From positions 1-64,000 of the forward strand of contig NZ_LNSB01000006.1 in NCBI RefSeq assembly GCF_001468285.1: a DNA stretch of 64,000 nucleotides, read 5' to 3'. Of the stretch, positions 1 to 64,000 are shown piece after piece; within the stretch, counting starts at the first letter, position 1, and each line of letters begins with the position of its first letter. The DNA comes from Sphingopyxis sp. HIX. Lineage in GTDB: Bacteria; Pseudomonadota; Alphaproteobacteria; Sphingomonadales; Sphingomonadaceae. Below the pieces are notes generated by a model, which ran no database searches, was not told the origin of the DNA, and worked only from the letters and a program-made list of their open reading frames with translations. The position numbers and the translations under genes are program-made.

Positions 1-149
1 GTCGGGGTCGGCGTGGGGGTCGGGGTCGGCGCCGGGATCACGATCACGCCTTCGCCGGGCGAGGCGACGCCGTCGGCGCCGCAAGCGGCCAGAATGGAAC
101 AGGCCACGCCGCTGAGCATGACCAAACGAACGCGCGCGAAAGCCGCCAT
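1..149 (-). CDS. Lipoprotein with Pro-Thr linker, N-terminal part only
   Basis: The gene runs off the left edge of the window. On the minus strand an ATG at 149-147 is preceded by a GGAG Shine-Dalgarno at 159-156. The peptide begins with basic residues, a hydrophobic stretch and a lipobox ending LAAC, so it should be exported and lipid-anchored. About 15 residues after the Cys a run of alternating Pro and Thr begins, a typical flexible linker in surface lipoproteins. The rest of the protein is outside the window, so the function cannot be named. Confidence 0.7.
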   Translation of the reverse strand, partial: MAAFARVRLVMLSGVACSILAACGADGVASPGEGVIVIPAPTPTPTPTP

Positions 150-467
150 GAAATTCTCCGTTATCCGCTGTGCGCGCCCAAAGCCCGGGCGGCGCCCCTG
201 CTGAAAGTCACCGGCCGGAACGGCGAAACTATTCCGCCGCCCCCCGATGGGGCCGCCACTAGGGTGATTCGGTGACGGTCTGACGCCAGAGCGATGACAT
301 TTGGGTGACTCTTTGGAGTCGCTTCGATGACAGCCGCGGCTCTGCGCCGCGCGGCTTCTTCGCAGCTGCAAAAATAAATGCGGCGTTGGTCGCTTGCATC
401 GCCCGGAAAGCTTTGCTAGGCGCCCGCTCCTACCTGGTGCCGGACCCGTTCCGGACCATCATGATGT
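150..467. other. Intergenic, no gene seen
   Basis: No convincing reading frame is present here. The stretch separates the leftward lipoprotein gene from the rightward tRNA and presumably carries both promoters. I could not pick out a clear -35/-10 pair. Confidence 0.5.
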
Positions 468-554
468 GCGGTCGTGGCGGAACTGGTAGACGCGCAACGT
501 TGAGGTCGTTGTGGCCGAAAGGCCGTGGAAGTTCGAGTCTTCTCGACCGCACCA
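468..554 (+). tRNA. tRNA-Leu (anticodon GAG)
   Basis: The acceptor stem is a perfect 7-bp pairing of GCGGTCG (468-474) with CGACCGC (544-550), followed by A and an encoded CCA. The D-arm carries the class-II pattern with TGGTAGACGC. The anticodon stem CAACG/CGTTG encloses a TTGAGGT loop with anticodon GAG. A long variable arm built on GGCC-GAAA-GGCC is present, and the T loop is TTCGAGT. The long variable arm and the anticodon identify leucine. The accessory block that follows suggests this tRNA may be an island insertion site, but I found no second copy of its 3' end. Confidence 0.95.
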
Positions 555-1037
555 TGAACGCCATATTATGGCACAAACTCAGATAGTTAGAGAACCCCTC
601 TACTTTATTGGACCACCTTTTAGTCCACCTTTGTGCAGGATCAGGCGGACGTATAAACGTCTCTTCCTGACCTAGATCATTTAAATTTCTGGATTTTTCT
701 GCTCGGGAAGAATTGCGGATTACACAGCAATCAGCTGCTACTGGCCGATGTCGGTCGTAACCCCGGCCCGCCAGCTTTCCGGACAGCGGCCGTTTGCTCG
801 GCTCACCGGCTATCGCGCCGAGACGGCCACCCCGGCTGTCATTGAACCTGACGGGCTCATAAACGCTGATGCGTTTGAATCTATTTTCGAGGATGATGGT
901 CGGGGATCCTGCTGAACGCACCGGAAACCATCGGTGCTCTGAGAGATAATCCGCGAGCTCTCGTCGGATGGGCAATGTCCGCGTTGCAATCAACCATTCG
1001 ACATGAGACAGAGCGGCGTCAGTTCGGAGAAATCCCA
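555..1037. other. Intergenic, no gene supported
   Basis: The region between the tRNA and the hydrolase gene is comparatively AT-rich at its left end. A long minus-strand frame crosses it, but that frame also runs through the tRNA and lacks coding character. I see no integrase remnant and no repeat of the tRNA end. The promoter of the downstream gene should lie here. Confidence 0.5.
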
Positions 1038-2714
1038 ATGGAAAACTGGCTGTTGGCCATGGCGAAGGCGGAAACGCCTCGAGTCGTTGCAAGCCTCGCT
1101 GGCGCGCCGCGCCCACCCGTCGAGGCCTTTACCGATCTCGACGAATTCGGCTGGCGTCTCGTCGTCAGCCGGGCCGAGGTCCTCCTCGATGCCGATGACT
1201 TGCCGAACGCAGAGCGAATTTCCGGCGACCTAGCACCGGTGGCCCTCGGATCTCTTCATCTCAGCACCAGTATGGCCAGCGAAATCCTCGGATTGGCGGC
1301 CGAGGTGGCAACACGGGGCGGCGACCTGCCCCGTGCGGCTCGCCTGCTCTTAGAACTTTCAGGTCTGCTCGAAATCCGACTTGGCCCGAGTAGCGGCGAG
1401 CAGCAAGGTATCCTCCGTCGCCTCGACGTCATCTCCTCGGCCCTTAACGATGTCAAACTTCGCGAAGAGATTGCAGCGATTAGAGCCCGGCTCGGTGCCG
1501 GCGACCGTCAGACGCTAGGCAGTGGCTCCTCACGTTACGCTCAGGAGGATGTCGCGTACGCGACACAAGCGGTTGACGTCTTCTACGCCACGCACCGGAG
1601 CCGCACCGGCCGAGAAGATGCGTGCCGCTACTTTGGCGGACGACGTGGGATACTACAGTTTGGCGTGGCCGAGGTCATCGTCACCCCAAATCCCGACCTC
1701 CAGAAGTTGCCCGCGGTCCACATCTGGCGCTTGCAGTTTCGGCGCAAGTGGACGGACCGCGCCTACTTGAAGACGGTGGCAGCGCTTGGACACGAAGCCT
1801 TTCTCGAGCGGCTTAAAGGCGCACTTAAGGATTTCGGTCGCCGCGAGATCCTGCTGTTTGTCCACGGCTTCAATGTATCGTTCCGAGGTGCAGCTGAGGT
1901 GGCCGCCACGTTGGCGGTTGACCTCGATCTTGACGGAGTTCCGGTTCTCTACAGTTGGCCTTCTCAAGGAAACTTCGTGTCTTATTTTGTCGACCGCAAC
2001 AATGTGATCCGCGAGCATGTCGATGCTCTTGCGGATCTCTTCGTGGCCCTGTCAGCGATCCCCGACGTCGGATCGATCACCGTTGTCGCTCACTCCATGG
2101 GCAACCAGTTTCTTTTGTCGGCGCTAGAGCGCGCACAACAAAAAAACGCCGCTGCAACGGCCCAGACGATTGTCTTTGCGTCTCCCGATGTTGACCGCGC
2201 TGACTTTACAGCCCGCGCGAGTGAACTCACCGCGCGCGCGGCTCGTTTAACGGTCTACGCCTCTCGCCGAGATCGGGCGTTGTGGTTATCGGCGATGTTG
2301 CAGGCCTACGACCGCGCTGGGGATGCGGCGGAACCGGTCATTGTTCCTGGTGTCGAGACCATAGACACCTCACAGGTAAGTTCCGGCGCAATCGGCCACG
2401 GCGATTTTGCAGGCCCTGCTCTGGACGATCTGCGCTCGCAGGCATGGTTCGGATTGCCCGCGGAAGCCCGCGACGCGATCCTGGAGGAAGCGACGTTTGG
2501 TGGCGGCCGCTATTGGCGAATCGTCGAGACCGAGGACGCCGATGCCTTTGGCATGGCGTTGGTTCTGTGCCGCAGGCTCGGGCGCACCGCGCTTCCCCAC
2601 ATCGATCAACTCATCGCGGCGGCTCCGGGTCGCACAACGCGCCTAAGTACGGCCGGCCAGAAGCTACGCAATTACGTTGAGCGCATCCTCGCCGACCAGA
2701 GTGGCGACCCGTAG
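1038..2714 (+). CDS. Alpha/beta hydrolase (DUF900-like) with N-terminal helical repeats
   Basis: A 558-residue protein. The start chosen is ATG 1038, which has GGAGA at 1026-1030; a longer in-frame start at 975 lacks such a site. The first ~170 residues are Ala/Leu/Arg-rich helices resembling degenerate TPR-type repeats. The catalytic half shows an oxyanion-type LLFVHGFN strand near residue 275, then VLYSWPS, and a nucleophile elbow AHSMG with Ser353. This pattern matches the DUF900 family of serine hydrolases. There is no signal peptide, so it should act in the cytoplasm. Its stop lies two bases from the stop of the convergent CHAT protease gene. A helical-repeat hydrolase paired with a CHAT protease suggests a conflict or signalling module, but that role is inferred and the substrate is unknown. 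Confidence 0.8.
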   Translation: MENWLLAMAKAETPRVVASLAGAPRPPVEAFTDLDEFGWRLVVSRAEVLLDADDLPNAERISGDLAPVALGSLHLSTSMASEILGLAAEVATRGGDLPRAARLLLELSGLLEIRLGPSSGEQQGILRRLDVISSALNDVKLREEIAAIRARLGAGDRQTLGSGSSRYAQEDVAYATQAVDVFYATHRSRTGREDACRYFGGRRGILQFGVAEVIVTPNPDLQKLPAVHIWRLQFRRKWTDRAYLKTVAALGHEAFLERLKGALKDFGRREILLFVHGFNVSFRGAAEVAATLAVDLDLDGVPVLYSWPSQGNFVSYFVDRNNVIREHVDALADLFVALSAIPDVGSITVVAHSMGNQFLLSALERAQQKNAAATAQTIVFASPDVDRADFTARASELTARAARLTVYASRRDRALWLSAMLQAYDRAGDAAEPVIVPGVETIDTSQVSSGAIGHGDFAGPALDDLRSQAWFGLPAEARDAILEEATFGGGRYWRIVETEDADAFGMALVLCRRLGRTALPHIDQLIAAAPGRTTRLSTAGQKLRNYVERILADQSGDP

Positions 2715-2716
2715 CG

Positions 2717-5700
2717 TCAGAACAGCGGCTCTCCGCCATCGCCGAGGAGCACAAATGCCGCCCAAAACCCGGGTTGCGAGAACCGGCCCTGTTCGTCATC
2801 GCGCAGGTCTATCATGGCGTTACGCAATGCTTCGGCGCGCGGGACGCCATGGTTTCTTGGATCAAACAGCCGACGCACGAGGGCCTCAGTGGCCGCAGCA
2901 CTTGCCGACCAATGGGAGACAAGAACGGCTCTCGCCCCCGCTCGGATAAGCGCGGTCGCCAGACCCGAGAATGCTGAGGCACCATACTCGCCGTCGCCTG
3001 CGGCGGTATTGCAAGCCGTGAGTAGGGCCAAGTCGGCCTCGATTCTGAGGCCGCTTAGATCCTCCGCGGTGAGCAGCGCTTCACGAGCCCGGTTCCAATT
3101 TCCGGCTTGGACGACCTTGGGCCATGTGGCGCACGACAGCAGCAAGGCGGGCTGTCGCACACCCGCCACCTGTAACTCTTGGGCGGTGAGGCCGTGGGTA
3201 GAAAAGCAGATGTAGCGATAACGGGCCAACTCGCCGCTTGCATTCAAAGCCAGCAACCGCGCCTTGGTGGCTTCGCTTCTCGACAGGACAAAGCTGTCGC
3301 GCCGCCCGAAGGTCGCGGCGAGCCGATCCAGTATCGCGCCGGTTTCTGGGACTTCACGCAATCCCGCCAGCGACGGTTCTCCACCTAACCGTCGGTTAAG
3401 GAGCGCCGCGAGGGGATCAGCGTCCAGTGTCTCGCACCGGGTGGCACCCAAGACGGGGTCACCGATGCCAAAGAAGGCTCGCGAAGCCTGGCTCGGCGAC
3501 CGCCGCTCCCTACCGTCCACGAAGGACGCTACCGACGGCATCATGCTTATCGCAAAGCGGTCCACCACGAAGGGCGCGGCCAGATCGTTTTCGTTCTGAT
3601 CCACATCTGGCACCCAGCGCAAGAGTGAGAGAGGCATCTCAGCCAGAGGTCCACCCACTACGAATATGACGTGCGAAGCGTTGGCGAGATGCGGGGCTAG
3701 GGCCGGGATCATACGGCGCGAGATGCTGCGCATGCTAAACGGGTCAGACTGCTGCAAAGCGTCGTCTGAAAGCCGGTTGGTTATACGGTTACGTAACTGA
3801 AGCGACATTTCCGTGAGGGTCAGCGAAACCAACGCGGCATCCGTTTGCGTCACGACCACGGCTGAGACGATTTCGGCCGGCGGGATCACCACCATCACTT
3901 CACCAGCGCGAAGCGCGCCTTGTGCCGCTGGGAGAGAAACAGCCGCCGCATTTAACGCATCGTCGGCGTGGCTCCGCGCGGCGAAACCGCTCTCGAACGC
4001 ACTAGCGGCGGACGACACAAGACAACGCTGGGCGATCCGGAATGCTTCCTCGATATTAGCCGCTTCAGGGGCGGCTTGGTGTGCGACCGAGAGCGCGATG
4101 AAGTGGTGGCGGAACGCCGTCGCGAAGGTCCGCGCCTCGTGTCGTTCACGGTCTACAAAGGCGGCCGCGCCCGCGGCCGCAAGCGTAGCCATCCGGGCCT
4201 CAATGATCCCCGACGCCCGTCGATATACCTCAAGTGCTGGCGCAAAGCCGCACCCCTCAGCGAGGGATAGCAGATGGTTGATGCGCTCCTTCGAGTGCGA
4301 TCCGAAGGCCGCTACCACGTCAGCGTCCGAAGGCGATTGGCTTCTAACTTCGTCCGCCTTTTGAGGCAAAGTGTGTTTGCGTTGCATGATTTGATACTCA
4401 TGCCGCATCGCCATCAGGAGTCGTTCGACCTGCGGATCGCGGGGCAGGGCCTCGACGATTTCGAAGCACCTAGCGAACGCAGAGTCAGCGGCCTCCACCT
4501 GCCCAGCCATGCTGAGCCGCACGCCCCGAGAGCCGTAGAAGTGGCCCATCTCAAGGTGACCGGCCGGGAAGGCATCGCGGAAGGCCGCTTCCGTGCGCGC
4601 GTCGAGTTCGTTCTCCGTGAAGGAGCCAATCGGTGCGCCATCGTCCGTTGATAGCAACGAGGCTGCCTCAATGTTTCGACGGATGTTGAATAGACCCAGA
4701 GCGTTGTCGAGCGTAATTGCCAGATTCCGGCGGGACTCTTCGTCGGATCTGCCCTCCAGCGCGTCGATAACCTGACTGTAGAGCCGGGCCGCTTCCTCTA
4801 AACGTCCAGCCTCCTTCAAGATCCTCGCCTCGGACACAATCGCGCCGAGGTCAGTGTCGCGTGCGCCATCGCGGCCTTGGAGCGCGTCGCCAAGCTCGCG
4901 CGCCAGTTCGCCAAAACCGATGCGAGTGAGATCTACGCTAAGAGCTTCGGCAAGCCTACCGAGATAAGCGGCTTCCGCGGCGTCGGCCGCCGGTGTTGCC
5001 TTTAGGCGCGCGACGAGACTGACCAGGAGCGGCTCGGCTTCCCCCGTTCTACCAGCCAGTACGAGTGCCCGTCCATAGTTGACGTCGAGGGCGAGCTGCT
5101 TGGTTGGTTGGCAGGCCCCCGCGACCTGCAGAAGTGCGCGCGCCCGATCGAGACGCCCCAGCGCGGCTCGTGTATCACCACGATCGAGTGCAATGACACC
5201 GGCAATCCCGGCCAGCTGCGCTTCCGCTGCAGCGGCGTGGGCGCCGCTGTCGCGCCCAATATCGGCAGCCAGTGCTTGGGCGATGTGTCGCTCTGCAGTG
5301 TCAAAATCCTTGATCGTCCAAAGGGCCTCTGCCAGCCCGCAGCGCGCAACCGTGGTGCCGACGTGCCCTTCGCCGAGGCGACGCGCCCGCTCCCGCAAGA
5401 TCGTTTCTCGGACTAGCACGACGTCGTGCTCGCGTCCTGCTGCGCTCAACTGCGAAGCCATCGATTCAAGACCGATGGTCTGGTCGCCGCGGTAGTCTGA
5501 CGCCTCGAAAATCTGAAGGAGAAAGCGCAAGCACTCGGTTGCATCCTCGAATGCCCCGTCCTCGACGAGTATTGAGAGCGCGCCGCTCAGTGTCTGCACC
5601 ATTTCTAGCGTGGCCGGGCTCGCGCGGAGATTGACCTGGATCGCAAATATCAGCGCAGCGGCTGCGCGGCGCGGGGCCGCTTCGAGGGTTCGCTGAAAGC

Positions 5701-5956
5701 TGTTCTCATCGCGCAGGATCTCTGCGGCTTCTTCGGGCGTGACGATAGTGGCCAAGGCTAGAAGGTCCTGATTGGCACGATCGATCGACGCATCGTCGAC
5801 AATGGTGCTATCGTCCGAAGTTGTACTGACCGAACTTTGGAATGGCAACCAGCGCTTGATCTTTGGAAATATTCCAATGCGGCTGTCCGGTCCCCCGAAC
5901 TGAAAGACTAGTTCGGAAAATTCGCTATACAGTTTGGCACTTTTCGCAATGAACAC
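2717..5956 (-). CDS. TPR-CHAT caspase-like protease
   Basis: A 1079-residue protein. Residues ~100-600 are rich in short Ala/Leu helices with A-x-x-L-x-x-A spacing, consistent with tetratricopeptide repeats used for protein sensing. The C-terminal ~330 residues form a CHAT domain. The catalytic His is H921 in FSTHG and the Cys is C982 in LLTACNTA, followed by the usual G-A-R-A-V-L-V-S-HW strand. CHAT proteases are caspase relatives found in bacterial defence modules (for example with TPR proteins or gasdermins) and in peptide signalling. The assigned start is a GTG; no nearby ATG exists. Both catalytic residues are intact, so the protease should be active. The target is unknown. The adjacent convergent hydrolase is the likely partner or effector, which is an inference. 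Confidence 0.85.
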   Translation of the reverse strand: MFIAKSAKLYSEFSELVFQFGGPDSRIGIFPKIKRWLPFQSSVSTTSDDSTIVDDASIDRANQDLLALATIVTPEEAAEILRDENSFQRTLEAAPRRAAAALIFAIQVNLRASPATLEMVQTLSGALSILVEDGAFEDATECLRFLLQIFEASDYRGDQTIGLESMASQLSAAGREHDVVLVRETILRERARRLGEGHVGTTVARCGLAEALWTIKDFDTAERHIAQALAADIGRDSGAHAAAAEAQLAGIAGVIALDRGDTRAALGRLDRARALLQVAGACQPTKQLALDVNYGRALVLAGRTGEAEPLLVSLVARLKATPAADAAEAAYLGRLAEALSVDLTRIGFGELARELGDALQGRDGARDTDLGAIVSEARILKEAGRLEEAARLYSQVIDALEGRSDEESRRNLAITLDNALGLFNIRRNIEAASLLSTDDGAPIGSFTENELDARTEAAFRDAFPAGHLEMGHFYGSRGVRLSMAGQVEAADSAFARCFEIVEALPRDPQVERLLMAMRHEYQIMQRKHTLPQKADEVRSQSPSDADVVAAFGSHSKERINHLLSLAEGCGFAPALEVYRRASGIIEARMATLAAAGAAAFVDRERHEARTFATAFRHHFIALSVAHQAAPEAANIEEAFRIAQRCLVSSAASAFESGFAARSHADDALNAAAVSLPAAQGALRAGEVMVVIPPAEIVSAVVVTQTDAALVSLTLTEMSLQLRNRITNRLSDDALQQSDPFSMRSISRRMIPALAPHLANASHVIFVVGGPLAEMPLSLLRWVPDVDQNENDLAAPFVVDRFAISMMPSVASFVDGRERRSPSQASRAFFGIGDPVLGATRCETLDADPLAALLNRRLGGEPSLAGLREVPETGAILDRLAATFGRRDSFVLSRSEATKARLLALNASGELARYRYICFSTHGLTAQELQVAGVRQPALLLSCATWPKVVQAGNWNRAREALLTAEDLSGLRIEADLALLTACNTAAGDGEYGASAFSGLATALIRAGARAVLVSHWSASAAATEALVRRLFDPRNHGVPRAEALRNAMIDLRDDEQGRFSQPGFWAAFVLLGDGGEPLF

Positions 5957-6776
5957 AAAGTTGTGATCACAATAGTCTTCGAGACGGCAGCTCCCAGGCT
6001 GATTTCGTGAGGCACCGAACGTCGAGAGCGAGGCGCCTTGCCGATTGTTCGGTTTGGCTAGTGCGGTCGACCGCGTTCAGCGAGATTGGGCGTCGACCAG
6101 CGCGAATGGGAACGACTAGCTCCGGGTTTATAGCCTATCGACGGCTTTCGACTATTCGCTGTCGTGAACCGGATAGTCGGCATCCGGCCATTCGCGAGGC
6201 CGCTACGAGTGAGCCTATGCCACCCGCCTGAGAGGAGGCGATACAGTATGGCGTCGCCGGATCAGACCCGCGCGGCAACTTGGCGTCGAATCGCTGGCGG
6301 GCTGTTGCTCCGGGCAACGCCGACTTGATGCCAAGTTTGAGCTCAAAGAAGCACCACGCCACTGACTAGTTGGCGATGGAGACGCTCCGCTCGCCGCCGC
6401 GGCGCATTGGGAGCGCGATAGGGCAACGCAGGCAAGATCGTCATCCGGCGCGGGTCCGGAGCGCCAAAAGCGGTTAGCAACTCGGGATGAATCCGCGTTT
6501 GCCGCGCCAAGGATCGAAGCGATGCCGTGAAAAAGAACACAAGACAGCAACCAACCGATCGCCACGATGCGTACGGCGAGCAGGAAAAAACTCCTTCGGC
6601 TACCCTTACACGACCAAAAAATTGCATCCGCAATATAGCACCGGTCCTTTGATATCGGTCCAAGCTGTCTGAACAGGCAACCGATTTTGTGCTATTGGCT
6701 TCGCGGTACCTTCATGCAGACATCTTGACCAATCCCAGAACTAATCGCAAGCTCGGGGTGTGGGGGATGATTCTGC
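5957..6776. other. Long intergenic stretch (820 bp)
   Basis: It lies between two divergently transcribed modules, the CHAT gene going left and the phosphoesterase operon going right. Only short overlapping frames without coding bias are present. It should hold both promoters. I see no tRNA, transposase or obvious repeat. The size is unusual for this compact genome and would allow an unannotated RNA, but I have no direct evidence for one. Confidence 0.4.
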
Positions 6777-8114
6777 GTGCCGCTTAGCAAACTGACAATC
6801 CTTCAGATCGGAGACGTTCATTTCCCTGAATGGTCGGACGAGGCCGCTGTGGTTGACCTAAAACTCTCGTCCTTCTCCCCAACGATAATCTCCAACCTCC
6901 GCACGAGCCCACTTGGTTCAGTGCTTTCGGAGCTGCGGCGCGTTTGCCAGAGGGAGCATATCGATGCGGTGATGACGATGGGGGACTACACTAGCATCGG
7001 CGCCACCGACCGGATCGAAGACGCCGTCATGGTGATGGACGGCATTATCAACGATACCATTGGCGGACGCGATATTCCAATCTTCGGTGTTCCCGGAAAC
7101 CATGACGTCTCCAAGGCCGACGCCGTCGAGTTCGGAGACGTCGGCAAGTTCAAGCATCTGGTCGATGCCTTCGGAAAATATCGTTGGCGGCCCACGCCAA
7201 CCCAGTCTTTTGTGAGGTATGAGGTCGCTGGCGCGGACGGCGCAAGCTTGACGGCGTATCTACTTAACTCAAGTGTCGGTTCCTGGTCGAAGTCTCTTTA
7301 TCCAGAAGGCATGCGCTCGAGCATCTTCGAATCCGACGCCTCTTCGGAGCCTCTCAAGCTTGTCGATGAACATCTCTTCGGCGACAGCCTGCCTAAGGCG
7401 AATTCGGTCGATACATTGCTGACTCAGGTCTATGAACAACTCGATACCCCTTATTTTCGCGCAGTCGACCTCAATGACATTGCGACACAACTGAGCGAGG
7501 CGCGAAAGGCCACCTTGGTAGTGTCGCATCATAATTTGCTCCCTCAATATACTCCGCGGGTCAGCTATTTTGGCGAGGTTCTCAATGCTGGATATGCTCG
7601 TCAAGCTTTCCTTCAGTCCGGGGCAGATGTAATCTATCTTCACGGGCACATTCACGACGATCCAATTGAGATCGTTACTTCTCCGGAACCCGGTACCGGG
7701 AAGATCTTTATGATCGCTGCCCCGGCGCTTCCGTCGGGATTCAACAAAATCACGACCTTCTTTACGGCCGACAAGCGGCCGTTCCTGATCAAGGTGACAT
7801 TTTTCCGAGTTGATCGGTCGGGCCGTGTGATTTCCGGCAACACCGCCATGTCGAGACTTATCCCACTTATTGTCCGTCCTGAGGATTTGCTTCGCAAGGA
7901 CGTTCATCGCCTATGGAAGTACATCACCCAAGAATTGCCAGAGTCTGACCGTGGAATATTCAGCTGGGACGAACTGGTCGAGCACGGACGACACGTAAAC
8001 GTCAGCGAAGCGGAAGTAGAAGCGGTAGTACTCGCGCTTCACTGTGCGGGTTTCATCGAAATTCACAATTTCTCAGAGTCCTTTGAATCATGGCGGGTGG
8101 AGATTCGGAAATGA
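6777..8114 (+). CDS. Calcineurin-like metallophosphoesterase, first gene of coupled trio
   Basis: A 445-residue protein with the full metal-binding signature: D13-x-H15 in IGDVH, GD at 69-70 in MTMGDY, GNHD at 107-110, the HH pair at 251-252 in VSHHN, and G-H-I-H at 290-293 in LHGHIHDD. This defines a dinuclear metallophosphoesterase that could hydrolyse phosphodiesters such as nucleotides or nucleic acid ends. The C-terminal ~100 residues form an added domain that looks helical. The GTG start at 6777 is preceded by GGGGGA at 6762-6767; an ATG at 6767 in another frame stops after six codons. The stop overlaps the next start as ATGA, so expression is coupled to the ATPase. There is no signal peptide. 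The substrate is unknown, and an effector role in defence is inferred from the context. Confidence 0.88.
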   Translation: MPLSKLTILQIGDVHFPEWSDEAAVVDLKLSSFSPTIISNLRTSPLGSVLSELRRVCQREHIDAVMTMGDYTSIGATDRIEDAVMVMDGIINDTIGGRDIPIFGVPGNHDVSKADAVEFGDVGKFKHLVDAFGKYRWRPTPTQSFVRYEVAGADGASLTAYLLNSSVGSWSKSLYPEGMRSSIFESDASSEPLKLVDEHLFGDSLPKANSVDTLLTQVYEQLDTPYFRAVDLNDIATQLSEARKATLVVSHHNLLPQYTPRVSYFGEVLNAGYARQAFLQSGADVIYLHGHIHDDPIEIVTSPEPGTGKIFMIAAPALPSGFNKITTFFTADKRPFLIKVTFFRVDRSGRVISGNTAMSRLIPLIVRPEDLLRKDVHRLWKYITQELPESDRGIFSWDELVEHGRHVNVSEAEVEAVVLALHCAGFIEIHNFSESFESWRVEIRK

Positions 8115-10177
8115 ATGAGCTCCCCCAAAATCCTTTCGAACCAACGAAGATCGAGCATGAACGCGATCCGGTCTTCTGGCTCTCCAGTCGCGCCAAGGAA
8201 TTGGCCAGCGGCATGAAGCACGCCCACGTCGCCGGATCTCGAGGAAGCGGCAAGACCACTCTGCTCAGATCGCTGCGCACGGCCGACATCAAGTCCAATC
8301 CCTCCCTGCGTAATCAGTATCGCCGATCCGTATTCGACTGGTTCGGTACCTATATCCAATTCAATCGGACCCTGCAGACAGTCGTCGACAACACCACTAA
8401 AGCTGTGATCGGATATCTCCGCTCGCTCGGGACGGCACATCTGATTGACGAGGATCAGATCGCCTACCGAGTGTTCGATTTCTATCTCGAACTAACGCTG
8501 CTTCAGGCATTCGTCGCCGACATCGTCGCGATTTCCGATCGAAGGGAATTGTCAGTTTCGGCGCGCCTTGAGCAGGAGGTCTGTGCCCGCGTTCTGCTAA
8601 AGCTCGGTTACGACCAGAAATATGGGCGAGCCGATGTCTATTCTCTCTCGACCGAGTTACAACGCACCCGCGCGCTCTTCACCGCCTTGCCGACCGAAAC
8701 CACCATGGTGGCTTTGATTGAAGCACTTAATGCTTTCACGCCGAACGATCTGCTCGACGAGGTCGTCGCCCTGATCGGCGGGTTGCGGGGGCAGATGATC
8801 CAGAAAAGCCGGCATATCCGTCCGATCGTTCTGATAGACGACTGCGAAAGCCTACTGCCGCAACAGCAGATCATCCTTAACACAATTCTCAAATCTTTCG
8901 AAGGGCGGATCAAGTTCATACTCGCCTTCATTGCCGGGCAGTATGATAGTAGCTCGACAACCCTTCCGAATACCGTCCTCAAGGATGATGACTATCTGCC
9001 CATCAAGCTCGATGAGGAGCCTAGGGAGAAGTTTGTCGAATTCTGTGAGCACGTCACGCGCACGCGTCTCGAATATTATTACAACAACGGTGGTGGATTA
9101 CTGAAACGCCCCCTGCCTACCTTCAAGCTGAATCAGGTTTTAGGAAACCCGGCACCGAACACCCTGATCGCAACGATGGTCTCTGCTTCGATGTCACAGC
9201 GCGTTAGTTCTTGGGCGGGAGAAGTCAGCGATACTAAGCGCCATCTGCGCACTATCATCGACCGCAAGAACTGGTCAAAGCTGTCAATCGAGGATCCGCA
9301 ACAGCCTTACATCGAGCATACCTTGCTGCGCTTGCTCAGCACCCCACTCGATTCGTTAAAATCTATTCGGCAGCAGGACACATTCGCAAAGGTTGTGGAT
9401 CGTAAACAGGTCGCGGCGCTTGTCTATATTGTGAAATCACATTTCCGGGGTCAGCCCGTGCCGTATGCTGGCGCACAAACGGTGATGAACCTCTCGACTG
9501 GCTGCATTCGCGACTATCTCGATATTATGGGTGCGATCTATGAAGAAGCAATAGGGGCCATCGACCGCGAATGGAGCGCAAATCGCATCCCAAAGCTGAG
9601 CCATCTCATATATTTCGCGGAGCCGAAGAACCCGATCCGATGGGATATACAGCGCTCCGGCATTCTGGCGTCATCTGAGCGGAAATGGAAAACGCTGCGT
9701 GACTTCTCGATCAAATCCGCATTCGATATCGTATCCCTAGTACACGGCCTCAGCTCGCTTCTTGTCAACCTTCAGCGGCCTTCCAACCCGAAAAAGGCAG
9801 TCTCGGCCCCGGAGCGCGGGATATTCACGTTTGACTCTGTCCAGCTCGACAAAGTGCTTGAGGTGCGCCGCCTTCAGGTGCGCTCTCGCGAAATTATGCG
9901 TACGTTGCAGCGAGACGGTTTCATCCGCTTGCTGGGCGTGCCCGACGAATATTCAGCCGCCGCGCGCAGGCCAGCATTAATCGAATTTCAGCTACACAAC
10001 CGTCTCTACCCAGAACTCGAAATATCGCATCGGGGGCCCTATGGAACGGTACGCCTCGAGGAGGCACATTTTGCTCTGCTGATTGCCGGGGGAGGCGAGA
10101 TCGATCCCGGTAAATGGGCAGAAGCGGCACTTCCGAAGGGTAAAAGCGGGCTGAAACAAGGGGAGTTCGGCCTTTGA
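8111..10177 (+). CDS. ORC/CDC6-like P-loop ATPase, second gene of coupled trio
   Basis: A 688-residue protein. The start is set at ATG 8111, whose ATGA overlaps the upstream stop and which has GGTGGAG just before it; an in-frame ATG at 8090 is less likely. An NPFEP motif at residues 7-11 precedes a Walker A GSRGSGKT at 42-49. Walker B is VLIDD with D243 and D244. The NPF-then-GSRGSGKTTLL arrangement is typical of proteins annotated as ORC-CDC6 family AAA ATPases in bacterial accessory loci. The C-terminal half contains helices and a region near residues 560-640 that may be a winged helix, which I infer only from pattern. It probably senses nucleic acid and powers the module. Its own stop overlaps the next gene's TTG start. 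Confidence 0.82.
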   Translation: MNELPQNPFEPTKIEHERDPVFWLSSRAKELASGMKHAHVAGSRGSGKTTLLRSLRTADIKSNPSLRNQYRRSVFDWFGTYIQFNRTLQTVVDNTTKAVIGYLRSLGTAHLIDEDQIAYRVFDFYLELTLLQAFVADIVAISDRRELSVSARLEQEVCARVLLKLGYDQKYGRADVYSLSTELQRTRALFTALPTETTMVALIEALNAFTPNDLLDEVVALIGGLRGQMIQKSRHIRPIVLIDDCESLLPQQQIILNTILKSFEGRIKFILAFIAGQYDSSSTTLPNTVLKDDDYLPIKLDEEPREKFVEFCEHVTRTRLEYYYNNGGGLLKRPLPTFKLNQVLGNPAPNTLIATMVSASMSQRVSSWAGEVSDTKRHLRTIIDRKNWSKLSIEDPQQPYIEHTLLRLLSTPLDSLKSIRQQDTFAKVVDRKQVAALVYIVKSHFRGQPVPYAGAQTVMNLSTGCIRDYLDIMGAIYEEAIGAIDREWSANRIPKLSHLIYFAEPKNPIRWDIQRSGILASSERKWKTLRDFSIKSAFDIVSLVHGLSSLLVNLQRPSNPKKAVSAPERGIFTFDSVQLDKVLEVRRLQVRSREIMRTLQRDGFIRLLGVPDEYSAAARRPALIEFQLHNRLYPELEISHRGPYGTVRLEEAHFALLIAGGGEIDPGKWAEAALPKGKSGLKQGEFGL

Positions 10178-11229
10178 CCGCTATCGCCTTGGTCGACCGC
10201 GCGACTTATAACGGTCTGCTCCTAGAGGAAGCCTCCGGAAATCTCGCTGCGCCGATCTCGGTTGATCTCGCAATCTTTACCTCGGGCTGGGAATCTCGTT
10301 CGAAATCCTTCGTCGGCAGGAAGCTTGTAACCGCCAAGAACTCGCTGATCTTGCGCTATGCGGACGACGAGATCATCGATGACTATTACGACCAGGTCGA
10401 TCTGTCGTCGTGCGGAAACCATCGCCGAGTAGAACTGCCTTCCCACTTCGACATGCAGGGCTCGGTCGGCCGGCTCGTGGAACTCGTCAAGGAGCAGGCG
10501 GTGGCAGACAGGCCACGATCCATTTTTATCGATCTGACCTCGATGCCAAAGGTGATGATGCAGTGGGCAATCCTCGAACTGCTCCGTTCGAAGGTCATGG
10601 CCGAGCTGTTCCTAGGCTATATCCCGGGCTTCTACGATCTTGATGGCGGGGCCGGGCCATTCGACCAAGGCGTCCGAAAATACATGAGCATTCCCCATTC
10701 GCTGGGCGACGGCGGTTCCTCGGTGCGGCGCGGCTGCATTGCTGCACTGGGCGCTGATGAGAGGTTGATAAGTCATTACTTCGAGAGCGAAGCCGGTTTT
10801 GATCGCTATCATCTCTTAGCCTCAGAGGCGGAGTTGGACGGAAAAATGACCGAGAAGGTTGAACGCCAGATTTTCGCGATCCAGGTTCGCTACGGGCTTG
10901 ACGAGGATAGTGTCGAGCGTTCGCCGCCTTATTCGATACTTCGTAGCCTGCGCGGACTGGAGCGTATCGTTCGTAGCGCGACCCACATCGATTCTTGGGA
11001 GTTGTTCTGCACAGGCCCGAAGCCATTCGCGGCCGCTGGTTGTCTGCTTTCCTTACGACATCGCAACGTTCGTTTGATCGGAAGGATTCCAGTAGAATAT
11101 CGGCGCTCTGACGTGCGCGATGCCGGAATAGCGTCGATAATCCGCATTGTGGACCTGACCAACCCGTCGGTCTCAAGCCTTTGCAATTTAAGGATTCCGC
11201 TCGGAACGGAGGCCTATCGGAAATTCTAG
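10174..11229 (+). CDS. Unrecognised protein with F-x-S-G-W-E and D-L-T-S-M-P-K motifs, third gene of trio
   Basis: A 351-residue protein. It starts at TTG 10174, which overlaps the ATPase stop as TTGA and has GGGGAG at 10160-10165. I do not recognise a named family. Residues 35-42 read FTSGWESR and residues 117-126 read IFIDLTSMPK. Together these look like two strands of a Rossmann-like sheet with conserved Glu, Arg, Asp and Lys that could bind a ligand or nucleotide. The motif style recalls sensor-like proteins in defence loci, but that is an impression. The strict coupling to the phosphoesterase and ATPase indicates a joint function. Its stop codon shares the palindrome CTAG with the stop of the converging minus-strand frame. 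Confidence 0.7.
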   Translation: MTAIALVDRATYNGLLLEEASGNLAAPISVDLAIFTSGWESRSKSFVGRKLVTAKNSLILRYADDEIIDDYYDQVDLSSCGNHRRVELPSHFDMQGSVGRLVELVKEQAVADRPRSIFIDLTSMPKVMMQWAILELLRSKVMAELFLGYIPGFYDLDGGAGPFDQGVRKYMSIPHSLGDGGSSVRRGCIAALGADERLISHYFESEAGFDRYHLLASEAELDGKMTEKVERQIFAIQVRYGLDEDSVERSPPYSILRSLRGLERIVRSATHIDSWELFCTGPKPFAAAGCLLSLRHRNVRLIGRIPVEYRRSDVRDAGIASIIRIVDLTNPSVSSLCNLRIPLGTEAYRKF

Positions 11230-11714
11230 GACGCACTCCTCGGCAACTTTTCGTCATTGTACCGGAAGCTTTGTGCGCAGTGGCCGACAAGCCTGCGTCG
11301 CTGCCGCCGGTGCCAGGCGCACTCGACCCGATCGTCCAGCATTTTTTGTCCGAACGCCATCGCGGAGGTCACGTGCCGGTCGCGCCGGATCGTGCAGATC
11401 GGCGGCGAGGAGGGTGCCATGCGCTTCGCCGTGCAGAACCGGCCGGTATTGCCAACTTCGGCCAGACCCATGCCTTCATGAACGACGAGAAGCGCATCCT
11501 CATCTTCTCGAAAGAATCCGGCTGCTGCCGGTTTGTTGTATGCCGTCACCGAAATGGCAATTTCGAGCAATTGGGCATTGACGTGGCATTCGCGGGCGCC
11601 GAGCCGCGGCGCGACCCTAGGTACACATGGGCGACAATCATCCGCCGTGTCGCCGAACGAGAAATCCGGTTTGGGTCCTAAGCGCCCAGGCCGTCTTGCA
11701 TGTCCGGACCGCAA
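11226..11714 (-). CDS. Possible small hypothetical protein
   Basis: A 162-codon minus-strand frame, starting with TTG, lies between the trio and the 117-residue gene. It has GC-rich third positions but an Arg/Pro/Cys-rich composition with no family I recognise. Only a weak GAG stands before the start. It begins four bases after the stop of the upstream small gene, so it could be the third gene of that leftward operon. It may also be noncoding sequence that stays open because of GC content. No other frame here looks better. Confidence 0.3.
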   Translation of the reverse strand: MRSGHARRPGRLGPKPDFSFGDTADDCRPCVPRVAPRLGARECHVNAQLLEIAISVTAYNKPAAAGFFREDEDALLVVHEGMGLAEVGNTGRFCTAKRMAPSSPPICTIRRDRHVTSAMAFGQKMLDDRVECAWHRRQRRRLVGHCAQSFRYNDEKLPRSAS

Positions 11715-11718
11715 TTTC

Positions 11719-12072
11719 TCAGAATTCGTATCGATCGATGGCGGTACGCAGCCTGCGCAGTCGCTTCTGCCGCTGCTCGCCGGCCTCGTTGCCGGCGACC
11801 TGAAGCTCGCGCATCACGGTCTCGAGCAACTGCAATTTGCGATCGTCGGACAACGTTGCTTCGTCGGCAAGGCGCAGTGTGTAGCGCGCCACCATTGCCG
11901 CTGGTTGGACGTTCGTGGCGACGCCATTGGTATCAGGGCCGGTGAAGCTCACCCTGGCACCATTCCGTATTCTGGGAAAGAGGCGGTGATCGAAGCGGGC
12001 AACCGGGTTGCCCGCGTCGTCTCGGATCGACCACCACGGAGTGCCGAGATCTTTCGCTGTACCTTCGGGCAA
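11719..12072 (-). CDS. Hypothetical 117-residue protein behind lipoprotein gene
   Basis: The start is chosen at TTG 12072 because GGAG sits seven bases upstream and overlaps the stop region of the lipoprotein gene (stop 12085-12083). A longer frame open to 12279 lies entirely inside that gene. The N-terminal ~70 residues read like a beta-rich domain (a TPWWSIRD segment, then VSFTGPD). The C-terminal ~45 residues are charged helices (LQLLETVMREL and REQ-rich segments). No signal peptide is present and the family is not recognised. It is very likely co-transcribed with the lipoprotein gene. Confidence 0.6.
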   Translation of the reverse strand: MPEGTAKDLGTPWWSIRDDAGNPVARFDHRLFPRIRNGARVSFTGPDTNGVATNVQPAAMVARYTLRLADEATLSDDRKLQLLETVMRELQVAGNEAGEQRQKRLRRLRTAIDRYEF

Positions 12073-12082
12073 GGATCGTCTC

Positions 12083-14782
12083 CTATTCGCGAGTAATTCT
12101 GATCGTCTGGGCAGTGCCGACACTCTTCTTCTTGACAAAGAACTCAAGCTTGACTGTGCCTTGCTCGATCCCTTCGCTAGTGTGGCGGCTAAACTCCACC
12201 GTGAGGAGCTTGCCGTCGGCCGACACCTTCGCCGTCGTCGCGCGGCGGCCATCGAGCCTGATTTCGTCGATCTTGCCAAGATTTTTACCCGTTACGTCTA
12301 TCTCTACGAGAGACGGTACCACGAAGGTTGTGGGTTCGGCCTTGGTAACGGTCACGTCGTCGGCATCCGACGCGGCGGCGGGTTTCGGCTTGCAGTTTTC
12401 ACCCGACAAGGACGCATCATATTCGAATTTCTTGCTAGCCGGCCCAAGCGGTGTCAGTATGTGAACTTGATCATCGAGCTGATATGCGCGCTCGCCTGGG
12501 ATCGCCGACACCGCCGGCACCGTGACGATGATCCCCGCCATGTCGGGCGCGATGACGAAGGCGTCGCGCCCTAGCGACAGGCCGAGAAGCATCACTCTCT
12601 CGGCGCGCCAAAGGTTGGGACCTTTGAGGAGAAGCGTCGTCGCCGCGCAGCCGGTGACCGGGCCGCCGATTACGTCTTCCAACGCGACGGCGCGCTTGCT
12701 GTCCCGGACCAGGAACTGGGTGAACGATTGAAAATCCGCGGCTGATGTAAGCGGCACCGTCAAATCGGTCTCGCTCCCCGGTGCGCCGAGCGTACCGCTT
12801 ACAAGCTTTTGCGGGGACGGGGCCCAGACGGTCATAGCCTTCAGTTTCAGACTGGTCCACCAGGCCGGAACAGAAAGATCGACCGAAAGGTCGTAGGACT
12901 TAGCGACCTGCCGCACTTCGGCCTGCCCCTTTGCATTGGTCGTCGCATGCGGGCCGATGACCCAGCCGAATTTCTTCTTTCCGCCAACCGAATAGCCGAC
13001 CACCTGGGGTACGCGGTCGAGAGCCGACGCCCGGTTCATGATGTCGCGGCGGAACCCGGCGCCGAGATTGCCGGCGACGCCGGCGCTGGGCGCCGAAGCC
13101 GCGAGAGATACCGCCAGCGCGAGGCTGTTCGCCGAGCGCGCCACCGTCGAGACCTGCTGCGCCTGCTCACGCGGGCCAACCTCGTAAATGCGGACCTGTT
13201 CGGCGCCGCCAAGATCGGGGCGCTGCAAAACTCGCCAAGTCGTCTTATCGGGTGCGTATCGTGCCACTAGCGCCGCGCAGTCGGGGCGATTTCGGATCAG
13301 GCCGAATACCTGCTTCTGATAATCGCCCGCGCGTTGATATTTGGCGCCGGAGGCCATGCCGGGCGATTGCACACCTAGATCGCCCGCGGAGAGATTGGCC
13401 GATCTGATCAGGTCATAGGACTTGGTCCGGGCGTCGGCTATGTCGAGCGCGAACGAATGAAGCGAGCCTGGCTGGCAGACCTTGGCGACGGCGGCATCCA
13501 TCTCGGCCGGGGGCAAGGAGAGTTCCGCGAGCAATGAGCCGAAGAACTTATTGTCCGCTACATCATCCTTCGTCCATTCGGCGCGATCGAAGAGATCTTG
13601 CGGCGCGAGTTCGACGCCGCTTTCGTTCACCAGCACCGGCATCACCGTTAGGAACGAGCCGATGCGTGTGCGGGCAAAATCGCCACTGTCCTCAAGCGTG
13701 TCGAGGGTATTGTTCGGCTTGAACGTCGCTGTGTCGACCCGCCAGTCGCCGCGCGCGTTCGCTGCGCGCAGCCAGCTGCCAAGATAGGCTGCCGTCCCGC
13801 CGCTTGTGGAAGCCGCAATCTCGACCTGGATCGCGCCGAGCGCACGCGCATTGTCTGGATCGGGGACGACCGTTGCCTGCAGGTTGAGCCGGATCAGTCT
13901 GTTGTTCCCGGCATCGTGCAATTCGTCGAGCCCCGCGGCGTTGCGCGCGGCCTTCAACATATCCCGATAGGCGAGCCTGTCTCTAAAATCATCCGCCGGA
14001 TTGCTTTTCGCGTCCGTTTTCGCGATCGGGCTGGCTGCGGCATCGAGCCTTGCGGTCACGCTGGAGATGAGTGCGTTGACCGTCGCTGCGACCTGCGCCG
14101 CGTCGGGCGGCGTCATTGCCGCACCCGTGGTCAGGGCGCCACCGGTTCCGAGTGTGCCGAGACCTGTGTTCACGGGCACGGTCTGGGTAGGAAAACCGGC
14201 TTCTATGATCTCGATGTCACGGCGCACCTGCGAAAGCGCGACCTTCGCCTTGAGGACATCGATTTCCTGCAATATCTCGCCAGTCTCGTTCGACCGCCGA
14301 TAGCTTACGCCCGCGGCAGGATCGAACCGCGCGCCGAGCGCGGCCGCAAAGGCAGATATCTGTTCCATCTCCCGGATGAGCGTGGGCTGGAATACGGTCT
14401 TGGTAGGATCCTCGCTCGCTGTGATCAGCCTGTCAATCCAAGCGATGTCGGCGGCGCGCTCGTTGATCAGCATCTCGCGCGAATAGACCTTGGTGTCTCC
14501 GAGCGTGATCGTGCCTGGCGCATTGCGGACAGACGAGTCGAAGTCGAGCGAACCCGATCCGACGCCCATGCAGCCGGACAGCATGCCCGCGACGCCCAAG
14601 GCTGTAACGGTAACGAATGGCCGCCGCCGTGGGACTCGGCCAAAGCGAGCGCCGGCGGCTCCCGTCGGCGCCGTGCCGCCATCGACGTTAGAGCTTTCTG
14701 CCGGGTCGCGCGATAAGTCTGGCGGCCAGTTCCGGAAGATGTCCCGTTTTTTCGATTGGCTTTTGCAATCTCTAACGCTCAC
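12083..14782 (-). CDS. Large lipoprotein of unknown function with C-terminal IPT/Ig-like domain
   Basis: An 899-residue protein starting at GTG 14782. A hydrophobic segment VTALGVAGM leads to a lipobox LSGC with Cys71. The 50-residue charged extension before it is long for a signal peptide, so the true start may be internal, although I found no good alternative codon. Residues ~90-250 are mostly helical with an L-x-K-A-K-V-A-L-S-Q coiled-coil-like stretch. The last ~90 residues (from PTTFVVPSLVEID, then GKNLGKIDEIRLDG) resemble an IPT/TIG-type Ig fold. It should be a membrane-anchored periplasmic or surface protein. I do not recognise the family. The 117-residue gene follows at once. Confidence 0.7.
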   Translation of the reverse strand: MSVRDCKSQSKKRDIFRNWPPDLSRDPAESSNVDGGTAPTGAAGARFGRVPRRRPFVTVTALGVAGMLSGCMGVGSGSLDFDSSVRNAPGTITLGDTKVYSREMLINERAADIAWIDRLITASEDPTKTVFQPTLIREMEQISAFAAALGARFDPAAGVSYRRSNETGEILQEIDVLKAKVALSQVRRDIEIIEAGFPTQTVPVNTGLGTLGTGGALTTGAAMTPPDAAQVAATVNALISSVTARLDAAASPIAKTDAKSNPADDFRDRLAYRDMLKAARNAAGLDELHDAGNNRLIRLNLQATVVPDPDNARALGAIQVEIAASTSGGTAAYLGSWLRAANARGDWRVDTATFKPNNTLDTLEDSGDFARTRIGSFLTVMPVLVNESGVELAPQDLFDRAEWTKDDVADNKFFGSLLAELSLPPAEMDAAVAKVCQPGSLHSFALDIADARTKSYDLIRSANLSAGDLGVQSPGMASGAKYQRAGDYQKQVFGLIRNRPDCAALVARYAPDKTTWRVLQRPDLGGAEQVRIYEVGPREQAQQVSTVARSANSLALAVSLAASAPSAGVAGNLGAGFRRDIMNRASALDRVPQVVGYSVGGKKKFGWVIGPHATTNAKGQAEVRQVAKSYDLSVDLSVPAWWTSLKLKAMTVWAPSPQKLVSGTLGAPGSETDLTVPLTSAADFQSFTQFLVRDSKRAVALEDVIGGPVTGCAATTLLLKGPNLWRAERVMLLGLSLGRDAFVIAPDMAGIIVTVPAVSAIPGERAYQLDDQVHILTPLGPASKKFEYDASLSGENCKPKPAAASDADDVTVTKAEPTTFVVPSLVEIDVTGKNLGKIDEIRLDGRRATTAKVSADGKLLTVEFSRHTSEGIEQGTVKLEFFVKKKSVGTAQTIRITRE

Positions 14783-15418
14783 ATGCCCCCGCCCCCCAGC
14801 GTAATGCAGACTACCAGATCATTATCTGCATATCCGCCCGTACTTCCAATTCCAAGCGGTTTTCGACCATTATATTGATATAATATTATCCAATGCAGAG
14901 CATCGTCGCATATCGTAACAGTGTTTTGTAAAGATCAATTCGGTCCAGTTCGTCGGCGGCGTCGAATGAGGCCGCGCCACCACCTTCGGCGCCTTCAAAA
15001 ATCTATCTTGCGCTGCGCGCGCCTCCGGTCGGGCTACGACCGCCCGCCGCCGTACGCCGCGCAAGGCCAATCTCAAAAAACCGACGTCACATCCAAAAAA
15101 ACGGGGTCCCTTTTGAACGCCGTTTGACAACAGGGGCCGTCGAACCCGTTACCGCCCCACTCCAACGGTCGGAGCTCGACCTCGTTTTCTATTGCCCTCA
15201 GCACCCCTACGAACGAATTGAGCAACCCGCTCCGTCTTACCCGAGCCATTGAGCGGACCGGCCTCAGGCAGACGACATCCAATAAGGCGCCGTCATGCAG
15301 GAGAACAAATCTTTGTCGTGATGGCCGGCCAACTCAACTCATCCCATTGATGCATCCGCACCCTTGACTCAAGGGGTCGGCGGCGGCGATTTGTTAACCA
15401 TAAATCGGGGGATATGAG
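14783..15418. other. Intergenic before the flagellar locus
   Basis: This 636-bp stretch separates the leftward lipoprotein gene from the rightward flagellar operon. Its left part is AT-rich around 14805-14935. I see no convincing gene. It holds the CtrA-type half-site listed separately and a GGGGGA ribosome site just before the first flagellar gene. Confidence 0.5.
15394..15401 (+). promoter_or_regulatory. Putative CtrA half-site upstream of flagellar operon
   Basis: TTAACCAT, within GTTAACCATAAATCG, lies 18 bases before the TTG start of the first flagellar gene. TTAACCAT is the known half-site form bound by CtrA in alphaproteobacteria. A near-identical GTTAACCATGAATCG lies upstream of the oppositely oriented fliQ operon at 36099-36106. 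The pairing of two matched sites at both ends of the locus supports regulation; binding itself is inferred. Confidence 0.5.
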
Positions 15419-16132
15419 TTGGGTGATTTAATTGATGCAGCTTCATCAATATTGATGAACTCGGAAAGAAAAACTGAAAAGTTATCAAACAACATTTCTA
15501 ATATATCTACGCCGGGCTTCAAGCGTAGCATTGAAATTTCGCATATATCTCAAAAGGCGAATCGCGCAGACTCGTCGCAGATATCGCAGAACTTCATTCA
15601 AGATTCGTCACCCGGCACCTTGAAGCAGACCGGAAATCCGCTCGATATAGCGATTGTTGGTTCGGGCCACTTTCTTGTTCGCCAGGATAATCAATTTTTC
15701 CTTACCCGTTCTGGCCAGTTTTCCCGGGGCGCAGACGGGACGCTCCGCGATGCAAATGACATGGTGCTCCAACTCGCCGCCGGCGGCGATGCAACTGTCG
15801 AAGGCGATGGAATCGAGATACTCGCCGATGGAACGATGCTTGAGCGCGACATTCCCGTCGGCGCGATCGGAGTTTTTGCGGCACCGGAAGGCGCAAACCT
15901 GCACTTATCCGGCGGCGGCCTCATACCGGCGACAGGCGGAGCTGCCGCGGTCGGCGATACCGAATTCGAGATCCGGCAAGGCATGCTCGAATCTTCGAAC
16001 GTCGTGCTGAGCGACGAGATGGTCGCGCTGATGGCCAATGTTCGCCAAGCCGAAGGCGCCGCTCAACTGGTTCGGGCCTATGACCAGCTGATCGGCCAGG
16101 CGATCACCACCTTCGCGAGGGCGGGACGATGA
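15419..16132 (+). CDS. flgF: Flagellar rod protein, FlgF-like
   Basis: A 237-residue flagellar basal-body rod/hook family protein. The N-terminus carries the family motif S-x-N-I-S-N-I-S-T-P-G-F-K, and the middle contains the GDGIEILADGT-type domain. The C-terminus (L-M-A-N-V-R-Q-A-E) forms the second half of the coiled coil that packs rod subunits. As the first gene before flgG it is most likely the proximal rod protein FlgF. It starts at TTG 15419 after GGGGGA; an ATG at 15414 is in another frame and stops at once. The first ~130 bases are markedly AT-rich compared with the rest of the operon. Its stop overlaps the flgG start (ATGA). Confidence 0.82.
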   Translation: MGDLIDAASSILMNSERKTEKLSNNISNISTPGFKRSIEISHISQKANRADSSQISQNFIQDSSPGTLKQTGNPLDIAIVGSGHFLVRQDNQFFLTRSGQFSRGADGTLRDANDMVLQLAAGGDATVEGDGIEILADGTMLERDIPVGAIGVFAAPEGANLHLSGGGLIPATGGAAAVGDTEFEIRQGMLESSNVVLSDEMVALMANVRQAEGAAQLVRAYDQLIGQAITTFARAGR

Positions 16133-16902
16133 ACGGAGCCTTCGATATCGGTGCGGTCGCCCTGCGCGCGCAGCAGCGCGCGCTCGACACGATTGCGAAC
16201 AATGTCGCCAATGTGAACACGCCCACCTACAAACGGGTCGACAGCAATTTCACCGAGGTGATGGCGCGGCAGGCGCAGCCGGTCAGCCAGACGGCATTGC
16301 TGGCTTCGCAGGATTATCTTCCCACCGGCGGGGTCCGCTTTGCGCCCCGCGAGATGGTCTTTCATCAGGGCGATATCCGGGTCACAGGGAATCGCCTCGA
16401 CCTCGCCATCGAGGGCGCGGGCTTCATCGAGCTGATGGGTCCCGACGGCCAGCTTTTCCTGTGGCGCGGCGGAACGCTCAAGGTTCGCGACGACGGCCTG
16501 CTGGCCAGCGACAGCGGCCATGCGCTGCAGGCGAACATCGCCGTCCCCGACGACGCGACCAATCTGGAAATCATGTCCGACGGCACCGTCAAGGCCGATC
16601 TGCCCGAAAGCCAGGGCGTCGAACTGGGCCGGCTTTCGCTGGTGCGCGTCACCGACGGCAACGATCTCGATCGCCTCGACCGCAGCCTCTATCGCCCCGC
16701 CGAAGGCGCACGGCTGATCGATGCGGCCCCCGGCGAGGACGGCGCAGGCCTGTTCGCCCAAGGCCGGATCGAGAATTCGAATGTCGAGCTCAGCGAAGAG
16801 ATGGTCGATCTGCTGACGGTCCAGCGCGCCTTTGCGGCGAGCGCGCAGATCATTCAGGCGGCCGACCAGCTGGCCGGCATTACCAACAGTCTGAAACGAT
16901 AG
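16129..16902 (+). CDS. flgG: Flagellar distal rod protein FlgG
   Basis: A 257-residue rod protein. The N-terminal motif IANNVANVNTPTYKR matches the flagellar rod/hook signature, and the C-terminus ends with the partner helix L-L-T-V-Q-R-A-F-A-A-S-A-Q-I-I. The order flgF-flgG-flgA-flgH-flgI is standard. FlgG builds the distal rod that crosses the periplasm through the P and L rings. It is overlapped by flgF upstream, and six bases separate it from flgA. The length is near the usual 260 residues. Confidence 0.88.
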   Translation: MNGAFDIGAVALRAQQRALDTIANNVANVNTPTYKRVDSNFTEVMARQAQPVSQTALLASQDYLPTGGVRFAPREMVFHQGDIRVTGNRLDLAIEGAGFIELMGPDGQLFLWRGGTLKVRDDGLLASDSGHALQANIAVPDDATNLEIMSDGTVKADLPESQGVELGRLSLVRVTDGNDLDRLDRSLYRPAEGARLIDAAPGEDGAGLFAQGRIENSNVELSEEMVDLLTVQRAFAASAQIIQAADQLAGITNSLKR

Positions 16903-16908
16903 ACGATC

Positions 16909-17583
16909 ATGCTTTGGCTTCTATGGTTTCAGGCGGCCACGCTGCCGACCGGAGACGCCCTGCCCGAGCGGGCCTCGCTCGCGGTGCAGGGCGACTATCT
17001 CCTGCTGCGCCACCTGGTGGCGGTGGACCGGATTCCGGCGGGAACGCCGGGCGACCTCCGGCTGCTTCGGGCCCCGGACAACACGACGCGCATCGAGCTG
17101 ACCGAGGCCGAGCAGGTGGAACTGCTGCACCGCCGCCTGCCGACGGCCAGGCTCGCGCCGCAGAGGCGCGGTGCGCTGCGTGTCGAATTTACCCGTAGCG
17201 ATCGTGCCGCCTCGCCGCAGCGCTGCCTGGCCCTGAATCAGCCCGTCGCGGCCGGCGACGCGATCGACGCGGCGCGCGTCGTTTCGGCGCCCTGCGAGGC
17301 GGACAGGCCTCGCGCGCGGCTGTCCTATGATCATGCGGCGCGGGCGCCCATGGCGATCACGGCGCTGGCGGCGGGAAGCTATCTCGGCCCCGTCGCGGTC
17401 CCCGCGGCGCTGCCGCAGCCCGCGGGCGGCACGATGACACTGCGCACGCGCGTCGGGCCGGTCACGATCGATCGCGCGGCGACATTGATCCAGCCGGGCC
17501 GCGCCGGGCGGCGCGCCTTCGTGCGGCTGTCCGACGGGGAGATCGTCGCGGCCAGGCTGGCGGATGACGGAGGGGCGCAATGA
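16909..17583 (+). CDS. flgA: Flagellar P-ring assembly chaperone FlgA
   Basis: A 224-residue protein. A short hydrophobic N-terminus (MLWLLWFQAA) is a probable export signal. The C-terminal ~130 residues have the SAF-domain pattern of FlgA: LNQPVAAGDAIDAARV, followed by repeated small beta strands. FlgA is a periplasmic chaperone for FlgI polymerisation into the P ring. It sits between flgG and flgH/flgI, the expected context. The stop overlaps flgH by four bases. Identity rests on context as much as on motif, since FlgA is poorly conserved. Confidence 0.78.
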   Translation: MLWLLWFQAATLPTGDALPERASLAVQGDYLLLRHLVAVDRIPAGTPGDLRLLRAPDNTTRIELTEAEQVELLHRRLPTARLAPQRRGALRVEFTRSDRAASPQRCLALNQPVAAGDAIDAARVVSAPCEADRPRARLSYDHAARAPMAITALAAGSYLGPVAVPAALPQPAGGTMTLRTRVGPVTIDRAATLIQPGRAGRRAFVRLSDGEIVAARLADDGGAQ

Positions 17584-18161
17584 CGAGGAATGGAATGGCG
17601 GCGCTCGCGGGCCTGGCGCTGTGCGCCATCGCGGGGCCCGTGGCCGCCGAAGATCTGTACAGGGGCGGGTCCTTTCCGTCGATCGCGTCCGACATCAAGG
17701 CCGGCGGCATCGGCGATGCCGTCACCATCGTCATCTTCGAGAATGCGAGTGCGTCGAACCGCGTGACCAACCGGACGAGCAAGCAGACCCAGCTGCAAGG
17801 CGGGCTGAGCGCGGGATCGATCGACGAGCGCGGCAGCCTGGGCTTCGGCGGAACCTTCAGCGGCACCGGCGAGGTGTCGCGCTCGGAGCAACTGGTTGCG
17901 CGCATGACCGCGCAGGTGACGGGACTGGCGCCGAACGGCGATTTCCTGATCGAGGGCCAGCATAATATGCTGGTCAACGGCGAGCACCGCAACATCCGCA
18001 TTCGCGGGCGGATCCGGCCGGTCGACATCACCGCCGACAACAGCGTCGCCTCGTCGCGGATCGCCGACGCGCAGATCGACTTCGACGGCAAGGGCTTCGT
18101 CAGCCGCAGCGCCAAGCCCGGGCTGATCAACCGCATCTTCAGCTTTCTGGGGATCGGCTGA
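17580..18161 (+). CDS. flgH: Flagellar L-ring protein FlgH, apparently without a lipobox
   Basis: A 193-residue protein with the FlgH core: DIKAGGIGDAVTIVIFENASAS near residue 40, then LVARMTAQVTGLAPNGDFLIEG, and a C-terminal VDITADNSVASSRIADAQI. It forms the outer-membrane L ring. Family members normally are lipoproteins. Here the N-terminus reads A-L-C-A-I-A-G-P-V-A-A-E-D, with Leu before the only Cys and a signal peptidase I-like AAED site, so acylation looks unlikely. It overlaps flgA and is followed by flgI after one base. Confidence 0.88.
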   Translation: MTRNGMAALAGLALCAIAGPVAAEDLYRGGSFPSIASDIKAGGIGDAVTIVIFENASASNRVTNRTSKQTQLQGGLSAGSIDERGSLGFGGTFSGTGEVSRSEQLVARMTAQVTGLAPNGDFLIEGQHNMLVNGEHRNIRIRGRIRPVDITADNSVASSRIADAQIDFDGKGFVSRSAKPGLINRIFSFLGIG

Positions 18162-18162
18162 C

Positions 18163-19284
18163 ATGCGGCGCCTTCTCTCCCTCTTCGTGGCCGCGGCGGT
18201 GGTCGCCGCGGGAATGCCCGCGCCGGCGATGGCCAGCGACGTCCAGTTGACGGCGCTCGGGCGCTTCGCCGGGTGGCGCCAGAATGCGCTGATCGGCTAT
18301 GGTCTGGTGACCGGCCTCGCCGGATCGGGCGACACGCGGCGCAGCGAAGTGACGCGCCAGGCGCTGCGCAATGTGCTCGCACGGCTCGGCACGGTGGTGA
18401 CCGAAGAGCAGATCAACAGCCGCAACGTCGCGGTGGTGATCGTGACCGCGACGCTTCCCGCCTCCGCCAATCCCGGCGACCGGATCGACATCAGCATCTC
18501 GTCGATCGGCGATGCGCGCTCGCTCGCCGGCGGCACGTTGCTGATGACGCCGCTGCTCGGCCCCGACCAGCGTCCCTACGCGCTCGCGCAAGGGTCGCTC
18601 ACGGTCGGCGGCTTCGATTTCGAGGCCAATGCCAATCGCCAGCAGCGCAATTATCCGACATCGGGCATCGTGCCCGGCGGCGCGACGGTCGAGGCGGCGG
18701 TCGACGCGTCGGTGCTGAACGAGCGCGGCGAAATCTCCTTCCTGCTGAGCGAGCCGAGCTTCACCACCGCCCAGCGTATCGCGGGCCGGATCAACGGCGC
18801 GATGGGCGCCGGAACGGCCGAGGTCCGCAACGCCGACGAAGTGGTCATCCGCTTCGCCGGCAACCGCACCCAGCTGGCGTCGTTCGTCGCCACGATCGAG
18901 GGGCTCGCCGTATCACCCGACCGGCCGCAGCGCATCGTGATCAACGAACGCACCGGCACGATCGTCGCGGGCGGCGACGTCCGGGTGTCGAGCGTCGTCG
19001 TCTCGCAGGGCGACATCAAGGTCGCGGTCACCACCGAAAATTACGCCTCGCAGCCGAGCTTCATCGGCGGCTTCGCCTCCGACGTGCAAAGCCTGATCGT
19101 CAGCAACACCAAGCTGGAAGTCGACCAGGGCGGCAACGACCATGCGATGACCTTCCCCGACAGCAGCGTCGCCGCGCTGGTCGAGGGGCTCGCCCGCGCG
19201 CGCGTCGATACGCGGCGCACGATCAGCATCCTCCAGGCGATGAAGACCGCCGGAGCGCTCCACGCCGAAATCATCGTTCAATAG
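18163..19284 (+). CDS. flgI: Flagellar P-ring protein FlgI
   Basis: A 373-residue protein, the usual FlgI length. It has a clear signal peptide ending in AMAS, then the family start VQLTALGRFAGWRQNALIGY with G-L-V-T-G-L-A-G-S-G-D. Later motifs include SSIGDARSLAGGTLLMTPL and the C-terminal HAEIIVQ. FlgI forms the peptidoglycan ring around the rod with help from FlgA. One of the best conserved proteins in the locus. Eight bases separate it from flgB. Confidence 0.95.
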   Translation: MRRLLSLFVAAAVVAAGMPAPAMASDVQLTALGRFAGWRQNALIGYGLVTGLAGSGDTRRSEVTRQALRNVLARLGTVVTEEQINSRNVAVVIVTATLPASANPGDRIDISISSIGDARSLAGGTLLMTPLLGPDQRPYALAQGSLTVGGFDFEANANRQQRNYPTSGIVPGGATVEAAVDASVLNERGEISFLLSEPSFTTAQRIAGRINGAMGAGTAEVRNADEVVIRFAGNRTQLASFVATIEGLAVSPDRPQRIVINERTGTIVAGGDVRVSSVVVSQGDIKVAVTTENYASQPSFIGGFASDVQSLIVSNTKLEVDQGGNDHAMTFPDSSVAALVEGLARARVDTRRTISILQAMKTAGALHAEIIVQ

Positions 19285-19292
19285 GACAAATC

Positions 19293-19637
19293 ATGGATCC
19301 GATATCCGCAGCATTGATCAGCAAGGCACTCGACGGCCTGCATTTGCGCGCCACCGTCATCGCCGAGAATATCGCCAATGTGAACTCGCGCGACTTCGCC
19401 CCGCGCAAGGTGTCGTTCGAACAGGAACTGCGTGCGGCGGCCACGCAGGGGCTGGGTGCGATCGAGGGCAGCCGCGCGCGCATCCTGAGCCTCGATCCGG
19501 GCACCACCGACACCGCGGTGCGGCTCGACATGGAAATGGCCGACGCGGCGCAGACGTCGACGCGCTATGCGGCGCTGGTCGATATCCTGGGGCGGCAGAT
19601 GCAGATCCACCGCGCCGCGATCCGGGGAGGCCAGTGA
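19293..19637 (+). CDS. flgB: Flagellar proximal rod protein FlgB
   Basis: A 114-residue protein starting at ATG 19293. It shows the FlgB motif VIAENIANVNSRDFAPRK and a C-terminal R-Y-A-A-L-V-D-I-L-G-R-Q helix. FlgB is a proximal rod subunit contacting the MS ring and export gate with FlgC and FliE. The length is slightly under the usual ~130. Its TGA overlaps the flgC ATG by one base (TGATG). Confidence 0.88.
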   Translation: MDPISAALISKALDGLHLRATVIAENIANVNSRDFAPRKVSFEQELRAAATQGLGAIEGSRARILSLDPGTTDTAVRLDMEMADAAQTSTRYAALVDILGRQMQIHRAAIRGGQ

Positions 19638-20065
19638 TGGACGCCTTCGCTATCAGCCGCAGCGGCATGGATGTCGAATGGCAGCGGCTCCAGATCATCG
19701 CGCAGAATATCGCCAATGTGAACACCAGCCGGACCGGCGCCGGCGGCTACCTGCCGCGCAAGCTGGTATCCGGGCCCGCCGCGAGCTTCGATCGGCTGGT
19801 CACGCAGGGGTTGCAGTCGGGCCAGGCGCCGCGCGGCGTCGCAGTCTATGATGTCGCGGTCGCCGCGAACGGCGCGCGGCAGGTCTATGATCCGCGCCAC
19901 CCCGATGCCGACGAAGCGGGCTATGTGAGCTATCCCGCGATCAGCCAAGCCGAAGAAATGACGCTGATGGTCAAGACCAGCCGCGCCTATGAGGCCAATC
20001 TGGTGGCGATGTCGGCGGCGCTGCAGATGTACAACAGCGCCCTGCAGATCGGCCGGCAGTCATGA
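19637..20065 (+). CDS. flgC: Flagellar proximal rod protein FlgC
   Basis: A 142-residue protein. The N-terminal motif IIAQNIANVNTS and the C-terminal V-K-T-S-R-A-Y-E-A-N-L-V-A-M pattern are diagnostic of FlgC, and the length fits. The start is taken at ATG 19637, sharing one base with the flgB stop; a GTG one codon upstream is also possible. It overlaps fliE by ATGA. FlgC extends the rod from FlgB. Confidence 0.92.
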   Translation: MDAFAISRSGMDVEWQRLQIIAQNIANVNTSRTGAGGYLPRKLVSGPAASFDRLVTQGLQSGQAPRGVAVYDVAVAANGARQVYDPRHPDADEAGYVSYPAISQAEEMTLMVKTSRAYEANLVAMSAALQMYNSALQIGRQS

Positions 20066-20367
20066 TGGAAATCGCCCCGATCGCCGCCGCGTCGCCGGTC
20101 GCCGCCTCCGTCGAGCAGCCCCAGATCTCGTCGGCCCCGGCCGTTCCGGCAAGTTTCGAATCCCTGCTGACCGGAGGCTTTGCCGCGACCGACGCCAAGA
20201 TCGCTCGCGCCGACATGCTCGTCCGCCAGTTCGCGGTCGATGAAACGGTGCCGGTGCACCAGGTGACGATCGCGCTCGAGGAAGCGCGCATGGCGGTCGA
20301 GCTGGCGATGCAGGTCCGCACCCGGCTGGTCGAAGGCTATCGTGAACTGATGAACATGCAGCTTTGA
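20062..20367 (+). CDS. fliE: Flagellar MS-ring/rod adaptor FliE
   Basis: A 101-residue protein with the FliE C-terminal pattern H-Q-V-T-I-A-L-E-E-A-R-M-A-V-E-L and a final Y-R-E-L-M-N-M-Q helix. FliE joins the export gate and MS ring to the rod and is exported early. Position between flgC and fliF is standard. The start has two adjacent ATG codons (20062 and 20065); the first gives the ATGA overlap with flgC. Confidence 0.9.
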   Translation: MMEIAPIAAASPVAASVEQPQISSAPAVPASFESLLTGGFAATDAKIARADMLVRQFAVDETVPVHQVTIALEEARMAVELAMQVRTRLVEGYRELMNMQL

Positions 20368-21620
20368 ATTCCCCCATGGTCGCGCAAAAAACTTCCCCGT
20401 CGCAGCGCTATGTCCGCTTTGGCCTGGTGGCCTTTGCCGCCGTGTCGACGCTGCTCGTCCTCCTCTATTTCTTCGTCTTCGCGAAGGATTATGCGGTGCT
20501 GTTCGAAAATCTCCGCGAGTCCGACACGTCGGCGGTAACCGCGGAACTGGGCAAGCAGGGCATCGCCTATCGGCTGAAGGACGACGGCCACACGGTGCTC
20601 GTCGACAAGGACGAGATCGCCGCGGCGCGCGTCGCGGTCGCCGCCGCCAATGTGCTCGGCGGCGGCGACGTCGGCTTCGAGCTGTTCAACGATTCCGACA
20701 TCGGCCTGTCCGAATTCTCGCAGAAGATGAATTATCTGCGCGCGCTGCAGGGCGAGTTGACCCGCACGATCATGGCGATGGAGAATATCCGCTTCGCCCG
20801 TGTTCACCTCGCGCTTCCCGAGCGCAGCATCTTCCGGAACGAGCAGGCGCGCCCTTCCGCCGCGATCACGGTGCAGACCGCCGACGGCCGGCCGCTTGCG
20901 CAAAACCGTGTCCTGGGCCTGCAGCAACTCGTCGCGGCGGCCGTTACCGACCTGTCAGCCGAGCAGGTGGTGATCCTCGACGACGCGGGTATGCCGCTGA
21001 GCGCCCCGCCCGCCACCCCCATGGTGCATGGGGCGATCACCGAGCGCGGCGCCTTTGAACAATATAGCCGGATCAAGGCGACCAACGCGCTTCGCGACCT
21101 GATGGGCGACCGGCCGTTCGAAATCCGGCTCTCGGCGCGGCAGGCCTCATCGCCTGCGATCGCCACGGGCGCGAACGAATCGACCGGCGGCGCGGCGACC
21201 GGCGATACGGCGCAACGCCTGCAGATTCTTGTCCGGTCCGAGGCGGCGCTTTCCGCCGCAGAGCAGGCGGCGGCGATCGAGCGTCTCGTGAGCGAACTGG
21301 GGCTCGACCTCGGGATGGGCGACGCCATCGGTTTCGAAACCGGCGCTATCCGCCCCGACCCGCCCCTGGGCGCTGCGCCCCAAAACGCGGCGTGGAGCAC
21401 TCCCGCTGCCCCCACGCCGGCCGCCGCGCCGGCATCGAGCACGGGTTTTCCCACCGAATTCCTCACGAATCGCTGGCTGTGGATGCTCTTTGGCCTGATC
21501 GCGGTCGTGCTGTGGCTGGTCTGGCGGCAGCGCGGCTCGCTCAGCGACCCCGAACGCCAGCATTTCGCCGACGTCCTGGCCGAGGAAATCGAAATCTACC
21601 GGAACGAGCGTCGTGGCTGA
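20364..21620 (+). CDS. fliF: Flagellar MS-ring protein FliF, short, with minimal cytoplasmic tail
   Basis: A 418-residue protein; FliF is usually near 550. A first membrane segment lies at about residues 21-39 and a second at about 373-393. Between them are the ring-building modules, with the motif LPERSIFRNEQARPSAAITV. After the second membrane helix only about 30 residues remain. The long C-terminal cytoplasmic tail that ends in the FliG-binding helix in canonical FliF therefore appears absent. The start could be TTG 20364 (overlapping the fliE stop) or ATG 20376. The reduced tail agrees with the absence of a fliG gene next door. Confidence 0.88.
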   Translation: MNSPMVAQKTSPSQRYVRFGLVAFAAVSTLLVLLYFFVFAKDYAVLFENLRESDTSAVTAELGKQGIAYRLKDDGHTVLVDKDEIAAARVAVAAANVLGGGDVGFELFNDSDIGLSEFSQKMNYLRALQGELTRTIMAMENIRFARVHLALPERSIFRNEQARPSAAITVQTADGRPLAQNRVLGLQQLVAAAVTDLSAEQVVILDDAGMPLSAPPATPMVHGAITERGAFEQYSRIKATNALRDLMGDRPFEIRLSARQASSPAIATGANESTGGAATGDTAQRLQILVRSEAALSAAEQAAAIERLVSELGLDLGMGDAIGFETGAIRPDPPLGAAPQNAAWSTPAAPTPAAAPASSTGFPTEFLTNRWLWMLFGLIAVVLWLVWRQRGSLSDPERQHFADVLAEEIEIYRNERRG

Positions 21621-21990
21621 GCCGTCGCCCCTTTTCCAACGCTGGCACCGCCTGTCGCGCGCCGATCGCAAAGCGATCCTCGCGCGCATGTCGGACGATC
21701 AGCGCGGCGACCTGATGGCGATGATCGCGGCCGATGCCGAGAAGGACGGCGCCGGCGACCCGGCGCGCGCCGATAGCTGGACTCTTTTCTCGCCGCGCAT
21801 GGCGACAGCGCTCGGCGCGATCGAAGCCCAGGCCGAATCGCCACCGGTCGCCTTGGCGATGACATCGGCGGGCGCAAAGCTGCTGCTCGACAGCGCGCGC
21901 GAGATCCGTGCAGCGCAGCCCGCGCGGGAAAGCTGGATCGCCACGGCGCAGCGGCGCTGGCGGCAATGGCTCAAGGAACTCGACCTGTGA
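21613..21990 (+). CDS. Unknown 125-residue protein in the fliG position
   Basis: It starts at GTG 21613, overlapping fliF by eight bases, and overlaps fliH by GTGA. In nearly all flagellar operons fliG (about 330 residues) lies exactly here. This protein is only 125 residues and has no recognisable FliG middle domain or charged torque helix. It contains R-L-S-R-A-D-R-K-A-I-L-A-R-M near the N-terminus and a C-terminal basic/aromatic helix R-R-W-R-Q-W-L-K-E-L. It could be a collapsed FliG remnant, an adaptor replacing FliG between MS ring and C ring, or an injectisome SctK-like part. I cannot assign it by sequence. Tight coupling argues that it is functional. Confidence 0.75.
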   Translation: MAEPSPLFQRWHRLSRADRKAILARMSDDQRGDLMAMIAADAEKDGAGDPARADSWTLFSPRMATALGAIEAQAESPPVALAMTSAGAKLLLDSAREIRAAQPARESWIATAQRRWRQWLKELDL

Positions 21991-22667
21991 GCGCGCTGAT
22001 CAAGCACGGCGACGATCATGGCCTGCAGCGCGTGCGGCCGGTCGCCATGCCGGGCCATACCCCGCCCAAGGCCGCGGTGGTCGATGGCCCGTCGCCGGGT
22101 GATATCAGGATAGCCGAACTCGAGGCCGCGCTGCGCGATGCGCAAAGCCGGCATGACGCCGCGCAGCGGCAGCATGCGATCGACCTGGAAAAGGCGCACC
22201 AATCCGCCCATGCCGAGGGCCTCGCCGCGGGCCGGAGCGAGAGCGAGGCGCTGCTCGCGGCGATCGGCGATGCGGCGAGCGCGGCCCGCGTGTCGGCGCG
22301 CGAGGCGCTGGCCGGAGCCTCGACCACGGCGCTGATGCTGGCGCGTTCAGCGCTCGGCAAGATCCTGGGCGACACCGACCAATGGCCGGCGATGATCGCC
22401 GGCATCATTGCGCAGCGCAGCGCCGACATCGATGCAGCTTTGCTGCTCCATATCCGCGTCAGCGCCGCCGACTTCCCCGATCCGGACACGCTGAGCCAGG
22501 TGGCCGGATCGGATGAGGCGATCAAGATTTCCGCGGATTCGAAGCTCGAAAGCGGCCGCTGCGTCTTTGCACTGCGGCTCGGCGACATGGAGGTGGGTCC
22601 GGCGCTGCAAGGCCCGAAATTGCTCGCCTTCTTCGACGATCTCGCCGCGCGCGGAGACGGGCAATGA
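21987..22667 (+). CDS. fliH: Flagellar export ATPase regulator FliH
   Basis: A 226-residue protein starting at GTG 21987 with a GTGA overlap. A helical central part with A-E-G-x-A-A-G-R-S-E spacing is the glycine-zipper-like segment typical of FliH. The C-terminal half resembles the V/A-ATPase stalk-like domain (I-R-V-S-A-A-D-F-P-D-P-D). FliH binds FliI and tethers it to the C ring through FliN. The identification rests on pattern plus position directly before fliI. Confidence 0.78.
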   Translation: MSALIKHGDDHGLQRVRPVAMPGHTPPKAAVVDGPSPGDIRIAELEAALRDAQSRHDAAQRQHAIDLEKAHQSAHAEGLAAGRSESEALLAAIGDAASAARVSAREALAGASTTALMLARSALGKILGDTDQWPAMIAGIIAQRSADIDAALLLHIRVSAADFPDPDTLSQVAGSDEAIKISADSKLESGRCVFALRLGDMEVGPALQGPKLLAFFDDLAARGDGQ

Positions 22668-23986
22668 TGCCGGCGCATGTCATACGCCTGATCGAGGCCG
22701 AGGATTTTGCCGAATATAGCGGACGCGTCAGCCGCATCGCGGGGACGCGGATCGAAGCCCGGGGCCCGCTCGCCCGGCTCGGCGACTATTGCGAGATCGA
22801 GCAGCGCGGCACCCCTGCCCTGCTCGCCGAGGTCGTCGCGGTCGAACCCGACCGGCTGCTGCTGATGCCGCTCGGTGCGAGTTCGGGGGTCGAGCTTGGC
22901 GCGCGGGTCGTCACCTCGCGCCGTTTTTCGGGCTTCATGGTCGGCGATGGCCTGGCGAACCGGGCGATCGACGCGCTGGGGCGGCCGATCGACCGCGGCA
23001 GCCCGCCCGCCGATACGCATCGCGTCGAGCGGCAAGCGATCATGGCGGCGACGCTGGACCGCGTCACGCCCGACCGGGCGATCGCGACCGGCGTGCGGGC
23101 GATCGACACGATCCTGCCGATCGGCGAGGGGCAGCGTATCGGGATCTTCGCGGCGAGCGGCGTTGGCAAGACGAGCCTGATCGAGCAGCTTTCGCAGCAG
23201 ATCAGCTGCGACCATGTGATCCTCTGCCTCGTCGGCGAACGCGGGCGCGAAGTCGAAGCGCTGTGGGCCGCGCACAAGGCGAAGAAGGACGGTGCGCCGG
23301 TGACGATCGTCGCGGCAACCTCCGACGAGAGCGCGACGATGCGCGTACGTGCGGTCGAGCAGGCGCTGGCGATGGCCGAATATTGGCGCGGCCAAGGCAA
23401 GCATGTCGTGCTGTTCATCGACAGCATCACGCGGCTGGCGCTCGCGCTTCGCGAACTCGGGCTCGCGGCGGGCGAGCCCCCGACGCTCCGCGCGCTGACC
23501 CCCAATGTCTTCGCCTTCATGCCGCGGATCGTCGAGCGTTGCGGCGCGGTGCGCGGCGGCGGCGCGATCAGCGCGATCTTCACCGTGCTCAGCGAAACCG
23601 ACGATGTCGACGACCCGATCGTCGAGCTGATGAAATCGCTGCTCGACGGCCATGTCATCCTGTCGCGGCGGCTCGCCGAGAAGGGCCATTTCCCGGCGAT
23701 CGACGTCGGCGCCAGCGTCAGCCGCCTCGCCTCGCGGCTACTCGATCGCGACGGATTGGCGCGCGCGCGGCGGACGCAGGCACTGCTCGCCGAATATGAA
23801 GAGGCGCGCACGATGATCGAAAGCGGCGTCTATCGCGCCGGCAGTAGCCCCGCAATCGACGAGGCGATCGCCAAGCTGCCGGGACTGAACCGCTATCTGC
23901 GCCAGACATCGGACGATTGCGCTGACCCGGCGCGCGCGGGCGAACAGCTCGGCCTTCTGCTCGGAAGCGAGGCCGGGCATGGATAG
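22664..23986 (+). CDS. fliI: Flagellar export ATPase FliI
   Basis: A 440-residue F1-beta-like ATPase with a Walker A region FAASGVGKTSLIEQL at about residues 160-175. It also has CLVGERGREVEA, the catalytic LFIDSITRLA strand and the Y-E-E-A-R-T-M-I-E-S-G-V-Y C-terminal motif. FliI forms a hexamer that feeds substrates to the FlhA ring. The length is normal. It overlaps fliH by four bases and fliJ by eight. All catalytic elements look intact, so the export system should be energised. Confidence 0.96.
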   Translation: MMPAHVIRLIEAEDFAEYSGRVSRIAGTRIEARGPLARLGDYCEIEQRGTPALLAEVVAVEPDRLLLMPLGASSGVELGARVVTSRRFSGFMVGDGLANRAIDALGRPIDRGSPPADTHRVERQAIMAATLDRVTPDRAIATGVRAIDTILPIGEGQRIGIFAASGVGKTSLIEQLSQQISCDHVILCLVGERGREVEALWAAHKAKKDGAPVTIVAATSDESATMRVRAVEQALAMAEYWRGQGKHVVLFIDSITRLALALRELGLAAGEPPTLRALTPNVFAFMPRIVERCGAVRGGGAISAIFTVLSETDDVDDPIVELMKSLLDGHVILSRRLAEKGHFPAIDVGASVSRLASRLLDRDGLARARRTQALLAEYEEARTMIESGVYRAGSSPAIDEAIAKLPGLNRYLRQTSDDCADPARAGEQLGLLLGSEAGHG

Positions 23987-24428
23987 GAAGCGGCATTTCG
24001 CGGCACTGACCGGCCTCGGCGCAGTCCAGCGGCTGCAGGTCGCCGCCGCGCGGGCCGAACTCGCGGACGCAATGGATGCGCTGGCCACCAAAGAGGAAGC
24101 GGCCGAAGCGAGCCGGCGGCAGTTGCAGACGAGCGAAAGATATTACGAGGATGTGCTCGCCGCCGCGTCGTTCGATCCCGATGCGATGCGACGCGCGGGC
24201 CTGGCGATCCTGGTCGCCGAGGACCGGCTCGCGGAAACGCGTGACGCCAGGCATCAGGCCGAGGCGGCCGAGGGCGCCGCGCGCGCCGAATGGCACGGGC
24301 ATCGCCTCCGCGCGCGCGCGATCGGCGAGCATCGCCGCCGGATGCATCGCAAACTCGTCCAAACGGCCGAGGACAAGGCCGCAGTCGATCTCATCGCTCT
24401 TGCAGCGAGCAAGGAAGCTGCCCGATGA
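23979..24428 (+). CDS. fliJ: Flagellar export protein FliJ
   Basis: A 149-residue protein that is almost entirely charged helix (L-A-D-A-M-D-A-L-A-T-K-E-E-A-A-E and similar), consistent with the antiparallel coiled coil of FliJ, the central stalk of the FliI hexamer. Sequence conservation in this family is low. The call depends on length, coiled-coil character and position after fliI. The start overlaps fliI, and the stop overlaps fliK (ATGA). Confidence 0.8.
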   Translation: MDRKRHFAALTGLGAVQRLQVAAARAELADAMDALATKEEAAEASRRQLQTSERYYEDVLAAASFDPDAMRRAGLAILVAEDRLAETRDARHQAEAAEGAARAEWHGHRLRARAIGEHRRRMHRKLVQTAEDKAAVDLIALAASKEAAR

Positions 24429-25225
24429 TCGTGACGAACGCCCTCCCCGCGCTGCCGACGACAGATTTCGCGGGCGCGAACATGCCCATGGCCGACGTAT
24501 CGGGCGGGTTGGATTTTGCGGCTCTTCTCACCGGTCCGCCGCTCCTGCCCGTTTCGATGGCGAGCGATGCTCGCGCGATCGATCCCAGCCGTCATCCCCT
24601 GCACCCGACGAGTTTCGAAGCGCTGGCGCTGATCGAACGGGTCGCCCTTGACCTGTCGGATGCGGCTGCCGGCGATCTGGTCGAAGAGGTTCAAGAGGAA
24701 CAAGACACGGGGGCGGCTATTGGCGCTATGGCTATCGGTGCCGTGCCCATTGACGCCGCGGCTATCGGCGGCTTCTTCCTTCCGATCAGCGCGGTCGTCG
24801 CGAGGCCGGCCGGAAGTTCGCCGAATAGCGTCTCGCCCCCTCCGCAGGTCGCTCCACAGGCCCTCCCGCGGGCCGCTCCGCAACAGGCCGCGCCGTTGAA
24901 CGGCAGCCACGGCGAAACGCCGGCGGCGTCGCCGTTGCAGGTCGCTTCGGCGCAAGGCCGCGAGACGCAAAGCGCCGAGGCGCCCCGCGCAACCGCAAGC
25001 GCCGCCCGTCCTCAAGCCGCCGTCGATGCCGTCGCCTTTGCATTGGGCGCCGGGATCACCATTCATCTTGGCGCCGACGAAGCCCGTCCGCGCGTCGCGG
25101 TACGCGGCCTGCGTCTGGATGCGGCCGATCGCGGCGAGGCGGCCGGCCGGATCGTCAAGCTGATGCGCGCCTATGGCTATGACATTTCCGAACACATGAT
25201 CGATTTCGAAGGGGTTGGACAATGA
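24425..25225 (+). CDS. fliK: Flagellar hook-length control protein FliK (short)
   Basis: A 266-residue protein. Residues ~130-210 are Ala/Pro/Gln-rich and low complexity, as in the FliK ruler. The C-terminal ~70 residues (ITIHLGADEARPRVAVRGLR, ending in a helix) resemble the switch domain that contacts FlhB. It lies between fliJ and flgD, the usual place. It is shorter than the ~400 residues of enteric FliK, which would imply a short hook if the ruler rule holds. Moderately certain. Confidence 0.72.
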   Translation: MIVTNALPALPTTDFAGANMPMADVSGGLDFAALLTGPPLLPVSMASDARAIDPSRHPLHPTSFEALALIERVALDLSDAAAGDLVEEVQEEQDTGAAIGAMAIGAVPIDAAAIGGFFLPISAVVARPAGSSPNSVSPPPQVAPQALPRAAPQQAAPLNGSHGETPAASPLQVASAQGRETQSAEAPRATASAARPQAAVDAVAFALGAGITIHLGADEARPRVAVRGLRLDAADRGEAAGRIVKLMRAYGYDISEHMIDFEGVGQ

Positions 25226-25671
25226 TGCTGCAAGCCGCGGACCCGTTGGGAGGCAGCGCGCCTCTATCTTCGGGAACAAATGGGGGTTCGGCCAACGCGA
25301 CCGACGCATTCGGACTGAGTTTCGAATCGCTGCTCCAGATCGTGCTGACACAGCTGACCTATCAGGATCCGCTCAAGCCGATGGACAATTTCCAGTTCGT
25401 CTCGCAGCTCGCGCAATTTTCGCAGATTCAGCAGACTCAGTCGATGAGCGACAGCCTCAAGACGCTCGTCTCGGCGCAATCGACCGCGCAGGCCGCAAGC
25501 CTGCTCGGCAAGCGGGTCGATATCCCGGCCGGCGCTTCGGTCATCAGCGGCGAGGTGACGGCGATCGCCTTTGCCGATGGCGTGCCGACGCTCACGCTCG
25601 AGCTCGCCAATAATCAGACGATCAGCAACATACCTTTGAGTTCGGTCACGCAAATCAGGGAGGCGAATTGA
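25222..25671 (+). CDS. flgD: Flagellar hook cap FlgD (short form)
   Basis: A 149-residue protein with the diagnostic FlgD N-terminal segment F-E-S-L-L-Q-I-V-L-T-Q-L-T-Y-Q-D-P-L-K-P and Q-L-A-Q-F-S-Q-I-Q-Q-T-Q. It continues to ASLLGKRVDIP but ends before the full Tudor/FnIII hybrid region found in ~220-residue FlgD. FlgD caps the growing hook and is exported by the apparatus. It overlaps fliK by four bases and is followed by flgE after one base. Confidence 0.9.
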   Translation: MMLQAADPLGGSAPLSSGTNGGSANATDAFGLSFESLLQIVLTQLTYQDPLKPMDNFQFVSQLAQFSQIQQTQSMSDSLKTLVSAQSTAQAASLLGKRVDIPAGASVISGEVTAIAFADGVPTLTLELANNQTISNIPLSSVTQIREAN

Positions 25672-25672
25672 T

Positions 25673-26848
25673 ATGTTCGGTGCCATCTATATCGGGCTCA
25701 GCGGCCTGACCGCTTATTCGAACGGCCTCCGCGCCGTGAGCAACAACGTCAGCAATCTCAACACGACGGGCTTCAAATCAGCGGACGTGTCCTTTTCCGA
25801 TATTACCGGAAGCGGGAGCAATGGCGGCCTCGAATATGGCTATGGTTTCGGCGGCGGCGGGCACGGCGTCGCGCTGAACAGTGCCAGCATCAATTTCGCC
25901 CAAGGCGAGCTTCGCCAGACGGACCGCGACCTCGATCTCGCGATGGACGGCAACGGCTTCTTCGTCCTGCAGGACGGCGACCAGGTCTATTATGCCCGGA
26001 CCGGTAGTTTCTCGGTCAACGACGAGGGCTTCATCGTCCTCAGCGGGACCGATTATCGGCTCGCTGTTCTCGACAATAATGGGCGGCCGGTATCGCTGAA
26101 CATCGACGATGTGCGGACGAATCCTCCGGTGGCGACCGACAGGATCCGCTTTGCCGACAACCTGTCGCCGACCGCGACGACCTTCACGCTCTCCGACATC
26201 AAGGTCTACAACGCGAACGGCGCGGAGCATGTCTGGAAAATCGAATTCACGCGCCCAGCAGCCGGAAGCGACCGATGGACGGTCAAGGTCACCAATGCCG
26301 CGGGCGTCGACATCGGCACAAAAGAGCTGCGATTTGTCAACGACATTGTCGACCCCACAACGGCCAATCTGCTGTTTACCGACGCCGCCAACGGCCTCAG
26401 CGTGACTTTCGACTTTTCTTCCGGCGTTACCTCCTATTCGGGGCCGGGATCGACGCTGCGCGCGGCGTCGATTTCCGGGCGTCCGACGGGTACCATCACG
26501 AAGCTCGCGGTGAACCAGGACGGCGAACTCGAGATCAGCTATTCGAACAATGAAAAAACGGAACTCGGCGCGATCGCGGTCGCGGATTTTCGTGATCCGC
26601 AACGCCTCGAGCAACGCGGCAACGGCCTCTTCGTATCGGACGACTATGGCCAGCAGCAGTTTCTCGCCGCGTCCGACACCCGCGTCGGCACCATATTGTC
26701 GCGCCGGCTCGAGGCCTCGAACGTCGATCTATCGGGGCAGTTCGGCGACCTTATCCTGATCCAGCGCGGCTTTCAGGCGTCGTCGCAGATCATCAGCGCC
26801 TCCAATGACATGATTCAGCAGCTCTTCGGCATCAGGGGCCAGGGATGA
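25673..26848 (+). CDS. flgE: Flagellar hook protein FlgE
   Basis: A 391-residue protein. The N-terminus is classical (YIGLSGLTAYSNGLRAVSNN with V-S-N-L-N-T-T-G-F-K), then a DLAMDGNGFFVLQDGD motif, and a C-terminal VDLSGQFGDLILIQRGFQAS. It is the hook subunit exported after the rod. Presence of an intact hook gene means the machine should reach the hook stage. The stop overlaps the next gene (ATGA). Confidence 0.93.
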   Translation: MFGAIYIGLSGLTAYSNGLRAVSNNVSNLNTTGFKSADVSFSDITGSGSNGGLEYGYGFGGGGHGVALNSASINFAQGELRQTDRDLDLAMDGNGFFVLQDGDQVYYARTGSFSVNDEGFIVLSGTDYRLAVLDNNGRPVSLNIDDVRTNPPVATDRIRFADNLSPTATTFTLSDIKVYNANGAEHVWKIEFTRPAAGSDRWTVKVTNAAGVDIGTKELRFVNDIVDPTTANLLFTDAANGLSVTFDFSSGVTSYSGPGSTLRAASISGRPTGTITKLAVNQDGELEISYSNNEKTELGAIAVADFRDPQRLEQRGNGLFVSDDYGQQQFLAASDTRVGTILSRRLEASNVDLSGQFGDLILIQRGFQASSQIISASNDMIQQLFGIRGQG

Positions 26849-27603
26849 TCGAAGCCCGGCCCTGGCTGCCCGATTCCTGCCTGACTTCGAAGCGCGCGGT
26901 CGCGCCGTTCAGGGACGTCTTCGCCGATTGGTCGGCGCATTGGTTCGTGAGCCCGCCGTTCAAAGCGAGCGATCAGTGGAAGCGCCGCAAAAAGGGACTG
27001 TCTCACGATACCGCGCGTCTCGGGCTCGTAAAGGCTGTCGTGCCTGGCTTGGCGCTTCAGTGTCGGCCCGAGGCCGATTTGGCCGTCGCAAACGCCCTGT
27101 TGACGCTGCCGGCTTCGCAATCGCCGCAAAATGCCCACGACCAGCAGCTGCTTCGTGTGGCCGGAGCGACGATCTTGTCCGACCTTAAGCATCGCCTCAC
27201 TGGGCTCTTGGGCAAGTCACATGTCCCCGGCGGCCCACTGGTCACCGAAGAGCAGGATGATCTGTTCGAAATGTGGCTCAACGATAGCGTCGGCAATCCC
27301 GTTGTACATTTCTTTGCTTCTTCGGAATTGCTGATGGAGATCATACGGGGCGGAATTCGCACGCAACGACCATTGCCAGACCCCATTGCTCGCGCCGAAG
27401 CCATATCTGCCCACCAAGTCGAGTATGCAGCAAGGATCGGATTCGCACGCCTGCCCCATTCCGACCTTGCCGATCTCGCAGCTGGCGACGTGCTGGTCTT
27501 GGAAACACGTCGAGAGGCAGCCGCTTTTGATCTGACAATTGAAGGGCAGGTCGCCTTTACCAATGCCGTCGTGCCTACAGTGATCGGCGCCATACATCCC
27601 TGA
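26845..27603 (+). CDS. Divergent FliM/SctQ-like protein with C-terminal SpoA domain
   Basis: A 252-residue protein between flgE and fliN. The last ~60 residues have SpoA-domain pattern: V-E-Y-A-A-R-I-G-F-A-R-L, then DLAALAAGDVLVLE-type spacing (actual LADLAAGDVLVLETRRE), then F-D-L-T-I-E-G. The SpoA fold is shared by FliM, FliN and injectisome SctQ. The N-terminal part shows neither the FliM CheY-P-binding peptide nor the GGxG motif of the FliM middle domain that binds FliG. It is also shorter than FliM (~330). It is therefore best called a FliM-derived or SctQ-like C-ring protein. Gene order (before fliN) supports the role. Confidence 0.68.
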   Translation: MIEARPWLPDSCLTSKRAVAPFRDVFADWSAHWFVSPPFKASDQWKRRKKGLSHDTARLGLVKAVVPGLALQCRPEADLAVANALLTLPASQSPQNAHDQQLLRVAGATILSDLKHRLTGLLGKSHVPGGPLVTEEQDDLFEMWLNDSVGNPVVHFFASSELLMEIIRGGIRTQRPLPDPIARAEAISAHQVEYAARIGFARLPHSDLADLAAGDVLVLETRREAAAFDLTIEGQVAFTNAVVPTVIGAIHP

Positions 27604-27625
27604 ATAACGCAAGGTTAAGTTTCCA

Positions 27626-27892
27626 ATGACGAAATCAAAAGAGGCTGGTTCCCAAAAACGCGAAACCTCATTGCTGCTTGATCATGTCCAAGTCGAAATC
27701 GAAGCGGTGCTGGGCAGCCGGCGGACGACCATCGGCGAGCTCAAAGCGCTGGTGGAGAATGATCTGGTGCCCCTGACGACGTCGCTCAGCGATCCGGTCG
27801 AACTGCGCGTCAACGGCCGTACCATCGGCTTCGGCGAAATCGTCGCGGTCGCCGATAATTTCGCCGTTCGCGTCACCAGCATCAGCCAGTGA
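27626..27892 (+). CDS. fliN: C-ring protein FliN
   Basis: An 88-residue protein consisting of a SpoA domain: an L-L-L-D-H-V-Q-V-E-I-E start, T-I-G-E-L-K-A-L, and the sequence V-E-L-R-V-N-G-R-T-I-G-F-G-E-I. FliN forms rings at the base of the C ring and docks FliH-FliI. It has no N-terminal extension. The position after the SctQ-like gene and before fliO is typical. Both SpoA partners are thus present. Confidence 0.87.
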   Translation: MTKSKEAGSQKRETSLLLDHVQVEIEAVLGSRRTTIGELKALVENDLVPLTTSLSDPVELRVNGRTIGFGEIVAVADNFAVRVTSISQ

Positions 27893-27914
27893 CGCCCAGG
27901 GCGGAACTTCAGCG

Positions 27915-28292
27915 ATGACGATCTGGAACAGCATGGTGCTGAGGGCGGCAACCGCGCCCGACGACGGAACGCTGGGCGCCGGTCTCTCTCTTTGGCGCAT
28001 CTTCGGCGCCTGGTTGCTGTGCATCGGGATCGCCGTCGCGTTGATCCTTCTGTTGCGCCGAATCCGCGCGGGCCGGATACCGGCCGGGGCGGCCTCCTTC
28101 CTGCCGCGCGCGCTAAACCCCTCGACGCGGCAGATCGCGATCATCGAAACCCGCCGCATCAACCCGTCGGCGGACCTGTGCATCTTCGAATATGCCGGCG
28201 AGCGCTATCTGATCGCCGTCGGGCCGGGCGGAACGACGCTGCTCGACCGATCGGCCGCACCGCCCGCCGACCCGGAGGATTTGCCGGCATGA
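27915..28292 (+). CDS. fliO: Flagellar export gate assembly protein FliO
   Basis: A 125-residue protein with one strong membrane segment at about residues 30-49 (LCIGIAVALILLLRRI) and a small cytoplasmic beta domain with the pattern Y-L-I-A-V-G-P-G-G-T-T-L-L. This is the FliO architecture; FliO assists FliP ring formation. FliO is absent from injectisomes, so its presence shows the flagellar ancestry of this locus. The stop overlaps fliP (ATGA). Confidence 0.85.
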   Translation: MTIWNSMVLRAATAPDDGTLGAGLSLWRIFGAWLLCIGIAVALILLLRRIRAGRIPAGAASFLPRALNPSTRQIAIIETRRINPSADLCIFEYAGERYLIAVGPGGTTLLDRSAAPPADPEDLPA

Positions 28293-29023
28293 CCCGCGCG
28301 ATCCTTTGGGCCGCCTTCCTGGCCGCCGCGACGGCCTTGCTCGTGCCGAACGACGCTTGGGCGGCCACTGCGATCATGCCCGACATCCCGCAATCGGGCA
28401 GCAGCGGCGTCGTGCGCACCGCGCTGGTGCTGACGCTGATGGCGTTCCTGCCGACGCTGCTCATCTGCACGACGAGCTTTCTGCGCATCATCGTGGTGCT
28501 GGCAATGATCCGTCACGCCTTCGGCATGCCGCAGACGCCGCCCAATGCGGTGCTGACCAGCCTCGCGCTTTTCATGACGATCTTCACCATGGGCCCCGTG
28601 CTGACCGAGGTCAGCAGCGCTGGCCTGCAGCCGCTGCTCGACGGCAGGGCCAATGTGACGCAGGCGATGGAGGCGGGCTCGGCGCCGCTCAAGACCTTCA
28701 TGCTGCGCCAGACGCGCGAGAAGGATATCGCGACCATCTACAGCCTGTCCGGGTCGGCGCTTCCCGCCACAGCCGCGGATGTCGAGATGCAGAAGCTGAT
28801 TCCGGCCTTCATGCTCAACGAGCTCAGGGTCGCGTTCAGCATCGGCTTCGTCATCCTGCTTCCCTTTCTGCTGATCGATCTGGTGGTGTCGAGCATCCTC
28901 CTCGCGCTCGGCATGATGATGGTCCCGCCCACGACGATTTCACTGCCGATCAAGATATTGATGTTTCTGCTGATCGACGGCTGGAGCCTGGTGATACAGG
29001 GGCTGGCCGGCAGCTTCAGATGA
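28289..29023 (+). CDS. fliP: Flagellar export gate protein FliP
   Basis: A 244-residue protein starting at ATG 28289, overlapping fliO. It has a cleavable signal peptide (AAATALLVPNDAWA), then VLTLMAFLPTLLICTTSF, the FRIIVV-like SFLRIIVVLAMIRHAFG, and a C-terminal F-L-L-I-D-L-V-V-S-S-I-L-L-A-L-G-M. Five FliP subunits form the core of the export channel with FliQ and FliR. The length and motifs are canonical. The stop overlaps the sigma-factor gene (ATGA). Confidence 0.95.
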   Translation: MTRAILWAAFLAAATALLVPNDAWAATAIMPDIPQSGSSGVVRTALVLTLMAFLPTLLICTTSFLRIIVVLAMIRHAFGMPQTPPNAVLTSLALFMTIFTMGPVLTEVSSAGLQPLLDGRANVTQAMEAGSAPLKTFMLRQTREKDIATIYSLSGSALPATAADVEMQKLIPAFMLNELRVAFSIGFVILLPFLLIDLVVSSILLALGMMMVPPTTISLPIKILMFLLIDGWSLVIQGLAGSFR

Positions 29024-29763
29024 AGCGTCGGCGCCCCCGGCATGGTCTGGACCTGGTGGTGCGGCCCGAGAGAGTGGAGGCGGCCCTGTGGCGTCATGCG
29101 CTGGCCGACCTTGCACGGACGCGCGGGAAGATTTTCTCGCACTATGCGCGCTTCGCACGGGCGATCGCCCGCGATCGCTACCTTTCGCGCCGGCCCGACA
29201 ATTACGAATTGGGCGACGTCGAACAATTCGCTTACGAAGGCCTGCTGCAGGCCATCGACCGGTTCGAGCCGCTGCGCGCCATGCCTTTTCGTGCTTTCGC
29301 GCGGCCCCGCATTGCCGGCAGCATCGCCAACGGCCTTGGCAAGTACAGCGAAGCAGGCGCCAATGCCGCATATCGAAGACGGGCCGAACGCGACCGGTTG
29401 AAATCATTGATGGCGGAAATGCCCGAAGATGGCGGAAGCGCGCTGCAACAACTGTCCAAGCTGGCGGCGACGCTGGCGATCGGGCTGATCATCGAGGAAT
29501 GGCGGCAGGAAGAAGTCGAGCAGGTTCGTGCAAGCGAACCGACGGCCTATGACACACTGGCGTGGAAACAGACTGAATTGGCGCTGCGCGACAGCATAGC
29601 CATGCTGCCCGCCAACGAGGCATTTATCGTGCAGCAGCATTATTTGAACGGTGTCGCATTCCGGCAGATCGCCCTGATCCTGGGATTGTCCAACGGCCGC
29701 GTGTCGCAGCTCCATTCGCGCGCGCTCGGAAAGCTGCATAAACAAATGGCGAAAAGCCGATGA
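29020..29763 (+). CDS. Sigma-70 family factor, FliA-like
   Basis: A 247-residue protein. The region-2 core is D-V-E-Q-F-A-Y-E-G-L-L-Q-A-I-D-R-F followed by F-R-A-F-A-R-P-R-I-A-G-S-I. Region 4 is a helix-turn-helix FRQIALILGLSNGRVSQLHS. The size and the absence of region 1.1 fit the FliA (sigma-28) group. Its start overlaps fliP, so it is translated with the export gate. In canonical systems FliA transcribes flagellin and late genes; here no late genes are adjacent, so its targets must lie elsewhere or be non-flagellar. I leave the symbol blank because divergence is considerable. Confidence 0.82.
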   Translation: MKRRRPRHGLDLVVRPERVEAALWRHALADLARTRGKIFSHYARFARAIARDRYLSRRPDNYELGDVEQFAYEGLLQAIDRFEPLRAMPFRAFARPRIAGSIANGLGKYSEAGANAAYRRRAERDRLKSLMAEMPEDGGSALQQLSKLAATLAIGLIIEEWRQEEVEQVRASEPTAYDTLAWKQTELALRDSIAMLPANEAFIVQQHYLNGVAFRQIALILGLSNGRVSQLHSRALGKLHKQMAKSR

Positions 29764-29779
29764 AGAAAGAGGGTTTGAG

Positions 29780-30340
29780 ATGAGCAAATTGTGCAGCGAT
29801 CAGCAGATGGCCGAACTGATCGAAACGATCGGCGGCGACGATGTTCATGACATCGAAAAGATCGACCGGCTGCTGAGCGCCTTTCCCGAGGACCCGCGCT
29901 TGCATTTCATGAAGGGATCGACGCTCGTCGGAAAGCAGCGGATGATCGAGGCCCATCTGTCGCTGCAGAAGGCCGTCGAGCTGGCGCCGGACTTCGCAGT
30001 CGCGCGCTATCAACTCGGCTTCTTCGAGCTGACGTCCGGCGAAGCCGACAAGGCGCTCGCAACCTGGGGTCCGCTGCTCATGCTCCCCACGGACAATTAT
30101 CTGCGCCGTTTCGTCGAGGGGCTGACCCATTTGATCCGCGACGAATTCGAAGCGGCTATCGGCGAATTCGAGGCGGGCATGGCTATAAATCAGGACAATC
30201 CGCCGATGAACCACGACATCGGCCTGCTGATCGCGGAGTGCCGCAAGATGCTGGGCGGCGGCGGCACGCCCGCCGGTGACAGCAGCGAGTCGGCGACATC
30301 CTTCCTGCTTGGACAATTTTCGTCCGGCACCACGCACTGA
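29780..30340 (+). CDS. TPR protein of the flagellar locus
   Basis: A 186-residue protein. Residues ~40-150 show helical repeat spacing: H-L-S-L-Q-K-A-V-E-L-A-P-D-F-A-V-A-R-Y-Q-L and then E-A-A-I-G-E-F-E-A-G-M-A-I-N-Q-D-N-P, typical TPR signatures. The size and fold type are comparable to class II chaperones of injectisomes (SycD/LcrH), though I see no specific motif. It follows the sigma gene after 16 bases and is likely in the same operon. A role as secretion chaperone or scaffold is an inference. Confidence 0.72.
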   Translation: MSKLCSDQQMAELIETIGGDDVHDIEKIDRLLSAFPEDPRLHFMKGSTLVGKQRMIEAHLSLQKAVELAPDFAVARYQLGFFELTSGEADKALATWGPLLMLPTDNYLRRFVEGLTHLIRDEFEAAIGEFEAGMAINQDNPPMNHDIGLLIAECRKMLGGGGTPAGDSSESATSFLLGQFSSGTTH

Positions 30341-30345
30341 CGCCG

Positions 30346-30690
30346 ATGACCCGCATATCCTCCTCCGACCATATCATGATCCTGCTTCGCCAGAAGCTGG
30401 AGCGTGCCGCCGAGCTCAAGAAGGGCCAGAAGGCCAAGGCGGTCGGCGGCACGGCGCGCGACGATCCATCGAATATCCAGCGCATAAGAGCGCTCGCGCA
30501 GATCGACACGCTCAGCGACGAGGATGTGGAACGGTCGATGATCCAGGGCCTGCTGGTCGAGGAACTGGGTGAAGCGCTGGTCAACGACCCGAAATTCCAG
30601 CAGCTGGTATCGAGGATTACCGACATGCTCACGCATGACGAAGCGGGCAAGGCCCTGCTCGCCGCCGCGCGAGACGAGCTGAAGGACTGA
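30346..30690 (+). CDS. Hypothetical protein, last gene of rightward flagellar operon
   Basis: A 114-residue protein, five bases behind the TPR gene. It is charged, largely helical (LLRQKLERAAELKKGQKAK near the N-terminus) and has no membrane segment or signal peptide. I do not recognise a family. Position at the end of the export operon makes it a candidate small exported component or chaperone of this machine. No terminator with a clear T-run follows before the converging gene at 30718. Confidence 0.65.
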   Translation: MTRISSSDHIMILLRQKLERAAELKKGQKAKAVGGTARDDPSNIQRIRALAQIDTLSDEDVERSMIQGLLVEELGEALVNDPKFQQLVSRITDMLTHDEAGKALLAAARDELKD

Positions 30691-30717
30691 CCGCCGCCGC
30701 GCCCCGGTCGGTGCCCC

Positions 30718-31833
30718 CTATCGCGCGATACGGCTCAGCAACGTCCGCAGCGTCCGGCCCTGTTCGTCGAGCGGCTCGTCGAGCGCGCGCTCCAATATCT
30801 GTCCGGCCTGATCGGCGTCGCCCTGCGACGATGCGAGCATCATCGCCGCAAAGGCGGCCGAGAAGCATTGCCGGTCGAGCCGCAGCGCGACCGCGATGCT
30901 GCGTTCGGCCGCTTCGCCTTCGCCCTTCAGCGCCTGGATCGTCGCGAGCGAGCCATGGCATTCGGCAAAATTCTCGTCGAGCGCCATCGCGGTTGCGAAG
31001 CGCGCCTCGGCGGTGTCGCGGTCGCCGGCGATCAGATAGGCCCAGCCCGCGGCGATCCAGCTGCCGAGATTGTCCTCGAAGAGCGCGGCGCCATGGTCGA
31101 TCTGCTGCAGCGCTTCTTCGCTCGCACCCAGGCTGAGGTTGGCGAGCCCCAGCCCCATCCAGGCGCGGGGCGACCGGTCGTTCTGCGCCAAGGCACGTTC
31201 GAGCATCACGCGCGCTTCTTCGGCATCGCCGTCGCCGAGCGTGAGCGTCCCCAACGTGGTCAACGCATCGGGATGATCGCCCGCGGCGATCGCCGCCTCG
31301 CGCGCCAGGTTCTCGTCATCGAGGTCCATGGCGAGCACCGACACGGCGGCCTGCAGCGGGGCGTAACCGGCATGCGCAGCAAGATAGGGCGCGATCTTCG
31401 CGGCCGCGCCGTCGAAATCGCCGCGTTCGTGCGCCAGTTGCAGATCGAGCATCGCGGCCTGCGGCAGCGCCGCCACGGTCGCATCGTCGAGCAGGTCGCC
31501 GGCGCGCTCGAACTGCCGGTCGAGCGCCAGGCTCCAGGCGAGATTGAAGCGCAGCGCGGGATCGCCCGGATGCTTGCCGCTCAGATCCGCGAACAAGGCG
31601 GCGGCATGCGCCGGCCGGCCGTTGCGCATCGCGGCCAGGCCGGCTCCCGCGGCATCGCCGTCGGAAAGGCCGTCGGCTGCTTCGAGGCGCGCATAGCAGT
31701 CGTCCGCCGTCGCGGCGTCGCCCGCCGCCAGCGCGGCTTCGGCGCAGTCGCGCAGCAGCGCCGGATTGGCGGGATCGCTCGCGAGATAGGCGAGCAAGCG
31801 CGCCAGGGTCTGCTGTTGTTCGGTGGCGCTCAT
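30718..31833 (-). CDS. TPR-repeat protein, last gene of leftward flagellar operon
   Basis: A 371-residue protein formed almost wholly of TPR-like helices (L-R-F-N-L-A-W-S-L-A-L-D; A-W-M-G-L-G-L-A-N-L-S-L-G-A). It has no signal peptide and should be cytoplasmic. It lies 52 bases downstream of flhA on the same strand, so it is probably in the fliQ-fliR-flhB-flhA operon. Its role is unknown; TPR proteins in such loci act as chaperones or scaffolds. Confidence 0.75.
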   Translation of the reverse strand: MSATEQQQTLARLLAYLASDPANPALLRDCAEAALAAGDAATADDCYARLEAADGLSDGDAAGAGLAAMRNGRPAHAAALFADLSGKHPGDPALRFNLAWSLALDRQFERAGDLLDDATVAALPQAAMLDLQLAHERGDFDGAAAKIAPYLAAHAGYAPLQAAVSVLAMDLDDENLAREAAIAAGDHPDALTTLGTLTLGDGDAEEARVMLERALAQNDRSPRAWMGLGLANLSLGASEEALQQIDHGAALFEDNLGSWIAAGWAYLIAGDRDTAEARFATAMALDENFAECHGSLATIQALKGEGEAAERSIAVALRLDRQCFSAAFAAMMLASSQGDADQAGQILERALDEPLDEQGRTLRTLLSRIAR

Positions 31834-31885
31834 GGCAAGGCCCTATTCGCTGCTGTTGGGTGAAAAGACGATCCGCGAAGCTGCA

Positions 31886-33919
31886 TCAATTGTCGAGCTT
31901 CACGACCTGGAACGACTGGAGCGCGGTGCGCAGCGGGATTTCCTCGATGGCGAGGATCGACAGCTGCGGAATGGCACGCTGGGTCAGCCGCAGCAGATTG
32001 CGCCGGATCTGCGCGGCGCAGAGCAGCACCGGCGAGCGCCCCTGCCGCAGCATCGTCTCCGCCGCGGGCGCCAGGTTGCGCAGCAGCTGATCCGCGAGCT
32101 TGGGTTCGAGGCCGATCGCCGCTTGCGCGCCGCCCGCCGTGCTGCTGGCGACGATCTGGTTCTCGACGCGCGGGTCGAGGCTGATCACCGCGAGATGGCT
32201 GTGGCTACCGCGCAGCCCGTTGCAGATGCTGGTGCTGAGATGGCGGCGCACGAGGTCGGTGAGCATGACATGGTCGCGCTCGGTGCGCGCGACGTCGACC
32301 AGAACTTCGAGGATCAGCTCGATATTGGCGATCGATACCCGCTCGGCCAGCAGATGCTGCAGCACGCGCTGGATATCGGAAATCGTCATGATGTTCGGCA
32401 CCAGTTCCTCGACCAGGCTCGGCTGGCGCTCGCGCGCGGCATCGATCAGGCGCGCGGTCGCGGCGCGGGTCAGCATCGTCGAGACTTCGGCCTTCATGAC
32501 TTCGGCGAAATGCGTCATCAGCACGGTCTCGGCGTCGATGATCGTGAGCCCTTTCGCGCGGGCTTCCGCTTCGCGCGCGGCGTCGACCCAGCGTCCGGGC
32601 AAGCCGAAGGCGGGATCGGTCGCGTCGATGCCGTCGACCTGTTCGCCCTCGCCGCCGGGCCTTACCGTGAAGATATTGCCGGGAACGATCCGGCCCGCCC
32701 CGTAAGCCGTTCCGTGCAACAGGATGCGATAGTCCTGCGACCCCAGATCGGAAGCGTCGGTGAGCCGTACGTTGGGAAAGGCGATACCGAAGGATTTTTC
32801 GTGCGCGATGCGCGTCGCCGCGATCCGGTCGAGGAGCAATGCGCGGCGGTCGGACCAATAGGTCGCGAGTTCGCTGCCCAGCAATATCTCGATCGGCGCC
32901 GTCTCGCCGAGCGACGCCGCCTCGACGATGTCGCCTGCGCTGTCCTCGTTCTCGGCCAAAGCGGCCTCGGCCCGAACGCGCCGGCGAATCCGAACCCAGG
33001 CGACAAAGGCGAGAATGCCGATCAGCAGGATCGGCCATTTGGGCATGCCGGGCAGCAGCGTCAGCGCGAGCAGGATGCCGCAGACGATGAGCGGGATGCG
33101 CGGCACCGACGAGAGCTGGGTGAAGATTTCGGTGCTGAGCTCGCGGTCCGAGGCCGAGCGCGTGACGATGATCCCGGTCGCGATCGAGATGATCAGCGCG
33201 GGCAATTGCGTCGCGATGCCGTCGCCGATGGTCAGCAGCGCGAAATGCTCGAGCGACTGGCCCCAGCTCATGCCCATCTGCACGACCCCGACGATCAGCC
33301 CGGCGATGATGTTGATCAGCACGATGATGATGCCCGCGACCGCGTCGCCCTTCACGAACTTCGACGCGCCGTCCATCGCGCCGTAGAAAGACGCTTCCTT
33401 CTCGAGATTCTTGCGCCGCGCCGCGGCCTCATTCTGGTCGATCAGCCCCATGTTGAGATCGGCGTCGATGCTCATCTGCTGGCCGGGCAGCGAGTCGAGC
33501 GTGAAGCGCGCCGCGACCTCCGACACGCGCTGTGCGCCCGAGGTGATGACGATGAACTGCACGACGACGAGGATCGAGAAGACGACGAGGCCGATGACGA
33601 AATTGCCCTGCACCGCAAAGGCACCGATCGAATCGATCACCTCGCCGGCGTCGGCGCCGGTCAGGATCAGCCGCGTTGCCGCGACGTTGAGCGACAGGCG
33701 ATAGAGCGTCGCGACGAGGAGCAGCGACGGGAAGGTCGAAAAATCGACCGGCTTCGCGACGTAGAAGGTCAGCAGCATGATCGTCAGCGCGAGGCCGAAG
33801 TTCATGATGATCGCGAGGTCGAGAAAGGCCGGCGGAATCGGCGCGAACAGGATGACGAGGATCAGCACGAAGCCCGCGACGAGCAGCAGATCCTTGTTGC
33901 GGCCGAACAGACGCGTCAT
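31886..33919 (-). CDS. flhA: Flagellar export gate protein FlhA
   Basis: A 677-residue protein. Eight membrane segments occupy the first ~330 residues, with conserved LYRLSLNVAATRLIL and the cytoplasmic FHIPEP-loop region (around residues 150-210, including A-S-F-Y-G-A-M-D-G-A-S-K-F-V-K-G-D). The large C-terminal cytoplasmic domain ends in QVVKLDN. FlhA forms the nonameric ring that selects substrates. Length and motifs are canonical. Its ATG overlaps the flhB stop. Confidence 0.95.
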   Translation of the reverse strand: MTRLFGRNKDLLLVAGFVLILVILFAPIPPAFLDLAIIMNFGLALTIMLLTFYVAKPVDFSTFPSLLLVATLYRLSLNVAATRLILTGADAGEVIDSIGAFAVQGNFVIGLVVFSILVVVQFIVITSGAQRVSEVAARFTLDSLPGQQMSIDADLNMGLIDQNEAAARRKNLEKEASFYGAMDGASKFVKGDAVAGIIIVLINIIAGLIVGVVQMGMSWGQSLEHFALLTIGDGIATQLPALIISIATGIIVTRSASDRELSTEIFTQLSSVPRIPLIVCGILLALTLLPGMPKWPILLIGILAFVAWVRIRRRVRAEAALAENEDSAGDIVEAASLGETAPIEILLGSELATYWSDRRALLLDRIAATRIAHEKSFGIAFPNVRLTDASDLGSQDYRILLHGTAYGAGRIVPGNIFTVRPGGEGEQVDGIDATDPAFGLPGRWVDAAREAEARAKGLTIIDAETVLMTHFAEVMKAEVSTMLTRAATARLIDAARERQPSLVEELVPNIMTISDIQRVLQHLLAERVSIANIELILEVLVDVARTERDHVMLTDLVRRHLSTSICNGLRGSHSHLAVISLDPRVENQIVASSTAGGAQAAIGLEPKLADQLLRNLAPAAETMLRQGRSPVLLCAAQIRRNLLRLTQRAIPQLSILAIEEIPLRTALQSFQVVKLDN

Positions 33920-35004
33920 GCGGGGTCTTCCTGATGGGGCGATGCGGTGGCGCCTTGCCGGCGCAGGCCGATGTAGAGCGCGGCGACCGCGCGATAATGA
34001 TCGGCGCCCACGGGTTGATCGACCTGATGGCCGTGGAACAGCGCCCGCGCGAGCGGCGGGTTGGCGAAGATCGGAACGTTCGAGAGGCGCGCCTTGCGCT
34101 TCATCAGCTGCGCGAAGCGGTTGCGGCCCCGCGCGCGGACGACCGGAGCGTTCATCGTCTCGGCATCATAATGGAGCGCGACCGCATAATGCTCGGGATT
34201 GGTCACCAGCAGGTCGGCGCCGGCGACGCGCCCGAGACCCTTCGCCTGCTCGACCATCCTGGCGTGCAGCTGCTTGCGCTTCTGCTTGATCCGCGGCTCG
34301 CCCTCGCGGTCCTTGACCTCGCGCGTCAGCTCGCGGCGGCTCATCCGCATCTGGCGGCGGAATTCGCGGCGCACGATCAGTTGGTCGACGATGGTAAAGA
34401 AGATGGCGAGGCCCAGAAAGGCCATGATCAGCTGGCCCGCACTGCCGGTCAGCGCACGCACGACGCCGTTGGTGCTGGCCAGCCCGCCCCCGAAACTCGC
34501 GATCGCGCCGGTGATCACCAACCAGGTCGCCGCGGCGTAGCAGGCCATCTTGACGATATTCTTCATCGTCTCCTTGAGCATGCGGAGCGAGAAGAGGCGC
34601 TTGAGGCCCTGCGCCGGATTGAGCTTGGTGAAATCGGGCTTGAGCGGCTGCAGCGTGAAGATGAAGCCGCGCAGCTGGATCAGCTCGAGCACGATCAGCA
34701 CGACGATGAGCGCCACCCCGAGCAGCATCAGCGGATAGAGCGCTTCGCGCAGCGCTGTCCCGGTGATCGCCAGCAGGTCGAGCGTATCGCCGGCGCGGTC
34801 GATGCCGACGGTGAGCGAGCGGCGCATGATCTGCGCCAGCGTCACCGCAAACCCCGCCCCCGCGGCCAGCGCGAAGAAGATCAGCGCGACGAGGCTGCCG
34901 ACGAAGCCCAGGTCCATGCCGCGCGCGACCTGCCCCTTTTCGCGCGCGCGCTGGAGCTTGAAGGGCGTCGCTTCCTCGGTGCGGTTCTGTTCCTGGCCCT
35001 CCAT
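33916..35004 (-). CDS. flhB: Flagellar substrate-specificity switch FlhB (NPEH variant)
   Basis: A 362-residue protein starting with TEEATPFKLQRAREKGQVAR, four membrane segments, and a cytoplasmic domain. The self-cleavage site is N269-P270-E271-H272, where nearly all FlhB and SctU proteins have NPTH. The N-P bond needed for cleavage is kept, so autocleavage may still occur, but the Thr-to-Glu change is unusual. It converts export from rod/hook to late substrates. It overlaps flhA and lies three bases from fliR. Confidence 0.93.
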   Translation of the reverse strand: MEGQEQNRTEEATPFKLQRAREKGQVARGMDLGFVGSLVALIFFALAAGAGFAVTLAQIMRRSLTVGIDRAGDTLDLLAITGTALREALYPLMLLGVALIVVLIVLELIQLRGFIFTLQPLKPDFTKLNPAQGLKRLFSLRMLKETMKNIVKMACYAAATWLVITGAIASFGGGLASTNGVVRALTGSAGQLIMAFLGLAIFFTIVDQLIVRREFRRQMRMSRRELTREVKDREGEPRIKQKRKQLHARMVEQAKGLGRVAGADLLVTNPEHYAVALHYDAETMNAPVVRARGRNRFAQLMKRKARLSNVPIFANPPLARALFHGHQVDQPVGADHYRAVAALYIGLRRQGATASPHQEDPA

Positions 35005-35007
35005 CGC

Positions 35008-35769
35008 TCAGGGCACCGCGACGAGGGTGAGCGCATCGCCGAGCGCGAGGCGGATCAGGCGGAGGAACAGCGCCGCCGACACGCCGATCGCGATCGGCAG
35101 GCAGAGCAGCATCGCGATCGCCTTGACCTGGAAGCCGAGCAGCAGCACGTTCATCTGCGGCAGGGTGCGCGACATGAAGGCGATCGCGAGGTCGAGCAGG
35201 AACAGCGCCATCATCACCATGCCGACGAGCCCGATGGCGATGCCGAACAGCGCCCCCATCAATTGCGCCATCGCGCCGAGATCGGGGCGCAGCGCGGCGC
35301 CCATCGGCACGACGTCGAGCGAGGCGGCCCACACGGCGAGCAGGTCGAACGGTCCCGATCCCGCGAAGAAGACCGCCGCGGTCGCATAGGCGAGGATCGT
35401 GCCCGCCAGCGGCATCTGCGCCTGCGTCGTCGGGTCGGCGACCATCGCCAGCCCGAAGCCCGCCTGGATGTCGAGCGTCTGCCCCGCCCAGAGCACCGCG
35501 GCAAAGGCGAGCTGCAGCGCCAGCGCAATGGCGATGCCGATCACCAGCTCGCCCATCGCCAGCGCCATCAGCGACGGCGCTTCCTCGACCAGCGCCGCGG
35601 TGCGATCGGGCCAGGTGCCGGCCATCCACACCGCGAGCCCGAAAGCCATCAGCACGCGCACCGTCACCGGCACGCGCACCAGCGTGAAGGGCGGCGCGAA
35701 GGCGAGCGCGGGCGCGATGCGCAGCGACACGCACAGGATCGCCAATATCTGCCGGGTGAAATCGTCCAC
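35008..35769 (-). CDS. fliR: Flagellar export gate protein FliR
   Basis: A 253-residue membrane protein. The start is set at GTG 35769, just after the fliQ stop (35789-35787), because the longer open frame only overlaps fliQ out of register. Conserved motifs include RIAPALAFAPPF, QTLDIQAGFGLAMVADP and L-L-L-G-F-Q-V-K-A-I-A. Six hydrophobic segments are visible. FliR forms the export channel with FliP and FliQ. Length is normal. Confidence 0.92.
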   Translation of the reverse strand: MDDFTRQILAILCVSLRIAPALAFAPPFTLVRVPVTVRVLMAFGLAVWMAGTWPDRTAALVEEAPSLMALAMGELVIGIAIALALQLAFAAVLWAGQTLDIQAGFGLAMVADPTTQAQMPLAGTILAYATAAVFFAGSGPFDLLAVWAASLDVVPMGAALRPDLGAMAQLMGALFGIAIGLVGMVMMALFLLDLAIAFMSRTLPQMNVLLLGFQVKAIAMLLCLPIAIGVSAALFLRLIRLALGDALTLVAVP

Positions 35770-35786
35770 GAAGCGTGTCGGCCCGC

Positions 35787-36056
35787 CTATTGCGCCAGCG
35801 TCGGGATCGAGAGGTAGAGCTCGCGCGCCCAGTCGGTGAGCCGGCCGAGCATCCACGGCCCGAGCGCGATCAGCAGGAACGCCGCGGTCAGGATCTTGGG
35901 CACATAGGAGAGCGTCATCTCCTGGATCTGCGTCGCGACCTGGAAGATCGAGATGATCAGCCCGACCACCAGCGTCGCGAGCAGCACCGGCAGCGCCAGC
36001 AGCACCGCGTTCCACAGCATCTGGTCGAGCAAATCGAGCGCCTGCCCCTGTTCCAC
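35787..36056 (-). CDS. fliQ: Flagellar export gate protein FliQ
   Basis: An 89-residue protein with two membrane helices (LLALPVLLATLVVGLIISIF and FLLIALGPWML) separated by Q-V-A-T-Q-I-Q-E-M-T-L-S-Y-V-P-K, the signature of FliQ. It is the first gene of the leftward operon, and its promoter region contains a CtrA-type half-site. FliQ packs around the FliP-FliR channel. Confidence 0.94.
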   Translation of the reverse strand: MEQGQALDLLDQMLWNAVLLALPVLLATLVVGLIISIFQVATQIQEMTLSYVPKILTAAFLLIALGPWMLGRLTDWARELYLSIPTLAQ

Positions 36057-36098
36057 CTGTCCCCCGTCATCGCCCCGAAAGCCGCGATTCGCGCGGCG

Positions 36099-36106
36099 TT
36101 AACCAT
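36099..36106 (+). promoter_or_regulatory. Putative CtrA half-site upstream of fliQ operon
   Basis: TTAACCAT in GTTAACCATGAATCG, 43 bases from the fliQ ATG. It matches the element before flgF in 14 of 15 positions, but is inverted relative to the direction of its operon. A shared activator such as CtrA is inferred. Confidence 0.45.
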
Positions 36107-36207
36107 GAATCGAGACAGACGAAGGCGGCCGCGGAGTCAATGGCGGTGCGGTGGGTGGAGCGCATAAATAGCGTCTACTTCGGCGTGGCTCGGGATCGTT
36201 GGCGGCT

Positions 36208-36600
36208 GGCGCCGCGTTCCAAAGTTCAGGGAAGGTCAGCCCTGTGGCGATCCCGTGCCGGACTGGCGCGCGCGACGACGGCGCGGGAGGGATCGGGCAC
36301 CGCCTTTCGGCCGGAGCCGCCATGCGGAACAATGCTATCTTCACGCATAACGACGACGCGGAGGCCGTGAAGATCGCCCCGCATGCACGTATCGAAAATG
36401 TCGCCTTTGTCGCTTTGGGCTTGCCCTGCGCATCCCCAACGGACCGCCATGCGGCGTTGGCGGCCGTAGCAGGCAGTGTCGACTCGGCGAGGCGATGCTG
36501 ATGGATCATCCATCAGCTTGGAGCATAGCGGAATATTTTAGGAAAGAGGTTTTTGACGATGGTCGGAATTTAGGAGTTTAGTAAACTGTCACCGTAATTC
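36208..36600. repeat. 393-bp repeat element, copy A
   Basis: This segment matches 42623-43015 at a constant offset of 6415 bases, without insertions or deletions and with scattered substitutions. Part of it recurs at 44467-44597. It contains a perfect 21-base inverted repeat at 36497-36517 (GCTGATGGAT-C-ATCCATCAGC) and ends in the tag AGTAAACTGTCACCGTAATT. Short frames on both strands stay open in both copies, so a tiny gene cannot be excluded, but no frame shows convincing coding character. It is most likely a dispersed intergenic element mobilised or copied with the toxin cassettes. Confidence 0.75.
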
Positions 36601-36657
36601 GTGTCACCGTAATTCGTCACCGTAATTCGTAATTCGTAATTCTGTCACCGTAATTCC
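36580..36657 (+). repeat. Tag array A (staggered copies)
   Basis: A full tag AGTAAACTGTCACCGTAATT plus C is followed without spacer by GTGTCACCGTAATTC, GTCACCGTAATTC, GTAATTC, GTAATTC and TGTCACCGTAATTCC. The copies share their right end but begin at different points. The array stops exactly where the downstream (minus-strand) immunity gene ends. Confidence 0.85.
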
Positions 36658-37071
36658 TCATTGGAACAAAATCGGAAGATTCCGCTGCATACTCAGTTGA
36701 GCCAATCCCATTAAACGATCCACGAGAGGCTCGCCGTCTACATCAAAAAAACAGTCATAAAGGCTATTCAGCCGAAGCCCGAACATCTGGGCAACCTCAG
36801 GTTTCCAACCATGATCAAGAAGCTCAGTGGGTAGCTCCAAGAAGCTTTCGGCGATCACCGATAGCTCCGCTTGCAATAAGCCAGCCTCTTCAGGCGACCA
36901 CTGCCCGTCGCAGTCGGAATGCAGCATGAGCGTCGGACACCTCGACCCCTCAACGCCCCCTTCTATGTGCGTTGCGACGGCAGAGCGAAACGTTCCGAAG
37001 TCAGCATATGAACCGACCTCAACGCCATCCAGCTCCTCTTCGCCATCAAAGACCGCCAGATAAAGTCCCAT
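36658..37071 (-). CDS. Immunity protein, Imm70-like
   Basis: A 137-residue acidic protein. The N-terminus MGLYLAVFDG, then ELDGVEVGSYADFG-FR and MLHSDCDGQWSPEEAGLLQAEL, fits the pattern I know for Imm70 family immunity proteins of polymorphic toxin systems. Its ATG overlaps the stop of the small upstream gene by one base. It should neutralise the toxin tip encoded at 37360-38013, although the 83-residue gene between them may be a second partner. Its stop abuts tag array A directly. Confidence 0.72.
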   Translation of the reverse strand: MGLYLAVFDGEEELDGVEVGSYADFGTFRSAVATHIEGGVEGSRCPTLMLHSDCDGQWSPEEAGLLQAELSVIAESFLELPTELLDHGWKPEVAQMFGLRLNSLYDCFFDVDGEPLVDRLMGLAQLSMQRNLPILFQ

Positions 37072-37322
37072 CAGTTCCTCGTAATTTCAAAATGGCGACG
37101 ATGCTCTTTTGCCAAAGCCTTCAAATTATCACTCAACCTACAGTCTTTCGGAAGATCTAAAACCAGTTTCATGCCCTCTTGCATCGCTCGATAAAGAAGA
37201 ATCCTAACCTGATAAGTCGCCCTCATTTCAGACACATTCTTAATTAGATACATTCTATTATTTACTTCCGCATCGGCGCGCGCGCCCCTCGCGACGTGCC
37301 GCTTCGTCATCATAAATTCCAC
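37071..37322 (-). CDS. Small hypothetical protein between toxin tip and Imm70-like gene
   Basis: An 83-residue protein with GTG start at 37322; an ATG at 37313 is an alternative. AAGGA lies about ten bases upstream. It is basic (15 or more Arg/Lys), contains VNNRMYLIKNVSEMRATYQV and has no membrane segment. I do not recognise the family. Coupling to the immunity gene suggests an accessory immunity or cofactor protein, or a second small toxin. Confidence 0.55.
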   Translation of the reverse strand: MEFMMTKRHVARGARADAEVNNRMYLIKNVSEMRATYQVRILLYRAMQEGMKLVLDLPKDCRLSDNLKALAKEHRRHFEITRN

Positions 37323-37359
37323 AGCCCATTCCTTCTGAGGTTAGCGTTCGTACCACTTA

Positions 37360-38013
37360 TCATTTCGGTCTCGCTACCGAAACACCCCATCGATCCAACC
37401 AGCTTTTGAAAGCCGGATTGATGGGGCGGGTGGTTTCGATTGTAAAGGGCGTGTTCGTTTTCAAAGAACGGTAGGTTTGAAGCCTAAGCTGATAGCTCGA
37501 ATCCAACATACTAGCGCCACCTTTGATCTCCAAATTTCCGCCCGTCGCGCCATCAAAGATCGTACCTTTTGGCAACCCACTGCTTGTAAATTTCGGCTTT
37601 CCTACAATAACTTTAAACGCTGCGCTATCGAAGTCGGCTTGCGTCGGCCGCCAAACGACATTGTTCTTGGGAATCCCTAATTGAGCTAATCGCGCGGCTT
37701 CATGATCGACCCCATCCCGAAGCGGGGCGGCTGCTGCACTTGCATTTTCTACGACCCTACCCGAACGCAGGGCAGAATATGCGCCCATCCCGCCCCGCAC
37801 AAGGCCATATCCGCCGGTCGCAATTTCGGTCCAGACTACAGTTGTATCGCCGCCTGGAACGACGTGCCCCAATGGCGATACCGTATCATATTGCACCCCC
37901 GCGGAAATCACCGCCTGGGCCGTGCGATTGGTCTGGAGGCCTGCGCCTCCCCATCCCAATAGCCCGCCGGCGCCAGCACTCATCGCGATCAGCGGCGAGA
38001 ACATAAGCGACAA
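37360..38013 (-). pseudogene. Orphan RHS C-terminal tip (toxin fragment)
   Basis: A 217-codon frame that begins with TTG directly at the end of a tag (38014-38035) and has no RHS core, so it is a detached C-terminus. The N-terminal half is Gly/Ala-rich (SAGAGGLLGWGGAGLQ), as in pre-toxin regions of RHS proteins. The C-terminal ~110 residues (F-K-V-I-V-G-K-P-K-F, IFDGATGGNLEIKGG, then Y-Q-L-R-L-Q-T-Y-R) resemble a restriction-endonuclease-like toxin fold, with E-I-K as a possible catalytic core. It is probably not expressed alone, but can serve as a recombination donor. The immunity genes follow. Confidence 0.65.
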
Positions 38014-38810
38014 GGAATTACGGTGACAGTTTACTTAATCCCCAAATGAAAGCCGCCCTTTGGGCCACGCCTCTTCGGTTTGAGAGGAATCCCAGTGCGC
38101 ACCTCCATATCGTCGAGCCATTCGGGCGAGCCCACCGGACGGCCGATAGTCTCTGCCTTTCGTAGCGCAGCATAGGTGAAAGCCTCATCGAAGTCTTCGT
38201 CGAGAAAGGCCGCAAAATCGCCAACGCGCTCCAACGCGGGTTCGACTTTGACCAAAGCGTCGCCTTCCCTCTCGCACAGGGCGCGCGTGCTCGACCAGCG
38301 CCAGTCGATCGCGCGCTTGACCAGCCCCGCGCGAACCGGATTGAGCGCGACATAGCGAAGCGCCGCGACCAGATGCACCTCATCCATCGCGACCGAACCG
38401 AACCGCCCCTGCCACAGATGCCCGGTCGTCCGCATTCGGGCGTTGATATAGCCGGTGTAACGGCGGTGCAGGTCGCCGAACGTCCGGCGCAGCCCATCCT
38501 CGTCGTGCGGTACCAGGACGATGTGCACATGGTTCGGCATCAGGCAGTAGGACCAGATGTCGGCATGCGCCCGAAGCGCCGCGTCGGCGAGAAGGTCCAG
38601 GTAGAGCGCATAGTCTCCATCCTCGAAGAACGTCCGCTCGCGCCGATTACCCCGCTGCGTCACATGATGCGGAATGCCGGGAAGGACGATGCGGGGAAGC
38701 CGGGCCATAGGCGCATTGTTCGCGGCGGCATCAGATCGTCAATCCATGGCCACCACAGATGGCTCCGGTCCGGAGCAATTGGGGATTGAGTAAACTGTCA
38801 CCGTAACCCC
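38014..38810 (-). mobile_element. RAYT-type element 1 with terminal inverted repeats
   Basis: The left end (38014-38043) and the right end (38781-38810) form an imperfect 30-bp inverted repeat; both read GGGGATT, one variable base, then the AGTAAACTGTCACCGTAA core outward. The right end finishes CCCC where the left finishes TTCC. The element carries one Y1 transposase gene whose stop codon lies inside the left repeat. No target duplication is evident. Confidence 0.75.
38031..38708 (-). CDS. REP-associated tyrosine transposase (Y1_Tnp, RAYT)
   Basis: A 225-residue protein. M-A-R-L-P-R-I-V-L-P-G-I-P-H-H-V-T-Q-R-G-N-R starts the family pattern. The HUH motif is the CLMPNHVHIVLVP segment with His-x-His, and the catalytic Tyr is likely in HRRYTGYINA. 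C-terminal LRYVALNPVRAGLV is also typical of RAYTs. Such enzymes nick single-stranded palindromic DNA. A second copy at 43697-44362 is about 70 percent similar. Its flanking inverted repeats match the tags scattered through this region. Confidence 0.9.
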   Translation of the reverse strand: MARLPRIVLPGIPHHVTQRGNRRERTFFEDGDYALYLDLLADAALRAHADIWSYCLMPNHVHIVLVPHDEDGLRRTFGDLHRRYTGYINARMRTTGHLWQGRFGSVAMDEVHLVAALRYVALNPVRAGLVKRAIDWRWSSTRALCEREGDALVKVEPALERVGDFAAFLDEDFDEAFTYAALRKAETIGRPVGSPEWLDDMEVRTGIPLKPKRRGPKGGFHLGIK

Positions 38811-38909
38811 GTAACCCTAAACTGTCACCGTAACCCACACCGTAACCCAGTAAACTGTCACCGTAATTGAGGGGTTTATGCACCTGTCAACGTAATTCCC
38901 GTAATTCCC
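38789..38909 (+). repeat. Tag array C (staggered copies, mixed endings)
   Basis: The array begins with the RAYT-1 right end. It runs as AGTAAACTGTCACCGTAACCC, then CGTAACCC, TAAACTGTCACCGTAACCC, ACACCGTAACCC, AGTAAACTGTCACCGTAATT, then a type-2 end (GAGGGGTTTATGCACC, TGTCAACGTAATTCC), then CGTAATTCC. Most copies here carry the local ending AACCC instead of AATTC, implying local duplication. It ends five bases from the stop of the next immunity gene. Confidence 0.82.
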
Positions 38910-38914
38910 TTGCT

Positions 38915-39325
38915 TTACGCCGACTTCATTTCTGTTAGTCGCAGTAAGCGCGGATAGTTCTCAAAAGGTTCAATCACACCTGCTGCCGACGCATCGGCCA
39001 ATGCGCGCTCGATGTCTGCTTGATTCTGATAATCCGGATAGCGATTCTGAGAGTGCTTCGCGTACGACCACAGGCGCCAAGTATCGAAACCGACATGATT
39101 GCTGTAAGCAAAATCGAAATCGACCTCGCCCTCGGGAAGATTCACCCAACAGCCTATCCCGTGCATCTGATACTCTACTCCTCCCGATAGTTCCCCAGTC
39201 TGCGGTATCGTGCCTTCACGCCAAGCCTTAATCAGGTCTCGCCTGCCAAATGTCTTTTCAAACATCGTGAGAGCCTTCTCCACGGCCTCCATGTAGTCAT
39301 TTATCAGTTCCACAAGCATAGTCAC
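38915..39325 (-). CDS. Immunity protein (DUF6896-like) for ParB-like toxin tip
   Basis: A 136-residue acidic protein. It starts at GTG 39325, overlapping the RHS fragment stop as GTGA; an ATG two codons later is possible. The central motif HGIGCWVNLPEGEVDFDFAY with GFDTWRLW matches the DUF6896 pattern as I remember it, a family often found beside toxins. Position directly behind the RHS tip makes it the cognate immunity gene. Confidence 0.65.
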   Translation of the reverse strand: MTMLVELINDYMEAVEKALTMFEKTFGRRDLIKAWREGTIPQTGELSGGVEYQMHGIGCWVNLPEGEVDFDFAYSNHVGFDTWRLWSYAKHSQNRYPDYQNQADIERALADASAAGVIEPFENYPRLLRLTEMKSA

Positions 39326-42300
39326 CGCCGTCGTCCAGGAGCATTCAATCGATTAGGTCCAACCGTTTGCGAGCCCAAAATGACTTCGTCAACGGACTGC
39401 CAACCACCAGACCCCATGGGGAAACTATCCGGCCCAACAACGCGCACATTCACGGGAGTGTTGGTGCGCATCGCAGCGGCTGCCCTGTGGTGTCCATCAA
39501 CGATGATCATTCCCCCATCGTGTTCGATAACATCAATTGGGTCGAAAGCGTATCCATCCTTGCGCATGATATCGGAAATTTCGTTGACGTTCCTAATGGA
39601 ACGGGCTCCCCCAATCGAGTGCGAACGATCGAGGATGCTCGCATCAATCCCTTCTATGATGCGCGGCCCTATTGCTTCTGCGGCGCCGACAGGCGCCAAG
39701 CTGCGCGTTCTGGTGAGAGGGAAGGCTATCGAACCCGCTTCGATCGTTCCCGTCACGGCATAGGCCGCGTATTCCGAGGCCGAGCCTCGTCCGGTGATCG
39801 CAACGTCGGCCAAGCCGCCAAATCCGATCAGGAGATTTCCCGGAACGCGTTTCAAGCCATCTACCATCGCTCCTCCGCGGGCGATCATACGATCATTCAC
39901 ACCCGTCTGCGATGCAAGCACGGGGTTGTACCGCATCATGGCGAAGTCGGTGGCCAAGGAATACAGACCTTGGGCGACGCCAGTCCAGCCGTCAGCGGTG
40001 GCGGTACTGGCACGGTGGAAGTCGCGCAATGTCTGTGCGTCTCCTCCGCCGAAGCGGATTTTCTGGTGAAGATAACCAGCCTCAAGCGTGTTGCTAACAA
40101 GCGGAAACAGATCGGCCATCGTTCCCCAAAAGCCGCGCGAAGGGCGAGGCGTCGTCGTGACATGCCCCCGTGAACTGGCGGAAGACGTTCTATTCTGGAA
40201 CTTATGCGCCAAATAATGCGAGTTCGTGCCGCCAGTTAACCGCTCGTATTCCAGAAATCCTGCGTCGCCCATCTGCTGCCGGCTCAGCAGCGCCTTCATA
40301 TGCCGACCGGCTTCGACGACGATGATTTCTCCATCATATTGGCCGTCATCGCCTCCCGGAGCTATTCCGTGGCTTGTCACGCTTGCTGGCGCCCTGCTCC
40401 CGAACCCGAGCAGGCTCGACTGAATAAGCTCGTTGTTGAACCCATCAGCATCGAACGCGCCGCCATAAGCGACGGCGTCCTCGGCATGCGCTCCTGTCGA
40501 GGTCCCGCCTCCCTCCGACGGCCGTGCGGTCGCGCTGGCCGATACGGATCGCGCCAGCGCGGCGGCGCCCCGGGCACCGGCATTGCCGAGCACCTGCCCG
40601 ATGATGTCGGGGATGGCGGCGCGGAGGCTGTCGCCGAAGCTGTTGCCGGTGATCGCACTGCGCGTTGCTGCACTGGCGAGGCCGGCAGCGGTGCTCGACA
40701 CGACGTCACGCTCGAAGTTCCCCAGCGACCCGGTGCGGGCGTCGACGAAGCTCGAGACGCCCGCATTCACACCTGCCGCCGCGACGCCCGCGAAATCGAA
40801 CTTGCTCTGCAGGCCGGTGACACGGCCAATGCCCTGCGTCAGTGCGCTGGTGGCGATGCCGCGGCCGATCGCCGCGCCGGTCCCGCTGCCGAACAGGTTG
40901 GCGGCGCCGGCACCGGCGCCGATACCACCGCCCAGCGCCGACAGCCCGACACCCTTCCAGCTGAACCCGTTCTGCGCGCCGATCGCGATGCCGACGCCCT
41001 GCGATACCGCCGATGCGATCACGCCGGTGATCGCGCCGCCGACCACCGCACCGGCGATCGTTGCCGTGCTGATCCCGGCGGTGACAAGGCCTGCGCCGGC
41101 GCCCAAGCCGGCAATACCCGCCCCGATACCAGCCCCGCCTACAACCGCGCCACCGGCGACCGCGCCGCCGGCGACGGCTCCACCTGCAGTAGCGCCCCCA
41201 GCGAACAAGCCTTGCGCCGCGCCGATCATCTGCGGCCCGAGCCACGCCGCAACCCCGATCGCGACCACCGCGACCAGGATCATCTTCAGCATCGCGCATT
41301 TCGGCTTCTTCGGCGGCTTGGGCGTGGTGGGGCTGAGGTCGCCGATGGCGTCCATCGGGTCGTAGGGCTTGAACGTCTCCGCATTGTGGGTGTTCTTGGT
41401 CACCCCGGCGGGGAGCGTCAGCGCCATGCCCTCGACCAGCGCGCTGCCGCTGCTCAGGCCGTTGGCCTCGGCGATCTTGTACCACAGGTTCGCGTCGCCG
41501 TAGAGCATCTGCGCGATCGTCGCGAGCGTGTCGCCCGCGCGCACCGTGTAGCTGCCACCGCTCGAGCCCTGCGCATTGCTGTTGGCCGGCGTCAGGCTCT
41601 GCGCAAAGTCGGCGTAGAAGGACGCGCCGGTCTTCTTCCCGTTGCGGAACAGACCCGCGTTGCTCGACGTCGGCGGCTCGTCATAGGCGCTGCGCTCGAC
41701 CACGCTCTCGCTATAGCCCGTGTCCGACGTGCCGTTGTTGCCGATCATCCCCATCTGCTTGCCCGCGAAGCGGTAGAAGATCTCGTGCGGCGACGCCTGG
41801 CTCGGCGTCGACTCGCGCGTCTCGTCGCGGCGGATGATCTGGCCGTTCTCGTCGAGCTTGTAGGTCACGTCGCGCGCGACCCCGTCGTCGACCTCGGCCG
41901 CGACCAGCTGGCCCAGCCCGTTCAGCTGAAGGTCGGTGTTGTAGATCGGGTTGCTGCCCGACCCCGTGTCGCTGTCGTGCGTGATATAGGTCTGGACCGC
42001 CCCGTCCCACCATTCGTAGCTCGTCGTCGTCGACGTGTCCGGCGCCCCCGAGGCGCCCGTGTCGAAGCCGTTGCGATACGCCTGCACCGTCGCCGTCAGC
42101 ACCGAACCCAGCGCATAGCTCGATCCAGACCCATAGCCATAGGTCGTGATGTTGCGCCACTCGTCGCTGACCACCGTCGCGCCGGGCGTGTAGACCTCGT
42201 TGCGGTCGCGCCGCGTCATCACATTGTCCGACGCCACCTGCCCCTTGGCATTGTAGGTCACCGCCCGCGAATAGCTCAGACCGCCCGGACCCCGCTCGAT

Positions 42301-42420
42301 CCCGCCAAAGTCCTGCTGCAGCGTCACCCGGCCCATCTTGTCATAGGCGAAGTCGCTCCGGATCACCCCCGCCTCATGCACCTGGTACAGCCGGCCCGAT
42401 GCGTCGTAGGTGAAGGTTTC
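39322..42420 (-). pseudogene. Displaced RHS C-terminal fragment with ParB-like nuclease tip
   Basis: About 1030 codons of RHS sequence without N-terminus. It begins in the YD-repeat region where homology to the large RHS gene stops at 42420/48175. It carries YD repeats, a LysM domain (Y-T-V-R-A-G-D-T-L-A-T-I-A-Q-M-L), a proline-rich KPPKKPK segment, a long Gly/Ala-rich pre-toxin region and a C-terminal tip with I-I-V-D-G-H-H-R-A-A-A-A, the ParB/Srx nuclease signature. A GTG at 42381 could start translation, but a ribosome site is not evident. It is likely a silent reserve tip with its own immunity gene. Confidence 0.8.
41297..42420 (-). repeat. 1124-bp direct repeat, copy 1 (RHS YD/LysM region)
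   Basis: It matches 47052-48175 at a constant offset of 5755 bases with very few substitutions, one cluster lying near 41565. The repeat ends at the KPPKKPKCA codons, where the two tips diverge. It gives a long tract for homologous exchange of tips between the fragment and the intact RHS gene. Confidence 0.88.
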
Positions 42421-42622
42421 GAAGGGCGATGCGGAAGCCGCGGAAAACTGCGCAACTTCATTCGCGATTCAGGTCAGGAGCCTCCTTTCCGGATGAAGCT
42501 TCGCTGCGTTTTCGGGAGAAGGGCAATCGCGGAGACCAGCCGCGGCGGGAGCTGTGCCGCGGGCGCGCGACCGGGCCTGTCCTCAGCTTGTCGAAGGGCG
42601 CGCGGGAGGGTCTTTGACGGCG
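42421..42622. other. Junction between RHS fragment and repeat copy B
   Basis: About 200 bases without a gene. They include GTCCTCAGCTTGTCGAAGGG (42581-42600), a motif that resembles a widespread proteobacterial intergenic repeat. This is where the RHS fragment lost its upstream part. Confidence 0.5.
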
Positions 42623-43015
42623 GGCGCCGCGTTCCAAAGTTCAGGGAAGTTCAGCCCCGTGGCGATCCCGTGCCGGACTGGCGCGCGCGACGACCGCGCG
42701 GGAGGGATTGGGCACCACCTTTCGGCCGGAGCCGCCATGCGGAACAATGCTATCTTCACGCATAACGACGACGCGGAGGCCGTGAAGATTGCCCCGCATG
42801 CACGTATCGAAAATGTCGCCTCTGTCGCTTTGGGCTTGCCGTGCGCATCCCTGCAGGACCGCCGTGTGGCCTCGGCGGCCGCAGTAGGCGGTATCGACTC
42901 GGCGAGGCGATGCTGATGGGTCATCCATCAGTTTGGAGCATAGCGGGATATTTTAGGAAAGAGGTTTTTGACGATGGTCGGAATTTAGGAGTTCAGTAAA
43001 CTGTCACCGCAATTC
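42623..43015. repeat. 393-bp repeat element, copy B
   Basis: Second full copy of the element at 36208-36600, same length, same orientation, ending in a tag (with CGCAATTC). The internal inverted repeat is slightly decayed (GCTGATGGGT-C-ATCCATCAGT). Confidence 0.75.
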
Positions 43016-43045
43016 TCAGTAAACTGTCACCGTAATTCCTAATTC
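42995..43045 (+). repeat. Tag array B
   Basis: Two full tags (AGTAAACTGTCACCGCAATT and AGTAAACTGTCACCGTAATT) followed by a short TAATTC copy, immediately before the stop of the converging immunity-like gene at 43047. Confidence 0.8.
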
Positions 43046-43046
43046 A

Positions 43047-43628
43047 TTAAACCGCCTGTCCGCTTTCCCAATCCCAACCGGTAGCAGAAATTTCGATATA
43101 CTCGTCTTGTCCCACAATTATGTAGTGATGGAGACGTCCGTTGGACGACCCCGATTCATCCAGCCACGATGAATTATGCACCTCATAAAAACCCGGATCA
43201 GGCGATGTACTCGAAACAACCCAATATTCAGTAGTCCTCTTCATGTTTGCAAGAACGTCTTCGCCGGGACGTAGTGCGCCAGGTACACCGCTCCAGTCGA
43301 ACTCGTCTTCAGGAATGACCTCATGATCGGACGCCGCCGCCTGCCGACGCATGGCTTGGGCGTTGTCAAACTTAATGCGGACCAGCCGATAAGGCGCTTC
43401 AATCGCCTTTGGACTTGCCCTGAAGGGGCCAGGTGGGTGGACAACCGTGATCGACGGTGAACCATCGGCGTCACCCCGATCCGCAAGCTTGAAATAAGCA
43501 ATGAAAGAGACCCAGTCCAGCCTGCCGTCGCTGGTAAGTCCTACGTCCAAATATGGAGCCGAGGTGGCCACGGACCACGGCACTACCGCAGAAATTAGCT
43601 TCGGCTTAAGCATGTTCATATCAGTCAT
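43047..43628 (-). CDS. Putative immunity protein without its toxin
   Basis: A 193-residue protein. ATG 43628 is chosen because it overlaps the stop of an upstream 13-codon stub as ATGA, the arrangement seen between toxin tips and immunity genes in this locus; the longer open frame runs into the transposase. It is soluble, acidic at the C-terminus (YIEISATGWDWESGQAV) and unrecognised. The context between a tag array and a transposase element, plus the toxin stub, indicates an orphan immunity gene. Confidence 0.6.
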   Translation of the reverse strand: MTDMNMLKPKLISAVVPWSVATSAPYLDVGLTSDGRLDWVSFIAYFKLADRGDADGSPSITVVHPPGPFRASPKAIEAPYRLVRIKFDNAQAMRRQAAASDHEVIPEDEFDWSGVPGALRPGEDVLANMKRTTEYWVVSSTSPDPGFYEVHNSSWLDESGSSNGRLHHYIIVGQDEYIEISATGWDWESGQAV

Positions 43629-43668
43629 TTCGCGAGCTCGATAATTCGTAGGACATCCAGATTGCTCT
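43625..43668 (-). pseudogene. Toxin stub upstream of orphan immunity gene
   Basis: The last 13 codons of a frame (ending L-R-I-I-E-L-A-K-stop) run from the edge of the RAYT-2 element to an ATGA overlap with the immunity gene. This looks like the very 3' end of a lost toxin gene. Short, so tentative. Confidence 0.35.
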
Positions 43669-44466
43669 GGAATTACGGTGACAGGTGCAATAACCCCTAA
43701 ATACTCTGCGGCCGAGGCCCGCGCTTCTGTGGTTTGAGCGTGCGGCCCGTCTTCGCTTCCATATCCTCGAGCCACTGCAACGAACCGACCGGTCGGCCGA
43801 TACGCTCCGCCTTGCGGAGGGCGGCGTAAGTGAAGGCTTCGTCGAAGGCCTCGTCCAGAAAGGCCGTAAAATCCCCTACCCGTTCCAGCACCGGTGCGAC
43901 GATGACGATGCCGTCGTCCTCTGCGCCGCAAAGCGCCCGGCTGCTCGACCATTGCCAGTCGCTTGCCGTCTTCACAAGCTTCGCCCGAACGGGATTGAGC
44001 GCGACATAGCGCAGGGCCGCGACCAGGTGCGCCTCGTCCATCGCGACCGAGCTGAACCGCCCCTGCCACAAATGCCCCGTCGTGCGCAGGCGCGCGTTGA
44101 TATAGCCGGTGTAGTGGCGGTGAACATGGCGGAAGACCCGCCGCAGCCCATCCTCATCGGACGGCACCGCGATGATATGCACATGATTGGGCATCAGGCA
44201 GTAGGACCAGATCTCGACCCCCGCGCTTCGCGACGCGTCGGCGAGCAGATCGAGATAGAGGGCATAGTCCCCATCCTCGAAAAAGGTCCGCTCGCGCCGG
44301 TTGCCGCGCTGGGTGACATGATGCGCGATCCCGGGAAGAACGATGCGGGGCAGTCTGGCCATGCGCCCGTCTCGGGCAAGGCAAGCGAAGGATCAATCCG
44401 GCGAGAGGGCAGTCGGCGCCGGAATGGATCGGTTTAGGGGTTTATGCACCTGTCACCGTAATTTCC
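43669..44466 (-). mobile_element. RAYT-type element 2 with terminal inverted repeats
   Basis: The left end (43669-43701) and right end (44433-44466) form a 33-bp inverted repeat with few mismatches, reading outward TTTAGGGG, TTATGCACC and TGTCACCGTAATT. These are the type-2 ends; one also occurs inside tag array C. A single Y1 transposase gene lies between them and terminates in the left repeat. Confidence 0.78.
43697..44362 (-). CDS. REP-associated tyrosine transposase (Y1_Tnp, RAYT), second copy
   Basis: A 221-residue protein close to the copy at 38031-38708. The HUH motif lies in CLMPNHVHIIAVP, and the probable catalytic Tyr in HRHYTGYINA. The C-terminus GPRPQSI ends in a TAG that forms part of the terminal repeat. 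It differs enough from copy 1 to exclude a recent duplication. Confidence 0.9.
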   Translation of the reverse strand: MARLPRIVLPGIAHHVTQRGNRRERTFFEDGDYALYLDLLADASRSAGVEIWSYCLMPNHVHIIAVPSDEDGLRRVFRHVHRHYTGYINARLRTTGHLWQGRFSSVAMDEAHLVAALRYVALNPVRAKLVKTASDWQWSSSRALCGAEDDGIVIVAPVLERVGDFTAFLDEAFDEAFTYAALRKAERIGRPVGSLQWLEDMEAKTGRTLKPQKRGPRPQSI

Positions 44467-44645
44467 AGCAGGCGGTATCGACTCGGCGAGGCGATGCTGA
44501 TGGGTCATCCATCAGTTTGGAGCATAGCGGAATATTTTAGGAAAGCGTGTTCTGACGATGGTCGGAATTTAGGAGTTTAGTAAACTGTCACCGTAATTTT
44601 AGCACCGTAATTTTAGTAAACTGTCACCGTAATTTCGTAATTTCC
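44467..44645. repeat. Partial repeat element (copy C) and tag array D
   Basis: Bases 44467-44597 repeat the right third of the 393-bp element, joined directly to the RAYT-2 right end. From 44579 there follow AGTAAACTGTCACCGTAATT plus TT, AGCACCGTAATTTT, AGTAAACTGTCACCGTAATT plus TC, and GTAATTTCC. Here the local ending is AATTTT. The array stops 25 bases from the immunity gene stop. Confidence 0.8.
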
Positions 44646-44669
44646 TTCTGCGGCAATAGGATCGCGATC

Positions 44670-45212
44670 CTAGGCAGCTAGGAGGCTCATAGCGTCCTCG
44701 AAGGAAGTGCTGCCCTCAGCACGAGTCATCATGCGGATAGTCGCACGCGCCAGAGAGCTAAACACCGCTGGGGCTGATCCAATTTCCCCATGAGCCATAC
44801 AAGTGAACGTCATACGCCCTAACGGGAGGGTTCGCGGATCAAGTTCCGCAATGCTAGAAATAACAGCATTCGCGAACTCATCACCGCCACCGACCAGCAC
44901 TCGATCCAATCCTCCGGCAAGCGAATCTGGTATCAATATTTCTGGGCTTGGGTCCGCAACAGGGATCACAAAGTCGAAGTTTGACGAACTACCTTCTTGA
45001 AAGACACCTCCTAAAAGGCCGTAGTGAAACGATGCACCGAAAGCTCTGAACACCTCGATCGCAGCTGATTTCCTTCGCGCCGTAGCCCTCGCGTTTGCAA
45101 CCACGCGATGCTCAGCCTCTAAGCTTTGTGGCAACATAGCGTGGTTCGGAAGCTCATCTATCCAGACTCGCACTCTGGTCGCGCCCTGTCCCTGAAGAAG
45201 TAGGCAGGTCAT
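44670..45212 (-). CDS. Putative immunity protein of the intact RHS toxin
   Basis: A 180-residue protein. The start is set at ATG 45212, overlapping the RHS stop as ATGA; a TTG five codons upstream lies within the RHS gene. It is soluble, has no signal peptide, and shows mixed alpha/beta character (FDFVIPVADPSPEILIPDSL). The family is not recognised. Its translational coupling to the RHS toxin tip is the main evidence for an immunity role. Confidence 0.65.
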   Translation of the reverse strand: MTCLLLQGQGATRVRVWIDELPNHAMLPQSLEAEHRVVANARATARRKSAAIEVFRAFGASFHYGLLGGVFQEGSSSNFDFVIPVADPSPEILIPDSLAGGLDRVLVGGGDEFANAVISSIAELDPRTLPLGRMTFTCMAHGEIGSAPAVFSSLARATIRMMTRAEGSTSFEDAMSLLAA

Positions 45213-48200
45213 TTCGAAATCCCCCAAAAGGCGTACCAGTTCTTGTTAGACAGAGCCGGATTCGCTCGGATCACATCAGGATGATAAACGCTATACGGAG
45301 AGACGTTATATTTGTCCAAGGTTGCGGCATGGGCGAGATCATAGTTCGGTTGGGTGTATCCTCCCAAGCGCGCCATCTTCGTGGCCTCGGCCGCTTCATG
45401 CGTATAAAAGATGGCGTCTGCGCCGGATACTTTTTGCCCTGACTGCATCGCGGTCTCCAGCCTTTGAAGCATCGCAACGTTGCGGGGATCGGCTTCAAAC
45501 AGCGGATTTGAAAGATGCGTGCGCACCAAATCCAGACCCTTAGGGCTAATCGTCAACTCGCGCTCGGCAAAGATGCCAAGACCCTTGCCACCCGCCACAA
45601 TCGCCGGGTTGAACGCGCCTGTAGCCCTCTGTGCGACCGCCGCCTCGCCCGCCCCAACGAGGTTCCACGGCGAGAGTGTTCCACCGATTGCGAGGCCGCC
45701 TGCGATGTGGGGCTTGCTGGTCCATTTATCCGGTAGCAACATGGCCAAAGGACCCAATGCCGCGCCTCCGACCGCGGCGCCATTGGCCTCGATCTGGCCA
45801 AAGGCGAGGAGACCGACACCGCCGGATTCGGTCTGCCGAACTATCCGTTGCTGGGCCATGGACTGCGCGATCGGGGGCGCGCCCTCCCGCATTTCCTGAG
45901 ATATGAGGCTGCCCGGCAGGTGGGCGGCGATCAGATCGGTCGGCAATGACGGCGTAATGTTGTTAATCCACGACTTGTATCGCGATATCAATCCGGGTCG
46001 CGGAGACGATGGTGCCCTGACGACCTGCCGGAACTGTTGGCTCGGCAGCGGCTGCGGGTTGGTGAGCCTCAAGCCCAAAGTGGTTTCGGGCCACCGGAAA
46101 ATCCATAAGTTGTTCTTGAACCCGAACATGTCGAGCACGCTGCCCGCATGTCCCAGCATCGTTCTGACCACCTTATTGGCAAAGACGTCGATTGGATTAT
46201 CCGCGTCAAAATCTCCATAGCCTGACATGGCGAGCCCGCCGTCCTGCCCGTAGAAGTGATCGTTCGCGCCGAACCGCATCGTCGAGTTGCCGCGCAGCCC
46301 GCCACCCGCAACGATAGGCTCGCCGCCTCCGCCACCGCTAACCGGATCCTCGAGCTGCCGTGCCAGCACCGAGCGCCCGGCCATGACCAGCGCATTGCCG
46401 ATCGCGTCGGGCAGCACGCGCAGGATATTGTCGCCGAAATTCTCGCCCGTGATCGCGCTGCGCGTTGCCGCGCCCGCGAGGGCCCCCGCCGCGCTGGAGG
46501 CGATGGCGTTGCCGGTGGACGCAGGCGTCTTGAGGAAGCCCGCCATCTTGCCGCTGGTGTGGTATTCCGCGGCGCCGGAGATGTTGTTGCCGACGAACTG
46601 CCCGAACCCGGACACCGCGCCTGCCGCCGCGACGCCCGCGAAGTCGAACTTCGACTGCAGCCCGGTGATGCGGCCGATACCCTGCGTCAGCGCGTTGCTG
46701 CCCGCGCCGCGCAGCACCGCCATGCCGATCCCGTTGCCGTTCAGCGCCATCGCGAACTTGTCGATGCCGCTCAGCGCTCTGCCGGCGTCCGCCGTTGCCT
46801 GCGCCGCTTCGCCCAGCCCGGTTATGCCGCCGCTGATCGCGCCGCCGATCGCCGCGAGCCCGACGCTCTTCCAGCTGAACCCGTCCTGGACCCCGAGCGC
46901 GATGCCCGCGCCCTGGCTGACCACGCTGCCGAGCGCCGCCCCCGCCGCGCCGCTGAGCACCGGGCCAAGCGCCGCGAACACCTGATATTGCTGCGTTATC
47001 GCCACCACCGCGATCGCGACCACCGCGACCAATATCTGCTTGAGCAGCGCACATTTCGGCTTCTTCGGCGGCTTGGGCGTGGTGGGGCTGAGGTCGCCGA
47101 TGGCGTCCATCGGGTCGTAGGGCTTGAACGTCTCCGCATTGTGGGTGTTCTTGGTCACCCCGGCGGGGAGCGTCAGCGCCATGCCTTCGACCAGCGCGCT
47201 GCCGCTGCTCAGGCCGTTCGCCTCGGCGATCTTGTACCACAGGTTCGCGTCGCCGTAGAGCATCTGCGCGATCGTCGCCAGCGTGTCGCCCGCGCGCACC
47301 GTGTAGGTCCCGCCGCTGCTGCCCTGCGCATTGCTGTTGGCCGGCGTCAGGCTCTGCGCAAAGTCGGCGTAGAAGGACGCGCCGGTCTTCTTCCCGTTGC
47401 GGAACAGACCCGCGTTGCTCGACGTCGGCGGCTCGTCATAGGCGCTGCGCTCGACCACGCTCTCGCTATAGCCCGTGTCCGACGTGCCGTTGTTGCCGAT
47501 CATCCCCATCTGCTTGCCCGCGAAGCGGTAGAAGATCTCGTGCGGCGACGCCTGGCTCGGCGTCGACTCGCGCGTCTCGTCGCGGCGGATGATCTGGCCG
47601 TTCTCGTCGAGCTTGTAGGTCACGTCGCGCGCGACCCCGTCGTCGACCTCGGCCGCGACCAGCTGGCCCAGCCCGTTCAGCTGAAGGTCGGTGTTGTAGA
47701 TCGGGTTGCTGCCCGACCCCGTGTCGCTGTCGTGCGTGATATAGGTCTGGACCGCCCCGTCCCACCATTCGTAGCTCGTCGTCGTCGACGTGTCCGGCGC
47801 CCCCGAGGCGCCCGTGTCGAAGCCGTTGCGATACGCCTGCACCGTCGCCGTCAGCACCGAACCCAGCGCATAGCTCGATCCCGACCCATAGCCATAGGTC
47901 GTGATGTTGCGCCACTCGTCGCTGACCACCGTCGCGCCGGGCGTGTAGACCTCGTTGCGGTCGCGCCGCGTCATCACATTGTCCGACGCCACCTGCCCCT
48001 TGGCATTGTAGGTCACCGCCCGCGAATAGCTCAGACCGCCCGGACCCCGCTCGATCCCGCCGAAGTCCTGCTGCAGCGTCACCCGGCCCATCTTGTCATA
48101 GGCGAAGTCGCTCCGGATCACCCCCGCCTCATGCACCTGGTACAGCCGGCCCGATGCGTCGTAGGTGAAGGTTTCCTGCGAGACGCCGTCCACCTGTTCC

Positions 48201-51200
48201 CAGGTGTAAAAGCCAGCGTCGGGCTCGCCGGGCTGGGGGTGCGAATGCCAGACCGTCTCCCACACCGGCCGCGTCGAGATCGAGCTCACCCGGTCGCCCG
48301 AGTCATTGTAGAGATAGTCGGTGCCGTCGGTGCCGCGGACGATCGTGGTACCGACCGCGCCCGCGGTGCCACTGAGCGTGCCGCGGTCGCGAACCACGCG
48401 GTTCATCGTGTCGTAGAGGAACCAGTAGTTCTTCGACGTGTCGGTCGTGGCGGCGGTGCCATAGGCGTCGATCTCGCGATACAGGCTGAGCGTCGCGCGG
48501 ATGTTGCCGTTGGCGTCGTATCTGGTCGTCGTGCTGGCCGCCGGCGTGGTAGTCGTACCCGTCGCGGACCAGGCGATCATCCGCCCCATCGCGTCGTAGT
48601 TGGCAGCCATCGCCTTGACGGTGCCGCTGCCGTTGACGAGCGTCTCGCTGGCCCGGTTGCCCGCGACGTCATAGCCATAGGTCGCGGTGCCCGCGAGCCC
48701 GCTGTTGGTCGCGAGCTGGCCGGTGTTATAGTAGGTGAAGCTGGTGACGATGTTGCTGGGGCTGGCGACCAGCGTCGCCGATATCTGCCGACCCGCCGCG
48801 TCATAGGCATAGTTGGTGACATGGCTGCCCATGTCGGTCTTCTGGACGACGCGGCCGAAGATATCGCTCTTGTCGCTCGACTGCTTGTAGATCGACGCTG
48901 CGAGATTCGCCGCGCTGTCCGACAGCCGTACGGTCTCGGTCCAGCCGCCGGTGACGGTGCCCGCGATCGCCGCGATGCTCGCGTCCCAGGCATAGGTCGT
49001 CGAACTGACGTCGCCGCCGAAGCTGCGCGTCGCGATCACCCGGCCCTGGATGTCGTAATCGGTCGTCTCCACGTCCGGAACCGAGGGAGACGTCTCCAGG
49101 AAATTGTTCCAGTGCTTCAGCCGCTGGCCGAGGATGTCGTAGCTGTAGCTGTCGATCAGCCGCTGCCCGGTCGCGCCGGGATGCGTCACCTGCACCAGCC
49201 GGCCCAACCGGTCGAAGACCTGCTCGGTCGTGCGGAGCTCCGGCGCCGGCGCGATCAGCGTGCGGGCGTCGCCGTGGATGTCATATTTGGTCTGCTTGAC
49301 GCCGTCGTCGGCCTGGCGCTCCGTGGTGACGAGCGCCTGGGTGCCGTTGTAGCCGGTACCCGCGAGCAGGGTGAGCCGGGTGAGGTTGCCCGTATTCGCC
49401 GTCTTGCTCGTCGCATTGCCGGCATCGGTGCCGGTCTCGGCATAGCTGCCGTTCGCGTCGTGCTGCGCGACGAGGCGTCCGGCCTTGTCATAGTGGAAAT
49501 CCTGCGACGGCTTGACCCAGATCTCCTTGCCGTTCTCGAGCGTCATCGCGACCGCGGGCCCTTCGGACCGGACCATGCGGCCGGCGCGATTGTAGCCGTA
49601 GGTGGTCACACCGCCGAGCGCGTTGGTTTCGGTCAGCGTCTCGCCGAACGCGTTGTAGGCGCGGCTGGTGGTGATCGTCTTGACGGCGTCGGGGTCGGTC
49701 CCCGCTTTCACCCGGCGCCCCTCCTCGACGACGCTCGTCGCCATGTTGCGCGCGTCGTAAACCGTGTAGGTCGCGTTGACATTTTCCTGCAGAACCTTGT
49801 TCAGCGCGTCGTCGAGGCTGAACGTGGCGAAATTTTCGCCCGTGCCGCCGAGCGTGATCGCGACGGTCTGGTTGCCGTTCTTGTCGTGGCCGAAGATCTT
49901 CCACACGCCGTCGCCGGCGTTGGTCCGCCACAGGCGGCCCGCGGCGTCATATTCGTTCACCGTCTGCCACAGGCCGTTGATGCCGCTGCGCTTGACCTCG
50001 CCGAAGGCATTATATTCGGTGGCCGCGATGTCGCCCTTGGCCCAGGCCGTGCCGGTCCAGGCCGCGACCGACTGTTCGATCGTGCGGCCGAGCGCGTCGA
50101 CCTTGGTCAGCACGGCGTTGAGCCTGTACTGATCCTGCGAGTCCGAGCGGCTATATTCGTCGCGGATCAGCGTGCCGTTCCGGTCGTAGGAATAGGTATG
50201 GACGTAATTCTCGGCGTCGGTCATCGACGCGAGCAGGCCGCCCGCGCCATAGCTGTAGGTGGTGACGCGCTGCTGGGCATCGCCTGCGCCCGCCGCGACC
50301 GTGCGGACGAGGTCGCCGAGCGCGTTGTAGCTGTAATCCACGGTGGGGGTGACGACGGTCGATTGATGGCTGGTGAACGCCGCGCGCTCTTCCCGGGTCA
50401 GCCGTCCGCCGACATCATAGCTATAATAGGTGCTTTCGTCGCCGACCTCGCCCTTCAGCTTGGTGTAGTCGTCGGTCGCTTCATTCCGCTGGGTGACCTG
50501 GCCTAGCCCGTTATATTCCCAGCGGATCGTGACATCGACATCCTCGGTGGTCGGCGTGGTCCCATCCTTGAAGATGGTGACCGACTTGCGCGTCTCGCTG
50601 AGCCGGTTTCCGTTTTCATCGTAAGTGAAGACCGTCTCGCGCATCGCGGTGTCGGCGCCGGGCGCCGCGGGCGGGGTCCTGCTGTTGTTGGGGGTCGCTC
50701 CCGGCACGGAGTAGCGCTTTTCGGTCAGGACATTGCCTTCGGCGTCGTAGGTCCATGCCGTCAGATAGTTGAGCGCATCGACCTGCTGCGTCTTGCGGCC
50801 GAGCTCGTCGTAGAAATTCCACGTCGCGCGGCCATTGCCGTCGATCGTCTTCACGACATTGCCGAACGCATCATATTCGTAGAGCAGGTCGATCGCCGTC
50901 GTGTTGCCCGACCAGACCACATTGTAGGAGCCCGACTTGAAGGGAAGGCCCGAACCGGCCACGACCGAGCTCTTCGTCAGGCGGTTCAGACTGTCATATT
51001 CGAACAGGGTCTCGCGGTAGGCGCTCGATGGTGCCGTCGTCGCCGTGTCCGGTCCGCCGTTGTCCGGCACGATGACCAGCGGGTCGTAGACCCGGGTGCT
51101 GGTGATATTGCCGTTGGCGTCATAAACGTAGCGGGTGTAGGTGCCGCGATCCTGGAGCGGCGAGCCTGTCCTTTCGACCTGGACGATTTCGGCGACCTTG

Positions 51201-54200
51201 CGGCCGAGATCGTCGTAGAAATAGACGGTGCGCTGGTTCGCGGCGTTGGTCACGCTGGTGACGTTGCCGACCGCGTCGTAGACATAGGTCTGGGTCGGCG
51301 TGAAGCCGGTCGTCTCGGTGACGTGGTCGCTCTGGTCGAGCACCGTGCGCGCCTGACCGATCGTCTTTTTCAGGCGGCCCAGCCTGTCATATTCGTAGGT
51401 CGTCGTGCGCGCTTCGTTCAGCCCCACGCCCTCGATCATCTGGGTGCGATTGCCGAGCGCGTCATAGGCATAGCTGTTGACGATCACGTCCTGCACCGAG
51501 CCGTTGGCATTGTATGACGAGATCGGCAGCGTTTCCGAGATCAGAAGACCGCGCTTGTCGTAAGCGTAGATGGTGACGCCGCCCAGCTTGTTCTCGACCG
51601 ATATACGGTTGCCGAAACCGTCATATTGATATTTTTCTTCATACGCCATCGCGTCCTTCGACGTCAGGACGCGGCCGCCATTGTCATAGGTGAAGCTGGT
51701 GACCGCCGCCGAGCCCGGAATCGGAGCGGCTTCTTCGCCAAAATGGTCGTTCAGGTTCGTCAGTGTCGTAGCCGCCGTCGTGGCGAAAGTTGTCGCATAG
51801 CGAACGACCTTCTCCACCTCGCCGAACCGATTGTAGAAGGACCGCGTGACGTAGCTTTCGCCATCGACCGTGTAGGTCAGACGGCCGAGGTCGTCGTAGA
51901 TATTGAAGGCGACGATATCCTTCGAATTATCCGCGGCGACCGAAGGCGGCGCGGTTACGGGGCCCGTCCCCTTATTATAATAGCCCTTGGTGAATTTCAC
52001 CTCGCCAAAGGCATTGTAGCCGATTTCCGTGACATAGTCCCCGGCGTCGCGCGTCTTTACCAGCCGGCCCGCGGCATCGTAATAATTGTAGCTCGCGCGG
52101 CTGAGCGGATCGGTGACCTTCTCGACCAGGCCGAGCGCGTTATAGTCATAGCGGGTAATGCCGTTCTCGGCGTCGGTCACCGTGTGCAGCCGGCCGGTCT
52201 GATCATAGGCCGAGAGGGTGGTGATCCCCGCGCCCGCCGCCATCGCGTCGAGCTGATCGATCGTCGTGCTGTCGGTGACGGTCACCGGATTGGCCGACCG
52301 CGTCACCGAGACGAGATTGCGATTGGCGTCGAAGATATTCTCGGTGCGATAGCCCTCGGCGTCGACCGTGAACCGGGCGAGCCCGTCGGCCGAATAATAG
52401 GTGCGGCTGATCCGGTTCGACGTGTTGCTCGCCTGGCCCGCGGCCCAGCTGGCCATCGTCGCGAGCGTCGGGAGCGTCGAGGTCGCGCGCAGCGTCGCGA
52501 ACTGCACGACCTTGATGACGCGGCCGCTGACGTCGTAGGTGAAGGCACTCACCAGCCCGCCGGCGTCGATCGCATAGGCGACCTGGCCTCGATTGTTGTA
52601 GACCGAGTAGCTTGCGCGATCGGTCGCATCATTGACGATCAGGGCGACCGCGGCCTTGACGGTCGCATAGTTGACATCGTCAGGAGCGATCGTGATCGCG
52701 GTCTTGTGGCTGATCGTCGATGTCAGTTGCTGCGCGAGATCGTAAGTGAAGCTCGTGACATAGCCGAGGCTGTCGACCTGATAGCGGAGCAGCCCCTGCC
52801 CGTCGTAGACATGATGCGTCCGGCGGTTGGTCGTGGCGGTGGTGTTCGCACTGGCGAGAAGCTGGTCGAAGCTGAGCGTCTTCAAAGCACCGGTGAGTTC
52901 GGTCGAATAGGCGATCTCGGAGACCTTCTGACCGGCATGGTCATATTTGATCTCGCTGAGATAGCCTTCATATCGGTACGTGCCGGGACCGGTGAGATAA
53001 GTGTCGATATCGAGCGTGCCGACCAGCCGCCCATCGCGGTCGTAGAAATTGCGCGAAACGCGATCGTCTTCTCCGGCCGTGACGGTCTGCCGTGCCGTCG
53101 GGAGCGTGGTCTTGAATCCCCCGACCGAGACCGTCGCGGCATAGCCGACCGTCCGGATCAGGCGGTTGGAGTTGTCGTAGACATAGTCGACGACCCCGCC
53201 ATTGCCGTCGATCGACTGGATCAGCCGGCCGCCGTCGTCGTAGATGTTCCAGTTCCAGACGTCGCTCGTGGACGCGGCCGGCCAGCCGGTACCGATCGAC
53301 GACGCTCCCAGCAGAACGTCGCCGCCAGCGGTCGCAAGATTGGCCATCTGCGTCGGAGTCAGCTTCGTCGCACGGGCGATGGTCGCCGCCAGCCGTCCTG
53401 CCGCGTCGTAGCGATATTCGGTCACCCCGCCATCGGCGGCGATATCGGCGGTCTTGCGGCCGGCGTTGTCGTACAGGATGAAGCTGTTGTAGTCCGTGGC
53501 GTCGCCGGTCGAATTGACGCCCAGCGGCGCGGTGATCATCCGCACCCGGCCCAGCGCATCGTAGCGAAAGGCCGTCGTCGAGGCGATCGCTTCCTCGCCA
53601 TCGGTGATCGTCCGCACGAGGTTGGTCGCGCCCAAGGTAACGGCCGTGCCCGCAGGCACACTGGTCCCCACCCCGACGTAGAAATAGGCGTAAACCCCCT
53701 CGGCCTGCGTAAAGGTCCGCCGCAGCTCGATGATCGTTTCCTGGGTTTCCGACAGGCCGGTCAAGGTCAGCAGGCTCGGCTGCCCACCCGCCTTTGTGAT
53801 CGAGCCCGGCCCGCTGATGATCACCGCGGACGCGTCCGTGCCGGCCAGCGTTCCCCAGCCGGTCACCGAGCCGTTGATCCCGATACGATGCTGGTCGCTC
53901 GGATTCCCTTTTACGGCGATACGCCAGGTCACGGTTTCGCCCGCGGCGACCGACATGCCCTTCGCAATGACGCCGACGTTACCGGTGGCGTCCAGCGTAT
54001 AGGTATAGGTGGGCTTGCCGTCGATGGCCGTGGCGCTGGTGCGCGTCACGCGGGTCGTGCCCCAATCGGTCAGATCCGACAGCAGTTCGGCCGGCTGGTA
54101 ACCGGGGGTCGACGTCGTATCGCTGAGGAGGTCGCCGGCCTTGTTGTAGACCTGGGTCTGGGTCAGCCCGCTGCTGTAATGGATGAGGGTCGTCGTGTTG

Positions 54201-56446
54201 GCGTCGTCGAACCGGTACGTCGTGACCCCGCTCGCCGGATTGGACGACGCGACCACGCGGCCCATCCCGTCATAGACGTAGGTCTGCGCGAGAACGCCGT
54301 TGTCGTAGGTCGACAGCAGCCGGCCGGCCTGATCGTAGACATAGCTGGTTTCGGAATAGCCTTCGGCGAACGAGCCGTTGCCCCAAGTGGCAATGCCGCT
54401 GCCGTAGCGCGTGCGCTTGGTCAGATTGCCGCGCGCGTCGAACTGATCGACCACGATCTTGTCACGCGTATTGTTGAACGTGGTTCGCCACGTCGTCATC
54501 TGCGCTTCGGTGATCGCGACATTGTCCGCGAGTGCGGTGACGTTATAGGTCTGCTGCGGATATTCGGTCGTCCAATATTGATTGGCCCCCGACCATTCAT
54601 ATTCGGTGACATGGCCCTCGGCGCTGACGATGTATCGAAGCTGCGACAGCGAGTTATAGACGTAGCGCGTCGTGTGGTTGACCGTTTCGCCCGTCTTGTC
54701 GGAACCGGTGCGCGTCTCGGTCAGCAGCTCGTTCTTCGCGCTGTAGGTGCGCGTGACGACGTTGAGGTTGGCGTCGGTGGCGGTCAGCACATTGCCGCTG
54801 GCGTCGTATGTGTAGGTGGTGAGCTTGCCCGCCGGATCCTCGACGCTGGCGACATTGCCGCTGGCGTCATAGGTGAATTTGACGGTCTGCGACACGCCCC
54901 CGACCGGCGGCGCGGTGATCTGCGTCAGCCGCTGGGTCCGCGCATATTCCGCGCCCAGGGTGACCGACGCATCGGACATGATCAGCTGTTGCCCGTCGCG
55001 CGCGCCGCCGACATAATCGACGTGGACATTCGCCTTGACCTCTTCGGCCTGCGCGAAGGTTCGCGTGATCTCGATCCGCGTCGCCTCGGTCGTCGACAGG
55101 CCGCTGATGTGCCACAGGCCGTTGGCCGTGGTGGACAGCGTCCCCGGACCCGAGATGATCCGCGCGGTGACGACGTCGGTGCCATTGCCGCTCGTCCCGC
55201 CGAGCAGCGACACGCTCTGCTGCGTCGCCGATCCGGTCACCGCCTGCAGCGTCACCGCGAACTTCACGGTCGTTCCGGCCGCGACGTTGCCGACCGTCGG
55301 CGCGACGTGGGAAGCGCTGGCGCCGACCGACGAGGTCAGCCTGGTCGCCGCCTCGCCGTTGATCGCGGATGCCGCTTCCTTCGTGACCCCGGCTCCGCCC
55401 CAATTGGCGGCCGCGGTATCGATCCGGTTGCCGCCGTCATATTTGAGCTCGGTCACCTGCCCGTCGGGACCGGTGATCGTCGTACTGCTGGCCCCATAGG
55501 CCAGGTTGGTTTCGCGCTCGACGCCGCTCGCGACCGTTTCCCTGAGCCGCGTCACGCGGCCCGACGCATCATATTCGATCGTCAGGCCCGACCCGTCGGT
55601 CTGGGTGATCGACGAGATGCGGTTCGAATTCAGGACATAGGCATATGTCGTGACATAGGTCGCGCCATCGGTGATGAGGCTGTCGCCCGGGCTGAGGTCC
55701 ACCTTGACCTTTTCCAGCCGGTTCGATCCGTCGTAGGTATAGTGGGTGCGCGTGAGCGTCCGGGCGACGGGGGTCGGCGTCGTCCGGTCGGTATATCCCG
55801 TCAGGATACTGAGGATTTTGTTGCCCGTGGTCGACCAGATATATTGGGTCCAGTCGCCGTCGGCGGTCGTCACCTTGTCGAGCTTGTCGTCGACATAGCT
55901 GTAGGTCAGCCCGAAATACTCCTTTTCGGTCGCGCTGGTGATGCGCCAATTATCGGTGCCGGCAGCGCTGTAGGTGTCGGTGAAGCGGGTCGATCCCTCG
56001 GTCCAGACCCAGGTCGCGCCGACCTTCTTGAGCTCGTCGTGCGCGCCGTCGCCGTCCGTCGTCACATAGGCCGATCTGGTCGCGTTCCAGGTGTAGGTGA
56101 TGACGGCGCCATCGGCACCCTGGCGCTTGATCGTGCTCCCGGCGGTATTTTGCGTCCCGGTAAGACCGAATACGCGGCGGGTCGTCGATTGCTGCCAATT
56201 GTCGCCATTGTCGCCGTCGTGCGCCTGGCCCAGGCTGTTGTAGGTCCGACCGATCGAGATATCGAGGCCCTTGCCGATCAGGAACTCGTCCTGCTGGCTG
56301 ATCAAGAGATTGCCCGTCGCGGCATTGACCGAAACGCTGTCGCCGCCACGGCCCAAGCTGCCGGACCCGATCAGCCCGCCGCCACCCAGAAGGTTGCCCG
56401 AACCCCGCGTATAACCCGCGCCGACACCCGTGAAAATCGCAACCAT
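45209..56446 (-). CDS. Giant RHS/YD-repeat polymorphic toxin (3745 residues)
   Basis: One uninterrupted frame starting at ATG 56446 with GGAG upstream. The N-terminus (MVAIFTGVGAGYTRGSGNLL, then SVNAATGNLLISQQDEFLIG) has no Sec signal, PAAR domain or membrane segment. Residues ~150-2950 hold many YD repeats (T-Y-x-Y-D-A-x-G-N/R type) forming the hollow RHS shell, with two inserted beta domains near residues 360-480 and 780-900. A LysM domain lies at about 3045-3095, then a KPPKKPK linker and a Gly/Ala-rich region. The last ~130 residues form the toxin tip, with Y-T-H-E-A-A-E-A-T-K-M-A and Y-D-L-A-H-A-A; I do not recognise its family. The immunity gene follows by ATGA overlap. The secretion route is not evident. 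Confidence 0.93.
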   Translation of the reverse strand: MVAIFTGVGAGYTRGSGNLLGGGGLIGSGSLGRGGDSVSVNAATGNLLISQQDEFLIGKGLDISIGRTYNSLGQAHDGDNGDNWQQSTTRRVFGLTGTQNTAGSTIKRQGADGAVITYTWNATRSAYVTTDGDGAHDELKKVGATWVWTEGSTRFTDTYSAAGTDNWRITSATEKEYFGLTYSYVDDKLDKVTTADGDWTQYIWSTTGNKILSILTGYTDRTTPTPVARTLTRTHYTYDGSNRLEKVKVDLSPGDSLITDGATYVTTYAYVLNSNRISSITQTDGSGLTIEYDASGRVTRLRETVASGVERETNLAYGASSTTITGPDGQVTELKYDGGNRIDTAAANWGGAGVTKEAASAINGEAATRLTSSVGASASHVAPTVGNVAAGTTVKFAVTLQAVTGSATQQSVSLLGGTSGNGTDVVTARIISGPGTLSTTANGLWHISGLSTTEATRIEITRTFAQAEEVKANVHVDYVGGARDGQQLIMSDASVTLGAEYARTQRLTQITAPPVGGVSQTVKFTYDASGNVASVEDPAGKLTTYTYDASGNVLTATDANLNVVTRTYSAKNELLTETRTGSDKTGETVNHTTRYVYNSLSQLRYIVSAEGHVTEYEWSGANQYWTTEYPQQTYNVTALADNVAITEAQMTTWRTTFNNTRDKIVVDQFDARGNLTKRTRYGSGIATWGNGSFAEGYSETSYVYDQAGRLLSTYDNGVLAQTYVYDGMGRVVASSNPASGVTTYRFDDANTTTLIHYSSGLTQTQVYNKAGDLLSDTTSTPGYQPAELLSDLTDWGTTRVTRTSATAIDGKPTYTYTLDATGNVGVIAKGMSVAAGETVTWRIAVKGNPSDQHRIGINGSVTGWGTLAGTDASAVIISGPGSITKAGGQPSLLTLTGLSETQETIIELRRTFTQAEGVYAYFYVGVGTSVPAGTAVTLGATNLVRTITDGEEAIASTTAFRYDALGRVRMITAPLGVNSTGDATDYNSFILYDNAGRKTADIAADGGVTEYRYDAAGRLAATIARATKLTPTQMANLATAGGDVLLGASSIGTGWPAASTSDVWNWNIYDDGGRLIQSIDGNGGVVDYVYDNSNRLIRTVGYAATVSVGGFKTTLPTARQTVTAGEDDRVSRNFYDRDGRLVGTLDIDTYLTGPGTYRYEGYLSEIKYDHAGQKVSEIAYSTELTGALKTLSFDQLLASANTTATTNRRTHHVYDGQGLLRYQVDSLGYVTSFTYDLAQQLTSTISHKTAITIAPDDVNYATVKAAVALIVNDATDRASYSVYNNRGQVAYAIDAGGLVSAFTYDVSGRVIKVVQFATLRATSTLPTLATMASWAAGQASNTSNRISRTYYSADGLARFTVDAEGYRTENIFDANRNLVSVTRSANPVTVTDSTTIDQLDAMAAGAGITTLSAYDQTGRLHTVTDAENGITRYDYNALGLVEKVTDPLSRASYNYYDAAGRLVKTRDAGDYVTEIGYNAFGEVKFTKGYYNKGTGPVTAPPSVAADNSKDIVAFNIYDDLGRLTYTVDGESYVTRSFYNRFGEVEKVVRYATTFATTAATTLTNLNDHFGEEAAPIPGSAAVTSFTYDNGGRVLTSKDAMAYEEKYQYDGFGNRISVENKLGGVTIYAYDKRGLLISETLPISSYNANGSVQDVIVNSYAYDALGNRTQMIEGVGLNEARTTTYEYDRLGRLKKTIGQARTVLDQSDHVTETTGFTPTQTYVYDAVGNVTSVTNAANQRTVYFYDDLGRKVAEIVQVERTGSPLQDRGTYTRYVYDANGNITSTRVYDPLVIVPDNGGPDTATTAPSSAYRETLFEYDSLNRLTKSSVVAGSGLPFKSGSYNVVWSGNTTAIDLLYEYDAFGNVVKTIDGNGRATWNFYDELGRKTQQVDALNYLTAWTYDAEGNVLTEKRYSVPGATPNNSRTPPAAPGADTAMRETVFTYDENGNRLSETRKSVTIFKDGTTPTTEDVDVTIRWEYNGLGQVTQRNEATDDYTKLKGEVGDESTYYSYDVGGRLTREERAAFTSHQSTVVTPTVDYSYNALGDLVRTVAAGAGDAQQRVTTYSYGAGGLLASMTDAENYVHTYSYDRNGTLIRDEYSRSDSQDQYRLNAVLTKVDALGRTIEQSVAAWTGTAWAKGDIAATEYNAFGEVKRSGINGLWQTVNEYDAAGRLWRTNAGDGVWKIFGHDKNGNQTVAITLGGTGENFATFSLDDALNKVLQENVNATYTVYDARNMATSVVEEGRRVKAGTDPDAVKTITTSRAYNAFGETLTETNALGGVTTYGYNRAGRMVRSEGPAVAMTLENGKEIWVKPSQDFHYDKAGRLVAQHDANGSYAETGTDAGNATSKTANTGNLTRLTLLAGTGYNGTQALVTTERQADDGVKQTKYDIHGDARTLIAPAPELRTTEQVFDRLGRLVQVTHPGATGQRLIDSYSYDILGQRLKHWNNFLETSPSVPDVETTDYDIQGRVIATRSFGGDVSSTTYAWDASIAAIAGTVTGGWTETVRLSDSAANLAASIYKQSSDKSDIFGRVVQKTDMGSHVTNYAYDAAGRQISATLVASPSNIVTSFTYYNTGQLATNSGLAGTATYGYDVAGNRASETLVNGSGTVKAMAANYDAMGRMIAWSATGTTTTPAASTTTRYDANGNIRATLSLYREIDAYGTAATTDTSKNYWFLYDTMNRVVRDRGTLSGTAGAVGTTIVRGTDGTDYLYNDSGDRVSSISTRPVWETVWHSHPQPGEPDAGFYTWEQVDGVSQETFTYDASGRLYQVHEAGVIRSDFAYDKMGRVTLQQDFGGIERGPGGLSYSRAVTYNAKGQVASDNVMTRRDRNEVYTPGATVVSDEWRNITTYGYGSGSSYALGSVLTATVQAYRNGFDTGASGAPDTSTTTSYEWWDGAVQTYITHDSDTGSGSNPIYNTDLQLNGLGQLVAAEVDDGVARDVTYKLDENGQIIRRDETRESTPSQASPHEIFYRFAGKQMGMIGNNGTSDTGYSESVVERSAYDEPPTSSNAGLFRNGKKTGASFYADFAQSLTPANSNAQGSSGGTYTVRAGDTLATIAQMLYGDANLWYKIAEANGLSSGSALVEGMALTLPAGVTKNTHNAETFKPYDPMDAIGDLSPTTPKPPKKPKCALLKQILVAVVAIAVVAITQQYQVFAALGPVLSGAAGAALGSVVSQGAGIALGVQDGFSWKSVGLAAIGGAISGGITGLGEAAQATADAGRALSGIDKFAMALNGNGIGMAVLRGAGSNALTQGIGRITGLQSKFDFAGVAAAGAVSGFGQFVGNNISGAAEYHTSGKMAGFLKTPASTGNAIASSAAGALAGAATRSAITGENFGDNILRVLPDAIGNALVMAGRSVLARQLEDPVSGGGGGEPIVAGGGLRGNSTMRFGANDHFYGQDGGLAMSGYGDFDADNPIDVFANKVVRTMLGHAGSVLDMFGFKNNLWIFRWPETTLGLRLTNPQPLPSQQFRQVVRAPSSPRPGLISRYKSWINNITPSLPTDLIAAHLPGSLISQEMREGAPPIAQSMAQQRIVRQTESGGVGLLAFGQIEANGAAVGGAALGPLAMLLPDKWTSKPHIAGGLAIGGTLSPWNLVGAGEAAVAQRATGAFNPAIVAGGKGLGIFAERELTISPKGLDLVRTHLSNPLFEADPRNVAMLQRLETAMQSGQKVSGADAIFYTHEAAEATKMARLGGYTQPNYDLAHAATLDKYNVSPYSVYHPDVIRANPALSNKNWYAFWGISK
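47052..48175 (-). repeat. 1124-bp direct repeat, copy 2 (inside intact RHS gene)
   Basis: Counterpart of 41297-42420. It covers the last YD repeats and the LysM domain of the intact gene and ends at the point where the toxin-specific part begins. Confidence 0.88.
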
Positions 56447-57098
56447 CTATCGCTCCGCATGCTCGTTCGCGGAGGGCGCCCCCAAATCAGCCGCCTGGAA
56501 AGCCCCGCCCCGTTAAATGCAAATCCGACGCACGCGTGGAATGTTTAGGGGTCGATGTTCTTTTTTGCTGGTGGCGGTCGCTTGTCCCGCAACCGGCATT
56601 CTCCAACGCTCCGGAATATCCATGGAGGAAAATGGCTCGAGCAGTTGGGACGTCGTGGCGAATCGCGACTCGATCGCCAAGGACTGCTCCTCGCAATGCC
56701 TGCTGGCCGGCGGCCGATCGCCAGGGGTGCTTGCGAAATATTGCTCAAGCGCCTCGTGCACGTCGAGACCGACAATCTTGGCGCTCGGCGGGCTGAAGCT
56801 ACACCAATATCGTCAAGCCGCAGGGCGATCTGCGCGACCGCAACAACCGCCTGATCGATCCGCTCGAAGGCACGAACTATGAAGCCGGCCTGAAAGCGCC
56901 GCTGCTCGACGACCCGTTACTCGCGACGGCGTCGGTCTACTTTGGATGCGGACATTCGACGCCGCCGGCAAACCGGCAGCCGTGGTCTGTCAGTTTTGCG
57001 AATAGCGCGACGACCGCTCCTCAGCCTATGAGGCGCTCCTCGCCCTGGCTCGGGAGAACCGATAAGGCGATTGAAATTTCCAGGCATGGCGGGAGAAG
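56447..57098. other. Intergenic with decayed sequence
   Basis: This 652-bp stretch lies between the divergent RHS and oxidoreductase genes. It contains a TonB-receptor remnant (listed separately) and a segment around 56660-56705 resembling a common extragenic repeat. No intact gene is visible. Confidence 0.5.
56798..56943 (+). pseudogene. Remnant of a TonB-dependent siderophore receptor
   Basis: In one frame the DNA reads S-Y-T-N-I-V-K-P-Q, then L-I-D-P-L-E-G-T-N-Y-E-A-G-L-K and L-L-A-T-A-S-V-Y-F. This matches the conserved C-terminal barrel segment of siderophore receptors (typically P-x-x-G-x-N-Y-E-x-G-x-K). It has no start, and flanking sequence in frame is lost. It is a small fossil of a deleted receptor gene. 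Confidence 0.65.
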
Positions 57099-58196
57099 GT
57101 GGTGGCCAAATTGTTCGAGCCCATCGCGATCGGTGGATTGTCGCTGCCCAACCGCATCGTCATCGCGCCGATGTGCCAATATTCGGCCGAAGACGGGATG
57201 ATGACCGACTGGCATCTGATGCACCTCGGCCAGCTCGCGATCTCGGGTGCGGGGGTCCTGACTATCGAGGCGGCAGCCGTGTTGCCCGAGGGGCGCATCA
57301 CCTATGCCGACGTCGGCCTCTACGACGACGCCACCGAAGCCGCGATTGCGCGCGTCCTGGCTGCCGTACGGCAGTGGTCGGACGTCCCGGTGGCGATCCA
57401 ACTCGCGCATGCCGGACGCAAGGCAAGCACGGCCCGGCCATGGGATGGTGGCGGACAGATCGCTGCGAACGCGCCCGATGGGTGGCAGACCGTCGCACCG
57501 TCCGCGCTGCCCTTTCTCGACACGGACGCAGCGCCCCTCGCGCTGGAGCGCGGCGGGCTGGACGGGATCCGCACGGCCTTCGCCGATGCCGCAATGCGCG
57601 CCGCGCGGCTCGGGATCGATGCGGTCCAGCTGCACGCCGCGCATGGCTATCTGCTGCACCAGTTTCTGTCGCCGCTGTCGAACCGGCGCGAGGATGCCTA
57701 TGGCGGCAGCCTCGAAAACCGCATGCGTTTTCCGCTCGAAGTCTTCGACGCGGTGCGGAGCGCCTTTCCCGGCCCGGTCACCGTGCGCGTGTCGGGCACC
57801 GACTGGGTCGAGGGCGGCTGGACAATCGAGCAGACGGTCGAATTCGCGCGCGCGCTCGAAGCGCGCGGCTGCGCCGCGATCAACGTGTCGAGCGGCGGGC
57901 TGCACCCGGCGCAGGCGATTACGCTGGCGCCGGGCTATCAGGTGCCGCTGGCGCGCGCGGTCAAGACGGCGGTCACGATGCCCGTCATCGCGGTCGGCTT
58001 GATCACCGATCCCGAACAGGCCGAGGCGATTATCGAAAAGGGCGATGCCGATGCGATCGCGATCGCCCGCGCCGCGCTCTACGATCCGCGCTGGCCCTGG
58101 CACGCCGCGGCGGCGCTCGGCGCGACGATCAAGGCGCCGCCGCAATATGAGCGCAGCGAGCCGCGCGAGCATCGCGGGCTCTTCGCGCGACCCTAG
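57099..58196 (+). CDS. NADH:flavin oxidoreductase (old yellow enzyme, YqjM type)
   Basis: A 365-residue FMN enzyme. The N-terminal FEPIAIGGLSLPNRIVIAPM with C-Q-Y-S-A-E-D-G carries the Cys and Tyr of the YqjM class. The active-site motif is L-H-A-A-H-G-Y-L-L-H-Q-F-L-S-P, then N-R-R-E-D-A-Y-G-G-S-L-E-N-R. FMN is held by the C-terminal I-A-V-G-L-I-T-D-P. It reduces activated C=C bonds using NAD(P)H in the cytoplasm. GTG start with GGAGAAGG before it. Its TAG shares CTAG with the stop of the converging SDR gene. Probably part of the catabolic cluster to its right. Confidence 0.9.
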   Translation: MVAKLFEPIAIGGLSLPNRIVIAPMCQYSAEDGMMTDWHLMHLGQLAISGAGVLTIEAAAVLPEGRITYADVGLYDDATEAAIARVLAAVRQWSDVPVAIQLAHAGRKASTARPWDGGGQIAANAPDGWQTVAPSALPFLDTDAAPLALERGGLDGIRTAFADAAMRAARLGIDAVQLHAAHGYLLHQFLSPLSNRREDAYGGSLENRMRFPLEVFDAVRSAFPGPVTVRVSGTDWVEGGWTIEQTVEFARALEARGCAAINVSSGGLHPAQAITLAPGYQVPLARAVKTAVTMPVIAVGLITDPEQAEAIIEKGDADAIAIARAALYDPRWPWHAAAALGATIKAPPQYERSEPREHRGLFARP

Positions 58197-58975
58197 ACCC
58201 CCATCATGCCTGCGGTGGTCGCGCCATCGATCACATAGTCGGCGCCGGAGATAAAGCCAGCCTCGTCCGAGGCGAGAAAGGCGACGAGGGCGGCGACCTC
58301 ATCGAGCTGCGCCATGCGCCGCATCGGCGCCATCCCCTCGAACGCCGCACGCGCCGCGGCGGGATCGGGCGCGCGTTCGATGACGCCGCGGATCATGTCG
58401 GTCTCGACCACGCCGGGCAGCACCGCATTGACGCGGATCTTATACCCCTTGCCCGCGCAGTGGATCGCCGCCGATTTGACCAGCGCGACCACCGCCGCCT
58501 TGGTCACCGAATAGGCCGCATAATTGCCCATCGCGCGATGCGCGTTCATCGACGAATTGACGATCACCGACCCCGCGGCCCCTCCCGGATTCTTCGCCAT
58601 CGCGCGGATCGCGTGCTGGACGGTGAGCATCGCGCCGGTCTGGTTGACCCCGACGATATGGTTCCAGGCATCGATCCCGATATCCTCGACGCTCGCGTCG
58701 CCCGCTTCGGTCCCGGCATTGGCGAAGGCGATGTCGAGCCGGCCATATTCGGCCTCGATCTCCGCCATCAATGCGGGCCATGCCGCGGCATCCTCGACGC
58801 GGTGGGCGCGAAAGACCGCGCCGGTGTCACCCTCGACGGTCGCGGCGGCATCGGCGTTGGAACCGGTGAAGACCACTTTCGCGCCTTCGCGCGTCAATCG
58901 CGCGACCGCCGCAGCGCCGATCCCGCTGGTCCCGCCGGTGACCAGCGCAACCTTGCCGCCCAGCCTCTGCTGCAT
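58193..58975 (-). CDS. Short-chain dehydrogenase/reductase
   Basis: A 260-residue classical SDR. The cofactor loop is TGGTSGIG at about residues 14-21, followed by F-A-N-A-G-T. The catalytic Tyr and Lys lie in Y-S-V-T-K, preceded by the Ser of V-N-S-S-M. The C-terminal F-L-A-S-D-E-A-G-F-I-S-G is also typical. It oxidises or reduces a hydroxyl/keto group with NAD(P). It is divergent from the ThuA-like gene, suggesting a shared regulatory region at 58976-59100. Confidence 0.9.
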   Translation of the reverse strand: MQQRLGGKVALVTGGTSGIGAAAVARLTREGAKVVFTGSNADAAATVEGDTGAVFRAHRVEDAAAWPALMAEIEAEYGRLDIAFANAGTEAGDASVEDIGIDAWNHIVGVNQTGAMLTVQHAIRAMAKNPGGAAGSVIVNSSMNAHRAMGNYAAYSVTKAAVVALVKSAAIHCAGKGYKIRVNAVLPGVVETDMIRGVIERAPDPAAARAAFEGMAPMRRMAQLDEVAALVAFLASDEAGFISGADYVIDGATTAGMMGV

Positions 58976-59100
58976 CGCGCCTCTCCTCTCGCCGCCCCTC
59001 TTGCCAGTTTCATGGTCTTCGGGAACCTATCAATACAGCAAGGTGACGCGCACTTACTCCGCCCGCATGATGCGCCCATAACAGGAGGAGAGGATTGGCG

Positions 59101-59862
59101 ATGAGCGACAGCGAACATCCGCCCCGTATCGACTGCGTGCTGATCTGCGGCGGCGTCTGGCACGACATGGATTTCGCACGGCTCGAGCTGCTCAAGCTGC
59201 TCGCCGAGGATCAGCGCGTGCGGACGCGGGTGTTCGAGAATTACGACCATATCGACGCGATCGAGGCCGCCGATATCCTGATCACCTATACCTGCGACGT
59301 CACCCCGTCGCTGCCCGCGCAGGAGGCGCTCAAACGCTGGCTCGCGAAGGGCGGGCGCTGGTATGCGCTGCACGGCACCAATTCGATCCTCCGACTGCTC
59401 GACACCGGGCTGTGGGACGCGCCGCGCTGGGCGCCGCTGATGATGGACTTGCTGGGGTCGCAGTTCATCAGCCACCCCGCGATCGAGCCCTATACCGTCC
59501 GTGTCGTCGATCCCGATCACCAGCTTACCAAGGGCATCGAGCCGTTCGAGACGACCGACGAGCTCTATCACCTCGAAACGCACGGCGACCTGCACGTGCT
59601 GATGGACACCGAGTGCAGTGGTCCCGGCACCGGCTTCGTCGAGGCCGCGGATGCGCCCGGTACCTACCCCGTCTTCTATATCAAGCAGCATGGCGCCGGC
59701 GCGGTGCTGTACCTCACGCTCGGCCATTGCCGGGGGCATTACGACCTGCAGCCGATGATGGACTGGTGGCCGACGGTCGACCGCTGCGCCTGGGATCTGC
59801 CGGTCTTCTACGACCTGCTGCGCCGGGGAATCGGCTGGCTGAAGGAGCGCGAGGCCGCCTAG
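59101..59862 (+). CDS. ThuA-like (trehalose utilisation family) protein
   Basis: A 253-residue protein with a glutamine-amidotransferase-like fold: I-D-C-V-L-I-C-G-G-V-W-H-D at the start, then W-Y-A-L-H-G-T-N-S, E-L-Y-H-L-E-T-H-G, and the late L-G-H-C-R-G-H-Y motif of ThuA proteins. ATG 59101 is chosen, since GGAGGAGAGG ends 7 bases upstream; a TTG two codons earlier is possible. ThuA proteins often accompany sugar or polyol oxidation genes. It overlaps the stop of the converging GMC gene by four bases. Confidence 0.8.
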   Translation: MSDSEHPPRIDCVLICGGVWHDMDFARLELLKLLAEDQRVRTRVFENYDHIDAIEAADILITYTCDVTPSLPAQEALKRWLAKGGRWYALHGTNSILRLLDTGLWDAPRWAPLMMDLLGSQFISHPAIEPYTVRVVDPDHQLTKGIEPFETTDELYHLETHGDLHVLMDTECSGPGTGFVEAADAPGTYPVFYIKQHGAGAVLYLTLGHCRGHYDLQPMMDWWPTVDRCAWDLPVFYDLLRRGIGWLKEREAA

Positions 59863-61496
59863 GCAACCGCGCGCAGCTTGCGCCGGTCCTCGCGGATCAG
59901 CCCCGCCGCACGCAGCGCCAGCGCCATCGCCGGCGCATTGGTGTTGCCGGTGACCGGCGCGGGCATGACCGAACAATCGACGACCCGCAGCCCGCCGACG
60001 CCGTTGACGCGGAGCCGCGCGTCGGTGACCGCGCGATTGTCGCTGCCCATCCGGCACGTCCCCACGCCGTGCAGCCCGCACGTCGCGAGGCGGCGGAAGG
60101 CGGCGAGGATTTCGGCGTCGCTCTGGACCGCCGCGCCGGGCAAAAGTTCGCGTTCGACCAGCCCGACCAGCGCCGGCTGCGCCATATAGCGGCGCATCGC
60201 GTGCACGGCGGCGATCGCGCTGCGCTCGTCCTCGCGCGTCGAGAGCCAGTTGGGCTTGATGTCGGCGGCTGCATCGCTGCCGGGGCCGGTGATCGCGATG
60301 CTTCCCTCGCTCGTCAGGCGCAGGAGCTGGCCGTAGATGGTCATCCCCGGCTTGCGGTCGATGCTGTTCAGCGGCACCGGATGCTTGTCGTCGCCGAGCG
60401 CGAAGGTGTAGCCGCCAAGGTAAAGCTGGAGGTCGGGCCGCAGGTCGCGGCTCGTCAGGTTGAGGAAGGCGCCGACCTCGAACGGCCCGGTCGCCATGAT
60501 CCCGCCGCGCGTCAGCATATATTGCGCCATCGCGCGCATGAGGCCGATGCCGAAGAAGCTGCGATTGCTGCCAACATCGCGCGACAGGCGGTGCGGCATC
60601 GAAAAGCCCAGATGCTCGCGCAGCCGCCCGCCGACGTCGGGCGCGTCGATCAGCGGTGCGACTCCCGCGGCGCGCAGCCTATCGGCGGGGCCGATGCCCG
60701 ATCGCTGGAGCAGCAGCGGGCTCTCCAGCGTCCCGCCCGACACGACCACCTCGCCGTGGCAGTCGAAGCGCCGCGGCTGGCCCGCGACCTTCGCCGCGAC
60801 CCCGGTGACGCGGCCGTTCTCGACGACGAGCCGCTCGGCCATCGCATGCGTCACGACATGCAGGTTCGGGCGCCTTTTCGCCCGCGCGAGGAAGGTCGTC
60901 GCCGCGCTCTCGCGCCGGCCGCGGCGGACATTGTGCGCATAGAAGCCGACGCGGTCGAGCGTCGTGCCGTTGAGGTCGTCGACGGGCTTCAGCCCCATCT
61001 CGACCCCCGCCTGCACCATCGTCTCGGCCAGCGGATAGCTGTGAATCTTGGGCGCGACGCCGACCGGCCCGCCCGCGCCGCGCATCGCGCTGGCGCCGAG
61101 GCCATGGTCCTCGAGGCTGCGGAACGCCTCGGTCATGGCATCACCGTTCCAGCCGGTGCCGCCGCGCTTTTCCCATTCGTCGTAATCGGCGGGCTCGCCG
61201 CGGCTCCAGATCATGCCGTTGACCGCCGACGACCCGCCGAGCCCCTTGCCGCGGATCCACACCTCGCCCGGCGCGCCGCCGTCGCCGCGCGGCTGCGACA
61301 CGCCATAGGCCCAGATATGGTCGGGATTGGTGACGAGCTTGGCGACCCCCTTGGGGATCGCGACCCAGCGGCTGGCGTTGTCGCCGCCCGCTTCGAGCAG
61401 CAGCACGCGGATCTGCGGGTCGGCGCTCAGCTGCTCGGCGACGACGCATCCCGCCGATCCCGCCCCGACGACGATATAGTCCCAGCTCCCGGCCAT
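59859..61496 (-). CDS. GMC family oxidoreductase (choline dehydrogenase-like)
   Basis: A 545-residue FAD enzyme. The N-terminal dinucleotide fold is Y-I-V-V-G-A-G-S-A-G-C. The GMC signature is G-L-G-G-S-S-A-V-N-G-M-I, with a second motif S-G-G-T-L-E-S-P-L-L-L-Q-R-S-G-I-G. The active-site pair is the His in C-G-L-H-G-V-G-T and the Asn in V-T-G-N-T-N-A-P. It oxidises alcohols. Length and motifs are full. It is divergent from the SDR operon at 61619. Confidence 0.93.
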   Translation of the reverse strand: MAGSWDYIVVGAGSAGCVVAEQLSADPQIRVLLLEAGGDNASRWVAIPKGVAKLVTNPDHIWAYGVSQPRGDGGAPGEVWIRGKGLGGSSAVNGMIWSRGEPADYDEWEKRGGTGWNGDAMTEAFRSLEDHGLGASAMRGAGGPVGVAPKIHSYPLAETMVQAGVEMGLKPVDDLNGTTLDRVGFYAHNVRRGRRESAATTFLARAKRRPNLHVVTHAMAERLVVENGRVTGVAAKVAGQPRRFDCHGEVVVSGGTLESPLLLQRSGIGPADRLRAAGVAPLIDAPDVGGRLREHLGFSMPHRLSRDVGSNRSFFGIGLMRAMAQYMLTRGGIMATGPFEVGAFLNLTSRDLRPDLQLYLGGYTFALGDDKHPVPLNSIDRKPGMTIYGQLLRLTSEGSIAITGPGSDAAADIKPNWLSTREDERSAIAAVHAMRRYMAQPALVGLVERELLPGAAVQSDAEILAAFRRLATCGLHGVGTCRMGSDNRAVTDARLRVNGVGGLRVVDCSVMPAPVTGNTNAPAMALALRAAGLIREDRRKLRAVA

Positions 61497-61505
61497 GGCG
61501 CTCTC

Positions 61506-61603
61506 CTGTCCCGGCCACGATGTGGAACCGACCGGCCGCCCGCCGCACCTAGCGCAATAAATAGTCCCCTCGCCCCGTTCGCAGCATGATAGTGCCGGGA
61601 CAG
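61506..61603. promoter_or_regulatory. Inverted repeat between divergent GMC and SDR genes
   Basis: CTGTCCCGGC at 61506-61515 is the exact reverse complement of GCCGGGACAG at 61594-61603. Each arm lies just upstream of one of the two divergent starts. It may be a shared operator or just matching leader sequences; the spacing of about 78 bases between arms is wide. Confidence 0.35.
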
Positions 61604-61618
61604 AAGAGGGAGGACAGG

Positions 61619-62365
61619 ATGGCAGGGCAAGGCCGCATCGCGGGCAAGATCGCGTTCGTGACCGGCGGCGCGTCGGGGCTCGGGCTCGACATCGTCCGCC
61701 GCTTCGTCGCCGAGGGGGCGAGTGTCGTCATCGCCGACATCGATGTCGCCGCGGGCGAGGCGCTCGCCGCCGAACTCGGCCAGCGTTTCGTCAAGCTCGA
61801 CGTGTCGCAGGAAGCCGACTGGCTCGCGGCGCTCGGCAGCTGCGAGCGGATCGACGTCCTCGTCAACAATGCCGGGATCACCACCATGGGTTCGATCGAG
61901 GACCTGACGCTCGCGGCCTTTCGCCACGAATTCGCGATCGACGTCGACGGGGTGTTCCTCGGCTGCAAGCATATCATCCCGAAGATGAAGGAGCATGGCG
62001 GTTCGGTAATCAACATGTCGTCGATGTGCGGCGTGCGGGCGCAAGCCGATCTCGCCGGCTATAATGCGGCCAAGGCGGCGGTCACCCACCTCACCAAGTC
62101 GGTCGCGCTCCATTACGCTGCCAAAGGCTATGGCATCCGCTGCAATTCGGTGCATCCGGGTGCGATCCACACCGCGATGATCGACAAGGTGATGGCGCAG
62201 GTCGACGACCCCGAAGCGCTCTACGCCGGCTTCGTCGCCACGCACCCCGTTGGCAGGCTCGGTAAGCCCGAGGAGGTTTCGTCGATCGTCCTCTATCTCG
62301 CATCGGACGAGTCCTCATTCGCGACCGGCGCGGAGTTTCGCGTCGACGGCGGCAGCTCGCTCTGA
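61619..62365 (+). CDS. Short-chain dehydrogenase/reductase
   Basis: A 248-residue SDR. The start is ATG 61619 with GGGAGG before it. It has cofactor motif TGGASGLG, V-N-N-A-G-I, catalytic S in N-M-S-S-M-C, Y-x-x-x-K as Y-N-A-A-K, and the C-terminal D-G-G-S-S. Likely NAD-dependent alcohol oxidation in the same pathway as the GMC enzyme. Its TGA overlaps the next ATG by one base, so the two SDRs are coupled. Confidence 0.92.
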   Translation: MAGQGRIAGKIAFVTGGASGLGLDIVRRFVAEGASVVIADIDVAAGEALAAELGQRFVKLDVSQEADWLAALGSCERIDVLVNNAGITTMGSIEDLTLAAFRHEFAIDVDGVFLGCKHIIPKMKEHGGSVINMSSMCGVRAQADLAGYNAAKAAVTHLTKSVALHYAAKGYGIRCNSVHPGAIHTAMIDKVMAQVDDPEALYAGFVATHPVGRLGKPEEVSSIVLYLASDESSFATGAEFRVDGGSSL

Positions 62366-63078
62366 TGGCGGGGCGCCTCGACGGCCGCGCCGCGCTCGTC
62401 ACCGGGGCGGGATCGGGGATCGGGCTTGCGACGGCGCGGCGGCTGGCCGCCGACGGCGCGCGCGTGCTGACCACCGACCGCGCGGGCGACGTCGATATCG
62501 TCGCCGACGTGACCGAAGCGGGCATCAACGCGACGCTGGTCGACGAGGCCGCGCGCCGGCTGGGCCGGCTCGACATCGTGGTGGCCTGCGCGGGCATCAC
62601 CGGCATGCAGATGCTCGATGGGCATGACGACGAATTTTTCGACCGGATGATGGCGGTCAACGTCACCGCGGTCTTCCGGCTGATGCGCGACGCGCTGCCG
62701 TTGCTCAAAAGCTCGCCGCACGGCCGGATCATCCTGATCGGATCGGTGATGTCGAGCTTCGGCGAGGCCGGCATGGCGGCCTATGGCGCGTCGAAACATG
62801 CGGTGCTCGGCATGGCCAAATCGGTCGCGGCGGAGGTCGGCGCCTATGGCATCACGGTCAATTGCATCCAGCCCGGTGCGATCGACACGCCGATGACCGC
62901 CCCCGCCTTTTCGGCGATGCCCGAGTTCAAGCAGAGGTGGATCGACAAGGCCGCGCTCGGGCGTCTCGGCCGGCCCGAGGACATCGCCGACGTCGCCGCC
63001 TTCCTCGCCTCCGACGATGCGCGTTTCATGTCCGGCCACGGCCTGTTCGTCGACGGCGGCGCGACCCAGCGTCAATAG
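62365..63078 (+). CDS. Short-chain dehydrogenase/reductase
   Basis: A 237-residue SDR with TGAGSGIG, V-A-C-A-G-I-T, I-G-S-V-M-S-S, catalytic Y-G-A-S-K and the end F-V-D-G-G-A. It is shortened between the cofactor loop and the N-A-G strand. It is coupled to the previous SDR (TGATG) and followed after 139 bases by the TonB receptor gene. Confidence 0.92.
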   Translation: MAGRLDGRAALVTGAGSGIGLATARRLAADGARVLTTDRAGDVDIVADVTEAGINATLVDEAARRLGRLDIVVACAGITGMQMLDGHDDEFFDRMMAVNVTAVFRLMRDALPLLKSSPHGRIILIGSVMSSFGEAGMAAYGASKHAVLGMAKSVAAEVGAYGITVNCIQPGAIDTPMTAPAFSAMPEFKQRWIDKAALGRLGRPEDIADVAAFLASDDARFMSGHGLFVDGGATQRQ

Positions 63079-63217
63079 AATCCCGCGGATTCAGCCGCTT
63101 TTCCGCCGCTACGGCATGCCTGATATTTTTGATGATTGTTCAAAATCATCATTGAGCAGACCTTCCCCCCAACGTGACCGGCGAAGCTATGCGTCGGCGC
63201 GAGAGGGAGGAACGACG

Positions 63218-64000
63218 ATGACCACGCATGCCCGAATGCTGCCTGCCGTCCATACCACTGTGTCGCTGATTGCGCTGGCCATCGCCACTCCGGCTTTCGC
63301 GCAGGCGGCGCCGGTCGAGGAAGAAAGCAGCGGCGCGATCCGCGAAATCGTCGTCACCGCGCAGAAGCGCGCGGAAAGCGCGCAGTCGGTTCCGGTGGCG
63401 ATTACCGCGCTGGACGCCGAGGCGCTGGACACCGGCATGGTCCAGGACATTCGCGACGTCGCGGGGCGCGTTCCCAGCCTGGTCATCGACAGCGTTTCGG
63501 CGGGTCCGAGCGCCGCCGCGATCTCCATCCGCGGCATTTCGTTCGAAGACATCGAGAAAAGTTTCGACCCCACCGTCGGCGTCGTCGTCGACGGCGTCTT
63601 CATCGGCACCAACACCGGCCAGCTGCTCGACAGCTTCGACCTCGAAAGCCTGCAGGTTCTTCGCGGTCCGCAGGGGACGCTGTTCGGCCGCAACACGATC
63701 GGCGGCGTGATCGAGGTGAAGCGCAGCAAGCCGACCGACGACTTCGGCGCGAAAGGGCGGTTTTCCTACGCACGATTCGATACCAAAAGCGCGCGCCTCG
63801 TCGTGAACAGCGGCAAGCTCGCCGACTTCATCGCGATCAAGGCGTTCGGCTATTACGACAAGACCGACGGCTTTATCCGCAACATCAGCACCGGCGGTCG
63901 CGACGGCAAATATGAAACGTTGAGCGGCGGGGTGACCGCCCTGATCGAGCCGAGCAGCGCCTTTTCGGCCGAGATCACTTACGAACACAGCCGTGAACGC
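63218..64000 (+). CDS. TonB-dependent receptor, N-terminal part
   Basis: The first 261 residues of an outer-membrane receptor cut by the window edge. ATG 63218 follows GGGAGG. A signal peptide ends in A-F-A-Q-A. The TonB box region is I-V-V-T-A-Q-K-R-A-E-S. The plug domain contains V-P-V-A-I-T-A-L and P-S-L-V-I-D-S, then L-E-S-L-Q-V-L-R-G-P-Q-G-T-L-F-G-R-N-T-I-G-G. This is the class common in sphingomonads for uptake of complex organics. It lies downstream of the SDR genes and probably imports their substrate. Confidence 0.93.
   Translation, partial: MTTHARMLPAVHTTVSLIALAIATPAFAQAAPVEEESSGAIREIVVTAQKRAESAQSVPVAITALDAEALDTGMVQDIRDVAGRVPSLVIDSVSAGPSAAAISIRGISFEDIEKSFDPTVGVVVDGVFIGTNTGQLLDSFDLESLQVLRGPQGTLFGRNTIGGVIEVKRSKPTDDFGAKGRFSYARFDTKSARLVVNSGKLADFIAIKAFGYYDKTDGFIRNISTGGRDGKYETLSGGVTALIEPSSAFSAEITYEHSRER

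What the first reader, a model, noticed from the sequence alone, without database searches (positions are those of the whole stretch)
15419..36056. Filamentless, FliG-less flagellar machine in a self-contained locus
Seen: rod (FlgB, FlgC, FlgF, FlgG, FliE), P and L rings, hook, hook cap, length control, MS ring, SpoA proteins, FliH/I/J, FliO/P/Q/R, FlhA/B and a sigma factor are all here. The locus is bounded on both sides by unrelated genes. There is no fliG, motA/B, fliL, fliC, fliD, flgK or flgL. Known: a filament and torque need those parts, and Buchnera keeps filamentless hook-basal bodies as presumed secretion devices. Inference: this may be a second flagellar system turned into a secretion apparatus in a free-living bacterium.
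Basis: partly seen in the sequence, partly recalled or inferred. Interest (0 to 1): 0.85.

Follow-up and report, generated by a model that had tools for sequence, protein, structure and literature searches.

The report
Flagellum-derived exporter of giant Rhs proteins
A stripped-down flagellum with no motor and no filament, found in many soil and water bacteria, is very probably a dedicated secretion machine for giant Rhs toxin-like proteins, a use of the flagellar apparatus that I could not find described.

Summary
Window 15419-36056 carries a hook-basal-body and export set without FliG, stators, flagellin, FliD, FlgK or FlgL. The genome has an ordinary flagellum elsewhere (contig C10), so this is a second machine, not half of a split regulon.

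It is a conserved lineage. I read its locus in 28 alpha- and betaproteobacterial genomes: nearly the same gene order and a short FliF (374-491 aa) in each. Its FlhA forms one clade on the flagellar side of the tree. Eight genomes carry it with no FliG and no flagellin found.

New here: a giant Rhs protein (window 45209-56446, 3745 aa) is its likely cargo. Its N-terminal leader occurs in 49 of 51 machine genomes. In 397 genomes of the family, 17 of 18 machine genomes have it against 5 of 379 others, where the gene is broken, truncated or cut by a contig end. A sigma-28-type promoter precedes 40 of 60 such genes, and the machine encodes a sigma-28-like factor, so Rhs sits where flagellin would sit. 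The T6SS sheath gene was not found in 42 of 51. Export itself is inferred, not shown. Ten paper searches found no description.

The parts
15419..16132 (+). flgF-like rod protein
   Evidence: Pfam Flg_bbr_C, D1, Flg_bb_rod; named by order
16129..16902 (+). flgG-like rod protein
   Evidence: Pfam, named by order
16909..17583 (+). flgA-like (P-ring chaperone), by position and orthologues
   Evidence: no Pfam hit; same place in relatives; annotated FlgA in the B. ubonensis plasmid locus
17580..18161 (+). flgH L-ring
   Evidence: Pfam FlgH E 1e-41
18163..19284 (+). flgI P-ring
   Evidence: Pfam FlgI E 1e-108
19293..19637 (+). flgB rod protein
   Evidence: TIGR01396 E 7e-13, below its cut-off, within a longer ORF
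19634..20065 (+). flgC-like rod protein
   Evidence: Pfam
20062..20367 (+). fliE
   Evidence: Pfam FliE
20364..21620 (+). short fliF (418 aa): RBM1-RBM3 kept; collar insertion and the part beyond RBM3 that holds the FliG-binding tail not matched
   Evidence: Pfam YscJ_FliF only; hhalign to long FliF
21613..21990 (+). orfX, 125 aa helical protein exactly where fliG would stand
   Evidence: 19 sequences aligned, window included; no Pfam match for the window protein, no FliG homology shown, no fold match
21966..22667 (+). fliH
   Evidence: TIGR03825 E 4e-5, below its cut-off
22664..23986 (+). fliI ATPase
   Evidence: Pfam
23979..24428 (+). fliJ-like, by position
   Evidence: no family hit
24425..25225 (+). 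fliK-like, by position
   Evidence: no family hit
25222..25671 (+). flgD hook cap
   Evidence: Pfam FlgD
25673..26848 (+). flgE hook
   Evidence: Pfam incl. FlgE_D2
26845..27603 (+). SpoA protein (FliM/SctQ place); C-terminal SpoA domain, N-terminal part without match
   Evidence: (below cut-off)
27626..27892 (+). fliN
   Evidence: Pfam FliMN_C
27915..28292 (+). fliO
   Evidence: Pfam FliO
28289..29023 (+). fliP
   Evidence: read in frame, conserved in relatives
29020..29763 (+). sigma-28-like (FliA/WhiG type) sigma factor
   Evidence: TIGR02479 E 4.5e-23, 82 bits against a cut-off of 190; Pfam sigma regions 2 and 4
29780..30340 (+). tprA, small TPR protein, possible export chaperone
   Evidence: Pfam TPR; 21 sequences with conserved C-terminal SATSxLLxQF consensus
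30346..30690 (+). orfY, conserved 114 aa protein
   Evidence: 22 sequences aligned; weak FliT hit E 0.03
30718..31833 (-). tprB, larger TPR protein
   Evidence: Pfam TPR
31886..33919 (-). flhA
   Evidence: Pfam FHIPEP E 1.6e-224; own clade
33916..35004 (-). flhB with NPEH motif
   Evidence: Pfam, motif
35008..35770 (-). fliR (start not fixed)
   Evidence: Pfam Bac_export_1
35787..36056 (-). fliQ
   Evidence: Pfam Bac_export_3
36658..37071 (-). Imm70-family immunity gene
   Evidence: Pfam PF15601 E 6e-13
39322..42381 (-). orphan Rhs C-terminal cassette (LysM, other tip)
   Evidence: 98.2% DNA identity to the main rhs over 1176 bp; 74% protein identity over 642 columns, then a different tip
45209..56446 (-). 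giant rhs gene, 3745 aa, likely cargo; conserved leader MVAIFTG..., DUF6531, RHS repeats, LysM, variable C-terminus
   Evidence: Pfam; 58 distinct N-termini aligned by eye, window included; residues 1-23 predicted with pLDDT under 50
56523..56548 (-). sigma-28-type promoter CTAAAC-N15-CGGAT

Best explanation
The locus encodes a separately evolved kind of type III machine. A flagellar hook-basal body (MS ring, rod, P and L rings, hook, hook cap, export gate and ATPase) has lost torque generation (no FliG, no stators in the locus, short FliF) and the filament. Shown by sequence: the gene set, its conservation, its presence where no FliG and no flagellin were found, the single FlhA clade, and the tight link with giant Rhs proteins that share one N-terminal leader and, in two thirds, a sigma-28-type promoter. 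Inferred: after hook completion FlhB switches specificity; the locus's own sigma-28-like factor then turns on rhs, as FliA turns on flagellin; the TPR proteins or orfY act as export chaperones that dock on FlhA; the Rhs protein leaves unfolded through the hook channel by its disordered leader, folds outside, and its variable C-terminus acts on neighbouring cells, while an immunity gene protects kin. OrfX may take FliG's place as the joint between FliF and the SpoA ring; that is a guess from position.
For: Separate second set beside an ordinary flagellum. 28 genomes read: named genes collinear in 21, in 6 more only flgE/flgF/flgG cross-hits differ, in 1 orfY is moved; none of ten ordinary-flagellum markers from C10 was the best name of any ORF there. 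FliG not found in 10 of 52 handles and flagellin in the same 10 of 53, i.e. 8 distinct genomes, six of them 92-100% complete (matched by coordinates). FlhA clade of 38 rows (of 66 on hand), SH-aLRT 100, apart from 5 injectisome homologues. Rhs leader in 49 of 51 machine genomes and in exactly the 3 of 196 order genomes with a full-length short FliF; 17 of 18 against 5 of 379 in 397 family genomes, Fisher p about 1.6e-24, not corrected for kinship; the 17 fall in 12 genera. 35 of 50 machine loci have rhs within 50 kb of fliF. The three nearest FlhA relatives on plasmids lie on three of the only six of 72,556 records with the leader. Promoter in 40 of 60, 0.12 expected, spacer 15 in all 40; of 46 distinct strict sites in all DNA held, 42 lie just before an rhs leader (41 by pattern, L255 by eye). 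FlhB NPxH in 21 of 21 examined; FlhA dimple residues D, F, T in 60, 61, 59 of 66. T6SS sheath not found in 42 of 51.
Against: No secretion, toxicity or structure was observed. Two machine genomes (MAGs G201, G226) show no leader; 14 of 50 machine loci have no rhs on the same contig, most being drafts. The promoter pattern is missing in 20 of 60 rhs genes and in 400 bp upstream of three of five plasmid rhs genes (L268, L269, L271); it was found and counted on the same 60 sequences, and the two plasmid genes that have it (L255, L270) are the only out-of-sample support. Rhs proteins of 3-5 thousand residues, one of about 12,900, would be extreme type III substrates. Neither C-terminal tip of the window matched a Pfam family. 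Leader-only genomes exist (5 of 379), though two are broken, one truncated and two end at contig ends. Nine of 51 machine genomes do have a T6SS sheath gene.
Confidence: 0.8

Rival explanations
1. The machine is real and exports something else; Rhs is linked for another reason (shared mobile island) and leaves by another route such as Sec or T6SS.
For: No export data. Other large Rhs proteins carry signal peptides or use T6SS (PMC10433427, passages). Nine of 51 machine genomes have a T6SS sheath gene.
Against: Co-occurrence in 12 genera of one family and in betaproteobacteria with variable placement of rhs; sigma-28-type promoter on rhs and hardly any structural gene; leader not hydrophobic to the eye and predicted disordered; no PAAR match in the Rhs; sheath gene not found in 42 of 51.
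Confidence: 0.12
2. An ordinary second flagellum that borrows FliG, stators and flagellin from the C10 set.
For: The own genome and 42 of 52 handles do have FliG, most with flagellin.
Against: Eight genomes have the machine with no FliG and no flagellin found; the FliF part that would bind FliG is not matched.
Confidence: 0.03
3. A decaying relic of a lost flagellum.
For: Missing motor and filament genes.
Against: About 20 named genes kept in near-identical order wherever the sequence reaches, in 28 genomes of two classes; intact FlhB and FlhA motifs; one block on a conjugative plasmid.
Confidence: 0.02
4. The Rhs protein is not released but displayed at the hook tip as adhesin or contact weapon; the machine is a surface-display device.
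For: Hook without filament; large Rhs proteins are thought to be surface appendages in some bacteria (PMC10433427, passages); no FlgK or FlgL was seen in the 28 loci, so the hook end may be free.
Against: Nothing decides against it; the LysM domain could mean peptidoglycan binding on either side.
Confidence: 0.25

Closest known systems
Bacterial flagellum (hook-basal body and flagellar type III export)
   Same: Rod, rings, hook, hook cap, export gate, ATPase, FlhB switch motif, sigma-28-type late promoter logic
   Different: No FliG, stators, HAPs or filament in the locus; short FliF; separate FlhA clade; Rhs in flagellin's regulatory place
Injectisome (non-flagellar T3SS)
   Same: A type III machine without motility, probably for effector delivery
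   Different: FlhA outside the injectisome group; keeps flagellar rod, P and L rings and hook; independent derivation
Myxobacterial needle-less T3SS*
   Same: Type III-like machine linked to attack on bacteria (PMC10433427, passages)
   Different: Myxobacterial systems lack FlgBCDEK, FliE, FliG and FlgH (PMC3459982, passages) and a needle; this one has rod, ring and hook genes
Filamentless hook-basal bodies of Buchnera
   Same: Hook-basal body without filament, presumed export (recalled, and in the finding)
   Different: Buchnera's is the reduced single flagellum of a symbiont (recalled); no Rhs link known to me
T6SS-delivered or surface Rhs polymorphic toxins
   Same: RHS repeats, variable C-terminus, immunity gene nearby, orphan cassette
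   Different: Own N-terminal leader, sigma-28-type promoter, linked to a type III machine; no PAAR match
Flag-2 / lateral second flagella
   Same: Second flagellar locus in one genome; one E. fergusonii flag-2 locus holds VgrG, Rhs and Imm26 genes as cargo (PMC6993521, passages)
   Different: Flag-2 keeps flagellin LafA (same passages)

Membership tests
Motility flagellum | FliG rotor protein | tested here: not met
   absent from the locus; not found in 8 distinct machine genomes
Motility flagellum | flagellin filament and HAPs | tested here: not met
   not seen in 28 loci, using the own C10 proteins as queries; no flagellin in the same 8 genomes
Motility flagellum | MotA/MotB stators | tested here: inconclusive
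   none seen in 28 loci; not searched genome-wide in the FliG-less genomes
Motility flagellum | hook-basal body and flagellar export gate | tested here: met
Injectisome (NF-T3SS) | SctV/FlhA in the injectisome clade | tested here: not met
Injectisome (NF-T3SS) | secretin SctC, needle, translocon | not tested
   no ORF of the locus was named so, but no dedicated search was made
Rhs polymorphic toxins | RHS/YD repeats | tested here: met
   Pfam RHS_repeat E 1e-85
Rhs polymorphic toxins | conserved core, variable C-terminal tip | tested here: met
   core 44% over 3191 columns against S. panaciterrae, last 350 aa with no match longer than 23 residues, none against QA11; orphan cassette
Rhs polymorphic toxins | toxic activity and cognate immunity | tested here: inconclusive
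   Imm70 gene at 36658-37071; tips match no Pfam family; activity not testable here
T6SS-delivered Rhs | PAAR domain / T6SS in the genome | tested here: not met
   no PAAR match; VipB not found in the own genome
Sigma-28 regulon | FliA-type promoter on late genes and a FliA-type sigma | tested here: inconclusive
   promoter-like site on 40 of 60 rhs genes; sigma matches the FliA/WhiG family below its cut-off; consensus recalled; binding not testable here

The most novel reading that the evidence does not exclude
A third type of type III secretion system, evolved from the flagellum independently of the injectisome: a motorless, filamentless hook-basal body in which giant Rhs proteins have taken flagellin's place as the sigma-28-controlled, chaperoned late substrate, carried out through (or held at the tip of) the hook as a contact weapon against other cells, and spread between bacteria as one block, also on a conjugative plasmid.
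Probability: 0.55. Interest if true: 0.95.

Novelty: new variant of a known kind. Interest (0 to 1): 0.9.

Why it matters
Only two kinds of type III machine are well known, the flagellum and the injectisome. A further descent from the flagellum, with its own cargo class, gives a second natural experiment on how a motility organ becomes a secretion device, this time with rod, rings and hook kept. A survey that uses FlgB, FlgC and FliE as marks of a flagellum (PMC3459982, passages) would probably file it as a flagellum; in one public plasmid record its genes are called flagellar and the cargo gene 'hypothetical protein'. It also suggests a route for giant Rhs proteins in bacteria without T6SS, and makes clear tests possible in species that seem to have no other flagellum.

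Tried and rejected
OrfX as a remnant of FliG: profile comparison gave 5% probability, with a FliG alignment of only a few, partly truncated sequences; no Pfam family in more than one of 19 members; nothing convincing among solved structures (model pTM only 0.45). Unproven.

Split regulon and relic: rejected, see rivals. The Kaplan 2022 'hat' structure (PMC9380563, part 1 of 4 read) is an inner-membrane structure in species with flagellar export genes; not this locus. G281 passed the short-FliF search (387-aa frame) but is an ordinary flagellar locus with FliG; I dropped it from the machine count (19 to 18). G193/G223 and G147/G225 are the same records reached twice and were counted once. In one search three other FliF frames under 500 aa (G069, G087, G169) were not inspected; none of these genomes has the leader. 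Cargo in the 7-11 kb gaps between orfY and tprB: the Altererythrobacter and AlphaM gaps hold genes that look unrelated; Sphingomonas QA11 holds an rhs there. tprA against solved structures gave generic TPR proteins (best 60 of 100 shown); no chaperone assignment can rest on it.

Papers: ten searches in an open-licence library; no title or abstract start in the listings described such a system (listings were capped at 12-20 rows). PMC3459982, PMC3482391, PMC10433427, PMC8042155 and PMC6993521 were seen as passages only; the rest as listings. Nearest in print: PMC3482391 names the flagellum-like type III system among routes for toxins in general and notes an RNase gene in flagellar operons of Firmicutes, possibly delivered by the flagellum; its abstract's list of polymorphic-toxin routes has no type III. 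Subscription papers and preprints could hold a description.

It replaced 'same order in 28 of 28' by 21 collinear, 6 with paralogue cross-hits and 1 with orfY moved; it also showed that one search had hidden most rhs hits by design. A genome outside the 28 (G434, L254) has flgH-flgI on the opposite strand.
Full report
1. The observation. The locus 15419-36056 holds a hook-basal-body and export set, named by Pfam and NCBIfam with fliP read in its own frame; flgA, fliJ and fliK rest on position. None of the 30 ORFs scanned there matched FliG, a stator protein, flagellin, FliD, FlgK or FlgL. In the whole genome (4.87 Mb, 90 contigs) one FliG was found, on contig C10, two FlhA, on C10 and in the window, and two flagellin-domain genes, both on C10. 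C10 also has MotA, MotB, FliD, FlgK and a long FliF. The window set is therefore a second machine.

2. It is a conserved lineage. A search with the window FlhA gave 65 named loci, the nearest in Sphingopyxis panaciterrae (88%), others in Croceicoccus, Altererythrobacter, Sphingomonas, Novosphingobium, Caulobacter, Asticcacaulis, Brevundimonas, Ponticaulis, Burkholderia and Trinickia. I read the locus in 27 of these genomes beside the window, some cut by contig or stretch ends. The window order is flgF-flgG-flgA-flgH-flgI-flgB-flgC-fliE-fliF-orfX-fliH-fliI-fliJ-fliK-flgD-flgE-spoA-fliN-fliO-fliP-sigma-tprA-orfY. Of the 28 genomes, the named genes follow it in 21; in 6 more the only departures are flgE, flgF and flgG answering for one another, mostly where the stretch ends; in Caulobacter radicis orfY stands before fliQ. 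orfX, fliJ and fliK are too divergent to be named in most loci; the gap at their place is there, and 19 orfX sequences could be aligned. The flhA-flhB-fliR-fliQ block is placed variably. G434, outside this set, has flgH-flgI on the other strand.

3. Short FliF. All 28 FliF are 374-491 aa, the longest in Burkholderia. In 53 genome handles, FliF frames at the machine loci run from 374 to 524 aa and those of ordinary flagella from about 545 aa, apart from two truncated by contig ends and from injectisome SctJ. Profile alignment matches the short FliF to RBM1, RBM2 and RBM3 of long FliF, with a deletion where the collar lies and no match beyond RBM3, where the FliG-binding tail lies (the part names and the role of the tail are recalled).

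4. It exists without a flagellum. FliG was not found in 10 of 52 handles, nor flagellin in the same 10 of 53. Two records are reached twice, so these are 8 distinct genomes: Croceicoccus estronivorus, Altererythrobacter sp. CC-YST694, a Parerythrobacter MAG, an uncultured Sphingomonadaceae, Sphingorhabdus sp. Alg239-R122, Sphingomonadales MAG 63-6, an uncultured Erythrobacter and Sphingomonas formosensis. Six can be matched by coordinates to genomes of stated completeness, 92-100%. In the Parerythrobacter MAG no FliF was found either, so it is weak evidence. Stators were not searched in these genomes.

5. Descent. In a FlhA tree of 52 rows the 38 machine sequences (of 66 on hand) form one group (SH-aLRT 100, stem 1.6), on the flagellar side and apart from the 5 injectisome homologues. 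It is a quick tree without bootstrap, with long branches and 9 flagellar rows, so its exact place among the flagella is open.

6. The neighbour that matters. Downstream lies a 3745-aa protein with RHS repeats, DUF6531 and LysM, and an Imm70 gene, and an orphan Rhs C-terminus that is 98.2% identical in DNA to the main gene over 1176 bp and then diverges. In Sphingomonas QA11 a homologous 3427-aa gene lies inside the machine locus. The first ~45 residues (MVAIFTGxGxG..RGS..LG..G.LG....GR) are conserved from residue 1 in 58 distinct N-termini, the window's included, with no likeness upstream to the eye; in an alignment of 42, the first 23 residues are predicted with low confidence and no structure, as one expects of a type III leader (recalled).

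7. Co-occurrence. The leader region (222 aa, E 1e-6) occurs in 49 of 51 machine genomes. In 196 genomes of the order it occurs in 3, the same 3 that have a full-length match to the short FliF. In 397 genomes of the family it occurs in 22 and short FliF (E 1e-30) in 18 after removing G281; 17 have both, 1 short FliF only (a 340-contig assembly), 5 leader only, 374 neither (Fisher p about 1.6e-24, which ignores kinship; the 17 fall in 12 genera). Of the 5 leader-only genomes two are nearly closed and have the gene broken or internally deleted, one is truncated and two stop at a contig end. The 17 have frames of about 3,000-5,000 aa for their best copy. Of 50 machine loci, 36 have a leader on the same contig, 35 within 50 kb and 29 within 25 kb of fliF.

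8. Plasmids. Among 72,556 plasmid records the leader occurs in 6, and the three closest FlhA relatives (47-50%) are on three of these: Variovorax PDNC026, Burkholderia ubonensis and Undibacterium YM2. The other three records (Undibacterium KW1, two of Eleftheria terrae) are not among the 40 FlhA rows listed. On the conjugative B. ubonensis plasmid the block fliQ ... tprB is followed directly by a 14.7-kb gene called 'hypothetical protein'.

9. Regulation. Counting spaced words upstream of 60 rhs genes brought out TAAA(C) followed by CGGAT, CCGAC or CCGAT. TAAAC-N13-17-C[C/G]GA[T/C] occurs in 40 of 60, 68-101 bases before the ATG, 0.12 expected from shuffles; the spacer is 15 in all 40. It resembles the FliA consensus (recalled). 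It is nearly absent upstream of structural genes (flgF 1 of 26, flgD 1 of 26, tprA 1 of 22, the other nine sets 0, ORF starts not refined) and absent from 124 kb of C10 and C6 outside the window, the flagellin upstream included. In all DNA held (3.27 Mb with overlaps) there are 46 distinct strict sites; 41 lie before an rhs leader, one more before the B. ubonensis rhs, and 4 elsewhere. Of five plasmid rhs genes, which were not in the set of 60, two have the site (L255, L270) and three do not within 400 bp. The machine's own sigma factor is nearest the FliA/WhiG family. In the window the site lies at 56523-56548.

10. Late-substrate logic kept. FlhB keeps the NPxH cleavage motif in 21 of 21 loci examined. 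FlhA keeps the residues matching D456, F459 and T490 of the E. coli protein in 60, 61 and 59 of 66; that these dock chaperone-substrate pairs is recalled. Since no filament protein is encoded, something else should be the late substrate; Rhs fits.

11. Alternatives. The T6SS sheath gene was not found in 42 of 51 machine genomes, the own one included. No PAAR was matched in the Rhs. Whether Rhs is released, displayed on the hook or injected is not settled by sequence; nor is its target (bacteria or eukaryotes), though immunity and orphan cassettes suggest rivalry among bacteria.

12. Polymorphism. Against S. panaciterrae the Rhs core is 44% identical over 3191 columns, while the last 350 residues share no match longer than 23 residues; against QA11 none. 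Neither tip of the window matches a Pfam family.

13. Novelty. Ten searches of an open-licence library listed no description; that library lacks most subscription papers. I rate it a new variant of a known kind (type III machines), close to a third type.

Noticed in passing
window 6777-11229: Operon with an ORC-CDC6-like ATPase (PF24389) and a CARF-like protein (PADLOC, E 1e-27); third-position GC 0.61-0.66 against mostly 0.75-0.9 in the machine genes. Looks like an acquired defence island.
   Followed up: partly
window 468-554: tRNA-Leu(gag), the only tRNA found in the window, a possible island border.
   Followed up: no
window 43697-44436 (-): IS200/RAYT-like transposase ORF preceded, 74 bp upstream, by the same sigma-28-type motif as rhs. 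A second such ORF at 38031-38708. Meaning unknown.
   Followed up: partly
window 29739 (+): A sigma-28-like motif overlaps the end of the sigma gene just before tprA; seen upstream of tprA in 1 of 22 loci.
   Followed up: no
window 37071-38013 (-): Small ORFs that look like loose Rhs tips or immunity genes; no Pfam hit.
   Followed up: no
L268:5784-44630: Undibacterium YM2 plasmid: the protein with the Rhs leader is a 38.8-kb gene annotated 'tandem-95 repeat protein'.
   Followed up: no
L257, L258, L259, L261, L262: Some machine genomes also have an injectisome-type FlhA/SctV, and most of these also a flagellum, so three type III lineages can share one genome.
   Followed up: partly
window 12083-14782 (-): 899-aa ORF next to the machine without any Pfam or PADLOC match.
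   Followed up: no
   Followed up: no
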